A stretch of DNA of 64,000 nt from Diplonema papillatum (Eukaryota > Euglenozoa > Diplonemea > Diplonemida > Diplonemidae): NCBI GenBank assembly GCA_030068145.1, contig JAPJBO010000128.1, forward strand, positions 124,001-188,000, given 5' to 3'. This document shows positions 1 through 64,000 of this stretch, in pieces; positions within the stretch are counted from its first letter, which is position 1, and each line of letters starts with the position of its first letter. The position numbers and the translations under genes are program-made. The notes beneath the pieces are model-generated. The model was not told where the DNA came from and ran no database searches. It saw only the letters and a program-made list of their open reading frames with translations.

Positions 1-2034
1 GCGAGGGGGAAGGGGGGGGTTTCCTTCGCCGGTTCTCTAGAGCAAGAAAAGGCTATATGGTCATAAGTTGCTCGGGCTTTTTCTCTGGAGGCAAGCAAGA
101 ATGCAAGGCCGGTGTTTCTTTGGACACCAATCTTAGTGGCTAACAAATGCAATTTGCCAGGAACAGAAAATCGATCGATGGCGGCGGTAGTACGCACAAC
201 CAAAGGTATAGGGATCCGTTTTTGTTCGTGTGTGTTCGATTGGTGCAGGCAGGGGCGACCGGTCGAGTTGGAGACAGAATTGCATATTTCTGGACGGCAC
301 TTTTCGTACTGGCTTTTGCAACGTAAAAGTATCAGGTTGCAAGGTCGCCCAGTTTGCTGACTGCTGGTATTCAGAAGGCTGGGAAAACCCCCTCGCATCA
401 AGACCCGTGCTCTGTGAACGGGAGAAAATAGGCCTAGGTACGAGAAACCTCGTAAACGGGCTCGGGTATCCCTTCCTGGTACTTCTGCAGTGGGAATGCA
501 GAATATCTGCAGCGACGGTCTGCTTCGTCCTCGTCTTTGCCTCAGGCCGTGCTGCAACAGCTGCGGCAAGGCTGCCTTTCCGGCGACTCCGTGCTTGGCC
601 GGCGAAACCTTTCGCTGGGCAGTAAGGCAGAAGTAGCATGCCCTCGCCGCCCCGCTGCCACGACTCGAAAGCACTGTGGCTTAGCTAATCCCGTCGGATT
701 TCTCTTTGTCCGAGCTGACACGTTATTCGCGCTCATAAGCACGCGTGGCTTTGTGACCAGGCAAGCTGTCTCGCGAACAAAAAAAAAAAAGGTTTGCTCG
801 GGGGACGAATCATCCAAGAAGATACGGGGGACAAACAAAGAAGAAACCTAAAAAAGGGTGACGTCATGTCGAAGGGCCGTGGCTCAGTCGGTTCGCACTG
901 CCTGCGACACGGGGTGCGATGAGATTCGCGTGTCGAGAGAGCGACGCAACCTCAGGAAACATGTTCGAACAAAAGGGCAAGCTCGACCAGCCTTAAGCTA
1001 GAGAGAACGGCTATTCTCATCAAAGGCGGCCGGGGACACCTGAATCAGGACCTCAGAGGTCATGATGGTAGTGATACACGAAGGCAGACTGGAGTCACAT
1101 CGGGTGTTGACCGCCGTCAGTTGGATTGGCCGGACTTCAGCCTCCTCCGACTGAAGTCCACCAGAGTTGGCCTGACTTTAGTCTGCCTCTGTTCTGAAGG
1201 TAGTCTGACGTTAGTCCGACAGTAGCCCACCAAAGCCCGAAAGTCCCTGTAGTTCGACTTAGTCATAGTACGATGCTAGTTTGTTGAATGACTTTCGTCT
1301 AACTCTTGTGCGTCTGAATTCATCGGATGCGAAGGGGCTAAAGCCTGATTTTTTAAAGCTATAGTTCGCTTGAGAATCCGGGATTTTAGAGTCTCCGGGT
1401 GACCTTTGCCTGCATACTAGAGCGAAAGCTACTGCTGTCTAGCCACCGCCAGCGGTAGTTCCGATGTTGATTGCTCAAAATCCCAAAGGTTCTCATTCTC
1501 GCAAAAAAGAAATGGAAAAAGAAGAGCAACAATAAGTGAAAAAGGGCGTAAAAAGGAACGTAAAGGCACGGAACAGTTCGTTTGGGGGGGGGGGGGGGGG
1601 GGTGGTCAAGTGAAAAAGAAGGGGGAAAAGAGGCTGGAAGGGATGATTTCAACTCCTTTGCTGTCTGCATCCTCTGGGCGGATGCGTGTGCTCATATGTG
1701 CCTTCCTGAGATGCCGCGGCCTACAGGAACGGGGTTGAAGCATTCTGAGCCGGTCAGATCGGACAGTACTACTTGCTATATTTGCGTAATCAGCATTTGT
1801 TAGACAGTTCGGTGTAAGCCGGCCTATCCCTCTTGATGGGCCACGGTGTACCGTGGCCCACCGTGATGGACAGCGGCAGGCAATTCGATGCGGTTCCAGG
1901 TGTGGGGTGGTCCGGCCTGGTTAGGGGTTCTAATAAGCACGCTGGAGTCTTCCGGTCGCTAACGCATGCGGGAGACGGAAACCCGTGGCCTGTTAACGCG
2001 AGCAGGGAACCTCATCTCTGCTCCGAACGTTGAA

Positions 2035-2240
2035 GAAGAAGAGAAGAAAAGGGCCGCTCCTGGTCCAGGACCACGGGGGGGAACGTGACAGTCAACCACA
2101 GCTTGCAAAGCTTGAGTCGGGTGCCACAACCCGGCCCGCTCTGCCCTGTGGCTGACCGTCTCGACGAGCTTGTGTTCAGCGCGAGCGCCAAGTCCCCAAG
2201 GTGCGCCATGCCTTGATGCTTTAGTTTGCAGAACGTTGCA
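2035..2240 (-). repeat. Dispersed repeat R4, minus-strand copy
   Basis: About 200 bp, matched in the opposite orientation at 18595-18800 and partially at 14925-15030 (shared block GCTGACCGTCTCGACGAGCT / GTCAGCCACAGGGCAGAGCG). Confidence 0.88.
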
Positions 2241-3404
2241 GAAATGCATAACTGGCAGCGTCTTATATGCAACTTCTCAAAACAGGTGAGTCGCTCAAAC
2301 AAGAGCATTCTGAGGTTACAAGAGCGTCTCTGCTTTGTATTTTCCCCCCACCGACAGCAAGTGTCAGTCTATTCCTTTGTGACCGGCGGAAGTTGCTTGT
2401 GTTGCCTCACGTCGTCTTCTGTTTTCGGCAATAATCGCTCAGTCGGTTGCCTGCGGCGGCGTGTTTTCTTGTGGGTTTCCTCCCATTTGTTGTGGTTCGT
2501 TTGTGTCGGCTACAATCCTACCATCCACTTAAGACGACGACCCCGTGAGGGCGTCAGATTGCTGTCTTTTGACCTTTCGATTGTGTGATGTTCAGCACAG
2601 TGCATTACTTTGGTGAAGGGTGCCTTGACTTTGGTTCTCTGGAAGCTGAGGGGTGCGATGTGTTGCTCCCCACTACACTAAGTACGCACTCCCACTTTGC
2701 TGCTTAACAAGGGGGGATGTTGTTGCGTCCATAAACGTGTACCAGGGGATCCGAATCAAGCCATCTGCCCCCCAACGGTCGTTGCTTGTGATGAAAACGT
2801 GATTGAAGTGGGAATGGACCGGTGGAGATACCGAATTGTGCTAGTTGGCAGCAAAGTTCAGGAGGGGCGATGGGGGGAAACCTGCTTAGACTGCTATGTC
2901 GTGCTCAACCCGTCGTTGGTTCGGCAGTTCTTCTGCGGGCGTGGCTTCGTCAGGCGGCTGTTCGTGTCTCGGCACAGCACGGACTACCCGTGCAAGCAAT
3001 CGCAACGGCTGTGGTTGCGACTGCAGACGAGTGGTGTCTGCTGCTTAGTGCACACGCGCCATCAGCTGAACCACGTTGTAGCTGCACTGCGTGCTGTGGA
3101 TACTTACAGCACCCAGTCCCAGTGGGCCGTCTAAACCCGGCTACAGCACGCTTCAAGCGCGTTCGTCGAAGGCCCTTGTAACCGTATCTGGGCATCCGAC
3201 CATGCGAAGAATACCAACCGACGCCAGCCTTTCGCAGGTGTTCGTATTCGACCCGGCCCTTTACCATCTGGCAAGACAACAGCGGTCGCGGGAGCGGACT
3301 TGACACTGTCAGCGGGGAGAGAAGACGGAGGGGTCACTTTCCGGCGCGCTTTCGCCGAGCATTCCAACTCGCGACAGTTGCAATCGTTGCCGGCAGCCAG
3401 TGCA

Positions 3405-3592
3405 GTAAGCCGGTCCATCCCCTCCTGATAGACTGTGATAGACAGAAGAATGCAGCACCAGGCAATTATATGCAGTTTTAGGGGATAGGGATGTACCTGA
3501 TAGACTGTGGTGAATCTCGATTCGCTACAATGAACAGCGGCCGGCAATTCGATGCAGTTCCAGGAGATAGGGATGGACCAGCTGAGTGCCAG
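3405..3592 (-). repeat. Dispersed repeat R6, minus-strand copy
   Basis: Contains two halves, each with GCAATT..ATGCAG, GGGATAGGGATG and TGATAGACTGTG. It matches 8330-8520 and 48655-48790 in the opposite orientation (TCCCTATCTCTTGAA, CGGTCTATCAGGTCCATCCC). Confidence 0.85.
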
Positions 3593-3958
3593 GTTCATAA
3601 TCAGGAACGAGCCCCAGACCCCTCGCTTCAGCTCAACTGAAGGAGAAAGCCAGTCATCACCGGTTGAGCTAAAGGACATTGTCGGTGTGAACAAAATATT
3701 CAACGCGAACGACAATGCATGGCCCCGGCTCCTTTTCTGGGTCTCTTGCAGATCCAAGAAGCAAAGAACAAAGAGAAGCAAAACCAAGAATAAAAACAAA
3801 CACAGCAAAATGAGAAATACGTTTGGACAAGTGCTTAGGGCAGCTTGTGCAGTAGTTGTTGAAGTTCAGAAGACCGGTATTTCTTTGAGTTTCCGACTGG
3901 CCGCTGGGCCTGGAGTGGCGAGACAATCTCGGGAGCATCGTTCAGCATGTGTAGATAC

Positions 3959-4101
3959 ATGTGTAAAGTCCAGTATGCAATGGTACTACACAAGATACAT
4001 GCGTAGAGTCCAGCATGCAATGATACTACACAAGATACATGCGTAGAGTCCAGCATGCAATGGTACTACACAAGATACATGCGTAGAGTCCAGCATGCAA
4101 T
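3959..4101. repeat. 40-bp tandem repeat, about 3.5 copies
   Basis: The unit contains GTAGAGTCCAGCATGCAATG and ACTACACAAGATACATGC; copies are nearly identical. Confidence 0.93.
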
Positions 4102-4484
4102 TGCTACTACTAGCAGCCGCGTTTTTTCTCTGTGGTGTAGTCTGCGGTGGTAAACGCTGAGGAGCCGCGACCAGGGATCACAGGGGTGCACGATCAGAAT
4201 CAAGCGCACGGCATGCCGCATCCTCCATCTACGCTATCTGCAACTACCACGGACTGAGGGCCCCGCGTCTGCCGGATTTCACCGGTGTTTGGCCGAGTCC
4301 CACACCCCTTCCTAACCCTTCCCCGTCCGTCCGCCGAATTTCGGCGATTCTCGACAGAGCCTCCCCTTCCCCCCTTCTACTTCAAGGAGCAAGTGCTCAT
4401 GCGAAGGGCGAAAAAAATGCGCGGTTTCGTGCTGTGCTGGTTTACTGCACTTTGTGGTCGACGGCTCGCTTTTTGGCGTTTATT

Positions 4485-4720
4485 GTGGTTTAGAGGTTCG
4501 GTGTTTTAGGGTCTCCGGTTGACCATTGAGGCTGTGAGGCGGGTGGTATGAGGGAAGTAGGTATGCTTATACACTTTAACTACGGCTAGCCATGTTTGTA
4601 AGTGTTGCGACCGACACCAAGAAGAAATTCGCTTTGAACTTAGCCTTGGGCCCCCCACGCGCATGCATGTTGAGCAGTGTGAACTTGAAATGCAGGTACC
4701 ACAGGGGTAAGCTTGCATTT
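4485..4720 (+). repeat. Dispersed repeat R1, diverged copy
   Basis: Matches through GTTTTAGGGTCTCCGGTTGAC, GCGACCGACACCAAG and CTTGGGCCCCCCACGCGCAT. Shorter R1 pieces lie at about 1350-1410, 5128-5175, 7440-7500, 22825-22925, 45118-45160 and 57100-57150. Confidence 0.8.
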
Positions 4721-5575
4721 GTCATAGGCTAGGGTTATTTGAATACGTCGTCCGAGGACGATCTCAAAGCGGACGAGGACGGTGATAATAGGCGGGTGAT
4801 ATCCAGCTCCATTCTTCTTCGTTTGTTGCGCTTTCGCGCCGGCTGTCCTGCCGAAGCAGTCGCTCGAGGGGGAATGTTGAGCAGGGGTTGCCATGCAGCT
4901 CGTTTCGGTCTGTAATATGCGTTCTTTTTGTTGACATGCGAACGTGTGTGGAAAAAGAAGGGCGAAAACTGCGCCAGAGGATCTGGTGATGAGCGAACCA
5001 GAAACGTGTTAGAAAACGCAAGGCCGGTATTGCGAGACTAGTATGCCGACCCCCCGTAGCATTAAGGGGGCGGTGTTAACTCGAAGTATGGCGGTTTCGA
5101 TTCGTTGCCATACTGGGTGAATTTCTCTTTTTTCTAGAGTCAAAGTTCGCTGTTCAGACTTAAAGTTCTTGTGGGCAATAACGTACAGACAGATTTGAAC
5201 CGATGGTTTGCAGACGCACGTTCTACTCTCGCATCTAGATACGCTCTCAGTGACCTCGTTGCAGGGACGAGCTTTCTCAAGATTGCCTCTTTCGCGAGAA
5301 CAACTTCGGTTCACTAACTAAGGGGAGGGCCGCAGGAGGCGACAGCACACAACCGCCTGGAGAAGCTCTCGACAAGCCCAACCTGAGGCAGCCCTCCCCC
5401 CCGGCAAACACAAAGAATACGTCGCAACCTTGGTTGCGCGCGCTCGGAGATGTCGATTGCCCTGTTTGCCGGGACCGTCCGACACGCCCACGCAAAGCAG
5501 TCACACACTTTGAACATACCCACGTTTACTTTCTCCTGGCAGCCCCGCCCCTAAACCAGGGGATTAGTTTCCGTT

Positions 5576-6316
5576 GCAGATTTAGACCGACGGTCTAAAT
5601 CTGCAAACCGGACTTGGCCGGGGAAAAAAAAAAAAAATGTTCAAAAAACGGTGTTCAAAGTAAATATAGGCGGGGGGTGTGCTGAAGGTGCTGGATGGCT
5701 GCTGAGCCTCCGCTGCTGAGACCCAGCCGCTGCCGTTCAATTGGGTTCAGCTTCGGGTCGGCAGCCACTGTGCTTCATTGCCGGGCCAAGGTCCTGTTTG
5801 ACAGTTGAGTATCCCACACGAGCTAAGAGTTGCCCACACACGTTTTGCCCAAATTTTCCGTCGCGCCTTCGGCGCGATGTTGCTAAAAATAACGCTAAAA
5901 ATGTTGTTGTAGGCACGGCGGTGCACACCAAAACCGTGGACCTATTATCATAGGAATCATAGGAAAATAGGTCCCCAGGTCACCCCCCTTCAGCTGCCTG
6001 ACGAGACTGTCTGTTTACGATTTTGACTGTTTTTGGAGCGCGTCCCCATATGGCACCCCCCCACAGGGAACCCAGAAGCATTCGGAAAACCCCGAAAAGC
6101 TTGATCCAGGCTGGTGTACGTTGAAAAAACGCCCGCAAAATGTGTCGCCAAACTGACGGGGTGACCATAATTGACCCATAAAGGACCCATGAAGACCCCT
6201 CTTTTGCTGAACGAAGTTGTGGAGATGTGTCGGCTCTGCCCCAAGACGCCGTACATCGGCGAAAACGGCACCGAAACACCGCCCAAAACCACCCCATAGT
6301 AACGGTCTAAATCTGC
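5576..6316. repeat. Perfect 29-bp palindrome plus distant matching arm
   Basis: GCAGATTTAGACCG, one A, CGGTCTAAATCTGC at 5576-5604 forms a perfect hairpin. The right-hand arm CGGTCTAAATCTGC recurs at 6303-6316, so the 740 bp between could be a non-coding element bounded by inverted repeats. No gene is recognised inside. Confidence 0.6.
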
Positions 6317-7154
6317 AAATCCCGGAAGCCTTCAAACTAATACCCTGCCTAAACGGTGCAAAAAAAAAAAAAAGGGGGCAGAAGATAACTGAACCAATAA
6401 CAAACAGAAAGGAGAAAGGAAAGAAGAAGAAGAAGAAGAAGAGAAGAAGACGAAGGAGAAGAAGTGTGTTTTGTTTGTTTTATTATTTTGCTTTTTTTTT
6501 CGCTGCACGCTACTCTCGTCGTTTCATTTTTCCGTGCTTATACTTATATTTGTTCGGTGACGGTGTATCAGACTAACCTCACCCAGGAGCCGAAGACTGG
6601 TTGCAGGTACTGCATCACAGTTCACTACCACTAATTATAGGCTTCCAACGTGTGGGGGTTCCGCCCACACAGCAGGGAACCCGGGGGTATTGTTCAAGAC
6701 TGGTTGTGGTTAACATGCGAGGCGGGTTGGGGGGTCCTTGTGCAGAAAGGTCAGAGTTCCGGGGGTGGACAGCAAGTTTACAGTGAGCTCCGCAACGTGG
6801 GTTGTTCTTACGTTTCTGATTACGGTCATGTTCTGGGTGTGCGCCCTCCGTGTAAACTCGATTTCAGCTTTTGTCACCGACAAGGTTCTTTTTTTTTTTT
6901 TGGAACAACATACCACGCTGGACATGTCAGTACAAAAAAGAAAGTTGGCAGCGTTGGAACCTGCCATGTAAAGATACAAAACAGGTCCTTCGCACACACG
7001 TGCTCAACGACGCCTTTTCTTTTTTTTTAGAGTCAACGTTCGCTTTTTATAAGGGGCAGACTCGTTAATCAACGGGGCTTTTTTTCCGTTTCTTTTTACA
7101 GCTGCTTTTTTTTAGAGTGAAAGTTCGCTTGAAACGCGTGTTGCGGTAGAAGTG

Positions 7155-7400
7155 TAGCTGGTTTTTAGAGTTAAAGTTCGCTTGCAATTCTGGGGGTTTA
7201 GGGTCTCCGTGTGACCGTTCATGAATGGGTTCTCTTAGAGCAAGAAAGGGCTATAGGGTTACGGGTTGTATATTTAGTACACGCTTTCGTTATGGCTAGC
7301 CATGTCCGGGACTGTTTGTGACCGACACCAAGTACTTTCCTTCGTGGAGTGTAGTCTTGGGCCCCCCACGTTCTCTAAGTTGAGCAGGGTTTTGTGCTAA
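7155..7400 (+). repeat. Dispersed repeat R1, near full-length copy
   Basis: Begins TTTTAGAGTTAAAGTTCGC, then GGGTTTAGGGTCTCCGTGTG, GGTTCTCTTAGAGCAAGAAA, GACTGTTTGTGACCGACACC and CTTGGGCCCCCCACGTTCT, ending near GTTGAGCAGGG. The same order is seen in the copies listed below. It has no coding capacity and no visible terminal inverted repeats. Confidence 0.9.
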
Positions 7401-7829
7401 ACTACCACCTCAACGGTAGCCCTCCTTTTTTGGATGGCTTCCAGCGTTTATTGTAGTTTGAAGGTTCAGTGGGTTTTGGGTCTCCGGTTGATTTTCTGAG
7501 ATGAGACTTCTTTTCAGGATAACAATTGAGGAATAGCGTAAATTCGAAAGAGAATGCTGGCAGCGTGTTTGGGAAAAGATGAGCCTTGCGATCTTGTTCA
7601 CCTACTAACAAGCTAACTACGGCATGTACAAACAGACATTGCGCCTTCCTTTTTCGCTCCGATATTCCCGTTCTAGATAGGCCCGCCACCCAACCTAAAT
7701 ACACGGAGACCGCTGGCAAGCCATCTGCAAAGAAGCCTGCAGCAAACCCTGCCCTCAACTCATCTCATCGGAACACGTTCTTTGCACCGGCAAAACCAGC
7801 TGCCAAGCACAATTCTGACAGGAAATTGT

Positions 7830-8160
7830 GTATGAGTCTGGCTTGTCAGGCGGCTCTTCGTAGCTCGTCACAGCCAGGACCAGAGCACAGGCGAATCCGT
7901 CACGGGGAGGTGGGGTTTGCAAGAACGTGCTTGGAATGGGTATGTGCTCAACACCGCACTGGTCCTGTCTGCGCCGTGTTTCGGTCCTTTAAGCCACGGA
8001 CACATAAGGCGGACCATCATCAGCGCGGAACCTGGGTGTCTGCAGACAGGACTGCGGTGTGAGTCTGGTTTGTCAGGCGGCTGTTCGTAGCTCGTCACAG
8101 CCAGGACCACCCGTGCTACTAGAGCACAGGCGAATCCGTCACGGGGAGGTGGGGCAAGGG
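7830..8160 (+). repeat. Dispersed repeat R2, source of the 25-bp minisatellite unit
   Basis: Contains GCAAGAACGTGCTTGGAATG, CTCAACACCGCACTGGTCC, GTGTTTCGGTCCTTTAAGCC and a single TCTGCAGACAGGACTGCGG. Other copies: 8692-8812, 9066-9205, 10455-10565 (running into the minisatellite) and 15396-15488. A flanking GTCAGGCGGCT..TTCGTAGCTCGTCACAG block is duplicated at 8049-8150. Confidence 0.88.
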
Positions 8161-8239
8161 CTCTCTCCACACTGAAGCTCGAATGGAACCCCCCAGCCAG
8201 TCGCTGCTCCCAGAGGCGCGCGGAAAAGGCGTGGATCCC

Positions 8240-8690
8240 GTGGGGGGAATACTTAGTTCAGTGTTCAGCAGAATCTTGCCTCCCGTATGTTTGATGCTAG
8301 CATCAGGTTCTTCTTCGAAGAAGAGAGGCAGGTGAGCCGGTCCGTCCCTATCTCTTGAAGCTGCATCGAAGCGCCTGCCGCTGTTTATCACAGTGAATCG
8401 CGGTCCACCACGGTCTATCAGGTCCATCCCTAGTCCCTAGAGCTGCATCGAATTGCCCGGTGCTGTATTATTCGGTCTATCACGGTCTATCACGAGGGGA
8501 TGGACCGGCTCAGAGGGGAGGGAGATCGTGGTTTGATGCTAGACAGAACACTGCCTCTCATGCATGATGGATGCTAGCATCAAGTATTCTTCGAAGATGA
8601 GAAGGGGGGAAATGTTAGTTTACGGTCGGCATGTTTTATGCTAGCATATCAAGTCTTCTTCGAAGATGAGAGGGGGAGGGTGGCATTGCA
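8240..8690. repeat. Cluster of short palindromic repeats (R5) with an R6 copy
   Basis: R5 pairs a GAATCTTG or similar stretch with the palindromes GATGCTAGCATC and CTTCTTCGAAGAAG. Copies occur near 8285-8320, 8560-8605 and 8630-8680; further copies lie at 9960-9990, 27690-27760 and 63735-63785. R6 occupies 8330-8520. No gene is seen here. Confidence 0.8.
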
Positions 8691-9056
8691 AGAACGTGCT
8701 GGGGATGGACAACGTGCTGCAAACCCGCACTGGTCCTGTCTGCGCCGTGTGTGCGGCGTCCTTTAAGCCATCAGCAGCGCGGAACCTGAGTGAGGACAGC
8801 CGTGTGAGTCGGGGGAGAGAATCTTAGTTTCGTTGTTCAGGCGATGCTTGCCTCTCCGGGAAGGGATAATTCGCTAGCTAGCTTCGGGGACGGCGTCGAC
8901 GGTGACAGCGATCTCGTCCGAGGTTGCAGCCGCTGCGGGCACGGGAGAGGTGGGCGGCGGTGACGCGGTGGTCAGCAGTTGAGGGAGATGAGCCGCGGGA
9001 CGGCCGGCTCCGAGGACACGCCGGCGTCGGAGCCGTGCAGCGCTGCTGAGGCTGGA
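8690..9056 (-). pseudogene. Truncated copy of the RING gene 3' end with its downstream flank
   Basis: The last codons of the RING gene (through SPVPAAAATSDE to the terminal PEAS and stop) reappear at about 9050-8874 with substitutions and a roughly 27-bp deletion. They are followed by the same downstream flank, including the GAATCTTAGTTTCG motif. The block 8690-9056 is a diverged tandem duplicate of about 9066-9470. It is not expected to be functional. Confidence 0.8.
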
Positions 9057-9278
9057 CTCCAAGGAATGGGGGATTGCAAGAACGTGGTGGGAGTGGATAA
9101 TGTGCTCAACACCACACTGGTCCCGTCTGCGCCGTGTGTGCGGCGTCCTTTAAGCCATCGTCAGCGCGGAACCTGAGTGCCTGCAGACAGGACAGCGGTG
9201 TGAGTCGGGGGGGGGAGAATCTTAGTTTCGTGTTCAGGCGATACTTGCCTCTCCTCTCCGGGAAGGGGGGATAATTTG

Positions 9279-12200
9279 CTAGCTAGCTTCAGGGATGGCG
9301 TCTACGGTGACAGCAACCTCGTCCGAGGTTGCGGCCGCTGCGGGCACGGGAGAGGTGGGCGGCGGTGACGCGGCGTCACGGTCAGCAGTTGAGGGAGATG
9401 AGGCGCGGGAGGCCGCGGCCGGGGCTGGCTGGGCCGGCTCCGAGGACGCGCCGGTGTCGGAGCCGTGCAGCGGCGAGGTCGAGCTGCTGAGGCGGGGCCG
9501 CGGCGCCGACTCGTCGCGCACGGTGACCATCTCGATGCCTTCGTCGTCGTCGTCCGGCTCCTTCGCGCGCCTGCGCAGCAGGCCCCTGCCCTCGCTCTCG
9601 TCCTCGTCGACCAGTGCCGGCGACTGCCGGAGCGGCCGCGGTGTCGGCACGTTCCCAGTGGCCACAGGGGCGGTGATCAAGTCGCCGTGGTTCGGCCTGC
9701 AATTTCGTGGTAAGGATCGTGCGGGGGAGGAAATCTTAATTTAGGGTAAGGTGCCTCAGGGGACTAGTCCTAAATGTGAAATGTGCCCTTAGGGGAATAG
9801 TCCCACTTGGAAATTGTTACCTTGACTTTTGTCAGGGAAATGCACTTAGCAAATCTTGAGCAAATTCCCAGTACTTCCCAATGAAATTGTTCGCCCTAGG
9901 GGACAAGTCCCCTAAGGCACGTTTCCCCTTAATTTAACTTCGTGTTCAGGAAAAATCCTGCCTCTCATGTTGACGTTAGCATCAAGTCTTCTTCGCGGGA
10001 CTGCAGACTTCGGTGTTCTTTTCTTCACCCTTTTCTTGCTATTGATCGATCACTTGTTATTGATGCTCGCATCGAGTAATTCGGTCTGACACCCTGACGG
10101 ATCACATCTCCACAAAACTGCGGTTTTCGAAGTGCCCCGCTTCTTAGAGATCTCCCCTTTGTTGGCAGTTCTCGTCCGGACAAAAGAAAATGCAGAAACG
10201 CTTCACGGCTGTGGCTGCAGCAGAACGAAGAACCCCGCTCTGCTGAAAGGCATACCCATGTTCCTGGTTGCTGTCCTCATCGTCGTCGTCGACATCGTCG
10301 TCCAGCATCACACGCTGGCGGCAAAGTGGGCATTCCGGATACTTCTTTTGCGCCTTCCCGATCTGTTTTAGAGTTAAAGTTCGCTTGAGAATCTGGGACT
10401 CTAGAGTCTCCGGGTGACCTTCGGCAATGGGTTATTTTAAACTGGGAGGTTGAGGGTTTGCAACCACATGCTTGGAGTGGACAAGTGCTCCTCACCGCGT
10501 CTGCGCCGTGTTTCGGTCTTTAAGCTACGGACACATAAGGCGGACCCATCATCAGCGCGGAACCTGAGTCTGCAGACAGGACTGCGGTGTGAGTCTGCAG
10601 ACAGGACTGCGGTGTGAGTCTGCAGACAGGACTGCGGTGTGAGTCTGCAGACAGGACTGCGGTGTGAGTCTGCAGACAGGACTGCGGTGTGAGTCTGCAG
10701 ACAGGACAGCGGTGTGAGTCTGCAGACAGGACAGCGGTGTGAGTCTGCAGACAGGACAGCGGTGTGAGTCTGCAGACAGGACTGCGGTGTGAGTCTGCAG
10801 ACAGGACAGCGGTGTGAGTCTGCAGACAGGACAGCGGTGTGAGTCTGCAGACAGGACAGCGGTGTGAGTCTGCAGACAGGACAGCGGTGTGAGTCTGCAG
10901 ACAGGACAGCGGTGTGAGTCTGCAGACAGGACAGCGGTGTGAGTCTGCAGACAGGACAGCGGTGTGAGTCTGCAGACAGGACAGCGGTGTGAGTCTGCAG
11001 ACAGGACAGCGGTGTGAGTCTGCAGACAGGACAGCGGTGTGAGTCTGCAGACAGGACTGCGGTGTGAGTCTGCAGACAGGACAGCGGTGTGAGTCTGCAG
11101 ACAGGACTGCTGCAGACAGGACTGTGAGTCTGCAGACAGGACAGCGGTGTGAGTCTGCAGACAGGACAGCGGTGTGAGTCTGCAGACAGGACAGCGGTGT
11201 GAGTCTGCAGACAGGACTGCGGTGTGAGTCTGGCTTGGGTGTTGCACCTGGTTCGTTGCTGTGGGACAACAGAACCTGCGGGGACAAAAGACTGAGTGTA
11301 TTTGTTTTCCCCTCCCGTCCAGTGCTCCCACTGAGGAAAAAAAACGGAGGAATTCCTCAAAAACCCGTACACCGCGAGAGTAGGAGAAAGTAGAAAAGGG
11401 AAACTAGAGTTTTCGTTGACCGCACTTTTTACACGTTTCAGGTGGCAAATTTGGCAAATGATCATGATCAGAAGGTCCTACTTGGGCGGTTCAGTTTCCT
11501 CACACATTGCATGTGGCTAAAAAAAAAAGGTGCTGAAAAATGCCCCGGAGGAATTTCTCCGGAGGAATTCCTCCGGGGGGCCCTGAGGAACTCCTCCGGC
11601 CTGGTACCTGGGGTGTAGGAGTGAACCCGTGTGGGTGTAGCTCGCGACTACTACTGGTCATGCAGTCTTTGCAGAATCTTTCTACCTCGACTTTGGCACC
11701 TGCGGCACGGACTGCTTCAAAAAACCGCGCCTAGGGCACAAGATGTGGCTGATAGTGCGAGCATGTTGACACATTTGGCGTCAAATCTGACTGAGTCCAA
11801 CACAAAACTGTGAAACTGGGAAGGACAGTGTCTATCCTCATGCTTATCAGGAGTCTTTGTGCTCTCAAATACTCTTTGGGCAGACCGCTGTGTGTGACAC
11901 CATGCCAGTTTTCGGGACTTCGTACTGCTCCTGACAAGGCCTCCGATTTTTCCCGCGCCTGCGGCGCAGGTATTCTTGACTATGTAGGATATTTGTCTCG
12001 TTTTGTGCAAAGTGTCCACCGGCAAAGGATTCATATCAAATTTATAAGGTGTGCTCATGACTGGTAGGAGGTGTGGTGGAGCAACCCATATCTAACTCCA
12101 GCTCACCGTGGGAGCACTGACAGACACTGCTAAAAAAAGCGCGACACCGCGACAGCCAATAATAAAATCCTCACTCCTATGCTTGTGTCACTCTCGTCCA

Positions 12201-14251
12201 CCGCTCCTGCTCTGCTTGCCGCGCGCCGTATGGTTGGAGTAAAAAGGTGAAGCCAGAAAGCTGCTAATCTTGCTGCTGACCACATGAAGTGGTGCAAGTT
12301 TCTTTTCCTACCTACCCCCCCGTGCATAAGATGGATGAATAATTCGAGTTTTGGCGGTATCCATCTTAATCAAGGGTGTATCCATCTTAAACACGGGGGC
12401 AGTGTAGACTACAGTGTAGTCGCCTTACACGGGGGTACCTCACCCCCGTGTTTAAGATGGATTGGCATTCTCGCCCGTTATCCATCTTAAACAAGGGGGT
12501 TTGGCTATCCATCTTATGCACGGGGGGTAGGCAGTGCTCCCGCTAACGAAAAAGTGCGAGGAATTCCTCAAAAAAAAAGAGGCTCGAAAAAAGAGGGTGA
12601 GATCTTTTTCCATTGGTGGTATCGTGTAGCCAAAGCACTGCATCACGGTCTACTCTCTGGGCATGGTGGGCTGGCGGGTAGAAGTTGGGGGCTGGAGCCG
12701 AGAAAGTGAGTCGAGGCTCAGAAACAGCCCCGGATTTCTTGGCAGATTCTCTCCGAGTCGACACAAGTGCCTTGTTCCATGTGATCTCTGGTCTGCATCT
12801 ACTCGTGGCAATGATTTACCAGCACACAGTATCGAGTGGTGGTTGAATTTGAAATGGGCTGTTACCTTCAGGAATGTGCAGTGTTTATTGTGACAAACAG
12901 ACTGAGAAGTGCAAACTTTCTCCACCTGTACCGTACCGTTCGCCGGGGGGCAGACCCCCCGGACCCCCCTTGAAAGATTCTGGTGCTCCCCTGGAGAAAA
13001 GCTTCTCGGTCTCAGAAAGTTGGTCGAGAAACCGGGGCAGAAACGAAGCTAATAACCTGTGCAGCACGGGGGAAAAAAAATTGGAGGCACAAAAAAAAAA
13101 ATCCAAAAGCAGGTTTTGGAATTCCTCACCAAAAGTGAGGTTAGCGGGAGCACTGGGGGTAGGTACAAAAAAAAAAAAAAAAAACTCTTCCTGAAAAAGG
13201 CTTCCTCTGGCATTTCGGAGGTAAGCGGGAGCACTGCTCCCGTCAAGAAAAAAGAAGACCGAACCTGGTACATGATGTAGTCCTTCATGCAGTTCAGGTG
13301 CAGCTGGTGGCCACACGGGAACTTGCCGCAGCGGTCTTCGGTGAGGTCGAGCAGGCAAATCGAGCACTGCGAGATGGTGTCGCCCAGCGGGACGTCGCAC
13401 GCCAGCTTTTCGAGGTACGCTTCGTACTTCATCTTGTGCTTCTCAATGAGCTCGGTCCGCAGCACGTTGCCGTCGTCGGGCGGCGGCCGCGGGTGCACCT
13501 GCCTGCACAGCACCATGAGGATGGCGACCAAGAGCAGCATGATGCCGGTTATCATCCACCAGAGAGGCGGCGTCGTGAGGTACCGCCAAGGGTACCCCTT
13601 GGAGTCCAAGCAGCACTCCTCCTTCGTCCAGAGGCATGAGTCCCCGTCGGCTTCGCGGCAGCCTTCTTCCTCGGACCACAGACAGCCGAGCGGCAGCCCG
13701 AGGAGAGTCAACGGATCGCACTCAGATTCCGGTGCCTCTGCCAGCAGTCCGACGTCGTGGAACCCGAAGCACCAGCACGTCTCCGTCGCGTTCTCCCACA
13801 CCACCTGCAGGTTCTGCAGCGGAGTGCCCAGGGACCCGTTCAGGTTCGGCAGCGCTGTCGGCCCGCCGTCGTCGACGGGCGAGTACTCCGCCGTGAACGC
13901 CACGAAGCACGCCCGGACGCAGCCCGCGCTGCCCGGCCGCTCGTCGTACGGGAGCTCGCCGTACGACACGTTCAGCGGCGCGGCCGGGACGACGCCGTTC
14001 TCCTGCGCCGCGGCGGCGACGCGGGTCCTGGAGAGGCAGGCCGGCGCCTCGTACGCCTCCCGGTACGACGACAGGAAGTTGCCGTACTCCCGCACGCACT
14101 TGGTGTCCTGCCCGATCCACTGCAGCGCACTCTCCCTCCACACCGCGTGCGGCACCCATCCGCTCGGGCGCGACCACGACATGCCCTGGCCCGCCGCCGT
14201 TTGCAGCAGCAGCGAGCAGCATGCCGCAAACAGCAGCGGGGCGGGGCGCAT
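9279..14251 (-). CDS. Membrane-anchored RING-H2 finger protein, probable E3 ubiquitin ligase (3 exons)
   Basis: Exons are 14251-13265, 10362-10256 and 9696-9279, giving 503 aa with GT-AG junctions and the frame kept. Residues 1-21 look like a signal peptide. A cysteine-rich ectodomain with N-glycosylation sequons near N94, N138 and N154 follows, then a membrane segment at about 229-250. The RING-H2 domain is split by intron 1: C296-x2-C299-x13-C313-x-H315-x2-H318-x2-C321 is in exon 1 and C340-x2-C343 (CPLC) in exon 2, which is ideal C3H2C3 spacing. The C-terminus is acidic and Ser/Pro/Ala-rich. By family knowledge such proteins recruit E2 enzymes and ubiquitinate membrane or secretory cargo; the substrate is unknown. 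The start is the ATG that opens the signal peptide. Intron 1 (2.9 kb) carries a 25-bp minisatellite, and the exon 2 acceptor abuts a dispersed repeat. Exon 3 is the least certain: it rests on splice signals, frame and composition, not on a recognised domain. Confidence 0.85.
10363..10430 (+). repeat. R1 fragment that supplies the acceptor of RING exon 2
   Basis: The plus strand TTTTAGAGTTAAAGTTCGC starts one base past the exon 2 acceptor. In sense the intron therefore ends with the reverse complement of R1, ...ACTCTAAAACAG, so the 3' splice site context comes from the repeat boundary. Confidence 0.8.
10566..11230. repeat. 25-bp minisatellite, about 26 copies, in RING gene intron 1
   Basis: The unit is GAGTCTGCAGACAGGAC followed by T or A and GCGGTGT; two variants alternate in blocks. 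Because 25 is not a multiple of three, all three frames cycle and stay open. One defective stretch lies near 11101-11130. The same 25 bp occurs once at the end of a dispersed repeat (7913-8065, 9066-9205), of which this copy (from 10455) is an expanded example. Confidence 0.97.
11400..11530 (+). mobile_element. SINE-like A-tailed repeat R3, copy 1
   Basis: Contains GTTTTCGTTGACCGCAC, GGTGGCAAATTTGGCAAATG and CCTCACACATTGCATGTGGC, and ends in a run of A. No Pol III promoter boxes were verified. It lies in intron 1 of the RING gene. Confidence 0.7.
12305..12537. mobile_element. MITE-like element with terminal inverted repeats built of a repeated motif
   Basis: The ends read CCCCCCGTGCATAAGATGGA and, inverted, TCCATCTTATGCACGGGGGG. 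Inside, the related motif TATCCATCTTAAACA.GGGG appears four more times in both orientations (about 12357, 12380, 12440, 12479). No coding capacity. It lies in intron 1 of the RING gene. Confidence 0.75.
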
Positions 14252-14585
14252 CGTTGCCCCAAAAGGGGGTGGGGGGGGGGGGGGGGGGGGGGTGGGGGGG
14301 GGAAAAAAGGGGTTTGGTTTTAGTGGGGGGGAGGGGGGGGTTCTCTCTCCTGTAGCGTGTTATTTGTGTTTCCGACGATCCCGTGGGACGTACAGATTGG
14401 TGTCTTTCGACCTTTTGTTTGTTTTGTGAGGTTCAGCTACATGTGGTCGGTGGGCGGGGGGGCTAGGATAGGAAGCTGTACTGGATCGGGCTAGACTTTA
14501 ACTCATACTCATGCTTGAGCCAAAATGCCCATTCTGCTGCCTTTCCGCTGGGCTCTCGGTAGCAGACCCGCTCGCATACACTTAT

Positions 14586-14795
14586 CATGCAGGGTCAGAA
14601 CCTTGTGTCTTTTTAAAACGCTCCCGCGGAGCCGATGGCCCCCAAAAAAAAATTTGGAAAAAAAAAAATTGCTCAACTTCCTCAAAAATAACTGCAGAGT
14701 TTGTTCCAAAATTTTAAAATTCAAAAACCCCATTTTTTTTTCGGAACTAAAATTTTGGCCATTTCCAAAAAGACACAAGGTTTTGACCCTGCATG
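14586..14795. mobile_element. MITE with 29-bp terminal inverted repeats, copy 1
   Basis: Ends CATGCAGGGTCAGAACC and, inverted, GGTTTTGACCCTGCATG, with further pairing to a TIR of about 29 bp. It is flanked on both sides by TTAT, a likely 4-bp target-site duplication. The AT-rich interior contains GCTCAACTTCCTCAAAAAT. No ORF of its own. Confidence 0.9.
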
Positions 14796-15493
14796 TTATC
14801 ATAACGATGGCGTTGCGCGCTGCGAAGTCATCTATAATTTGCCAGAGAAAAAAGAGTCAGTTGCCTGCTCAGGTTGCCTACCTGCTGATCTGCGGCGTGC
14901 AGAGCTACGGGCCTACCGGTTTTCCAAGCTAAAGCATCACGGCGTGGCGCACATTGAGGATTGGTGCTTGCCCTGAACACAAGCTCGAAGAGACAGTCAG
15001 CCACAGGGCAGAGCGGACGGCACTCGTTCTCTTCTCTACTCACTACTGTACGTACTCTTTCACTCTTTTACTCGCACGTAAAGGGGGGGGGGGGCAGCGC
15101 TCTTGTTAAGGATCAGCCACTTTGGCCGGATGGCCGGATAAACCAGACCCCCCCCCCCCCCTCCCCCCCCCTACAGTGCAGTTGCCTTGGAGGCTGGGTG
15201 GTCAAATTCTCTAAGGTGAAATGGTCAAAATTCCCTGCCAAAAGTGGGCCCACAAAAATTTTCCAAAGTGTGGTATTTGGGGTATTTGGGGCAGAAAAAA
15301 TTTTTTTTTTCTGACCGCCCACCGTGGTGACCACCTTAGAGTGTGACAGGTAGCGTCTCCCCCCTCCACAGTGAAATAGCCTGAGGGGGGGGGGGGATTG
15401 CAAGAACGTGCTTGGAATGGGTATGTGCTCAACACCGCACTGGTCCCGTCTGCGCCGTGTTTCGGTCCTTTAAGCCACGGACACATATAGCCT

Positions 15494-15526
<33 letters not shown>

Positions 15527-15584
15527 TGGATGGATGGTTCTTAACAAGATGCCTGGGGGGGGGGATGTACTCAACACCCCGACA

Positions 15585-15985
15585 CGTACTTTCCACCCCC
15601 CGAAAGTACTTTCCACCCCCCGAAAAGTACTTTCCACCCCCCGAAAAGTACTTTCCACCCCCCGAAAAGTACTTTCCACCCCCCGAAAAAAATTTCCACC
15701 CCCCGAAAAGTACTTTCCACCCCCCGAAAAATACTTTCCACCCCCCGACAAAAATTTCCACCCCCCGAACAGTACTTTCCACCCCCCGACGCAAATTTCC
15801 ACCCCCCGAAAAGTACTTTCCACCCCCCGAAAAACACTTTCCACCCCCCGAAAAGTACTTTCCACCCCCGGACAAAAAATTTCCACCCCCCAAAAAGTAC
15901 TTTCCACCCCCGGACAAAAAAATTTCCACCCCCCGAAAAGTACTTTCCACCCCCCGAAAACTACTTTCCACCCCCCGACCAGATA
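15585..15985. repeat. 21-bp minisatellite with C6 tracts, array 1
   Basis: About 18 units of the form AAAAGTACTTTCCACCCCCCG, with unit variants that replace the palindrome AAAGTACTTT by AAAATTT-like sequence. The minus strand presents a run of six G every 21 bp. It is preceded by a poly-G tract at 15497-15525. Confidence 0.96.
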
Positions 15986-16429
15986 CGCAAACTCTTTCGA
16001 ACGCTGCACACGGTATCCTTCAAGTGACCTCTAACTATCATGTTGCATAAGGCGTATCCGGATCTGAAAGCCGAAGACTTTGTAACACTTTACCGCAACC
16101 GAAGTCGCGAACCGGGTTCGGCTTGCACTGCAAAAGCAGCATAATTGTGTCTTGCGCACGAGCGCGGAAATCCGCCACCCGCCATTCGGCTAGATATTGC
16201 AAGAACACAATTGCGAAGCGTACTACAAACGGATAGTGTTACAAAGGCGAACGAATCATGCGAGAACCTATGGAGGGGCCCCTCGACAGCTTTCAGAACA
16301 CGGCATAGTAAGTCAAGAGTCGGATAAGCGTGTACACGTTTTACTCCCGTTTGATCTGCATTTTCCACCTTTCCCCCCTTTCTTTGATTTGCTGTGTGTA
16401 TTTCCAAAAACAGTTCCAGCCACAATCTG

Positions 16430-16785
16430 CAGGTCTGCGGGCTTGCGGGTATGCGGGGTTTGCGCGATTGCGATTCCGGGTTTGCGGGTTTGCGGGTTTG
16501 CGGGTATGCGGGTTCGGGTATGCGGGTTGCGGGTTTAGGTACGCGGGTATGCGGGTTTGGGTATGCGGGTTTGGGTTTGCGGGTTTGCAGGTTCGGGTAT
16601 GCGGGAACGGGTATGCGGGTTTGCGGGAACGGGTATGCGGGTTTGCGGGTTTGGGTACGCGGGTATGCGGGTTTGGTTATGCGGGTTTGGGTTTGCGGGT
16701 TTGCAGGTTCGGGTATGCGGGTTTGCGGGAACGGATATGCGGGTTCGCGGGTTTGCGGGTCGATTCTCGTGTGTGCAAGTACAGT
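16430..16785. repeat. Short G-rich tandem repeat (GCGGGTTT/GCGGGTAT)
   Basis: About 350 bp of 6-10 bp words such as GCGGGTTT, GCGGGTAT and GCGGGTTCGGGTAT, lying between the two 21-bp arrays. It is irregular, unlike telomeric arrays. Confidence 0.93.
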
Positions 16786-16805
16786 GTCCCGCCGCGCTCC
16801 AGAAA

Positions 16806-17375
16806 ACAATCCACCCCCCGGAAAGTACTTTCCACCCCGAAAATCCCGAAAGTACTTTCCACCCCCCGAAAGTACTTTTCACCCCCCGAAAGTACTTTCC
16901 ACCCCCCGAAAAGTACTTTCCACCCCCCGACGAAACGTTTCCACCCCCCGATAAATACTTTCCGCCCCCCGACAAAAGATTTCCACCCCCCGACAAGTAC
17001 TTTCCACCCCCCGAAAATACTTTCCATCCCCCGACCAAAAATTTCCACCCCCCGAAAAGTACTTTCCACCCCCCGACGAAACGTTTCCACCCCCCGATAA
17101 ATACTTTCCGCCCCCGACAAAAGATTTCCACCCCCCGACAAGTACTTTCCACCCCCCGAAAAATACTTTCCACCCCCCGACAAAAATTTCCACCCCCCGA
17201 AAAGTACTTTCCACCCCCCGAAAAGTACTTTCCACCCCCCGAAAAGTACTTTCCACCCCCCGACAACAATTTCCACCCCCCGACATCGATTTATACTCTA
17301 TACTCTATACCCCCGGATTTATACTCTTTACCCCCCGTTTTTCGGGGGGTGGAAAGTACGTGTCGGGGGTAAAAA
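16806..17375. repeat. 21-bp minisatellite with C6 tracts, array 2, with a terminal inverted unit
   Basis: About 22 units of the same repeat as 15585-15985. At 17338-17375 two units appear in the opposite orientation (CGGGGGGTGGAAAGTACGTG), followed by a poly-G tract. Confidence 0.95.
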
Positions 17376-17868
17376 GTAATTCACGGGGGGGGGGGGGGTC
17401 GAATAATAACAGTTCTTTGACACGCGTCTGGTTGCCTAAAAACACTCCGCTATTTGATCCTGCTACTGTTCGGCTACCCGGAACTTTTTTTAAAATTCGA
17501 CAAATCGGATAATAGCACAGGTGTTCTTATTCGACCCCCGGTCTTCTCGAGAAAGTGCGCTGTTTGGTTGGCACTCGGCGGGATTCAACAAGCCGAAGGA
17601 AAACGGAGAACCCACGTGACAAGTGAGGAAATGCCGGCAGCGTTTTTCACTCGCTTGTATTGTCTATCACGAACGGAAGAAGAAGAAAATGAAAGATGCT
17701 AAAAAAAAAAGGAGAAGAAAGTGAACAAAGGCGTGCGGGACCCTTTCTGTTTCTTCCTGCGCCTTTTTTTATCATGGGCCAAGTCGAGTGGATTGCCGGT
17801 TTGCAAATGATATTAGAACCCCAGGGTACCTCAAAGAGTGCTGGATTGCCTCGCCTGCAATTCAAAGA

Positions 17869-18310
17869 GTTCAATCGGTCGATATACAGTGCTGTGCAAG
17901 ACGAGCATGTGGTACGCTCCGATATTGAGGAATCCAGGGAACTCAAAGCAAGTGCCGAATACCTCACCTGCGATGGTTCGATCGGTCGATACATAGTGCT
18001 GTGCAACACAAGCATGTGGTACGCTCCGATGCTGAGGAATCCTGGGAACTCAAAGCAAGTACGGATGCCTCCTCTGTGATGGGTTCGATTGGTCGATACA
18101 CAGTGCTATGCAACACAAGCATGTGGTACGCTCCGATGTTGAAGAATCCTGGGAGCTCAAAGCAGGTACGAGATACCTCGTCGCGATGAGTTCGATCGGT
18201 CGATACACAGTGCGGCAACACAAGCATGTGAATGAGGAGTCCATTCTCAAAGAGCGCTGAGTTGCCTCGTCCACGACGGGTGCAACGCAGGCATGTGGTA
18301 CGCTGATACC
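17869..18310. repeat. 107-bp tandem repeat, four copies
   Basis: Units begin at GTTC(A/G)AT(C/T)GGTCGATA at 17869, 17976, 18083 and 18190, each containing GCATGTGGTACGCTCCGAT. The copies are diverged and the last is truncated. Confidence 0.93.
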
Positions 18311-18594
18311 GACAAACCCATATACCGTAAACAGGAATAAGTTGGACCGAACGAAATGGTCCAACTCATCTGTTTCGGGCCCTCGCGGTCTAACCTTTTC
18401 CGGGCTCTGTGTATTCGGTGAAACTTCGGGGTGTGAATTCGAAAAGAAATATAAAAAAAGAAGAAACGCGGCTTCCAAATCTGTTGTTTTTATTCTGCGC
18501 CTCTGGGGTACCAGGAAAAGCCTGCTACACGGGAGCCAAGCTTCACGTGTTCGGCGGTACTGCAGAGCCACGGGCCTACGGGTCAAGTGGCTAC

Positions 18595-18800
18595 CGATTT
18601 CCCAAACTAAAGCATCGAGGCTTGGTGCACCTTGGGGCTTGGCGCTCGCGCTGAACACAAGCTCGTCGAGACGGTCAGCCACAGGGCAGAGCGGACGGGG
18701 TTGTGGCACTGTGCTGCCTCCGACTCAAGCTTTGCAAGCTGTGGTCGACCGTCACGTTCCTGGACCAGGAGCGGCCTTTTTCTTCTTCTTCTCTGCGCCT
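18595..18800 (+). repeat. Dispersed repeat R4, plus-strand copy
   Basis: Reverse-complement match of 2035-2240 along its length, from AAACTAAAGCATCGAGGC to CAGGAGCGGCC. Confidence 0.88.
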
Positions 18801-19479
18801 CTGTTGTTTTCGGTTTCTTCTTTTTTGTTTTTTTTTTCTCGTTTTATTTTTTCATAATTTTACGTTCTTTGTGCACGGTTGCTTCGATTCGGCACAGTTT
18901 GCGAGTAGGAGTGTACCGAGAAAGCCTGCTTGCCCAGTCAGTCCTACGCCATTTCAGCAGAAAAACTGGCCGTCGACCGGCAGTTCTCTTAGGGTACGTT
19001 CCCTCCGGGCCGCCGATTATGGATTTTCCTTCTGACTTCTTTTGTTCTTTCGAACTCCAGACCAGCATTTTGAAAGAATGCTGGTCTGGATACCAGCTTC
19101 ACCCCTCCTTCTCCCTCCTTCACCTCCCCTCAAGCCAGTACCTGCTGAACGCAGTGCTCCTACAGCGCACAGCTGTCCTCTGACCCGCCGCCGCGCCGTA
19201 GATTTATTTACCGCCCACTTGAAGTGGCTTTGCCCATTCGTGAGAGGGCAAGCAAACTACAAAAGGAATGAAGCACTCACTGCAGATGGTGCAGATCCGA
19301 CACCTTAAGTCAGCTCTCGGTTCATCCCGCGTCGCCAGTCCTGCTTACCAGAAGTGGCCCACTTAGAACCAGGATTCTACGTCAGGGTTCAATGAAGTAA
19401 CCCCGAGCTCACGCCCATTTAAAAGTTTGAGAATAGGTGCTCGGCATCTGTAAAATACGCGCATATCTAGGGGAACTTG

Positions 19480-19740
19480 TAGCTGAAATACTCGAGGGAC
19501 TGCCTTGTGCTTACTTCGAAGGAGGCTAGAGGGAGAGAAACCAGACACACAAAACAACAACTACAAAGTGGGTCATATTTTGCGGAACGCTCACGACTAA
19601 ACCCAGATTTACCTGTGTTTCGTGGGCTACAGCACACTTACCTCCTTTGATATTGGAAGATTGCTGCGACAGCGGGGAAGCATCCTTTGTTCTTTCGCAA
19701 TCCTCAAGTATTTCCTACAAAGCAGGTGCGTTTTCGTTGA
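19480..19740 (+). repeat. Dispersed repeat R7
   Basis: Contains AATACTCGAGGGACTGCCTT, ACCTGTGTTTCGTGGGCTAC and CTCAAGTATTTCCTACAAAG. Other copies: 27210-27430 (plus, adjacent to the MAPK exon 3 donor) and 41640-41765 (minus, directly upstream of the palmitoyltransferase exon 2 acceptor); fragments at 44400-44450 and 44815-44885. Confidence 0.88.
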
Positions 19741-19868
19741 CCGCACTACCCTGAGCCCAAATCCTGGACGTGGTTTCAGGTGGCAAATTTGGCAAATGAA
19801 CATGATCAGAAGGTCTACTTGGGCGGTTCAGTTTCCTCACACATTGCATGTGGCTTAAAAAAAAAAGG
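19727..19868 (+). mobile_element. SINE-like A-tailed repeat R3, copy 2
   Basis: Same order of blocks as 11400-11530, with an added ACCCTGAGCCCAAATCCTGG segment and an A tail of about 11. It is joined upstream to another repeat (19480-19740). Confidence 0.72.
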
Positions 19869-20589
19869 ACAGGCGCTTCGTTTTGTTTGTGCGTGCCGGG
19901 TGATCGTTTTCCCACTTGTATCTACCCTGTGTATGTGCAGGTATGGAAATCTGATCAACCACCAAAACACGCTGCCTACGTCTTTTTCGCCTGCACAATA
20001 CATTGAAGGGCAACCCGCAAGATTGTTAGTACTAAAAAATCGGCCGGCTTGTCGGCTTTAGCCGCACCCGGTGGTAAAAGAGGCGTGCACGAGTCACTTC
20101 CGAAAAGCGGGTGTGGCACCCGCTTTTCAACTCCGGCCTCCTCTAGACCCCCCGATTGGAAGTAAGTTGCCCACCCGTCTATCTCTTGGAGCAGAAATTG
20201 CCAAAAGTTGGACCCAAAATTTGGACCCAAAAGCTGGACCGACAAGACAGTCCGGGGACCCCAGAGGTCACAAAGCGGACCACGTCTGCCTGCCAGCAGT
20301 CTCCTTGGTTGCACTTTCCTCGGCCACCGTCGGGGTGTGGGGCGCGCTTCATAGTAATTGGGAAAATACCCGGCGTTTGCGCAGGGTTTTCCTCCGCCGA
20401 GGTCCCTGCTGAACCAGGCACCACGTCCTTCAAACTGTCATTCAGCGTGTTCCTGACTGCTGCCCCATGAATCTCTACGAGATCCTGTTAGAGGGAAACA
20501 GCGGCATGCCGACACGCTGATTTTGCAACTGGCGGCCACCTCGAGCATTTCCTGTTCAGCAGGTGCACAAAAACCGTACACCGCGGGAG

Positions 20590-20735
20590 TAAAGACTAGA
20601 GTTTTTCGTTGACCACAGTGACCATAGTGTGCCCAAATCCTAGACGTGGTTTCGGGTGGCAAACTGGCAAACGATCACAACCACAGGGTCCTACGGAGCG
20701 GCTCGAGTTTCCTCGCACATGTGGCTAAAGAAAAA
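20590..20735 (+). mobile_element. SINE-like A-tailed repeat R3, copy 3 (diverged)
   Basis: TTTTTCGTTGACCACAGTG, CCCAAATCCTAGACGTGG and GTTTCCTCGCACATGTGGC are recognisable; the tail is short and interrupted by G. Confidence 0.68.
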
Positions 20736-23286
20736 GGGGGAGCGGGGGGCAAGGGGGGAAGGCGCCAAATGATTGGAACTGGCGCAAAGAACATTCTCGG
20801 GGCTCTGGTCTCGCGCTGATAAACAAAACAACGGATGGGCAGCATCAGCTGAACGATGACGGCGAATGTGATGTGTGAAGTTCTCGTATTATTGCTCTGA
20901 GTGCAGCGCACAGAACTTCTGAACAAGGTGGGGCAGGAGCTAACTGTTGCGACGGCAGACATCCGTACTCTGTCGCTCGGATGGCTACGTCGGGTAGCTC
21001 GTCTTGTTGCGTTAGTGGGGAGTTATTTGCAAGCAATGGGTACTACACTATGCCAGCTTTTCGCTACGTGACTCCAGAGGGGGCGACGCCGTCGTCCTCC
21101 TCCTGCGGCCAGGCGGGTCTACACCTTGTCCAAACTACACGTTGTCGGACAGGTGTCTGTCGTAGACCGCCACCCCTCTTCCCGTTACGCACTCGTAACC
21201 GGCGAGTGCCGAAAACCCCCCGCGGCAGTTCTTCAGCCCCGGGACTTCGCAGGTCCCACGGCCGCGGAATAATGATAGTGCTCACGCAGGAAAGCCCCCT
21301 TGACCCCTCAGAGTGTTGTTGAACAAGATTTTCGCTACCATGGGGACAAGGCAAGTGACAGTAATCTTCCCACGTGTAACCACCACTGTTACGGACACGC
21401 AGCATTTGAAGGAAATCCCCGTTACCGGAAGCAACCGGGAGGGGCGGTCTCCTCCTGTCCTTGAGAAACACCTCTGTACCTTCGACTCTCGGGTTGACTA
21501 GCGCCCATTCTCGATGCGATCGATCGGAGGCTGGTGCTTCCGTGGGCAGCAGAAGACGAAATGGTAAGAACAAGGAAGGGTATCTTGCGTATAGTGCGTT
21601 GCTCAGGGCAGTCGAAGGCCTGACAATCACACCAATGCAACAAAATTACACCTTGCGTCGGCCAACGACGCTGACGAAGGGTTGTTCCCTCCCGCCCCCA
21701 TTTCCGAATTGATCACTGTCCTTTGCATCGTTGAACTTGGGGCAGAAGGACACTGATGCACCCTGACGAGTCAGGTATGCTTGCCATCGGGGGGAGCTCT
21801 CCCAATGGGTGAGCTCCCCCCGATGAGGAAATCAGCAGTATGACACTCAGTTTGGCCAAAAGAAATCACAGTTTCCCCATTGAAAACTGATGTCGTTGCT
21901 GGCATCTGACGGAAACCTGTGAAACCTGTGTCGAAAGTGAAGATTGTGACGACGGAGACAAAGCGACCCATGCGACTTAACCTTGAACAAGCGGCGTGGG
22001 GAAGAAGCCACCGAGACGCAGGCAATAAAGCCGGTCGGGCAGGCGAGACACTAGTGCGCGCCTGAAGCGACAACCCAGACGAGGTGAAGCGGCGAAGGCC
22101 CAATACAACACAAGGAAAGAGGTAATCGCAAGACCACGATGCAGATTATCGCCACAGTTTCGCGTCCGTGCCACTATGCACGCTCCGTTTTTCATACGGA
22201 AGAAGTGTGAAAATGGGGTTTTGCCTGGAGGCTTTTCGTGTTATTCTGCAGATGCTTTGAGCTATCTTTGTGTCTATGCTTTCAGTCGTCTTCTTAACCA
22301 TGGTTAAGTGCGCAAATGGTGTCAGCCGAAGCTGGTAAAGCTTCGGCGCCACCTACGGTATGCGAAGCTTTTCTCGTGACTCTGACAACATAGGTTTCGA
22401 ACTTCCCTCCTCTTTCCTTCCGGTCGCTATTCCTTCCTTCCTTCGTTCTTCCCCTCTCCCTCTCCTCCTCCCGCACCCCACCCCACACAAACACCTTTTT
22501 AGAATGACAAGACTAAGCGTTTTCTTCAGCGAGAAAAACGGATCTGGCGCGTCCTTTGTCTGTGCGCACTTCCTGCCTCCCTGTTTTGTGTTTCCGACGT
22601 TTTTATCTCATCCAACGGGGGTCGTTGTTATTGGTGCTGGTTTGGAGGGATAAGGAAAAGGTAAGAAATATTTTTGCGGTGGCCTCCGCTGGTCTGGTAG
22701 TTTGTGCTACCTCCGTTCTTCTACACTCGTTCTCTTCTCTACTCACTACTGTACGTACTCTTTCACTCTTTACTCTCTTTGGCCGGCACGCACAAACAAA
22801 ACGAAGCGCCTGTCTTTTTTAGCCAAAAAAGACTCCTGCGGCCGACACCACGAACACATTCGCAATGAATGTGGCCCTGAGCCCCCCGCGTGCATAGGGG
22901 TCGCCATGTAGCGCACCATCCAACGGGGATGAGGATTGTAAGCTGCCAGCGATCGGGTTTTGTTCTTGACGGACGATCTCAAGGATTGACAGATTGAAAG
23001 CTCTTTCTCGATGAATTGTGTGGTGGTGCATGGCCGCTCCTGGTTGGTGGAGTGATTTGTCAGGTTGATTCAATTAACGAACGAGATCTCGACCCTTAAA
23101 TAGGTGGGCGTGTCGTTGTAGGGGGGTGTCTTTTGGCATCGGCGGCTTGCTGCTTACCCGAGACGCGCACTACTTCTTAAGGAATTGAGTTTGTTAGACA
23201 CAAAAGATCCGGCGACGGTGAAGGGACCCGGGAAGAAGGGCGCACGGGGGCGTTGGCCAGGGTAAAGGAGGATGGCCGGCCGGCTT

Positions 23287-26200
23287 TCAAGCAATAGTCT
23301 GCGACAAGTCGAGCGGGGAAGACTCCGAGAGGGGAGACGACGTGGTGGTCGCGTTGAGCAGGTTGTCGACGTCTTCCTCCGCGAAGCTGTTGCCGTTCGC
23401 CTTCTTAACCTCGTCTTCCTCCGGGTGGTTGGCCGAATACTTCCGGTCGAGCTCCCGCTGATCTTCGTAGGAAGCCAGCAGATCGTCGAGCATATCTTGC
23501 AACTGGAACACGTCCTTTTTCTCGATGCGCAGGCTCAGCTTCGCAGGCGTTTCCGTCGGCTCGTCAAGTACGTTATTCGCTTCTTCGTCACCATCCTCCG
23601 GCGGTGGTTCGTCTTCATCATCCTCGTTCCAGAACGGGTGCTGTATTGAAGTTTGGTCAATCCTCTTTCTGCAACCCAAAAGAACAGTGCTTGTGAATCT
23701 CAAGATCCGCTGATGATGAACTCAGACACAGGCAGACTACATCATGTAGCGCGTTGATGACGTGCGGAATTGACACGAGCACGCTAAAATCCACGTGTGC
23801 CTGGCCCACAACGAGCGATCTCTTGTGATAAAGACTCTATGCGCCGAATTCAACTGATTTGAAGCTACATGAGCACAAAGTTGCGTTGCAAGAGTTGTCG
23901 GCGAGATGTGATCCTTTGCTTTCGCTGCGGGTTGCTGGCTCTGGTCTTGGGCACACCCTTACATGCCTTCTCTCTGTGGCGACATGATCTTCACGCCGGA
24001 GACAAGGTCGTGTACGCGAGAGTCGCATGGGAACTTCCCCCGCGTCGATGAACTTCTTAGTCGCTATGCACAACTATTGATACGTATGAAGTAAGAGAAT
24101 CAAGGAGATGGTTATCTCGCGGCGAGGTGTGTACTTTGCTTTTAGAGTGCACGTTCACTTACCCCCCCCCCCCTACATTTCTGCAATATGTTGTGGTCGT
24201 TGGGACTGGTTCCTGAGTTTTGAACTCGGTTGTGGGGCACACCTCTAATGCCTTCTCTGCGGTGACACGGTCTTCAGGCAGGAATTGGAGCATGCCGGAG
24301 ACGAGGTCGTAGAGGGAGCCGCACGGGTCCTTCTGCAGCAGCTTTCGCTTCGTGTCGATGAAGTCCTTGAGGTTGATCTTCGGCGGCTTCCCCGCGTGCG
24401 ACGCCAGCAGCTTCCGCACGCTCTCCGACGTGATTTGGTCGAGCCGACTCGCCGCAGGCGGCGGGCACAAGTCAATAATCTTGCGAAGCTGGTCGCGGGC
24501 CTGGTCGCCCTTCAGCAGCACTTCGCCGGTCGCCATCTCGACCAGGACGCAACCGACGCTCCAGATGTCGACCGCTGTGGTGTACTTCTTCACGCCGCAC
24601 AAGAGCTCCGGAGCCCTGTAGTATCGGGTCACCACGTACTCCGTCAAATCGTCGTCAACTTCCAAGTCGCGCGCGAGGCCGAAGTCCACGACCTTCAGGT
24701 CGCAGTCTGTGTTCACCACAATATTACTGCGGTGGTTCGGTTAGCGTTGAAAGCTTGGAAATTGAACTTTTTTTTAGAGCTAAAGTTCGCTTGAAATTCC
24801 GGGGGTTTAGGGTCTCCGTGTGAACGTTCATGAATAGGTTCTCTTAGAGCAAGAAAGGTTTTTTGTTGTAAGATTTTATAAGCACCTGCTTTGTAGGAAA
24901 TACTTGAGGTGCTTGCAACCAATATCAATCAACATGCGTGGGTTTGGTTATTCTTCAACCTTTTTTCGTTGTCAACGACAGTGTTTACTGCCGGTGTCTT
25001 CTCGTGCCGTTAGTGAGTGGTCTTTTGGGGGTTCTTTCTTTCTCCAGCGATATTTAGAGTTAAAGTTCGCTTGAAATTCCGGGGGTTTCAGGGTCTCCGT
25101 GTGACCGTTCATGAATAGGTTCTCTTAGAGCAAGAAATGTGAAAACGGGGTTTTGCCTAGAGGCTTTTCGTGTTATTTTGCAAATGCTTTGAGCTATCTT
25201 CGTGTCTGTGCTTTCAGTCGTCTTCTTAACCATGGTTAAGTTAAGAAAGCTTTTTGTTGTAAGATTTTATAAGCACCTGCTTTGTAGGAAATACTTGAGG
25301 TGCTTGCAAGCAATATCAATCAACATGCGTGGGTTTGGTTATTCTTCAACCTTTTTTCGTTGTCAACGACAGTGTTTACTGCCGGTGTCTTCTCGTGCCG
25401 TTTGTGAGTGGTCTTTTGGGGGTTCTTTCTTTCTCCAGCGTTATTTAGAGTTAAAGTTCGCTTGAAATTCCGGGGGTTGCAGGGTCTCCGTGTGACCGTT
25501 CATGAATAGGTTCTCTTAGAGCAAGAAATGTGAAAACGGGGTTTTGCCTAGAGGCTTTTCGTGTTATTTTGCAAATGCTTCGAGCTATCTTCGTGTCTGT
25601 GCTTTCAGTCGTCTTCTTAACCATGGTTAAGTTAAGAAAGGTTTTTGTTGTAAGATTTTATAAGCACCTGCTTTGTAGGAAATACTTGAGGTGCTTGCAA
25701 CCAATATCAATCAACATGTGTGGGTTTGGTTATTCTTCAACCTTTTTTCGTTGGCAACGACAGTGTTTACTGCCGGTGTCTTCTCGTGCCGTTAGTGAGT
25801 GGTCTTTTGGGGGTTCTTTCTTTCTCCAGCGGTATTTAGAGTTAAAGTTCGCTTGAAATTCCGGGGGTTTCAGGGTCTCCGTGTGAACGTTCATGAATGG
25901 GTTCTCTTAGAGCAAGAAAGGGCTATATGGTTACGGGTTGTATATTTAGAGTGCAAGTTCGCTTAGGGATCCGGGGTTTTATAGTCTCCGGGTGACCGTA
26001 GTCATAAAGGTTCCTTTAAGGTATAGTATGTTTGTGTGTATATCTTTGCTGCCTATTGCCGACTATTCGACTTACTTTAGCGCGCGCTCTTTTTTCCTAT
26101 GTGCTTTGCCAAGTCCATGGTTCTTGTGACCGACACCGAGTTCACGTTCGCGATGAAAGCGACGTCGGGCCCCCCACGTGCATACGTGTTTAGCATTGAG

Positions 26201-29200
26201 TTCTTTTAAGTACATGAACCACATGCACTGTTTAGCATTGAGTTCTTTAAGGTGCAAGTGCCATCAAGGGAGGCGAGCACAATGTTTAGCAGGGGTTGCC
26301 ATGTAGCCCGTATCGGTCTAGTGTCCTGGTAGTTGTTGCCTTGGCGGCAGTCTGATTGTTATCTGTGTCTTCTATTACGTAGTTGTGTGCTAAAGGGACT
26401 TATAGAGCTGATGGTTTTTTTTTTTTTGAAAGGGCGGTTAGGACCTTATGCAGCCCATTTTCTCCTTCAGACTAGACACCAAGCCCATTTTCTCTGGTGA
26501 GTCTTAATGCAGGGGGGGTCCGGGGGGCACCGCCCCCCTGGAGACGGTACGGTACATGGCACTTCAGATTCTGTCTTGTTCGGAACCTGTAACAGAAACT
26601 GATGCCTGGTAACAGGCGAAAATTCGAAATCTTGTAGATAGTTTATGGGGGGTCCAGGGGGCACCGCCCCCTGGGAGACGGTATGGTACATGGTGCCTCA
26701 GAATCTGATGTCCTGGCTAAGGCAGGACCTTCTGCAGCGTGTCCTCCAGAAGACATCTAGCCTACTGATGCTTGTTCTGATGAAAGGTCTCGCCCCTCTT
26801 CAGTAGCACAGCCAGAATAGGAGAAATAATTCCCACTACAGACACCCAAAACCTCTGCCCAACCCAAGATTACAGACACCAAACTCCTGCCCAACCCAAT
26901 CCGAGGTAGTGTAAATCAACCCAACCTCCCACCTGCTTTTCGATTTTTTTTTTTTTTTGGGTGAGTTACCTCACCCAACCGCTGCAGTGCATAACCCCCT
27001 GAGGGCGGTATTGGGCTGTTCGTTGCTCGCCACAGCCTAGGCACTCTGGGTACACTATTAGCTGCTGCACCACGAACGCGCTGCCAACTGTCTCTCTTTA
27101 AAAAAACGAGCTTGATTATTGATTGATTTGTTTGTGTGTGCGTGCGTAACCCCTGTTTTAAGTGAGCTAGCACAGCAAGCTGCCATCCGACGTTTTTTGG
27201 ACACGCCGGTGACGTAGAAAATACTCGAGGGGCTGCCTTGTGCTTACTTCGAATGAGGCTAGAGGGGGAGAAACAATACAACTACAAAATGGGTCTTTTT
27301 TGTTGAACGCTTACGCCCGCCACTGAACCCAGATTCACCTGTGTTTCGTTCGTGTGGGCTACAGCACATTTACCTCCTTTGATCTTTTGCAGCCTCCTCA
27401 AGTATTTCCTACAAAGCAGGTGCTTGTACAAGAAAAAAGATACACGCAAGAACATACCTGGGTTTGACGTCCCTGTGAATGATGCCGCAGCTGTGGATGT
27501 ACGCCATACCCCTGAGGAGTTGCGTACCGAAATACCGTATGTAGTCACTGGGCAGGGCAATGTGGAGCTTGAGACAGCCTGCGAGGTCCACTTCGAGAAG
27601 CTGTGTTGAGGGACAAGCATTCTTGAAGTCACCGACAACTTCGGAAACGGCGTTCCTGCACAACCGTTCGCGGACGAAGAATCGTAGTTTTAATGCTTAG
27701 GCAGAACCCTGCCTCTTACGCACGATTGATGCTAGCATCAAGTCTTCTTCGAAGAAGGTAGTTTTGTGCATGCGTGGGCGTTTGTTGTGCTATGTCGGAC
27801 AGAAAAATGCCAAGACCGCAAAGCTAGTGTTCGCAACGCTGCACCTCCGTTGGGTGTAGACACGTCGAAAAACAATCAATTAGATGTGTCCTTTCCGCGG
27901 CCGGGAGCAAAATCCACACGCTCTGAATGGCACACACCTGAGATACAATGTAAAGGTCGTGCGTGTTCGACTCGGTAGTAACAGTGCGAGCCGAAAAGAG
28001 GTCGAGTAGCGAGATGACGTTCGGATGATTGAAGTACTTCAAAGTCGCAACCTGTTGGATGTGTGTGTAAGATGTAAATAAGTCAAACGATCTGCGGGCA
28101 CTTGGAATTCCGCGGTTCTGAAGTTCGACTTCAGGTTGTCCTGAATGTGTGTCACGCAATGGAGGTGAGCTATATCAAAAACTTCATCCACGATCACGCG
28201 ATCAAGCCCTGTCCGTCTGTACCTCCCAACCCAGTCAAACGATATGCGGGCATTTTGGAGGAAGGGGCGTCAAGCCTCGTTGTCTTCATGCATCCCGGGA
28301 AAACCCGCCACAGCAACCGGAAGCACTCGGGAGGCGGGGTTAATGCGAACAAGTGACCTCTCATTTCTTCCTTGGGGAAAGTCCCGTCAGCAGAAAGCAG
28401 ACACTACAAAGCAGGTGCTAATACAAAGAAACAGGCAAGGCAGGCAGGTAGGACCTGCCCTACCTGAGCCTTTCCGCACCAGTATGTAGAAGTAGTTTGA
28501 ACTTGATATGCAGCAACAATCTGTGCACAAGCCGCGACAGACTACCTCTTTGCACGCGTCGTGTTTCGGTCGCTTCTTGTCCCGCGTACTGTTTGTCTCT
28601 GTAGTAGTAGTAGTAGTAGTAGTAGTATGTGTCGTCTGCCGAAGCAGCCGGAGACAGCAGGCGCAGGGGGCAGGCCTTGCTTTACTTTTCTCTTCTTCAT
28701 GGAGACCCGCCCCCGGCACCCCGACTGTCCAATCACGGTCGCGAAAGATTTGTGCCTATTGTGATGAGGTGGTTGACCAGGCCCCCACGAAGTCTTATAC
28801 ACAACACGGCTGCAACACGAGGATGCAGCCGTGCTTAGGTGTGCACTCAGCCACCACAGGTCATTGGCTGCTAAGCAGCCCTTCGTTCCGCGTCGCGTCA
28901 AGTACAAGATGCTGGCGGTTGGGGGATCGGCGACCGCAACTTAATTAAGGTGCGGTCAACAGTGTCGCCTTGTGAAGGCCCCCCCATGAACCGTTCCGCA
29001 GGTAGGGCCGCTGCCTACTGCCTACCTGGCCGCCCTGGCACGACAACACAGACGTGTATTCCGCTGTCAGACTCACTACCTCCAGTTGGGATCTGATGAG
29101 CGAACATTCAACAACTTTCACTTCATCCCGCTCACCGGTCCTGTGACCCACTTTTACTCGGGTTCTTCGGGGCAGACGCCGAGAATAGGTCTTCTGCTCT

Positions 29201-29750
29201 ACTTTTGTGGCGTTTCGGAAGATGATTGCTTGTCGTAACTGTGTCCCCATGTCGATCTGGCTTTTGGCGATGCTACAGAGTATGCACACCTCACAGTTTC
29301 TCACTGGCGTTGTGGTGGATGGAGGGTGACCTCGCCCAAGCTCGTTTCCCCGGGTTAAGGCAGTCACTCAACACTTCCCTTGCGCTAGCGCTATCAGTTA
29401 CAAAGACGTGCTCTTACTTCTCCCTTTCTTCTAGGCAGTTCTCGTCAGACAATACGAAGAGCAGAAACTCCCTACCTGGCCGCCCTGGCACGACAACACA
29501 GTATGCACACCTCACGAAGTACGCGCCGGAGCTGGAGCAGCTGGTCGGTCGAGGTCGGCTCGCCGCGGCTGGCTCTGTTGGGGAGAGCTATCTTTTTGAT
29601 CGCGACGTGGGAGTCGATCGCTTTGTCCATCGCTTTGCACACGGTCCCGAACTGGCCGTTGCCGATTTTGCTCTCGAGCTGGTACCGCGCGGGGACCGAG
29701 AAGTGGGTGTCATTGCCGGGCACGGAGTAATTCTTCCAGCCTTCCGGCAT
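23287..29750 (-). CDS. Mitogen-activated protein kinase, TEY type (5 exons)
   Basis: Exons are 29750-29511, 28051-27938, 27600-27458, 24726-24243 and 23640-23287, giving 444 aa with GT-AG junctions and the frame kept. Visible landmarks: glycine loop G30-N-G32-Q-F-G35, VAIKK with catalytic K52, alphaC Glu E80 at the exon 1/2 border, HRDVK with D162, DFG at 180-182, activation loop T194-E195-Y196 followed by VVTRYYRAPELL, and the CMGC insert. The kinase domain ends with HPFW at the start of exon 5. The acidic C-terminal tail (about 110 aa) has a likely coiled segment and could act as a docking region (inference). The role is a cytoplasmic/nuclear Ser/Thr kinase activated by dual phosphorylation of T194 and Y196; the pathway cannot be deduced. 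The start ATG gives a normal short MAPK N-terminus. Intron 3 (24727-27457) carries tandem 391-bp units, and intron 4 holds a decayed copy of the end of exon 4. Confidence 0.92.
23950..24056 (-). pseudogene. Decayed copy of the 3' end of MAPK exon 4, inside intron 4
   Basis: Plus-strand phrases such as CACACC..TAATGCCTTCTCT, GCCGGAGACAAGGTCGT and CGTCGATGAA match the exon 4 end and donor area (24235-24365), with internal deletions. The copy lies 190 bp downstream of the real exon in transcript order. The frame is lost. Confidence 0.65.
24773..25950 (+). repeat. Tandem 391-bp units in MAPK intron 3
   Basis: Units start at about 25051, 25442 and 25833 (the last truncated), each with TTTAGAGTTAAAGTTCGC, an inner segment around GTCGTCTTCTTAACCATGG, and GGTCTTTTGGGGGTTC at the end. 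A first unit at 24773 lacks about 115 bp of the inner segment. The array ends about 45 bp from the exon 4 acceptor. A single related inner segment lies at 22200-22320. Confidence 0.93.
25945..26330 (+). repeat. Dispersed repeat R1, diverged copy with internal expansion
   Basis: R1 start (TTTAGAGTGCAAGTTCGCTT), the GACCGACACCGAG and CGGGCCCCCCACGTGCATA blocks, then two copies of GTTTAGCATTGAGTTCTTT and the GGGGTTGCCATGTAGCCCGT end. It is in MAPK intron 3, next to the 391-bp units, which also start with R1 sequence. Confidence 0.85.
26512..26735. repeat. Tandem pair of GC-rich hairpin segments in MAPK intron 3
   Basis: Two units about 133 bp apart, each with GGGGGGCACCGCCCCCCTGG or similar, then GAGACGGTA.GGTACATGG. 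A related reversed segment lies at 12925-12980. Confidence 0.8.
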
Positions 29751-32219
29751 CCTCTCCTGCGTCAGCCGCCGAAGGAGAGACCAGTTCCGCGCTCAGCTGG
29801 AACCCAGCTGCGAAGCGGTCTCGCCTCGTTCTGTACCTTGCACACGGAAGGTAACTTTCCGGTGTGTGGGTGCCGCGGGGAAGGTTGTTTTTATTTTTTT
29901 TTTTTTTTTTTTTTCCCCCTCCCGCCCGACGACAGCAAGTGTCAGACTCGCGGCCGGCAGGCAGTCGATATTTCCGTGCTTTCTTTTTTCTGTGGCACGC
30001 CTCCTTTTCCGCTTCAAAAAAACGCGCGGCGTCGCGTCGACAACGTCCGGGCCCCGTGCGTCCGAGCGTCGCGCAGCGAGCCGAGGCGACCGTTCCCCGG
30101 CAGGACACACTCGGGCTCCGGCGGCACCTGTGGTTTGGATCGCCCCAAGCCGAAGAAGATAACAAACGGGGTTCGAGTCCACCGCGGTTCCGCTCCCACA
30201 CGAACGCTAGCGCGGGACGCAGGCCACCGAAGTCGGCGGGTGGGGGGGGGGGGTGGTCGTGAGCCCGCAGCGTGCACGTGCCAACCTCCGGCGCGCCGCG
30301 AGTGAAAAGTGGGGAAGGTGCGGCGAGAGGCTTCCGGGGGGGGGTTGCTGCTTATTTATGTGTTTCGAGTATTTTTTTTTTTTTTCTTTCCTATATTCTT
30401 TTTTTTTTTTCGCCGCGGCCTTTTGTTTTTTTTTTCTCGGGTTGGCCAACCCGCCTGGTGTTTGTGGTTCCGGTTGGGTTTCGACGATGCTGGCTTATCG
30501 TCTTGAGAAACATCCACCCCACCCAGGTACACATAAGATCCAAGTTCCCACGGGCTCTGGGACGATGTGAAGGATTGCGTTTTGACAGTGAGCCCCCTCT
30601 GTGACCGCCGCGACTGACGCAAAAAGAAGCGAATGCGTCATCCTGCCGGTTTTGTGTGTCGCCACTGCAGGGACTGAGCCAGTTCGTCGTGTGACAAACT
30701 TGCGGCGGGCACTGGCCAGATATCGAGAGGTGTCGTCACCCGGCTTCTTGCGCCGGGCCGCGGGTGTTTTGTCGTTGCGCTTGGCAGTGGGTGGGCCCAC
30801 GGGTGCAAGCAACAGCATGGTACAGGGTACCGCAGGGAATGGTTCAAGCTAGGTCGAATCGACGATGTTGCCTGCACCAGTGAGCAGAGCCTAAACCGGT
30901 GTTCTACGGATACCCGGAAGCTACTTGGAGACACACAACTGGCGTCGGGGTAAGTCTCCTGGAATGGGGTACCCACAGAGGGTGAGAGCCACGTATTCCC
31001 CGACAAGCCACTCCTCACCCTACAAGCTAGTGCCGCACAGCCGCACCTCAGCTCCAGCCTGCTGAGGCTGGACCCCAGCACGAAGCAGGCCGGTTTCGAG
31101 TGCATATCTCTTCATCCCACGGAGTCAACGCGCACGATAACACTCCGGCAGCGACTCCGCTTCATCTCTCGCCTTCAAACAAGACGGCCCACAAGACAAG
31201 CGTACGACGTGAGGGGGCAAGCCAGTTTCGGTATCCTTCTTCTTTTCTTTCGCCGCAGGGGGTGGAAACCCTCTGGGGTGAATGAGAAATGGAGGGCGGT
31301 TAGTTAAATAGCAGCAGAGTCTAGAGGTCCAGGGACGGTTGTGGCCGATGCAGTACCACCTCACTACGTGCGGACGAAGGCGGTAACATGCTCAAAGCGT
31401 TCACGTGTACCTGAACGTATGTGGTAGTTTGATTATAGTTTGCTATGATGACCGCTTTTGGAATGGGCATCCGAATTGGGTACGTCATCGGGCTAGATAC
31501 GTCGATCGCGTACCCGGAGGTTGTGCGTGAATACCCACGAAGCTGCGACAGCCATTCGGCTCACGCGGTCATTCAAAAGGTGGCAGCCAAGGCCGTGTTG
31601 AATACCATTTATGAACTTCCACATACACGATGTCCCCCGCAGCCATGCCCAGCTGTCTCCCAGAGTTGACTCCTGGATTCGCACTGTACCGCCTTCGAGG
31701 GACAATTGTCGAGATAGGTGTAATGTTGTACGGTGCGAGCACGAAGCATGGGCTATGACGCCATGCTCCAGAATTCTCTCCTCGCTGCCGTCTTCGGACG
31801 GCGCGCAGCCGACTCCAGTAGTGTAGCACTCTTCTCGTGCTACCCGTATTGCTGTAGAGTTGAACCAGCAAGAAGTGAGGCGCATGCGAGAACGCGTTCG
31901 GCGCCATGCCCGCTCGGAACTGAGCGGGATGGGTTCTGTCGGCTTATTCCAAGCTGCCGAACTGCCGTCGGACATGCTGTCATAGTTCACTGTGAACAAA
32001 GCGCATGGCAGGAAGATCACCTTCCCGAACCGACGCCACGGAATTGGGGATGAGGCGGGTACACGTCGACTGCATGCTCCGGCGTTTCTTTTGAAATAGC
32101 CCAATCCCAACAGGGCCAAAGAATGACAGTCGCACTTTCCTCATTCCCGAGCAAGCAGTCTGCACCAGCTGGCCCGGTGGGCTCTCTCTTTCACTGTCAG
32201 CAGGGTAAGAACAGCAAGA
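29751..32219. other. Region upstream of the MAPK gene, no gene recognised
   Basis: The first 700 bp contain long T tracts (29889-29915, 30371-30440) and a short G tract, plausibly the promoter/5' UTR area of the MAPK gene. At 31880-31990 and 32220-32340 a diverged direct repeat occurs (GCTCGGAACTGAGCGGG / GCTCGGGACTGAACG). A 208-aa minus-strand frame at 31493-32119 resembles nothing I know. Confidence 0.6.
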
Positions 32220-32760
32220 GGAAGTGAGGCGCAGCGAGTTGGCTTCTTCTCTGACGGTGAGACGCGTTCGCCACCATACCCGCTCGGGACTGAACGTTCT
32301 GCCAGCTTGCTTTCAGTAGTCGAGCTGCCGTAAGTGCGGGGGGCATGCTGCCACGGGCAGCCTGCACCCAGCGGCCACCCTCAAGCGTTGTCGAGGGAGG
32401 TGTCGTCCGGCTGCCGCACGGCGTCGGCGCGAGACCGGCGAGGAGGTGCTTGCACACGCGCCAGGACATCTGTGACGAACACCCAGTCGTCAACGGACCT
32501 CAGGCTACACAGCGGCAGCAGCAGCCCTCGGCTTGCTTTCAGCTGTCGAGCTTGAGTGCGGTGGGCCATGCTACCACAGGCATGCCAGCGGCCGCCCTCA
32601 AAAAAGAGTCGGCGCAGGTGCCAGGCACGCCGCGCCCGCTTCGCGGCGCACTCCTCCTCCAGCCGCCGCAGAACGTCCCTCTGCTGCGGCAGCAGCCCTC
32701 GGCTTGCGTTCAGCTGTCAGGCTGCCGTGAGTGCGGTGGGCCATGCTACCACAGGCATGC
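32220..32760 (-). pseudogene. Decayed fragments of the coiled-coil-like gene 3' region
   Basis: 32390-32500 repeats the 32815-33120 sequence with deletions (shared GGTGTCGTC.GGC.GCCGCACGGCGTCGG and CACACGCGCCAG blocks). 32620-32700 repeats 33260-33370 (AGGTGCCAGGCACG, GCGGCGCACTCCTCCTCC). Spacer phrases around GCAGCAGCCCTCGGCTTGC and CTACCACAGGCATGCC also recur. This indicates serial local duplication of the gene's 3' part with its flank. Confidence 0.75.
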
Positions 32761-32779
32761 CTGCACCCAGCGGCCGCCC

Positions 32780-35068
32780 TCAGACACAAGAGTCGGCAGC
32801 CCCCGACTCGTCGAGGGCGGTGTCGTCTGGCAGCCGCACGGCGTCGGCCACGCGCGCGGCCGGGCTCTTGCCGCCGTCGACGGCGCCCTTGACCTCGCCC
32901 GCCAGGCGCACGATTCCGTTCAGGGCGCGCAGTTTTTCGAAGAGCTTCGAGGCGTGGCCCGCGACGCCGTCGGCCGGGTCCCCGTCCCCACTGTCCTCCT
33001 CTTCGTCGTCCGACGGCTCCCTCGAGGCCTTGCGAGGTGGTGCTTGCACACGCGCCAGCACGTCTGCAATGGTCGTCACACCGTGGCTCTGGCGCAACGA
33101 CTCCACCCAGTCGTCAACCGACTCAGGCAACACGGCAGCAGCAGGAGGAAGGTCACGGCGAGGCGGCTCGTTTAAGGTGAGGCGTGTTTTTGTCGTTCTG
33201 ACGCTGGCGCCGCCGATCGGATCCGGGCTGGCGGCTTTCTGTCTCTTCGCGGCGCGCGCTGGCGCCGGTTGCCTGCAGGTGCCAGGCACGGGCTCGCTCA
33301 ACAGGCGGGCGAGCCGCGCCCGCTTCGCGGCGCACTCCTCCTCCAGCCGCCGCAGGACGTCCCGCTGCTGCGCCAGCAGCCCCAGCCGTTCTGCCTCGTG
33401 CCCCGCCGTCACGGGGTCGGACGGCGTCGGCGGCGGGGGGTGCGCTTCGGGGCAGTCGTCGATGAACGGCGGACGGTCCTCCGTCGCGACCAACGCCAGC
33501 TGGCTCGTTGTCTTTGCCGTCTTTTCTTCCTGCAGTGTAAGCAGCCTGTGCCGTTGGCCCGATGCTACACGTTGCGCTTCAGGGCAATCGTCGACGGACG
33601 GCGGACGTTCCTTTGTCGCGGTCAACGCCAGCTGGTTCGTTATCGTTGCCGCCTCTTCTTCTTGCTGTGCAAGCAGCCTGTGCCGTTCGGCCTCGTGGCC
33701 CGATGTTACAGGTTGCACTCCAGGGCAATCGTCGACGGACGGCGGACGGTCCTTTGTCGCGGTCAACGCCAGCCGGCTCGTCTTTGCTGCGTCGTCTACT
33801 TCCTGCAGCCCAAGCCGTTCTGCCTCGTGCCCCGCTGTTGCGGGGTCGGACGGTGTCGGTTGCGGGGGGTGCGCTTCAGGGCACGGTGGGCGTTCCTCCT
33901 TCGCGTTCAACGCTAGCTGGCTCGTCGTCTTTGTCGCCTCTTCTTCCTGCTGCGCAAGCAGCCCAAGCTGTTCTGCCTCGTGCCCCGCTGGCACGGGGCA
34001 AGGTGTCGGGGGGTGGGCTTCCGGGCGATCGTCGATGGGCGGCGGACGTTCCTCCGTCGCATTCGAAGCCAGCTGGCGCGTTGTCTTTGTCGCCTCTTCT
34101 TCCTGCTGCTGCGCAAGCAGCCCGAGCCGTCCGGCCTCGTGCCCCGCTGTTGCGGGGTCGGATGGTTTCGCCTGCGGGGGGTGCGCTTCCGGGCAATCGT
34201 CGATAGACGGCAGATGCGCCTCCGCCATGCTCAATGCCAGCGGGCTCGTTGTCTTTGCCGCCTCTTCTTCCTGCTGCTGCGCAAGCAGCCCGAGCCGTTC
34301 CGCCTCGTTACCGGCTGTCGCGGGGTCAGATGGTGCCGGGGGGTGCGCTTCAGGGCAATCGTCGACGGACGGCGGACGCTCCTCCGCCATGTCCAATGCC
34401 AGCTGGCTCGTTGTCTTTGCCGCCTCTTCTTCCTGCTGCTGCGCAAGCAGCGTGAGCCTTTCTGCCTCGTGGCCCTCGACTGCCGGGTTTTCCAGCGTTT
34501 TTCGCGGTCTAACAACCCGGTGTCGCAAAGCAGGTTGCCCATCGAGGCTGGGACTCGGGCACCGCAAGGGGCGTGCGACGGCCGCCCCCCTGCCGGCGCC
34601 CCCAGCAGCCGGTCTTTCTCGCGTTTCTTGCTGCGGTTTGGAGGCGCGGTGCCGCAGCCCCTCCGGCCGCTCGTCAACGCCGGGAGTTGGCTGGTGAAAG
34701 GGACGCAGAGCACCCACTATTTCCGCGCTGCCGCCGCCGCCGCCGGCCGCCAGGAGCCGGGGCCCCGCGTCGGCGGCTCCGAAGCGGACGAGGGCGGCGG
34801 TTTCCGCCGCCGGCGGCCGGCGGCGGCCGGTACCACCCTCCTGGGCGGAGAGGAGCTCCGTGATCATCTGCGCGTACAGCGAGTTTTGCCGCAGGCAGTC
34901 CTCCTCGCTGCGGGTCAGGGCGCTGAGCTCGTTCTTCAAAGAGACGTACCCCGTCGTGCACGCCTCGAGCTCGACGATGAGCCCGTTCCGGAGCCGCGTG
35001 TTCCGCATCGCCTCGCTCACGAGCAAATCTTGCGCGGTGGCCGCGTCGCCTTCGTAACTATACGGCAT
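32780..35068 (-). CDS. Repeat-containing, probably coiled-coil protein of unknown function
   Basis: Single open frame of 762 aa. I chose the ATG at 35068 (protein begins MPYSYEGDAATAQDLL); an in-frame GTG lies further upstream. Residues 1-90 look helical and could form a coiled coil. After an Ala/Gly/Pro-rich stretch, about seven imperfect repeats of 45-58 aa follow, each holding variants of HEAERLGLLAQQQEEEAAKT, then SQLAL, then ERPPSVDDCPEAHPP. The C-terminal third, after a segment rich in Arg/Lys, contains a charged helical segment and an acidic stretch (DDEEEDSGDGD). No enzyme domain is recognised. The repeats resemble protist cytoskeletal or surface coiled-coil proteins only in general character, so no function is assigned. 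The stop is TGA at 32782-32780. Decayed copies of its 3' part lie directly downstream (32220-32760). A 713-aa frame on the other strand is treated as a shadow. Confidence is moderate because the support is composition and repeat conservation, not homology. Confidence 0.62.
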   Translation of the reverse strand: MPYSYEGDAATAQDLLVSEAMRNTRLRNGLIVELEACTTGYVSLKNELSALTRSEEDCLRQNSLYAQMITELLSAQEGGTGRRRPPAAETAALVRFGAADAGPRLLAAGGGGGSAEIVGALRPFHQPTPGVDERPEGLRHRASKPQQETRERPAAGGAGRGAAVARPLRCPSPSLDGQPALRHRVVRPRKTLENPAVEGHEAERLTLLAQQQEEEAAKTTSQLALDMAEERPPSVDDCPEAHPPAPSDPATAGNEAERLGLLAQQQEEEAAKTTSPLALSMAEAHLPSIDDCPEAHPPQAKPSDPATAGHEAGRLGLLAQQQEEEATKTTRQLASNATEERPPPIDDRPEAHPPTPCPVPAGHEAEQLGLLAQQEEEATKTTSQLALNAKEERPPCPEAHPPQPTPSDPATAGHEAERLGLQEVDDAAKTSRLALTATKDRPPSVDDCPGVQPVTSGHEAERHRLLAQQEEEAATITNQLALTATKERPPSVDDCPEAQRVASGQRHRLLTLQEEKTAKTTSQLALVATEDRPPFIDDCPEAHPPPPTPSDPVTAGHEAERLGLLAQQRDVLRRLEEECAAKRARLARLLSEPVPGTCRQPAPARAAKRQKAASPDPIGGASVRTTKTRLTLNEPPRRDLPPAAAVLPESVDDWVESLRQSHGVTTIADVLARVQAPPRKASREPSDDEEEDSGDGDPADGVAGHASKLFEKLRALNGIVRLAGEVKGAVDGGKSPAARVADAVRLPDDTALDESGAADSCV

Positions 35069-35724
35069 CGTTCTTCGGTGCCGCAACCGCCGCTCCTCCG
35101 GGGGGAAAAATGTTTCTTGGGTTTGAAGAGCGCGTGGTGCTTGCACCACTGAGGCCAGGTTATTTAACCGCGGATTTAACAGCGGGGGGAAAATCTTAGT
35201 TTCGTGTTCAGGCAGGGGGGGGGGGAGCGGGTGAGTGGGGGGTGATAGTATTGAACTATTCGTTATTTTGTCCTGCGCAGTCGGTGAAGTGTGCCAGCAA
35301 GTTCGCAGGGGGTGACTTATTCACAATGCTGTCCATATGTCTTGAGCCTGAACGTATTTGAGTTGAGGTGGAGCACAGGAGCGCTGTAATCTATCCAGAA
35401 CAGAAAAGTCTCACACCGGTGGGAAGCGGTAGAGCTTCTTGATGATGTGCAGCTTCTTTCACATCTGGTGAGATGAAGCCTGCGTCACCTGAACTTCCAC
35501 GGCAAAAACAATTAGGGCGGGCAGCGGCATCGCCAGCTTCATGTCGCAAGACAACATTGCGTATTCAGTTTGTCTGCCACTAGTCACTAGTTTAAACCAA
35601 AGGGCTGTTTTGTGCTACGTTTGTTCCTGGTGCAGATGCTCGGCTGTTCCCGAGATGGAGGGCATAGAGCATCTGTGTCCCAACGTGTCGAGACTGCTGT
35701 CCCAGGGTGGGAAAAGCACACTAT

Positions 35725-35935
35725 TTTAGAGTTAAAGTTCGCTTGAAATGGGCGCATGAAACCGGGGTTTAGGGTCTCCGTGTGACCGTTCATGAATGGG
35801 TTCTCTTAGAGCAAGAAAGGGCTCTGTGTTACGGGTTGTATGTTTGGTGCACGCTTTCGGTATGGTTATGGCTATCCATGTGGGACTGTTTGTGACCGAC
35901 ACCAAGTACATTCCTTCGTGGAGTGTAGTTTCTGA
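35725..35935 (+). repeat. Dispersed repeat R1, 3'-truncated copy
   Basis: Contains the TTTTAGAGTTAAAGTTCGC start through GACTGTTTGTGACCGACACC and ends at TCGTGGAGTGTAG. Confidence 0.88.
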
Positions 35936-36779
35936 TTTTGTGTGTTCTCAGACTTGCGCGTTGACGTGATATCTGCCCACTTTTCTGAATATCTGCCCTG
36001 CGAGGCTATTGCCCCGGTGTCACTGCGTTGCCCCTCTGAAGGAGCGGTACGACGAAACGCGGGAACGGCTATTGCCAAAAGATTCAGGGTAACGCTTGAT
36101 CTGCCACCAGGAGGAAAGCGCGGAGCTTTGGCGACGCTGCGGCTACTTCCCTGGTGGGGAGACTCCCGGATCTGTTGTGTGTCGCGGCGACTTGGACCCA
36201 CGCCTGCTTTGATTTGCGACTGTGGCCAGCTGTACAAACCAAGCGAACGGGAGAAACGCGGCTTTGACTTGCCCGAAGGGCTTTCGATGGGCTAGCAGTG
36301 TTTTGGATGGGCGTGATGGCCAGCGTTATGCATCGCTTTTGAGTGATTTGTCTGCATGTGCGGATGGCAAACCTTTTCCCCCGTTTATTTTATGTTTTGC
36401 TTTGCCGAAAAACGACCCTTAGGTAAGGGGGAGCCGCGTGGAACGTCGCTTGCTTTGCCGAAAAACGAAACCTAGGTAAGGCGGAGCCGCATGGAACGTC
36501 GTTTTCTTTCGAAACGGGTTTCTTGATTTAAAAAGACGGTGGCTTCAAGTCCGCCGCTTGGCATGTGAGGCGGGGCTCTCTTATCCAATCAGACAGGAAA
36601 GACAGTGACTGCTTCCCTCGTGGGGGACTCCTGGGTCTGCTGTTTCGCTGTTAAGCGCCTCGCGGGTTTAGATTGCGAATCTTCGCTCAGGCGCGGTGAT
36701 CCACAGTCCAACATCCATCTCTGACATAATTGGCATTTTACGGTCGTTCACGGTCCGGTCCAGGAGGGGACCGGCTTAC

Positions 36780-36997
36780 CATGCAGGGTCAAAACCTTGT
36801 GTCTTTTTGGAAATGGCCAATTTTTTTCTTTTTCCGGAAAAAAATTGGGGTTTTTGAGTTTTTAAATTTTGGAACAGAAACTGCGGTAATTTTTGAGGAA
36901 GTTGAGCAATTTCTTTTTTTTTCCAAAAAAAAAAAAATTGGGGGACATTGGCCCCGCGGGAGCGTTTTAAAAAGACACAAGGTTTTGACCCTGCATG
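36780..36997. mobile_element. MITE with 29-bp terminal inverted repeats, copy 2 (opposite orientation)
   Basis: Same termini and interior as 14586-14795 but inverted. Flanked on both sides by TTAC, again consistent with a 4-bp target duplication (TTAY). Confidence 0.9.
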
Positions 36998-37139
36998 TTA
37001 CACTGATGTGCTTGCGATGTTCGGACACGTTTGCGAGTTGCTGGGTGGAGCTACGCACCGACCCAGGTGGCCAGAGGAAAAGCTCCAGCGGTGCTTCAGA
37101 TGTGGTGACTTCCGTTGTATTTCGGGGGTTGCTGTTGCA

Positions 37140-37330
37140 CCCGGGTGGTCCGCGAAGTCCCGGAACTCCGGCGTGGCCTCGACGGCGTCGGTCAGCGAGA
37201 CCTGGCGGTCGATGCTGCCGCCGATGTTCCGGATGAGCGCTTGCAGGGCAGGGTCGCGCAGGCTCTGTGTGTGATGGCCTCCAGTTGCTTGCTGCTGGAT
37301 AGTTTCCTCCCTGAGGCGGTACTCTAGATA
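37140..37330 (-). pseudogene. Truncated ZNHIT3 copy 3 (central part)
   Basis: Carries the region equivalent to LRDPALQALIRNIDGSIDRQ through TPEFRDF in good condition, bounded by divergent sequence at both ends. The zf-HIT domain and tail are missing, so it cannot make a ZNHIT3 protein. Confidence 0.8.
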
Positions 37331-37394
37331 GTGGTGGGTCTCCAAGGCGGCTCCACAAAGCACCGGATTTGGCTTCGATGCGGCACCAGCTCAC

Positions 37395-37700
37395 GCTCTG
37401 CCGGTTTCACAGGCACATGTCCTCCTTTTCGTTCGGATCCTCATCAGAAGAGGAGGAGCTGCTGTCGTCGGGTTGGATGTCCTTCGCAGCATCCCGCTTG
37501 CGCATCTGGCCGACGGCTTCGGTGAAGGCGCTGGCCGGGCGGCTGGTAGATGTTGATGAGGGTCGCGAGGTGGTCCACGAAGTCCCGCAACTCCGGCGTG
37601 GCCTAGACGGCGTCGGTCAGCGAGACCTGGGGGTTGATGCTGGCGAGGTGCTTCCAGATAGTGGTGGGTCACCAAGGCGCCTTCACGAAGCACCTTCGAT
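37395..37700 (-). pseudogene. Truncated ZNHIT3 copy 2 (C-terminal part)
   Basis: Tandem copy of the ZNHIT3 3' half: the equivalents of the DSSSSS acidic tail, the KRKRD region and TPEFRDFVDH are readable, but frameshifts and a stop are present (the plus-strand phrase TGGCCTAGACGG replaces TAGCCTCGACGG). Its downstream flank (AGATAGTGGTGGGTC) is shared with copy 3. Confidence 0.8.
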
Positions 37701-37728
37701 GCGGGCCCGAGATCACGCTCTGCCGGTT

Positions 37729-38298
37729 TCACAGGCTTATGTCCTGCTTTTCGTTCGGATCCTCCTCAGAAGAGGATGAACTGCTGTCGTCGGGTTGGAT
37801 GCCCTTCGCAGCAGCATCCCGCTTACGCTTCTGGCCGACGGCGTCGGTGAAGGCGCTGGCCGGCGGCTGGTGGATGTTGATGAGGGTCGCGAGGTGGTCC
37901 ACGAAGTCGCGGAACTCCGGCGTAGCCTCGACGGCGTCGGTCAGCGAGACCTGGCGGTCGATGCTGCCGTCGATGTTCCGGATGAGCGCCTGCAGGGCGG
38001 GGTCGCGCAGGCTCTGCTGCACGGTGGCGTCCTGCGTGATGGCCTCCAGCTGCTTGCTGCCGACGGTTTCCCCATCAATAGTCTCCTTCTCCCGCAGGCG
38101 GTGCTCCGCTATGGTGGTCAGCCTGTCGTTCCTCTCCGCGGGCGCCTCCTTCCGGATCCCGTCGCAGTCGTTCACCTCGAAGTGGTTCGCGTAGCAGTCC
38201 GGCCCGCAGTACCTCACCTTGCAGCACGGCGCCTTGTACTTCCACGCCGCGTCCCCGCACACTTCGCACAGCGCCTTCGCCACATTCGCGGACGACAT
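37729..38298 (-). CDS. ZNHIT3: Zinc-finger HIT domain protein, ZNHIT3-like
   Basis: Intronless, 189 aa, starting at the ATG at 38298. Residues 11-45 form a zf-HIT domain: C11-x2-C14, YKAPCCKVRYC (C25/C26, C31), C35, H39 and C45. The C-terminal half (residues about 95-145, LRDPALQALIRNIDG to FRDFVDHLATL) resembles the C-terminal domain of human ZNHIT3, which binds NUFIP1 during box C/D snoRNP assembly. The expected role is therefore nuclear snoRNP biogenesis; this is inferred from the family. The usual CPxC ligand pair reads APCC here, so one cysteine has moved by two positions. The tail is a basic patch (QKRKRD) followed by an acidic/Ser run, a likely nuclear localisation signal. Two truncated tandem copies lie immediately downstream (37395-37700 and 37140-37330). 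Confidence 0.85.
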   Translation of the reverse strand: MSSANVAKALCEVCGDAAWKYKAPCCKVRYCGPDCYANHFEVNDCDGIRKEAPAERNDRLTTIAEHRLREKETIDGETVGSKQLEAITQDATVQQSLRDPALQALIRNIDGSIDRQVSLTDAVEATPEFRDFVDHLATLINIHQPPASAFTDAVGQKRKRDAAAKGIQPDDSSSSSSEEDPNEKQDISL

Positions 38299-38589
38299 CG
38301 CACGAGTGAGTTAGAGCGGGGTACGAACGCACCCCCACCCAACCCTGTCCCCACCTGTATTGGATGTTGTTTTGTGCTTCGGGCTGTCGGTTTTCTGGCA
38401 CGATTTTAGGTTAGGATTGGCATTTCGTGCTGCGGAGTCTTTTGGTTTTGGTCGACCGGAGAGGCTAGTTCCCATTGGGGACGCCTGTGTACTTGGTGAA
38501 AGCGACCACGGAGAGGAAGGGCACGCGTAGTGGCGCCGACACACGGTTGGCACTCGCCAGGCGCACATCTTTCAGGTTTTGACAGATCG

Positions 38590-39560
38590 TGAGGTCTTGT
38601 GTGTCGGTGTGCGTGGGCTTTGAGTGGGTAACGGCTGAATCGAAGTATAGCCCACTTGTCACTTTCACCAGTCGGCTTTGAGTTTCCGACACGCTGCTTT
38701 TGGGTCCTCCGAAGGATGGGTGGGGTGGGATCCCTCGGGGACGGATAGAGCGTGGGCGGCTGTCAGCTTCTCCATCCGGCACTCGGCTCAAGACTTCTGT
38801 TTTCATCTTGCGGTGTTAGCTGCACGGGGGTTTCGGCCGCGCAACAGCTGAGTGTCTTTACACAGGCGGCACATCTCACCCGGTGGCAAGCTCTCTCTGT
38901 GCAATGAACTTGGCCTGACTGTTCCAAACTCCTCGTGCAAGCACCCGTCATGGTCGGCAGTCGCCACCTGGGTCACAGTTTTGAGTCCTGTTCCGAGACT
39001 CGCTCGCACGGGGACGTGGCGCGAATCACTTGTCGCCAAGCATTCTGCAATGCTGATGATTGCTACCCCTCGGTGTGCATGCGCGCGTGCATGGAAGTGC
39101 AGGGCTTTCAGTGGGCAACGGCTGAATCACTTTCACCAGTCGGCTTTGAGTTTCCGACACACTGCTTTTGGGTCCTGTGACTCCTCTCCGAAGGGTGGGT
39201 GGGGCGGATTCCTACGGGGACGCATAGAGCGTGGGAGGTTGTCACCTTCTCCATCCGGCACTCGGCTCGAAACGTCTCTTTTCATCTTGCGATGTTACTG
39301 CAAGGGGTTTCCGGCCCCGTGCAACGTCCCGCGAGGCGAATGCGAGCAGCCAGGCATCGTGAGCCGGCCCGCCGCAGCCAGTTGTGTTAGATTGAAGCCA
39401 ACTCAGGCCTTCGCCAGTTGAGCTGTGACTGATGCGGTAGCCAGGAGTACCGATCTCCCCAACTGAGGCAGCCGCCGGGCAGCCAACTTCGGCGGTCAGC
39501 TCGTTCCCAAGGTACCAGCAAGCCACAGTCGTTACACAGGCGGCACATCTCACACCAAGT
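38590..39560. repeat. Diverged tandem duplication of about 470 bp between ZNHIT3 and the palmitoyltransferase gene
   Basis: Blocks CGGCTTTGAGTTTCCGACAC, TCTCCATCCGGCACTCGGCT and GTATAGCCCACTTGTCACT each occur twice at corresponding spacing, and ACAGGCGGCACATCTCAC twice. No open frame matches a known protein. Confidence 0.85.
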
Positions 39561-41488
39561 ATAGCCCACTTGTCACTCTCACCAGTGCCCTGGGCGGTCG
39601 TCCCTCTCCAAGGGCGCCCCCTCTTTCTGGACCCCTTCGGAAGTCAAGTCTGCGCACCCCGGGATGTGTTCTGTTGTTTCGCAGCGGTGCGTGAATGAAG
39701 CCGCGACGAACACGAATGAATGTCACCTTGCACTGACACCGAGGCATGCCAAACCCGTGCGCACAGTCCGCAGATACGAATAGCCAAAACCACGAACCAA
39801 ATGGATACAAAGGTTGGTTACAACCCGGAAGAAAATAGGACAAAAAGAACTAAGACGAAGTAGTCCATTCGTGCTGTCTTCGGATCCTCCATCCACTTCC
39901 GATGCGGAGAAACAAACGAAGCTAGGTGTTTTGTGGGTACCGTCGATTCCTCTTTTTTAGTACCGAGAATCTTGCGGGTTGTCCTTCAATGTATTGTGCA
40001 GGCTAAAAAGACGCAGGCGGCGTGTTTTGGTGGTTGATCAGAACTCCCAACCTGAAAATGGCACGCGGGCAAGTACAAGTGGGAAAACGATGAACCGGCA
40101 CGCACAAGCAAACTATTACTAATACTCTATTGTTTTGTATTGGCGTGGCAGCCAGAGGGGGTGCCTTGTCAGCAAGTGCGGCTCCTCGGTGCTTTTTCAG
40201 GAGTGAATAATTGCGTGCTTATGTTTCCGACGATCCCGTGCGCTTGAAGCAAAACGAGGTTCGTATCTTCTTCGGCATGTAGCGCGGCCCGGGGTTCGCT
40301 GGTGCCTTACCATGCTACGCGGCCGGCCCGAATAAGCCCGCAGGCAAGAAGTACAGACGACGAGTAGGAAGAAGGTACATCGGCTCCGGGTAGAAGTGGC
40401 CAGATTGTGCCCTTCGCCCGTGCCACACTCGAGCAGCCGAACCCAGACATTCCAGAACGCTACACTCTGGCTCTCTTCTTTTCTAGCTGTGCCGAGAGAG
40501 AGAAAAGGGGGCTATCCTCTGTCCACGTTGAGAGATATCCTTCTCATTTTCTAGACAGTTTCGAGTTTTAAGGAACCGTGTTTTTCAGCAGTTGACGCTG
40601 ATCGTCGGAACCTCGTTTATCAGTGTAAGCTTCAACTGGAAGTGTTCTCAGAGGGCTGCGCAGCTTTTGGTTTCTCAGAGATGCCCGTCCACTCCCCGCT
40701 CCTTGCTCCCTCCTCCGCAACGCCCTCCTCTACGATGGCAAGCTACCTGTGCCGACAGCTGGCTCCTTTCTAGGTGTTTTTCAACGCGTGCCTGCCACAT
40801 GCGTAACGCCACCGATACAGGAAGCCGAAGCTCGGAGGCAGCAGCGTGCAGATGAAGGTGTTCGAGAGAAGAAGTCTGAAGCAGCTGCTCAGACTCGGGT
40901 GCCGCTCGAAAGAATGCAGGTGACAACAGCCGTACCCAAAGGTGAGACGAGAGGTGTCGGAACACACGTTCCAAGGGGTAGTTGCCCCACCGGACTGCCA
41001 CGCAGAGGTGGCAGCAGGGCATGGCGCAGCGAAGGTGAGACGAGTGGCGCCGGAACACTCTGTCATAGGACAACGCGGGGCGCAACGGCAAAAAGAAGAC
41101 GTCCGTCCTACACACCAGCAGCGGCCGAGCGGCCATTTCGACATCCCCACCCTCCCTTTTTTCACAGACTCAGGCGCGCCGGTACATACAGCAAATCCAT
41201 CGCTTAGGCACCCACAGGAACGAGCCTAGTCGTCTCAGAACAGTTCCCAAGGACGAGCACGGAGAAGGTTCGAAGTAGGCGGGGAGACGTATCTTCTTAT
41301 TGGGTAGCCGTCGATCCCGCGAGACAAGTTTGGTGGCTTGCGACCTTTGTTTGCATGGCAAGGAATTTTGGTGACGCACATCAGTTAGAGGAAGTGGAAA
41401 TAAGATACGTCCAATTTCTTTTTCACATTTTCCCAGCAGCTTGTTTGGCTTTCGCGGTCGGTTGTAGGTCCTGCGCTCGTACCACTCT
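39561..41488. other. Intergenic region downstream of the palmitoyltransferase gene
   Basis: Contains the R8 copy and a short direct repeat near 40940-41060 (AGGTGAGACGAG, GCCGGAACAC / GTCGGAACAC). No gene is recognised on either strand. Confidence 0.6.
39950..40115 (-). repeat. Dispersed repeat R8, minus-strand copy
   Basis: Reverse-complement match of 19876-20045 (GCCTGCACAATACATTGAAG, GGTTGATCAGA, CGGCACGCACAA). Confidence 0.85.
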
Positions 41489-44400
41489 CTACCGTGTGGG
41501 CCACAGGACGCCGTTTCCGACAGGGCCACCGCCCCACACTGGCAGGAACCACAGGTACGGCGATGATCCGAACACTTGCTCCCAGTTCTTCCGCATCCCA
41601 ACGTCGTATGTGCATCTGTGTTGTTGGCTTTTTATTTTGTATAAGCACCTGCACTGCCAGTTGCGCTTGACAAAGGAGGTAAATGTGCTGTAGCCCACGA
41701 AACACAGGTAAATCTGGGTTTAGTGGCGGGCGTAAGCGTTCAACAAAAAAGACCCACTTTGGGACGACGTTTTTGGAATACCGACGGACAATGTCCCACC
41801 CTGGGGCCGTGGCCGGGGTGGGTGGGTACCCCCCCCCTAATACTGGTCCAATTTTGGTCCAATTTTGGTCCAATTTTGGTCCAGTTTTGGTCCAATTCTG
41901 GTCCCCAAACACTATGCGCAAATATGCGAAACAGCCCAAAGAACTATGCGCAACTATGCGCAACTATGCGGAACGACCCGAAAGTATGCGGAACAGCCCA
42001 AAACAACTTGCGCAACTATGCAACTAAGCGCAAGTATGCGGAACGACCCGAAAGTATGCGGAACAGCCCAAAACAACTATGCGCAACTATGCGCAACTAT
42101 GCGCAACTATGCGCAACTATGCGCAAGTATGCGGAACGACCCGAAAGTATGCGGAACAGCCCAAAACAACTATGCGCAACATGCGCAAGTATGCGGAACG
42201 ACCCGAAAGTATGCGGAACAGCCCAAAACAACTATGCGCAACTATGCGCAACTATGCGCAACTATGCGCAACTATGCGCAAGTATGCGGAACGACCCGAA
42301 AGTATGCGGAACAGCCCAAAACAACTATGCGCAACTATGCGCAAGTATGCGGAACGACCCGAAAGTATGCGGAACAGCCCAAAACAACTATGCGCAACTA
42401 TGCGCAAGTATGCGGAACGACCCGAAAGTATGCGGAACAGCCCAAAAAACTATGCGCAACTATGCGGAACGACCCGAAAGTATGCGGAACAGCCCAAAAC
42501 AACTATGCGCAACTATGCGCAACTATGCGCAAGTATGCGGAACGACCCGAAAGTATGCGGAACAGCCCAAAACAACTATGCGCAACTATGCGCAAGTATG
42601 CGGAACGACCCGAAAGTATGCGGAACAGCCCAAAACAACTATGCGCAACTATGCGGAACGACCCGAAAGTATGCGGAACAGCCCAAAACAACTATGCGCA
42701 ACTATGCGCAAGTATGCGGAACGACCCGAAAGTATGCGGAACAGCCCAAAACAACTATGCGCAACTATGCGCAAGTATGCGGAACGACCCGAAAGTATGC
42801 GGAACAGCCCAAAAGACTAAGCGCAAGTATGTGGAACGACCCGAAAGTATGCGGAACAGCCCAAAGAATACTTTGTGCGCTTCACTCGGTGACGATCTTG
42901 ACTGACAATGAATTGAACGCCAAAGGAAGAAAACAACATGAATTGCACTTACGATGGGGGTAACCCCCCGAGATAGCCGCTGAATGGTGAGAGAACCAGG
43001 CTAGCCCAGGAGGTCACACCACCAAACCGGTATAGTTGCGCATAGTTATTTGGGCTGTTCCGCATACTTTCGGGTCGTTCCGCATAGTTGCGCATAGTTG
43101 TTTTGGGCTGTTCCGCATACTTTCGGGTCGTTCCGCATACTTGCGCATAGTTGCGCATAGTTGTTTTGGGCTGTTCCGCATACTTTCGGGTCGTTCCGCA
43201 TAGTTGCGCATAGTTTTTTGGGCTGTTCCGCATACTTTCGGGTCGTTCCGCATACTTGCGCTTAGTTGCGCATAGTTGTTTTGGGCTGTTCCGCATACTT
43301 CGGGTCGTTCCGCATAGTTGCGCATAGTTTTTTGGGCTGTTCCGCATACTTTCGGGTCGTTCCGCATATTCGCGCATAGTTGTTTTGGGCTGTTCCGCAT
43401 AATTTCGGGTCAGTTGCGCATAGTTGTTTTGGGCTGTTCCGCATACTTTCGGGTCGTTCCGCATACTTGCGCATAGTTGCGCATAGTTGTTTTGGGCTGT
43501 TCCGCATACTTTCGGGTCGTTCCGCATAGTTGCGCATAGTTTTTTGGGCTGTTCCGCATACTTTCGGGTCGTTCCGCATACTTGCGCATAGTTGCGCATA
43601 GTTGCGCATAGTTGTTTTGGGCTGTTCCGCATAATTTCGGGTCAGTTGCGCATAGTTCTTTGGGCTGTTCCGCATACTTTCGGGTCGTTCCGCATAGTTG
43701 CGCATAGTTGTTTTGGGCTGTTCCGCATACTTTCGGGTCGTTCCGTATACTTGCGCATAGTTGCGCATAGTTCTTTGGGCTGTTGCGCATAGTTGCGCAT
43801 GGTTGCGCCCACCACAAAAACCTCAAAAAAAAATCCGCTGCGCGGGGCCAAGAAAAACTACAGTATAAAAGCCCCAAAAAAAATCTCCCCCGCTGCGCGG
43901 GGCAAAAATTGGTAGGTTCAGTGCAGTCACCGGCCGAATTGACAAAAAAAAAATTTATTGCTCTCGGATTGACATTCGACCGGTCAAGGCGGTCGAATGT
44001 GGACACCGGTCGAATTCGACCGGCGCCCGTGTCGATTCGACCGGGCAAAAAAAAAAAATAGAAAAATCTGCCATGGGTAGTGCCTCTTAGTAGTAGAAAA
44101 TGGTGGGAAAACGGAAAGCTTTGACAAAAGCCAAGGTCACGGGGGCAAGGGCAAGCTTTTGGATTCCCAACTCCGCTCACCAGCTCCCAGATTGCAGTAT
44201 GTTCAGCTGCAGCCAGAATACAGAGACTACTGGGGTCTAACACAAGGTGGTGAAGCAGCAGCACACCCACGGGATCCAGCATGACCCTAGAGAACAGGGA
44301 GCTAACAGTCTGGCCGTCAGCCGTCTGCGTGCAGTTTTCCGAAAAGTTGTCTGCCTACCACAAGTGGTTCGAAAACGAATTCACGAAACGGTTTGCAAAA

Positions 44401-47098
44401 GTACTCGAGGGACTGCCTTGTGCTCATTCCGAAGGAGTTATATTTTTACCAAACATGAAATGTTGGAGGAAATGAGAAGCTCGTCGCCGCAAACCGTGGC
44501 GTTTTCACTTGCGTCCTGAATCCAGCTTTACGTAAATATTCGATCAAGCACTGCGTTGAACGAAAACAACTCTCTCTTCACATCATCACTATCATCATTA
44601 GTTTTGTATCAGCCGCAGTTGTGCGAGTGACGAGCTCTTATTTCCGCACATTTTAGCATTTGCAAAGAAAGAACATCAAGAGAAAGAATTGGGCTGTCCA
44701 TCAGAGGAAAAAAGCAGTTCAGAGGGTTTGGGGTTTTGGGGAGACACGCTTGTGTCGATCCTGTGATGTGCACGGGATCACCGCCCTCCCATAGCGGTCT
44801 GCTTGCGATGTTGTTAGAGGGGGAGAAAACAATCCAACTACAAAGGGACGACGTTTTTGGAATACCGACGGACATTGTCCGTCGAAAATGGGGGAGGGGG
44901 GGGGGTACCCACCCACCCCCAGAAATCCAGAGATTTTTTTTTTTCTAACCTACCCAGTGCAGTCAGGCTCGACCGCTCGACCGGTCAAGTCACTTTCCGA
45001 AAAAACTTTTTTTTTTTTGGACAGGAATTTGCCACAACTTTTTTTTGCACTGGCGAATACAGGTCGAAATCCATCCTATGCCAGAAAAAAAATTTCCCAC
45101 GCTACGCGTGGGAAAACAGTTTTAGAGTAAAAGTTCCCTTGAAACTCTGGGTTTAGCTGAAACGGGCAGTCTCACAAAGTTGGTACACTGTCGTGCTTCA
45201 GTAGTAGGACGGCGTAATACGACTTTTCCAGTAGCTTCGCTTGTGAATCATTAGTGCCATGAACAGGCCGACAACCCAGGTTCACTGTCACAATACAAAA
45301 GATGGGCCCAGAGCGACGAGTTTCGGGGTTGCAGTGGAGTCTTCAGATGCCTGAGGCAATGTAGGTGGGCCTCATTATGACTGCTGTGACCTTGGCATGT
45401 GCCTTCGTCCATAGCATGCTGACTTTAAATGAGGTGCGGGGCGTCTTGGAAACAGGAGAGGTCTCATTATTGTGCATCGGGCCGTACCGCCGTTAACCAC
45501 AATAGGTCTCCTAGGCATACAATTCGCATGCGATAATAATTATCGCATTATCGCACAGAATTATCACATAATCAGCGTGCGATAATATCGAATGAAAATG
45601 CGATAATTGGTGCCAAAGTCCCAAATGCGATAATATGCGAATCGTTTGACCACTATGCCTAGGCGGAATCATGGTGGCGGACAACAGTGCAGATCAGAAT
45701 GAAGGAGTCCAGCCTCCGAAGCTGGAGTTAAAGAGGGTGTACCAGAATCACGTGCTACCGCCAAACGCTAAGAGCTGGTGCGACACCCGCTTTTTTTAAC
45801 CCCAGCTTCTGAGGCTGGATTCCACCTCGTACAGGAGGTGCAGCACGAACTACCTCCACCGACGCACACTTTCTTACCCTGCCCTTTTTTCCTGAACCAG
45901 AACCAGTTGCCCTGATGCCACTGCTGCTATCCACCCCGCACGCAGTTACAACGAGACCTCGCCTTTCACGTGCATATACAGGTTAAACTTGTTACTGAAG
46001 AGTGCTTACTACTGCTGTAGTGGGAATGACTGTTTCTCACTGGTGACCACTGCATTTTGCGAAGGAATCCCTTTCCAAGGCGTACTTTTTCTCCCGCAAA
46101 AGTGGACTCATTCACTTGTAGGAATGACTACTGCAGTAGTAAGAATGACTACTCTGCAGTAGCCATTCTTACTACTAACCCGCAAGAAAAAAAGGGCGTG
46201 AAAGAGTGCGTGCGTACCCGGTCTCGATGGTTGTTTCGTTTGTCGCCGCCATGTGGACGTGCAGCCCGGCGAAGCAGATGAGGAGGACGCCGAAGATGGT
46301 GTCGAAGCAGAGGGCGATGAGCAGAGGAGCGGAGTAGTGGCACGCGCCGCGCGCCCGGCACGGCCGGCCGAACGGCAGGACCGCGTCGCCGAAGAGCAGC
46401 GCGATGGTCGCCGCCGCGAAGAGGCACGACGCGCACGCGTACAGCAGGAACAGGACGAAGAACTTCCGGTTGTAGAACCCGACCGTGTTGGCGACCCACG
46501 GGCAGAAGTGGTCCATGTTGAGCACCAGCCGCCCGGTGACGCTGTCGAAGTGCGACCGCGGCGGCTTGTACGCGTTGCACTTTCTGCACACCTGATACAC
46601 CCCTGGGGACCCCTCCGCATGCTCATGGAACCAGGCCGGCACGGTCCCCGGGTCAATAAAGACAACCTGCATGTAACTAGCGAGGGTAAGCAGCACGAGC
46701 ACTGTCAGGATTACTTTGCACAGCCGAGCGGGTGTTGTGGTCATTGGGTTGAGGACGACGTACGGCACCCACGTGAGGAGGACGAGGCCGATGACGATGA
46801 GGACCATCGGGCTGGATATCAGCCGCATGCCGCTGCAGGGCATGCAGCGGGGGTGCTCGGCGCGCTCCTTCTCGCTGGCCTCGAGCGTGCCGCGCAGCAG
46901 CGGCGGCGGCGGCGCCGAGTCCTCGCCGTCGAACATCGGCACCGCCACCGACGGCTCCATCGCGTCGCTTTCGTCCGGGGCGAAGCTCATGTGCGCGTGC
47001 GGCGTCACGCCGCGGATGCGGCTGCCGCTGCCGTCGTTCATCGGCAGCCCATGCGAATACGTGCCGCTCCTCGCAGCTGCATGTGGAGCCCGCTCCAT
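41489..47098 (-). CDS. DHHC-family protein S-acyltransferase (DHFC variant, 2 exons)
   Basis: Exons are 47098-46218 and 41615-41489, giving 335 aa with a GT-AG junction and the frame kept. Four membrane segments are visible (about 95-116, 127-147, 213-238, 256-281), with the conserved DPG motif at 149-151. The cysteine-rich domain runs from C171-x2-C174 to D196-H197-F198-C199 and the NxVG(x)2N motif. TTIE (289-292) is the family TTxE motif. Exon 2 supplies the C-terminal motif YDVGMRKNWEQVFG, which confirms the join across a 4.6-kb intron. The family transfers palmitate to cysteines of membrane-associated proteins at the Golgi or plasma membrane. The catalytic Asp-His-x-Cys is present, but most zinc-binding Cys/His of the domain are replaced (F184, D185, T188, L191, F198, T205). 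Yeast Akr1 (DHYC) is a known active precedent with a reduced domain. Activity here is inferred. The intron holds two minisatellite arrays in opposite orientation. Confidence 0.9.
41908..42868 (+). repeat. Minisatellite arm 1 in the palmitoyltransferase intron (63-bp composite unit)
   Basis: The array is built of decamer-like words (AACTATGCGC, AAGTATGCGG, AACGACCCGA, AACAGCCCAA) arranged in a roughly 63-bp higher-order unit, with variable numbers of the first word. It runs in the opposite orientation to arm 2. Confidence 0.95.
43033..43805 (-). repeat. Minisatellite arm 2, inverted relative to arm 1
   Basis: The same higher-order repeat as arm 1 on the opposite strand (words GCGCATAGTT, CCGCATACTT, TCGGGTCGTT, TTGGGCTGTT). 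A unique spacer of about 165 bp (42869-43032) separates the arms, so the two could form a long hairpin in the intron RNA. Confidence 0.95.
45701..45826. mobile_element. Short palindromic-ended element (MITE-like)
   Basis: TIRs of about 25 bp: GTCCAGCCTCCGAAGCTGG and, inverted, CCAGCTTCTGAGGCTGGATT. It contains a GGTGCGACACCCGC hairpin shared with related copies at 48055-48225 and, partially, at 20095-20150. It lies in the palmitoyltransferase intron. Confidence 0.75.
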
Positions 47099-47394
47099 GC
47101 CTTCTTTCCCCCTCTCCCGCTTCCCCTGGGATTGAAAGACAGTTGAAGTATGGTTGGAAGTAAATCAGTGGTGTTACATTGTGGCTTGAGCAGACAGCAT
47201 CAGAGAGAAAAAGAAATAGTTAGGCACTGGGTGTGCTCGTTCAACGTCAAGGTGTCCTGTAAGCCACAGCAGATGCCGAGGAAGGGGCAGACTCGGCGCG
47301 CTCTGCTTCGCCGGCTTCCGGAGAGTCGTCTGGTAGCGGACGTCTGCTGCTGAGTCTTCGCCGCCGACGGTTGACCCTGCAACTGCCGCTCACG

Positions 47395-47540
47395 CGCAGC
47401 TGCGAGAAGCGGCACGTTTTCGCATGGACTGCCGATGAACGACGGCGGTGACAGCCGCCACAACGAGTTATGCTCGGGATGAAGGCGACGCGATGGAGCC
47501 GGCCTTCTTCCCCCCCTCCCGCTTCCCCTGGGAACGAAAG
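47395..47540 (+). pseudogene. Inverted fragment of the palmitoyltransferase 5' coding region plus direct copy of its 5' flank
   Basis: The plus strand at about 47397-47503 reads like the gene's sense strand (the SHGLPMND and GDAMEP regions recognisable), so this piece is inverted relative to the gene. It is followed at about 47505-47540 by a direct copy of the gene's immediate upstream flank (CCCTCCCGCTTCCCCTGGGA). Confidence 0.7.
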
Positions 47541-48054
47541 ACAATACTATTGGACAGCGTGAAAGAGAAGTACGTAGTTTGATGGTGTTGGGATGTCATT
47601 CGGATGCAAATCGAAAGCCGCCCATGTCAGAAGATCTCCCAAAGAACGCACCAGCGACTTCAAAAACCAGTGGCGGCGGTAGTGGTTAGCTTACCTGGCA
47701 GGTCCCTTCATGTGGCTCCGTTTCAGAGCGGGTGCAAAGAAGAAAGCGCAGAAGAGGGGCAGAGGGTGCACGGGAATGCTTTTAGTGTCGGTACCCATTT
47801 TTTTTGCTCTCCTTTTTTTTGCTTCCTCATTGAGTCAAAGACCTTTAGCTCGGGACTTCACTTTTCACTGTGTTGTGTGCGACTTAAAGCTTGGGCGTAG
47901 ATGGCGAGTAAACGCGTAGCATCCGCGTTCCATTTCCAAAACATGGAGATGGAACGGAAACTAAAACGTCTCCTTAATTCCGCACTTCCAGGTGCGCCTG
48001 GCTGCGCCTTGTAAAGGATGGAAACGGAAACCGTTCGTGTTTACTTGCCTCGCG

Positions 48055-48225
48055 GTGGATTCCAGCTCAGAAGCTGGAGTTAAAAACTGGAGCGATAAAA
48101 GCGGGTGCGACACCCGCTTTTCGGGTGTGGATTTACACGTGCTTTGATTGTAGCACGCCCGCGTTTCGGGTGTGGCTCGGGCACACCCTCTTAGAACCAG
48201 CTTCCGAGGCTGGACCTCGCCGTGC
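48055..48225. mobile_element. Related palindromic-ended element, longer copy
   Basis: Starts ATTCCAGCTCAGAAGCTGGA and ends CCAGCTTCCGAGGCTGGACC. The interior holds the perfect hairpin AAAAGCGGGTG-CGA-CACCCGCTTTT. Non-coding. Confidence 0.72.
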
Positions 48226-48789
48226 ATCTCGGGCTTCGGGGGGCGGGGGGGTAGCTGGCAATCTTGTCGCGCGAATCAATCCCAATCCGCCGACACATCG
48301 GAGGAACTTGACGTCTGCAGACACACCGATGCAATACAGGCTCATGGGCAGGTAGCCAGGGACGATGCCTGACCTTGCTGCGGGAGTGCGGTGAGAGTGT
48401 CCGCTTCTCTCAAAAAAGGTATGAAGGCTAAGCGCGAGCACGTGCAGAAAGGTTGCACGCTCGCTCACTCTCACGACGCTCGGCGCGGCATTTGTTTGTT
48501 TATTCACAAGGAAGCGGCGAGGTGATCGAGTAAAGAGCATCCTTAGCGGCGGGATGGACCGAATTAATGAGCCGTCTGCAGACCCATTGTTAATCCTGCG
48601 CAGTCGCCCCCGAGGGTAGTATTCGCGAAGCCAGGTGCGGGTGTGTGTAAGTGACTGTGAGCCGGTCCGTCCCTATCTCTTGAAACGGCATCGAAGTGCC
48701 GCTGTTTATCACAGTGGATCACGGTCCACCCCGGTCTATCAGGTCCATCCCTAGTCCCTAGTGCTGCATCGATTTGCCCGGTGCTGTAT

Positions 48790-48940
48790 TCCCGACGGCG
48801 AGAGCCTCGGTTTTTTCGTTGGCGAGGTGCTTCCGGCCTTCTTGCGCGGGTTTGACTGCGGCACGGCCTGGGGTAGAACCGGCTCGTGGGACTGGTCGAG
48901 CATGTCCCAGACTTGGATCTGGGACTTCTCAGCACCAGCA
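48790..48940 (-). pseudogene. Fragment copy of DNAI3 exon 3, downstream of the gene
   Basis: Matches 49345-49500 (the segment encoding QVWDMLDRSHEP through LANEKTEALAVG) with a deletion of roughly 25 bp and a few substitutions. It lies about 85 bp past the DNAI3 stop codon and could be within its 3' UTR. Confidence 0.85.
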
Positions 48941-49024
48941 GCGATGCATTGTTCACGCAAGAAAAAAAAACAAGTGCGGCAGCCGCGGCACGGCTTTTCG
49001 GGTCTGTTCTTCTTCTTCTTATTA

Positions 49025-52000
49025 TTACCCGCTGTTTTCCTCGTCAAACTCCTGCAGCTTCGCCTTGAACTCTTCGATGGCCACCTCGATGAGGTGGCGG
49101 TCCGCGAACGGGTTCACGTCCTCGTCGTCGTCGTCGTCTCTGCGGGCGTCCAACTTGGACCCGACGTCCTGCTGCTGCGCCGCCTTCGCCTCGAGCTCCT
49201 TCGCGCGCTTCTCCCAGCGCCCTTCGTAGTAGTTGACCCGCTGGACCTCGCGCATGAGGTATTTCTCCATGTCCCCTTTTTCGTTGGACTTCGGCTTGAC
49301 CATCACCTTGGGCAGCCTGAAGATGTGCAGGAACCCGATGCGGGTCCCGACGGCGAGCGCCTCGGTTTTTTCGTTGGCGAGGTGTTTCCGGCCTTCTTGC
49401 GCGGGTTTGAACTGCATGCACGTGACAGCGTCCTGCGACACGGCCTGGGTTAGAACCGGCTCGTGGGACCGGTCGAGCATGTCCCAGACTTGGATGTTGC
49501 CGTCGGACGTGCCGATAAAGACCACCGACGGGCGCGTGGGCGACCAGCAACCCGCCGTCACTTGGCTCTCGATGTTCGGCGAGCTCACGATCGGCAGCTG
49601 GCAGTCGTACTTCCAGATTTTGAAGCACCAGTCCCCCGACGTGAGGTAGTAGTCGGGCAGCGACGGGTGCCGAGACACCGAGCAGACGGGCCCGTGGTGG
49701 CCCACCCGCCGGCCGTCGGCGAGGAACCCCGCGCACGTCTTGACGGCTTGCACTCTACTCGAGTCGTCGGTGCCGTAGTTGCTCGCCGAATTCGCGGACT
49801 CATTCGGCGCCCAATTCACGGTGACGAACTCGCCCTCTTCTGTCGCGACGCAGACCCTGTACGGGTCGAGCGACTTCTCCTCCAGGTACAGCCGGACCCC
49901 GAGGATGTCCCCAGAACCGTCTGGTTTCACCAGCGGGATTTTGATCAGCGGCAGCCAAGGGATGTCGCACTCGTTCTGCCTACCCTGGACGAGCTTTCGG
50001 TACTTGTCCTTGCGCATGTATTCCTTGTTGAGGTCCCAGACAAACATGTTGCCGTCGGAGCTGAGGGTGATGAACTGCCGGACGCCTTCGAAGACGAAGG
50101 GGACCTGCTCGGTGCCGCCCCAAGACTTTTTCATCTTGTTGGCCTCCGAGTGCGGCTGGCCGGACGGGACGAGCTTCCCGTCGAAGTTCGACTCGAGGCC
50201 GCCGGTGATCCAGCAGAGGTCGTTGACGGCGCGCTTGTGCCCGGTCTCGACCTTCGAGATCTCCTTCCACTGGATCTTCGGCGACGCCGCGTTGTCGCCG
50301 CCCTCTTCGCGGTCGTCGCGCTCCTGCGCGCGGTCCTTCTCGCGGGCGCCCTTCTTCCCTTTCCGGCTGCCCTGCGCCTGCTTCGACAAGTCCCAAAGCA
50401 CGACTTGCCCGTTGATCGCCCCGCCCACAACGATGTTCTCGTTGGTCGGATTGAACTTCACCACGTTGATTTCCTGCGGTTAGGTTTGTGGATACGGGGT
50501 CGCTTATTACTGGTATCAATGTTTCTTATTTCTCACAGCCTGTTGTTCTTGAAGCATGAGGCGGGGGATGAGGTCTTTGTTGCAGCGTTGTTTGTGCAGT
50601 CTCCGGTTGACCGTAGAGGCTTGGGGGGATGGGATCGAAGAGGATGCAATGTGTCACTCCGTCGTTAAGCTGTAACGTCCGCTGACGCGTTTAGGGGGGT
50701 GCTTGTTTGAAAGGGCCTGGTCAGCGTCCGGGAGCAACAAACCAGCAGAGGGTTGTGTGCCCGGTCTCGACCTTCGAGATCTCCTTCCACTGGATCCTTC
50801 GGCGATGCCGCGTTGTCGCCGCCCTCGTCGCGGTCGTCGCGCCCCTGCGCGCGGTCCTTCTCGCGGGCGCCCTTCTTCCCTTTCCGGCTGCCCTGCGCCT
50901 GCTTCGACAAGTCCCAAAGCACGACTTGCCCGTTGATCGCCCCGCCCACAACGATGTTCTCGTTGGTCGGAGAACTTCACCACGTTGATTTCCTGCGGCT
51001 GGGGTTTTGGACGAATACGGGTCGCCTCCTTTAATATCGGGCCGCGGGCTTTAGGCAGGACCAGGTTTTTAGGAGGCCGTGGGTATCTTGCAGAGAAAAG
51101 AAAGTTGAAACATTCGTTTCGCGCGGAGGTGAAATTTTACAGAAGAAAAAGAACGGAATAGGGGGGAATGTTCGCGTTTCTGATCGGCGCCAGTCTATCG
51201 TCATGCGGCCATTGCTTTTAACACACTGTTTCTTGCATCCTGTCGGTCGACAAGAGTAAGGTCGTAGCTCGGCATAAAACCGCGCACTAAAGGGCATGGT
51301 GCTAACATGTTTCGAGACCACGTGGAGAAAGGAGGGGTGGACTCGTTGGACGTCCCAACGGGAGACCAGTCCGCGAGAGGGGCCTTCATCTAGCCCTAAC
51401 TCGTGGCTATGGCGCGTGCTTGAGTAGCCCGCTGTTCCTGAAGCCTCCGGTTCACAGAACAAGTGGGAGGCCCCACCGTCGCCTTATGCACAACACGGCT
51501 ACAAGGCCTACGAGGAGGCAGCCCCGCTTACGTGTGTGACGCAGCCAGCACAGGGCCCCAGATCTCGCCGCTGGCGGCCGCAGCGGCAACGTTAGCAATA
51601 AAGGCGCGCAGCCCCAAATATAGTGCGCTGGCGATGCCGTACAATAGCTGCATCCGGCGGAGATTGATACGAGGAGGTGGCGCCGCTAGCCTGCCAGTCT
51701 CGCGACAGCTGCCCAATCGGCCCCCAAAGCGGCAAACAGCAAAAGAAGAAGGTTATGGCTAAAGACAAAGTGGTGTCACCTGAGGGGGTAATCTCAGGGC
51801 CGCCCGCGTGATAAAGCCGTAAGAAAACTTCCGCTGTGGATTCCCCCTTCCTGCAAAAACTCATCCTCGGCATACCTGTGGAGACTCGAGGACCCATCGA
51901 GGGTGGATGGGGTCAGCAAAGTCCCAGATGACCACCAGTGACGTCAGGACCTTGCGATTGAGGAACAAGCGCTCCATGTAGCCGCTGCCTTCTTCGTTCG

Positions 52001-55000
52001 TGTTGAACGACTCCCCGACGGCGATGCAGACGACACGCGACGAGCCAGGTCGCCAGTCAATCGAAGTGACCGTCTTGTTTTTCGTGAACTTGTGGTGTTG
52101 GAAGTTGCCCGCGTCAGTAAAAGCGGCGTCGTCCTTGCTACCTGCGATTGGAGAGAGGTTGACAGGAAGAAGGCGTGTGCCAACGGCATTTTATGAGGCG
52201 TGTGCCGACGACATTTTATGAGGCGTGTGCCAACGGCATTTCATAAGAGGTGTGCCAGCGGCAGTTTATGAGGCGGGTGCCGACAACATTTTATGAGGTG
52301 TGCGCCGACGACATTACATAAGAGGTGTGCCAGCGGCCTTTTATGAGGCGTGTGCCAACGACATTTTATGAGGCATGTGCCGACGACATTTCATAAGGGG
52401 TGCCAACGGCATTTTATGAGGCGTGTGCCAACGACAATACATAAGAGGTGTGCCATGAGGCGTGTGCCAACGACATTACATAAGAGGTGTGCCATGAGGC
52501 GTGTGCCAACGACATTACATAAGAGGTGTGCCATGAGGCGTGTGCCAACGACATTACATAAGAGGTGTGCCATGAGGCGTGTGCCAACGACATTACATAA
52601 GAGGTGTGCCATGAGGCGTGTGCCAACGACATTACATAAGAGGTGTGCCATGAGGCGTGTGCCAACGACATTACATAAGAGGTGTGCCATGAGGCGTGTG
52701 CCAACGACATTACATAAGAGGTGTGCCATGAGGCGTGTGCCAACGACATTACATAAGAGGTGTGCCATGAGGCGTGTGCCAACGACATTTTATGAGGCAT
52801 GTGCCAACGACATTACATAAGAGGTGTGCCATGAGGCGTGTGCCAACGACATTACATAAGAGGTGTGCCATGAGGCGTGTGCCAACGACATTACATAAGA
52901 GGTGTGCCATGAGGCGTGTGCCAACGACATTACATAAGAGGTGTGCCATGAGGCGTGTGCCAACGACATTACATAAGAGGTGTGCCATGAGGCGTGTGCC
53001 AACGACATTACATAAGAGGTGTGCCATGAGGCGTGTGCCAACGACATTACATAAGAGGTGTGCCATGAGGCGTGTGCCAACGACATTACATAAGAGGTGT
53101 GCCATGAGGCGTGTGCCAACGACATTACATAAGAGGTGTGCCATGAGGCGTGTGCCAACGACATTACATAAGAGGTGTGCCATGAGGCGTGTGCCAACGA
53201 CATTACATAAGAGGTGTGCCATGAGGCGTGTGCCAACGACATTACATAAGAGGTGTGCCATGAGGCGTGTGCCAACGACATTACATAAGAGGTGTGCCAT
53301 GAGGCGTGTGCCAACGACATTACATAAGAGGTGTGCCATGAGGCGTGTGCCAACGACATTACATAAGAGGTGTGCCATGAGGCGTGTGCCAACGACATTA
53401 CATAAGAGGTGTGCCATGAGGCGTGTGCCAACGACATTACATAAGAGGTGTGCCATGAGGCGTGTGCCAACGACATTACATAAGAGGTGTGCCATGAGGC
53501 GTGTGCCAACGACATTACATAAGAGGTGTGCCATGAGGCGTGTGCCAACGACATTACATAAGAGGTGTGCCATGAGGCGTGTGCCAACGACATTACATAA
53601 GAGGTGTGCCATGAGGCGTGTGCCAACGACATTACATAAGAGGTGTGCCATGAGGCGTGTGCCAACGACATTACATAAGAGGTGTGCCATGAGGCGTGTG
53701 CCAACGACATTACATAAGAGGTGTGCCATGAGGCGTGTGCCAACGACATTACATAAGAGGTGTGCCATGAGGCGTGTGCCAACGACATTACATAAGAGGT
53801 GTGCCATGAGGCGTGTGCCAACGACATTACATAAGAGGTGTGCCATGAGGCGTGTGCCAACGACATTACATAAGAGGTGTGCCATGAGGCGTGTGCCAAC
53901 GACATTACATAAGAGGTGTGCCATGAGGCGTGTGCCAACGACATTACATAAGAGGTGTGCCATGAGGCGTGTGCCAACGACATTACATAAGAGGTGTGCC
54001 ATGAGGCGTGTGCCAACGACATTACATAAGAGGTGTGCCATGAGGCGTGTGCCAACGACATTACATAAGAGGTGTGCCATGAGGCGTGTGCCAACGACAT
54101 TACATAAGAGGTGTGCCATGAGGCGTGTGCCAACGACATTACATAAGAGGTGTGCCATGAGGCGTGTGCCAACGACATTACATAAGAGGTGTGCCATGAG
54201 GCGTGTGCCAACGACATTACATAAGAGGTGTGCCATGAGGCGTGTGCCAACGACATTACATAAGAGGTGTGCCATGAGGCGTGTGCCAACGACATTACAT
54301 AAGAGGTGTGCCATGAGGCGTGTGCCAACGACATTACATAAGAGGTGTGCCATGAGGCGTGTGCCAACGACATTACATAAGAGGTGTGCCATGAGGCGTG
54401 TGCCAACGACATTACATAAGAGGTGTGCCATGAGGCGTGTGCCAACGACATTACATAAGAGGTGTGCCATGAGGCGTGTGCCAACGACATTACATAAGAG
54501 GTGTGCCATGAGGCGTGTGCCAACGACATTACATAAGAGGTGTGCCATGAGGCGTGTGCCAACGACATTACATAAGAGGTGTGCCATGAGGCGTGTGCCA
54601 ACGACATTACATAAGAGGTGTGCCATGAGGCGTGTGCCAACGACATTACATAAGAGGTGTGCCATGAGGCGTGTGCCAACGACATTACATAAGAGGTGTG
54701 CCATGAGGCGTGTGCCAACGACATTACATAAGAGGTGTGCCATGAGGCGTGTGCCAACGACATTACATAAGAGGTGTGCCATGAGGCGTGTGCCAACGAC
54801 ATTACATAAGAGGTGTGCCATGAGGCGTGTGCCAACGACATTACATAAGAGGTGTGCCATGAGGCGTGTGCCAACGACATTACATAAGAGGTGTGCCATG
54901 AGGCGTGTGCCAACGACATTACATAAGAGGTGTGCCATGAGGCGTGTGCCAACGACATTACATAAGAGGTGTGCCATGAGGCGTGTGCCAACGACATTAC

Positions 55001-58000
55001 ATAAGAGGTGTGCCATGAGGCGTGTGCCAACGACATTACATAAGAGGTGTGCCATGAGGCGTGTGCCAACGACATTACATAAGAGGTGTGCCATGAGGCG
55101 TGTGCCAACGACATTACATAAGAGGTGTGCCATGAGGCGTGTGCCAACGACATTACATAAGAGGTGTGCCATGAGGCGTGTGCCAACGACATTACATAAG
55201 AGGTGTGCCATGAGGCGTGTGCCAACGACATTACATAAGAGGTGTGCCATGAGGCGTGTGCCAACGACATTACATAAGAGGTGTGCCATGAGGCGTGTGC
55301 CAACGACATTACATAAGAGGTGTGCCATGAGGCGTGTGCCAACGACATTACATAAGAGGTGTGCCATGAGGCGTGTGCCAACGACATTACATAAGAGGTG
55401 TGCCATGAGGCGTGTGCCAACGACATTACATAAGAGGTGTGCCATGAGGCGTGTGCCAACGACATTACATAAGAGGTGTGCCATGAGGCGTGTGCCAACG
55501 ACATTACATAAGAGGTGTGCCATGAGGCGTGTGCCAACGACATTACATAAGAGGTGTGCCATGAGGCGTGTGCCAACGACATTACATAAGAGGTGTGCCA
55601 TGAGGCGTGTGCCAACGACATTACATAAGAGGTGTGCCATGAGGCGTGTGCCAACGACATTACATAAGAGGTGTGCCATGAGGCGTGTGCCAACGACATT
55701 ACATAAGAGGTGTGCCATGAGGCGTGTGCCAACGACATTACATAAGAGGTGTGCCATGAGGCGTGTGCCAACGACATTACATAAGAGGTGTGCCATGAGG
55801 CGTGTGCCAACGACATTACATAAGAGGTGTGCCATGAGGCGTGTGCCAACGACATTACATAAGAGGTGTGCCATGAGGCGTGTGCCAACGACATTACATA
55901 AGAGGTGTGCCATGAGGCGTGTGCCAACGACATTACATAAGAGGTGTGCCATGAGGCGTGTGCCAACGACATTACATAAGAGGTGTGCCATGAGGCGTGT
56001 GCCAACGACATTACATAAGAGGTGTGCCATGAGGCGTGTGCCAACGACATTACATAAGAGGTGTGCCATGAGGCGTGTGCCAACGACATTACATAAGAGG
56101 TGTGCCATGAGGCGTGTGCCAACGACATTACATACGAGGTGTGCCATGAGGCGTGTGCCAACGACATTACATACGAGGTGTGCCATGAGGCGTGTGCCAA
56201 CGACATTACATACGAGGTGTGCCATGAGGCGTGTGCCAACGACATTACATACGAGGTGTGCCATGAGGCATGTGCCGACGACATTTCATAAGAGGTGTGC
56301 CAACGGCATTTTATGAGGTGTGTGCCGCTCCGTGGTGCAAGCAAGGTTTACGATACGATGGAAGAGTTGTGCCTTCCAGAGTTCTTTGCGGAATAAAGGA
56401 CCGGTATGCTGGGATGGGCGCTAATCCGCAAGCATGGGGATATGGTTTGAAAAGAGAGTTGTAATATGGTTAAGGACAAAACAGTGGTGTCACCTGAGAG
56501 GGGTAAACTCAGGCCGCCCACGTGATAATAAAGAGGTGACGTTTACAGTGCTTTGAGGTTAAAAGTATCGGCAATTGATGAGAGGGTGTCAACCCGTGCA
56601 AGGGTTGCGAAGAGAGGTATGTGCTAGAGTTCTTTGAGGGTGAAAAGACCGGCACTGCAGGAAGGGCTGGTTCGATTGAAGGGAGGTGTTTTTACAGTAC
56701 ACTGGGTGGTAATGCAAGCATCGTTACAAAAATTCGATTGAAAAGTGGAAGAAGAACCTTGGGGTTGTAGGGACCGGCACAGCAGGGAGGGGCGGTAAAA
56801 TCCGCGCAGGTGGCGATTCAGAAGAGGTGGTGTGCAGTGTGATTTGGACCGCAGCAGACCGGAATTGTATGAGGGGCGATTCGATTGAGAGGAGGTGTAT
56901 ACAAGAGTTTTTCGGGGCTGGGAGGACAGGAAGGTTTTCCGACACCCGTTATCATGAATAAACTCAAGAGGTCGTCTTCTTGTTGCGTTCGTGGGGAATC
57001 ATTTGCATGAAAATGAGTACCACACTATACCGGCGTTTCGCTACGTGACTCCAAGAGGTCTAAACTTTACGATATTTGCTACCTGCAGTACTGAAAGTGA
57101 TGGTTCGTTTGAGAATCCGGGAGGGTAAAGTCTGACCATCGAATGGGATACTATCTAGTATGGTAGATAGGTGCAGTGGTGTACAGGTGTACGTCTTTTT
57201 TGAAGCGCGCTCTCATGTCCTGTTGAGATTAGTCAAATCCGGGTCGTGTTTGCATACGTTCCAGACGAAACACGTAGTTTTGTGCAGGCGCTGTATTGCT
57301 ACCCCAAGAAGGAGGTGGGGTGGCTCTACAGTCTGTTTGTGTCGACCCTGTTTGGTAGTTTCACCACGATACGCTGCCAACCGTCTCTCTTCAAAAAACG
57401 AGCTTGAATAATTTGTTTGTGCATACGTGTGTAACCCCTGTTTTAAGTGAGTTAGCACAGCAAACTGCCATCCGACGTTTTTTGATGTAGACAAGCAAGC
57501 TTGCTACCATAGGAAACAAGAAAGTTTTGTTGTATTCTTTTTCTCGACAACCTGTAGTGCTGTGGTGTGTGTGTGTGTGTGTGTGTGTGAAAGCAAAGCA
57601 CCGCAGACCTAGGAACGTGTCGTCGTCCATGAGCAACGCGTAGTCGTCGCGGAAAAGCTGCAGCAGGTTGTTGCACGTGCAGCTGTGCTCGATTTTGGGC
57701 AGCGCGCCCTTGAGGAAGTCCGTGACGCTTTGCTGCTCGGCCTCGGGCACTTCGCCGTCGCGGGCGTCGATGACCTGCGTCTTCACCTGGATGGCCGTGT
57801 TGACCAGCCGGTACCAGGGGGTTTGCACTTGCTTGTCCGACGTCTCGCAAACTGCCTGCACGCCTATGTCGTGCTCGCAGCCGACCCCCTTATCGTGGCC
57901 GAGCCTCTCGTAGCTCGGGTCTTTGAACGGGCGGTACTCGTGCGTGTGCTCCATGGCGTCGGTCGTCGACAGCTTAACCTCATTGTGCCGCTCGAGGAAG

Positions 58001-58122
58001 AACTGCCGCAGCCGCGTGTAGTGCACCCGGATCAGCGGCCGGGCCTGCTTCACCTTCTCGTCCGCGATCTCCCGGTCCGCACCGTATGGGCGGAACGTCC
58101 GCAGCTTCGCGGCGGCCGCCAT
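49025..58122 (-). CDS. DNAI3: Axonemal inner-arm dynein intermediate chain, DNAI3/WDR63 (IC140) type (3 exons)
   Basis: Exons are 58122-57609, 52141-51876 and 50473-49025, giving 742 aa with GT-AG junctions and the frame kept. Exon 1 holds the pre-WD region, including a DIGVQA motif like the DVGMQV of human WDR63. Exon 2 contains VTSIDWRP, a family-specific insert and VVIWDFADPIHPRWVLESPQ, which closely matches the human protein. Exon 3 holds the remaining WD40 blades (GGAINGQVVLWDL, LSSDGNMFVWDL, SGDWCFKIWKYD, GTSDGNIQVWDMLDRSHEP) and a charged C-terminal coiled segment. The protein is an intermediate chain of inner-arm dynein I1/f and acts in the flagellar axoneme. Relative to human (about 890 aa), 150-200 N-terminal residues are absent: either a shorter protein or an unfound 5' exon. 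The chosen ATG has G at -3 and G at +4. Intron 1 (5.5 kb) is mostly a 39-bp minisatellite. Intron 2 contains a frameshifted copy of the start of exon 3, acceptor included. Confidence 0.93.
50755..51000 (-). pseudogene. Pseudo-exon: copy of the DNAI3 exon 3 start within intron 2
   Basis: About 240 bp nearly identical to 50235-50480, including the acceptor context (sense CCGCAG/GAAATCAACGTGG). A 2-bp deletion near the start (plus-strand CGGAGAAC instead of CGGATTGAAC) breaks the reading frame. It lies about 280 bp upstream of the real acceptor in transcript order and could compete with it. Confidence 0.88.
52434..56275. repeat. 39-bp minisatellite, about 98 near-identical copies, in DNAI3 intron 1
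   Basis: The unit begins GAGGCGTGTGCCAACGACAT and ends with AAGAGGTGTGCCAT; its length of 39 bp is a multiple of three, so several frames stay open for over 1,100 codons on both strands without being genes. Copies are almost perfectly homogeneous. Exceptions are one aberrant unit near 52780 and a run of about four with TACGAGG near the right end. Degenerate units extend to about 52187, only about 45 bp from the exon 2 acceptor. The sense unit has no AG dinucleotide. Confidence 0.98.
56340..56945. repeat. Degenerate tandem sequence in DNAI3 intron 1, right of the minisatellite
   Basis: Recurring words (AGAGTTCTTTG, ACCGGCAC.GCAGG, GGTTCGATTGAAGGGAGGTG) suggest an old, diverged tandem array. 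A segment with GTGGTGTCACCTGAG at 56480 also occurs in intron 2 (about 51768). Confidence 0.55.
57362..57487 (+). repeat. Dispersed repeat R9, copy in DNAI3 intron 1
   Basis: Matches 27076-27205 in MAPK intron 3 in the same orientation (AACCCCTGTTTTAAGTGAG, CTGCCATCCGACGTTTTTTG). A (GT)n tract of about 28 bp follows at 57563-57590, close to the exon 1 donor. Confidence 0.87.
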
Positions 58123-58285
58123 CGCTTCCTTCGCTCCGGGTCCCCCACGCGAAGGGTCGGCTCCCGCGTCCCTCTACTTTTTTATCCAAAAAGCTGGAGA
58201 GGGAAAAGCAGGGTCTCTTCCCCTTTGGCTACGTATTGACCTCCGCCCCCCACCCTATCCTCCTGTTGCAGGCAGTTGTGTTGTG

Positions 58286-59110
58286 TAGAAACTGCGTCCG
58301 CTATCGTCCGCTAACTCGGGAACTGCGTCCGCTATCGTCCGCTAGCTCGGAAACTGCGTCCGCTTGTCGGTGTCGGGCAAGTGAGCGCGCGCTGCTCGAA
58401 GGTTTTAGAACGCGTCGAGGAAACAACATCCGCAATGCCTCAATGCAGCACAACGCAACGATGAGGGGTGTCGGACACTTGCTTCGTAGGATTCGTTGTA
58501 AAACTTTTATCGGTCGGGATGCTACTAAGCAAATACATCGTAGGATTCGTTGTAAAACTTTTATCAGTCGGGATGCTACTATGTATTGATCAGGCTTACC
58601 AGGACCTGTCCAGCTACCGACATGCAACAACCAACTAGCGAACTCTGTTGGGTTAACTCCGTAAGTTCAGCACTTATGATATATTATTGGGTTCCTCCTT
58701 GCACACTTCCAGGTTCCGCCAGTAACACTTTATATCGAGGCACAGCGTCGTATCTGCAAGGCGGTCCACTCCTTCAAGACAAGGACATACTAGGAGGCTC
58801 CTCTGTCTTGCCACCGTTGTCGTACACTTGCTTCGTTCTTGGGTTCGCCGTGAAACTGCTATCAATGGGGACGCTACAAGGTATTGGCATCAGGCTTTTC
58901 AGGATCTGTCCCGCAACCGACATGCAACAACCAACTAGCGAACTCTGCTGGGGTGACTCTCCGTAAGTTCAGCATTTATAGGGTTCCCTGCACACTTCCA
59001 GGTTCCGCCAGTAACAATTTTCATCGAAGGCACAGCGTCGTATCTCTGCACTGTCCGTCCTTCAAGCCACTGACACAGCAGAGGTTCTCCTCTGTCTTGC
59101 CTGCTTGCCT
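58286..59110. repeat. Nested tandem duplications upstream of DNAI3
   Basis: Three copies of a roughly 30-bp unit (AACTGCGTCCGCTATCGTCC) at 58286-58375; a roughly 53-bp unit twice at 58488-58590 (GTAGGATTCGTTGTAAAACT); and a roughly 280-bp unit twice at about 58555-58820 and 58850-59110 (CCGACATGCAACAACCAACT). No coding exon is recognised. Confidence 0.9.
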
Positions 59111-59969
59111 TGCCAGCAATGATCCTCGAGCTTAAATATGCAGCAAAACGGATCGTGGAACCGGGTCTTTTTGTTCTCGAGAAACGACGCTCCCTCTGTC
59201 TCGCCGGGGAAACAGAGAGGGCGGGGGGGATCGGAGGGGAGAGGGGATGAAATGCTACAAGTTAGTCAACAGGTACAACAAAAAAACTACGTGTTATTTT
59301 TTGTCATCGTCTGGCAAGAAAACGGCGACGAAGGTGATGATTGTAGTGCCGCAAAGGGCGTCTAGAGGGGGAGAAAGCCGTAGACCCGAAAGCGTCCGAG
59401 AACGCAACAGGTGTCGCCGGGAGCCATGCACGGCGGCAGGGTTGTGGTGCCCAGTCATTCGACTTGGCTAAACTGTCGCTGCACGCCCGCACCGACTACT
59501 CTTTTTGCAGGGAGCTTCTCCCGAGAGAGGCTTGAACATAGAACCCTTTGGGCTTCGCGATGCAAAAGCACCAGAACCAAGAATACACAGGAACCTCCAA
59601 CAACCCCTGGACGATAAAGAAGGTACCGGGCGCAGGACGCCTCCACATGCGAACACGCATAGCACGGTGTGTCAGACATGAAGACGGCCAAAAATCCCCA
59701 GCGCTGCCAGCCGCTCGGGTCAGGTATGCCAAACGAGGTACATCTGCACGGATGGCAGTCGGATATGAAGAACAACACGTCGGGGAAACACGTGTACACT
59801 CGGATCAAAAGTTACAATCCGACTACGTCTGCTTAAAAAGCCAGAAGGTCCAGCGCTGTCAACCACTTGGGCCGGATGTCTTGAGGCACATCATCTGCAA
59901 GCGGGTTTCGATCAGATGTGAAGGACTTACATGATCAGCGGGTCGTGGGTGAAACACGCTTTGCACACA

Positions 59970-60170
59970 GTCGATGAGCCACGTCTGCACAGGCGTACGG
60001 TCGGGCACTTCATGGTACCGGGGCTGCGACCACCGGTCGCGCGCCGCCTGCCGCACCATCTGCTGGTGCAGCCGCCGACGACGACGCGTTCGACCCGCTG
60101 AAGCTCGCCCGCCAACCCAGCTTTTCGGCCAAACACGGCGGCACGCCCGGCACCAGCGGCACGTCGGCCG
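59970..60170 (-). pseudogene. 3'-end copy A of the proline-rich gene
   Basis: A shorter copy that starts at the same gene position as copy B, preceded by ACACGTGTTTACCAG in sense. It has lost the central region but keeps LHQQMVRQAARDRW and the terminal TPVQTWLI stop. The spacer separating copies A, B and the gene is itself duplicated (59777-59970, 60177-60390, 60808-61009). Confidence 0.7.
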
Positions 60171-60379
60171 TCTGGTAAACACGTGTACACTCGGATCAAG
60201 TGTCTCAATACAACTACGTCTGAGTGAAGAAAATCAGCCACTCGGCTGGGTGAGGAACATCAGCCACTTGGACCGGATGTCTCGAACGAGACACGTTTTC
60301 TGCCTGGGTGTCGAACGGATGTCAAGAAGAACGGACAGAGCCATGTTCAGCGGGTAGCGGCTGAAACACGCTTTGTACA

Positions 60380-60810
60380 CAGTGGGGCCCCTCAGATGAG
60401 CCACGTCTGCACAGGCGTCCGGTCGGGCACTTCGTGGTACCGGGGCAGCGACCACCGGTCGCGCGCCGCCTGTCGCACCATCTGCTGGTGCAGCCGCGCC
60501 CGCTCGAGGGGGCGGCGGCAGGTCCTCGTTGTACCCACCACCGCCACCGCCAACGCCACCACCCACGGCGGAGGCATCTCGCGCCGGCGAGAAAGAGCCG
60601 GCACGCAGCGGGGACGACGGGAATAACGCCGTCTGGCCGGTCTCGCGGGGTGGTGGTGGCCCATGGCCAGCGGGCTGCCAGGCGGCGCCGCCACAATCGG
60701 GATCGTGTTCGGGTTGACGGCCAGCCGCTCGAGCCCCGACGACGACGCGTTCGACCCGCTGAAGCTCGCGCGCGGCACGCCCGCCGCCAGCGGCACGTCG
60801 GCCGTCTGGG
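60380..60810 (-). pseudogene. 3'-end copy B of the proline-rich gene
   Basis: Begins at a sense CAG/ACGGCCGACGTGCC junction and contains SGSNASSSGLERLAVNPNTI. Compensating indels then change the middle frame, and it rejoins the parent frame for LHQQMVRQAARDRW through TPVQTWLI and the stop. The preserved stop, restored frame and acceptor-like CAG make an alternative terminal exon possible. Confidence 0.7.
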
Positions 60811-61009
60811 AAACACGTGTACACGCAGACCAAGTTTCTCAATACAACTACGTCTGAGTGAAGAAGAAGATCAGCCACACCGCTAAGTAAAGAACGTGGA
60901 TGTCCCGGGGAACGAGACACGATATCTGCACGGGTGTCAATCAGATGTGAAGGACCTAGCGGGTCGCGGGTGAAACACGACTTGTACACAGTCGGTCCCG
61001 GGACGCCCC

Positions 61010-62482
61010 TCAGATGAGCCACGTCTGCACAGGCGTCCGGTCGGGCACTTCGTGGTACCGGGGCTGCGACCACCGGTCGCGCGCCGCCTGTCGCACCATC
61101 TGCTGGTGCAGCCGCGCCCGCTCGAGGGCCGGCACACCCGCCCGCGGCCGCCGCGGCGACAGGGTCGGCGTGGCGGCAGGTCCCGGCGTCGACCCCGGCG
61201 GCGGGCTCCCGGGCGGCGGCAGGTCCTCGTTGTACCCACCACCGCCACCGCCAACGCCAGCGCCACCCACGGCGGAGGCATCTCGCGCCGGCGAGAAAGA
61301 GTCGGCACGCAGCGGGGACGACGGGAATAACGCCATCTGGCCGGTCGCGGGGTGGTAGTGGCCCATGGCCAGCGGGCTGCCGGGCGGCGCCGCCACGATC
61401 GGGATCGTGTTCGGGTTGACGGCCAGCCGCTCGAGTCCCGACGACGACGCGTTCGACCCGCTGTAGCTCGCCCGCCGCCCCGGCTTCTCTGCCGAAAACG
61501 GCGGCGCGCCGCCCGCCACCAGCGGCACGTCGCCCGCCGCGACGACCTTCATCGCAACGTGCCGCGGCTCCCGCGAGCGCACCCGCAGCAGCGCCGGACT
61601 GGGCGACCCCGAAAACGGCGGCGACGCCTGCCGGCCGCCGGGCCTGCCAACCGGAGACCGGTGGGAGTGGGCCTGCGAGTTTCTCTCGCGCGCCTTCTGC
61701 AGTATCCGCTGGATTGTGCTCTCGGGCTTGCTGAGGCCGACGCCCGGGTCTGGCGACCGCAGGTTGACCGGGCGGCCGGGTGTGCCGTGGAGGCGGGGGA
61801 CTGGGGGTGCGGGCAGGTCGGGCTCGTCCCTGCGCAGCACGTCTTCGATGTGCTTCGCTGCTTCGGCTAGTTGGAGGAGCTCTCGGTCCAAGTCTTCGGC
61901 GATGGCTTCGTCGCGGGGCGGCCGCAGCGTGTCGGGTGGGCGTGGGCGGCTGGGTTGCGGCGCGGGGCGCCTGGGAGGGGTCGTGCGGGGGCGGGTGTGG
62001 ATGGGTGTGAGGGCAGGGACCGGCGCGGTGACCGGCGGAGAGCCGGCAGATAGCGCCGCTAGGTGCTGCTGCTGCTGATGGTGCTGGGGGGTGGTGTGGG
62101 CGGCCGGGTACCGCGGCGACGTGAGGAGCTGGGGGCACGTCGGCGGCCGCGACAAGGAAGGCGGCGGGGGCGCCTGCTCGTGCCGGATGCCGGTCATGGG
62201 GCAAAAAGTGCACGCGGAGACCATCCGGCCGCAGTCGCTGCACATGCCGCCGGAGGCGACCACGCGCGGCTGCCCCCACGCCCTCCGAGACAGCCGGTCC
62301 GGGTCCGCCGCCTCAAGGTTCGGCGCCGGCGACTGCCGCTGCTGGTACCGCAGCTGGGCACCCCCCTCGCTCTGCCCCCTCCCCCCGCTCCCGGGCGGCC
62401 TCGACAGCGACCGTTCGTGGCGGTGCGCGCCGCCGTCCCACACGACAGCCTCGGGGTCCACAACCGGGTCGGGGTGCGCCAT
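61010..62482 (-). CDS. Proline/alanine-rich protein of unknown function with a small CxxC-CxxC motif
   Basis: Single open frame of 490 aa from the ATG at 62482. A possible small zinc site, C81-x2-C84-x6-C91-x2-C94, lies in the N-terminal part. A Pro/Gln-rich linker follows, then an acidic amphipathic helix at about 190-220 (DEAIAEDLDRELLQLAEAAK onward). A long Pro/Ser/Gly-rich region and a basic C-terminal block (LHQQMVRQAARDRW, ending TPVQTWLI) complete the protein. The domain family is not recognised. The helix and the C-terminal block are the best-kept parts in the neighbouring fragment copies, which suggests they are the constrained segments (inference). Two 3'-end copies lie downstream and two 5'/central copies upstream, all on the same strand. 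A longer overlapping frame (60234-62279) is a shadow. The gene could have alternative terminal exons, as described under the 3' copies. Confidence 0.62.
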   Translation of the reverse strand: MAHPDPVVDPEAVVWDGGAHRHERSLSRPPGSGGRGQSEGGAQLRYQQRQSPAPNLEAADPDRLSRRAWGQPRVVASGGMCSDCGRMVSACTFCPMTGIRHEQAPPPPSLSRPPTCPQLLTSPRYPAAHTTPQHHQQQQHLAALSAGSPPVTAPVPALTPIHTRPRTTPPRRPAPQPSRPRPPDTLRPPRDEAIAEDLDRELLQLAEAAKHIEDVLRRDEPDLPAPPVPRLHGTPGRPVNLRSPDPGVGLSKPESTIQRILQKARERNSQAHSHRSPVGRPGGRQASPPFSGSPSPALLRVRSREPRHVAMKVVAAGDVPLVAGGAPPFSAEKPGRRASYSGSNASSSGLERLAVNPNTIPIVAAPPGSPLAMGHYHPATGQMALFPSSPLRADSFSPARDASAVGGAGVGGGGGGYNEDLPPPGSPPPGSTPGPAATPTLSPRRPRAGVPALERARLHQQMVRQAARDRWSQPRYHEVPDRTPVQTWLI

Positions 62483-62734
62483 GGCCCCCCTCCCCCTCCT
62501 CTTGCCGGACTAAACAGCCACTTTGGCTGCTTCGGACTGTAGTACCCCCCCTTTTGGTTCGAGGAGGAGAGAGTTTCTTTTGGTTGAAAAGTGTGCTGTC
62601 TTCCGACCCTGATGGGTTTGGTAATCAGCGTGAAAGTTGGGAGGGAGTAAATAATAGTTTAATGTCTCAGGCAAGGTCTGCCTTCCGCGCATGGTTAATG
62701 CTGGAGTCCAGTTTTCTTTGGGAGAACGAGCAGT

Positions 62735-63062
62735 TTAGGCTCGTCCCTGCGCAGCACGTCTTCGATGTGCTTCGCTGCTTCGGTTAGTTGGAGGAGCTCT
62801 CGGTCCATGTCTTCGGCGATGGCTTCGTCGCGGGGTGGCGTAGTCGTCGCACGTGCCTCCCGTAGGCGGCCACGCGCGGCTGCCCCCACGCCCTCCGAGA
62901 CAGCCGGTCGCCGGCGACTGCCTGGGCACCTCCCTCGCTCTGCCCCCTCCTCCCGCTCCCGGGCGGCCTCGACAGCGACCGTTCGTGGCGGTGCGCGACG
63001 CTGAGCGCGCCGCCGTCCCACACGACAGCCTCGGAGTCCACCACCGGGTCGGGGTGCGCCAT
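62735..63062 (-). pseudogene. 5'-end copy of the proline-rich gene with internal deletion
   Basis: Retains an ATG at 63062 and the start MAHPDPVVD, then skips the CxxC and Pro-rich parts and ends in the acidic helix region (AIAED.DRELLQL.EAAKHIED). The frame is broken at the deletion. Confidence 0.8.
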
Positions 63063-63094
63063 GCCCCCCACCCCCAGGAGGAGAGGGCTTTTTC

Positions 63095-63365
63095 TTTTAG
63101 AGTTAAAGTTCGCTTGAAATGCCGGGGTTTTAGGGTCTCCGTGTGACCGTTCATGAATGGGTTCTCTTAGAGCAAGAAAGGGCTTTATGGTTACGGATTG
63201 TATATTTAGTGCATGCTTTCGTTATGGGTTATGGCTAGCCATATCCGGGACTGTTTGTGATCGACACCAAGTACATTCCTTCGTGGAGTGTAATCTTGGG
63301 CCCCCCACGTTCTACAAGTTGAGCAGGGGTTGCCTTGTAGCCCGTACCGGTCTGTTGTCCGCGTT
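63095..63365 (+). repeat. Dispersed repeat R1, longest copy
   Basis: The full order of R1 blocks, extended by GGGGTTGCCTTGTAGCCCGT and ACCGGTCTGT. It separates two partial copies of the proline-rich gene. Confidence 0.9.
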
Positions 63366-63519
63366 TTGGGGGGAAAGGTGTGCTGTCTTCCGACCCTGCT
63401 GGGTTTGGTATCCAGAGTGAAAGTTGGGAGGGAGTAAAGACTAGCTAATAGTGTCGTAGGCAGCAATGTCTGCCTTTCACGCGTGTTTGGTCAAGTCTTC
63501 TCGGGAACGAGCAGTCCAG

Positions 63520-63705
63520 GCTCGTCCCTGCAGCACGTCTTCGATGTGCTTCGCTGCTTGTTGGAGGAGCTCTCGGTCCAAGTCTTCGGCGATGGCTTCG
63601 TCGCGGGGTGGTCGCAGCGTGTCGGGTGGGCGCGGGCGGCTGGGTTGAGGCGCGGGGCACCCGGGCGGTGTCGTGCGGAGGCGGGTGGATGGGTGTGAGA
63701 GCGCG
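63520..63705 (-). pseudogene. Central-fragment copy of the proline-rich gene
   Basis: Covers the acidic helix and the preceding Pro-rich sequence (TLRPPRDEAIAEDLDRELLQ region) with small deletions. It shares with the 62735 copy an upstream block (62590-62740 and 63370-63535), so the two arose as flank plus fragment units. Confidence 0.78.
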
Positions 63706-64000
63706 GATTGGCGGAGAAGCAGCGAAGCTGCTGTTGGGGGGAAAATCTTAGTAGTTTCGTGTTCAGGCGCTACTTGCCTCTCATGTGGGGGGGGATGTAG
63801 CGGTGCGTCTTTGCCCATACCGGGGATCTTGTCCCTCAGTTCTTCTGTCCTGTGGCCTCGCATCGCCGTTCAAAGGGCTTCTGGACGATTAAAGGTGTGT
63901 TTCTGCGGCCCCTGCGCCCAGAGAACAACCTGATTCCGCGAGCCCGAACAGACTCGTCAACAAGTGTTCGATGGGTGCGTCTTCGCCGAAGTACTATCGT

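Follow-up and report, generated by a model that had tools for sequence, protein, structure and literature searches.

Close direct repeats in eukaryotic genomes are reportedly, from the work of Achaz and colleagues, in excess in the same orientation at short spacing, a feature shared by the repeats described here. The closest described system is in the same genome. The genome paper of Diplonema papillatum (Valach et al. 2023, PMC10161547) reports genes whose own ends are repeated next to them, these repeats being degenerate partial copies of 5′ UTR plus CDS or of exon 3′ ends, located beside the gene, in introns or in 3′ UTRs and backed at one locus by PacBio long reads, and the phenomenon is therefore not new. 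In the portions of that paper that deal with these repeats, they come from dozens of gene models in which they were spotted in the course of manual validation, the example is a many-copy tandem array, and no rate, strand bias or mechanism is given, whereas our measurements cover strand bias as well as the rate in non-genic DNA. Incomplete duplication is also frequent among young gene duplicates of C. elegans and Drosophila, and in mutation-accumulation lines of C. elegans 63% of the spontaneous duplications that could be detected are incomplete, according to excerpts of a review (Katju 2012, PMC3449122); those duplicates were, however, scored as gene duplicates, whereas the D. papillatum pieces are 50–500 bp long and mostly broken. 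The small tandem duplications left by break repair resemble our case in being local and same-strand, and the repair products may carry patchwork insertions (excerpts of PMC8355091 and PMC8654963), but they are known from experiments in human, mouse and nematode, whereas the D. papillatum case is read from sequence, and some of its spacers are unexplained.

The window analysed here, the whole stretch of 64,000 nucleotides, is nuclear DNA of the marine protist Diplonema (Paradiplonema) papillatum, with a DNAI3 gene that is 100% identical to the species' annotated protein. For self-alignment, arrays of roughly three or more copies were masked, and pairs had to have a length of at least 50 bp, E≤1e-6 and a spacing below 2 kb; of the 36 pairs that passed, ten were dropped because one of their arms recurred in sample loci or at another place in the window, which left 26. 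These data show that six of the seven genes in the window have a partial copy less than 2 kb away and that 25 of the 26 kept local pairs are same-strand, the copy belonging to the seventh gene, a kinase, being detected only by a sensitive search. The observation of an earlier note that all seven genes are accompanied by partial, diverged copies (here called shards) is thus confirmed, with self-alignment pairs falling close to the positions it gave, and its statement that nearly all copies keep the parental strand holds for the 25 direct pairs, an inverted palmitoyltransferase copy (47396–47458) being the exception. The same six genes, plus the kinase by the sensitive search, repeat a portion of their own UTR or CDS alongside or in an intron, the kind of structure that Valach et al. 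describe. A frameshifting indel was present in eight of the ten shard–parent alignments tested, indicating that the copies have decayed.

Except where noted, the features that follow are on the reverse strand. The RING-like gene has its 5′ part at 13049–14254, with a zf-RING_2 match below the Pfam cut-off (22.4 bits against 27.3), and a putative 3′ coding exon, assigned in the earlier note, at 9279–9740, which is an open frame with a coding-score segment at 9402–9695. A partial copy of its 3′ end at 8682–9042 matches the parent at 9070–9472 directly with 82% identity across a 27 bp spacer. Each copy of this unit starts with a dispersed repeat, 9068–9209 matching dozens of places among the 40 of 1104 candidates scored. 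The protein kinase exon (24159–24740), a name supported by its Pfam Pkinase match of 95.4 bits, has a strongly diverged partial copy at 23939–24037, corresponding to 24225–24333. In a 5-kb search, 23949–24000 matched 24235–24283 with 79% identity (E 2.4e-6), a pair absent from the plain self-alignment listing, and its 39.2 bits compare with a maximum of 27.4 among 300 shuffles. A coiled-coil-like repetitive open frame occupies 32780–35320, and partial copies of its 3′ side lie at 32305–32698, with pairs 32305–32428/32702–32848 (74%) and 32629–32698/33313–33382 (96%). Much of the repetition in this gene (33360–34488) consists of tandem repeats within the open frame itself rather than shards. 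Neither this frame nor the proline-rich frame described below has a Pfam match.

Two tandem partial copies (37144–37645) lie downstream of the ZNHIT3-like gene at 37729–38310, whose zf-HIT match of 21.6 bits is below the Pfam cut-off of 24.7; the pairs are 37323–37645/37653–37969 (88%) and 37144–37295/37893–38060 (86%), and a second copy of the shard array is present on the same contig 84 kb away (G000:C128:76664-77079). The palmitoyltransferase gene (46175–47164), for which the name DHHC is supported by a Pfam match of 94.7 bits, has partial copies of its 5′ coding part within 47396–47543, on both strands: 47018–47080 matches 47396–47458 in inverted orientation with 90% identity, and 47099–47141 matches 47502–47543 directly.

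Alignment to the annotated protein, the match that supports the name DNAI3, placed the first coding exon of this gene at 57601–58104, the middle exon at 51876–52142 and the last exon, 100% identical to residues 259–742 of P0001, at 49028–50479. One partial copy of the last exon lies at 48790–48918 (parent 49345–49495, 82%), and a copy of its start, carrying two frameshifting indels, lies in the preceding intron at 50756–51011 and pairs with 50236–50492 at 96–98% identity. The annotated protein includes neither shard. A dispersed repeat ending at approximately 48790 abuts the 3′ shard, and the spacer of the exon pair contains a further one. Outside the identified coding exons, a two-copy direct duplication with no assigned strand spans 58543–59101 (58543–58812 and 58841–59101, 78%). 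The proline-rich gene, an open frame at 61010–62509 with a coding score, has partial copies of its 3′ part at 59778–60776 (74–95%) and of its 5′ and middle part at 62719–63713. Nine pairs with 74–95% identity fall within 59778–63713, seven with one arm in the open frame, and the sole other match of 59750–63080 in the assembly is local (63508–63713).

We also searched five gene regions against the whole genome, scoring candidates in part (40 of 91 for DNAI3, 40 of 1104 for RING). Within these limits the shards are local, and we found no dispersed copies of unique gene fragments apart from the distant ZNHIT3 array, the other matches being dispersed repeats and, for DHHC, paralogue-like sequences. 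A search of a plasmid collection gave no match. Spacers in the window are 7–28 bp for the ZNHIT3, RING and 58.5-kb pairs and 263–1482 bp for seven other pairs inspected. Among 30 pairs with spacers of 18–600 bp, the spacer itself matches DNA within 3 kb in 21, three of these matches being only 15–26 bases long, as would be predicted by duplication of longer units or by multi-copy clusters. Many of the matches belong to multi-copy clusters, and there filler looks the same as duplication. The two DNAI3 spacers (263 and 426 bp) match nothing nearby, and plain tandem duplication therefore does not account for those two pairs. Consistent microhomology was not seen at the junctions of the 23 pairs inspected. 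The idea that spacers are dispersed repeats as a general rule was rejected, as the dispersed content of the spacers of 30 pairs (20–600 bp) was 0.164 against a background of 0.172, in a comparison that covered window and sample DNA and missed the DNAI3 spacer repeat revealed by the whole-genome search.

The sample consisted of 23 other 10-kb loci of the D. papillatum genome (230 kb), in which tandem arrays account for 29,090 of 230,000 bases. Pairs within 2 kb were direct in 59 cases and inverted in eight, against 194 and 205 between loci (Fisher P=3e-10); this count supersedes an earlier mixed set of 18 sample loci plus six tiles of the window, in which local pairs numbered 84 direct and 13 inverted and those between loci 207 and 230. 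Eleven direct pairs overlapped, 12 were spaced at 0–100 bp, 21 at 100–500 bp, five at 500–1000 bp, ten at 1–2 kb, ten at 2–4 kb and nine beyond, so that the density of direct pairs per kb drops with distance. The 59 direct pairs are 51–493 bp long (median 120) and 67–100% identical (median 86%), and are thus spread in age. These data support short-range same-strand duplication across the D. papillatum genome. Part of the signal reflects the make-up of mobile elements themselves: the spaced pairs of 100% identity at L012 and L018, among the cleanest in the sample, had been considered as fresh multi-step template switches, a reading rejected when a whole-genome search of those two pairs placed both inside high-copy elements. 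'Not dispersed' in this sample consequently means unseen in the other loci compared. After filtering there were 23 places in 230 kb, approximately one detectable duplication place per 10 kb, a rate probably too high for unique DNA, as some places are in mobile elements.

We consider it likely that the shards are relics of many short-range same-strand duplications, occurring genome-wide, probably arising from error-prone repair or replication and then decaying. Many separate events, each copying approximately 50–500 bp to a nearby position on the same strand, would be involved, and their most likely source would be template switching during replication or the error-prone repair of breaks, giving tandem duplications, sometimes with filler. 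The copies would then decay. We infer, as we do for the repair pathway and the direction of copying, that selection would keep the coding copy and leave one lying in a spacer, intron or UTR to drift, so that the gene would look like the 'parent', and that duplications within coding exons would mostly be lost.

The main rival holds that the process is gene-directed, through transcription, R-loops or transcription–replication conflict in polycistronic clusters, with shards marking active genes. In the window, coding sequence is paired with non-coding at seven of the nine direct places (2.26 expected, P=0.0007), and when coding segments are called automatically and each place is represented by a single pair the figure is five to seven of nine (P<0.001 to 0.009 over four thresholds). 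This bias is not predicted by a gene-indifferent process and counts against our preferred explanation; the genome paper likewise singles out gene ends in the passages concerned (PMC10161547). In the sample, however, such pairing occurs at 3/23 places (expected 2.25, P=0.39), with P values of 0.23–0.61 at thresholds of 20–50, with or without L012 and L018, indicating duplication without preference for coding sequence there; the predictor is rough, calling 25 segments in the sample and nine in reversed sequence at threshold 40. Shard-bearing genes number six of seven in the window against two of 22 merged, predicted sample genes (P=0.0004), the copies of these two lying on the non-coding side. 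A third gene (L007) brings the number with any local copy to three and reflects internal coding repetition. For kinesin motor domains (122 of 231 candidates scored), a local shard of the domain accompanies approximately one of 114 loci, a shard being counted where more than 20 profile positions overlapped at a distance of up to 2 kb, so that shards from other gene parts are missed; the 114 loci come from 132 rows, combined manually where they shared contig and strand and lay no more than 10 kb apart. The proposition that every gene in the genome has shards is ruled out by the predicted genes and the kinesin loci, although the recurrent, perhaps genome-wide, local process suggested in the earlier note is supported by the same-strand, short-range excess in the 23 other loci, by the spread in age and by the mainly local shards of the five searched regions, and its interpretation as a whole is partly supported. 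The window, which was chosen for exactly this trait, is locally rich in coding/non-coding pairs, perhaps as a result of that choice. We regard a gene-directed process as unlikely, and likewise the narrower version in which some regions are hot spots of gene-directed short-range duplication, perhaps via transcription–replication conflict, where nearly every gene sheds and renews fragments.

Mobile elements, acting by insertion with very long target-site duplications or by capture of gene fragments, could explain the dispersed repeats at the DNAI3 3′ shard and in the exon-pair spacer, the high-copy repeat that begins the RING unit and the pairs at L012 and L018. The spacers are nevertheless not enriched in dispersed sequence within the DNA compared, some are just 0–30 bp, and captured fragments would be expected to be scattered genome-wide, whereas the shards of the five regions are mainly local, making this explanation very improbable. 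An assembly artefact is less probable still, as the copies are 1–26% divergent with frameshifting indels, which would not be expected from duplicated assembly of one haploid locus; the strain is reported to be haploid, and PacBio reads confirm one such locus at another gene (PMC10161547). Retrocopies of spliced mRNA had been dismissed in the earlier note on the grounds that intron-side signals or flanks are kept. That argument is marginal for the DNAI3 exon copy, whose intron-side match beyond CAG was reached by 67 of 2000 shuffles, but locality and strand argue better, with copies beside their source and 25 of 26 pairs same-strand. In addition, the shards include internal exon pieces, the DNAI3 shards contain no exon–exon junction and the exon copy lacks upstream exon sequence, leaving retrocopying with the smallest probability of all.

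Short-range duplication at the rate found in the sample would steadily supply extra sequence, misleading gene models and raw material for tandem arrays, and does not overturn known biology. D. papillatum is transformable (excerpt of PMC10161547), and the underlying repair pathway is therefore open to testing. In C. elegans, loss of HELQ leads to tandem duplications of approximately 100 bp to 10 kb, the explanation given being that aborted repair is joined by polymerase theta (PMC8654963), and matches at C734 and C816/C1033, in candidate POLQ-like and HELQ-like genes, identify the POLQ/HELQ helical domain in the D. papillatum genome.

Self-alignment of the window after masking of arrays with approximately three copies or more gave 36 local pairs; discarding those of which an arm (one copy of the pair) also occurs elsewhere left 26, and 25 of these were in the same orientation. 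The filtered alignment placed a partial copy within 2 kb of six of the seven genes, all located on the minus strand, although the signal at the coiled-coil gene is partly repetition internal to its coding sequence; the copy of the kinase was detected by sensitive search only, with 39.2 bits compared with a maximum of 27.4 in 300 shuffles. The claim of the earlier note that all seven genes have partial copies was borne out, and its claim that nearly all keep the parental strand agrees with the 25 pairs; the palmitoyltransferase copy is inverted in part. Identity in ten parent–copy alignments ranged from 91 to 99% with gaps excluded, and eight of the ten carried at least one frameshifting indel. 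These copies (shards) are decayed, and the spread of identities points to separate duplication events.

As described in passages of Valach et al. 2023 (PMC10161547), the D. papillatum genome, sequenced with PacBio and Illumina, is approximately 280 Mb and reported haploid, with repeats making up 52% and genes arranged in long same-strand clusters. What the window shows is thus already documented for this genome, and no mechanism for gene-adjacent repeats was found in the main-text passages. The same source reports scattered 28S pieces; in the window, an isolated piece of eukaryotic SSU rRNA (79 bits, model positions 1225-1478) lies at 22970-23234 (+). DNAI3 has three coding blocks from 58104 to 49028 (minus strand), and in a sequence search its exon was 100% identical to Diplonema papillatum Dynein intermediate chain 3; its first intron contains a minisatellite (52171-56302) of 25-bp units, then a 39-bp unit repeated approximately 100 times at 99%.

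Searches of the complete assembly (271 Mb) covered five gene regions (DNAI3, RING, ZNHIT3, proline-rich and palmitoyltransferase) and the kinase region; the kinase region matched only itself and no distant copy of the proline-rich shards was found (one of one candidate scored). The palmitoyltransferase region (four of four scored) gave three distant, partial matches (46-150 bases, 76-87% identity). All 41 matches of the DNAI3 region elsewhere (40 of 91 candidates scored) fell in dispersed repeats rather than in the DNAI3 shards, at 48750-48794 or 50592-50722. Listed matches of the RING region elsewhere were confined to 9041-9253, the site of a high-copy repeat, but the search scored 40 of 1104 candidates, so that an occasional far-off copy of the non-repetitive part may have escaped it. 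ZNHIT3 (two of two scored) had one distant relative of approximately 415 bp, 84 kb off on the same contig (C128:76664-77079, equivalent to L026:2664-3079), which copies the shard array with 97% identity over 272 bp, including a shard–shard junction, and from which the whole gene is absent. These searches indicate that shards lie near their parent, one array (ZNHIT3) having been re-copied farther away. Among other repeats, likeness of the dispersed repeat at 48657-48794 to its other genome copies ends approximately where the DNAI3 3′ shard starts, a possible insertion junction; a dispersed family has several window copies in one common orientation (7163-7392, 24772-25137, 35724-35929 and 63095-63331); and at 41942-43763 two CAACTATGCG-type arrays face in opposite orientation, creating long inverted repeats that reach 170 nt at 98%.

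Across 23 sampled 10-kb loci outside the window, pairs within 2 kb were 59 direct (same-strand) and eight inverted, compared with 194 direct and 205 inverted between loci (Fisher P=3e-10). With pairs having an arm in other loci removed, 44 direct and five inverted pairs were left, although this 'non-dispersed' label is imperfect, as pairs in loci L012 and L018 lie in high-copy elements. The 44 direct pairs form 23 places in 13 of the 23 loci, a density of 1.0 per 10 kb compared with 1.4 in the window (nine places in 64 kb). Short-range same-strand duplication is a genome-wide process. The two elements, L012:8968-9463 and L018:6178-6580, each contain a spaced direct repeat, of 189 and 101 bp respectively, whose copies are 100% identical.

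That local duplication is targeted to genes is favoured by the window, where seven of nine places pair coding with non-coding sequence (expected 2.26, P=0.0007), and by its significant difference from the sample both in places (7/9 compared with 3/23, P=0.001) and in genes (6/7 compared with 2/22, P=0.0004), although the window was chosen for its shard trait and its exons were partly hand-set. In the sample itself, however, the three places compare with an expectation of 2.25 from random rotation (P=0.39), an outcome unchanged at four predictor thresholds, and only two of 22 predicted genes had such a shard. Likewise, a kinesin motor-domain family search (122 of 231 candidates scored), which detects motor domains only, gave 132 matches grouped into 114 loci, and a second overlapping piece within 2 kb was clear in one (C31:394524-396014). 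Given how the window was picked, its partly hand-set exons and the imperfect sample label, we regard it as an especially rich example of a general process and retain gene targeting as a rival explanation. The recurrent local process proposed in the earlier note, perhaps genome-wide, is supported by the direct bias, but shards at every gene do not extend to the sampled loci. New here are the bias in strand and distance found outside genes, an approximate share of sampled genes affected (two of 22) and the individual window cases.

The shards probably arise by local DNA-level duplication, whether through slippage or template switching in replication or through error-prone repair of breaks, which fits the same strand, short range, short length, many ages and abundance of arrays; direct sample pairs have a median length of 120 bp, and arrays occupy 29,090 of 230,000 sampled bases. 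Of 30 pairs whose spacers measure 18-600 bp, 21 had a match to the spacer itself within 3 kb (three matches being just 15-26 bases), among them the proline-rich gene, at which duplication apparently involved a longer unit; no match within 3 kb was found for the two DNAI3 spacers. Since spacers, in comparison with the sampled DNA, were not enriched in dispersed sequence (0.164 compared with a background of 0.172) and the pair junctions inspected had no shared pattern, the repair pathway is one that we infer. Tandem duplications of approximately 100 bp to 10 kb in C. elegans without HELQ are attributed to completion of aborted homologous repair by polymerase theta (PMC8654963), and polymerase alpha-primase at breaks is described as another route to small tandem duplications (PMC8355091). 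POLQ/HELQ-type helical-domain matches were found in the D. papillatum genome on contigs C734 and C816/C1033; the POLQ-type matches on C816 and C1033 have identical scores and spacing, and the two are perhaps redundant assembly contigs.
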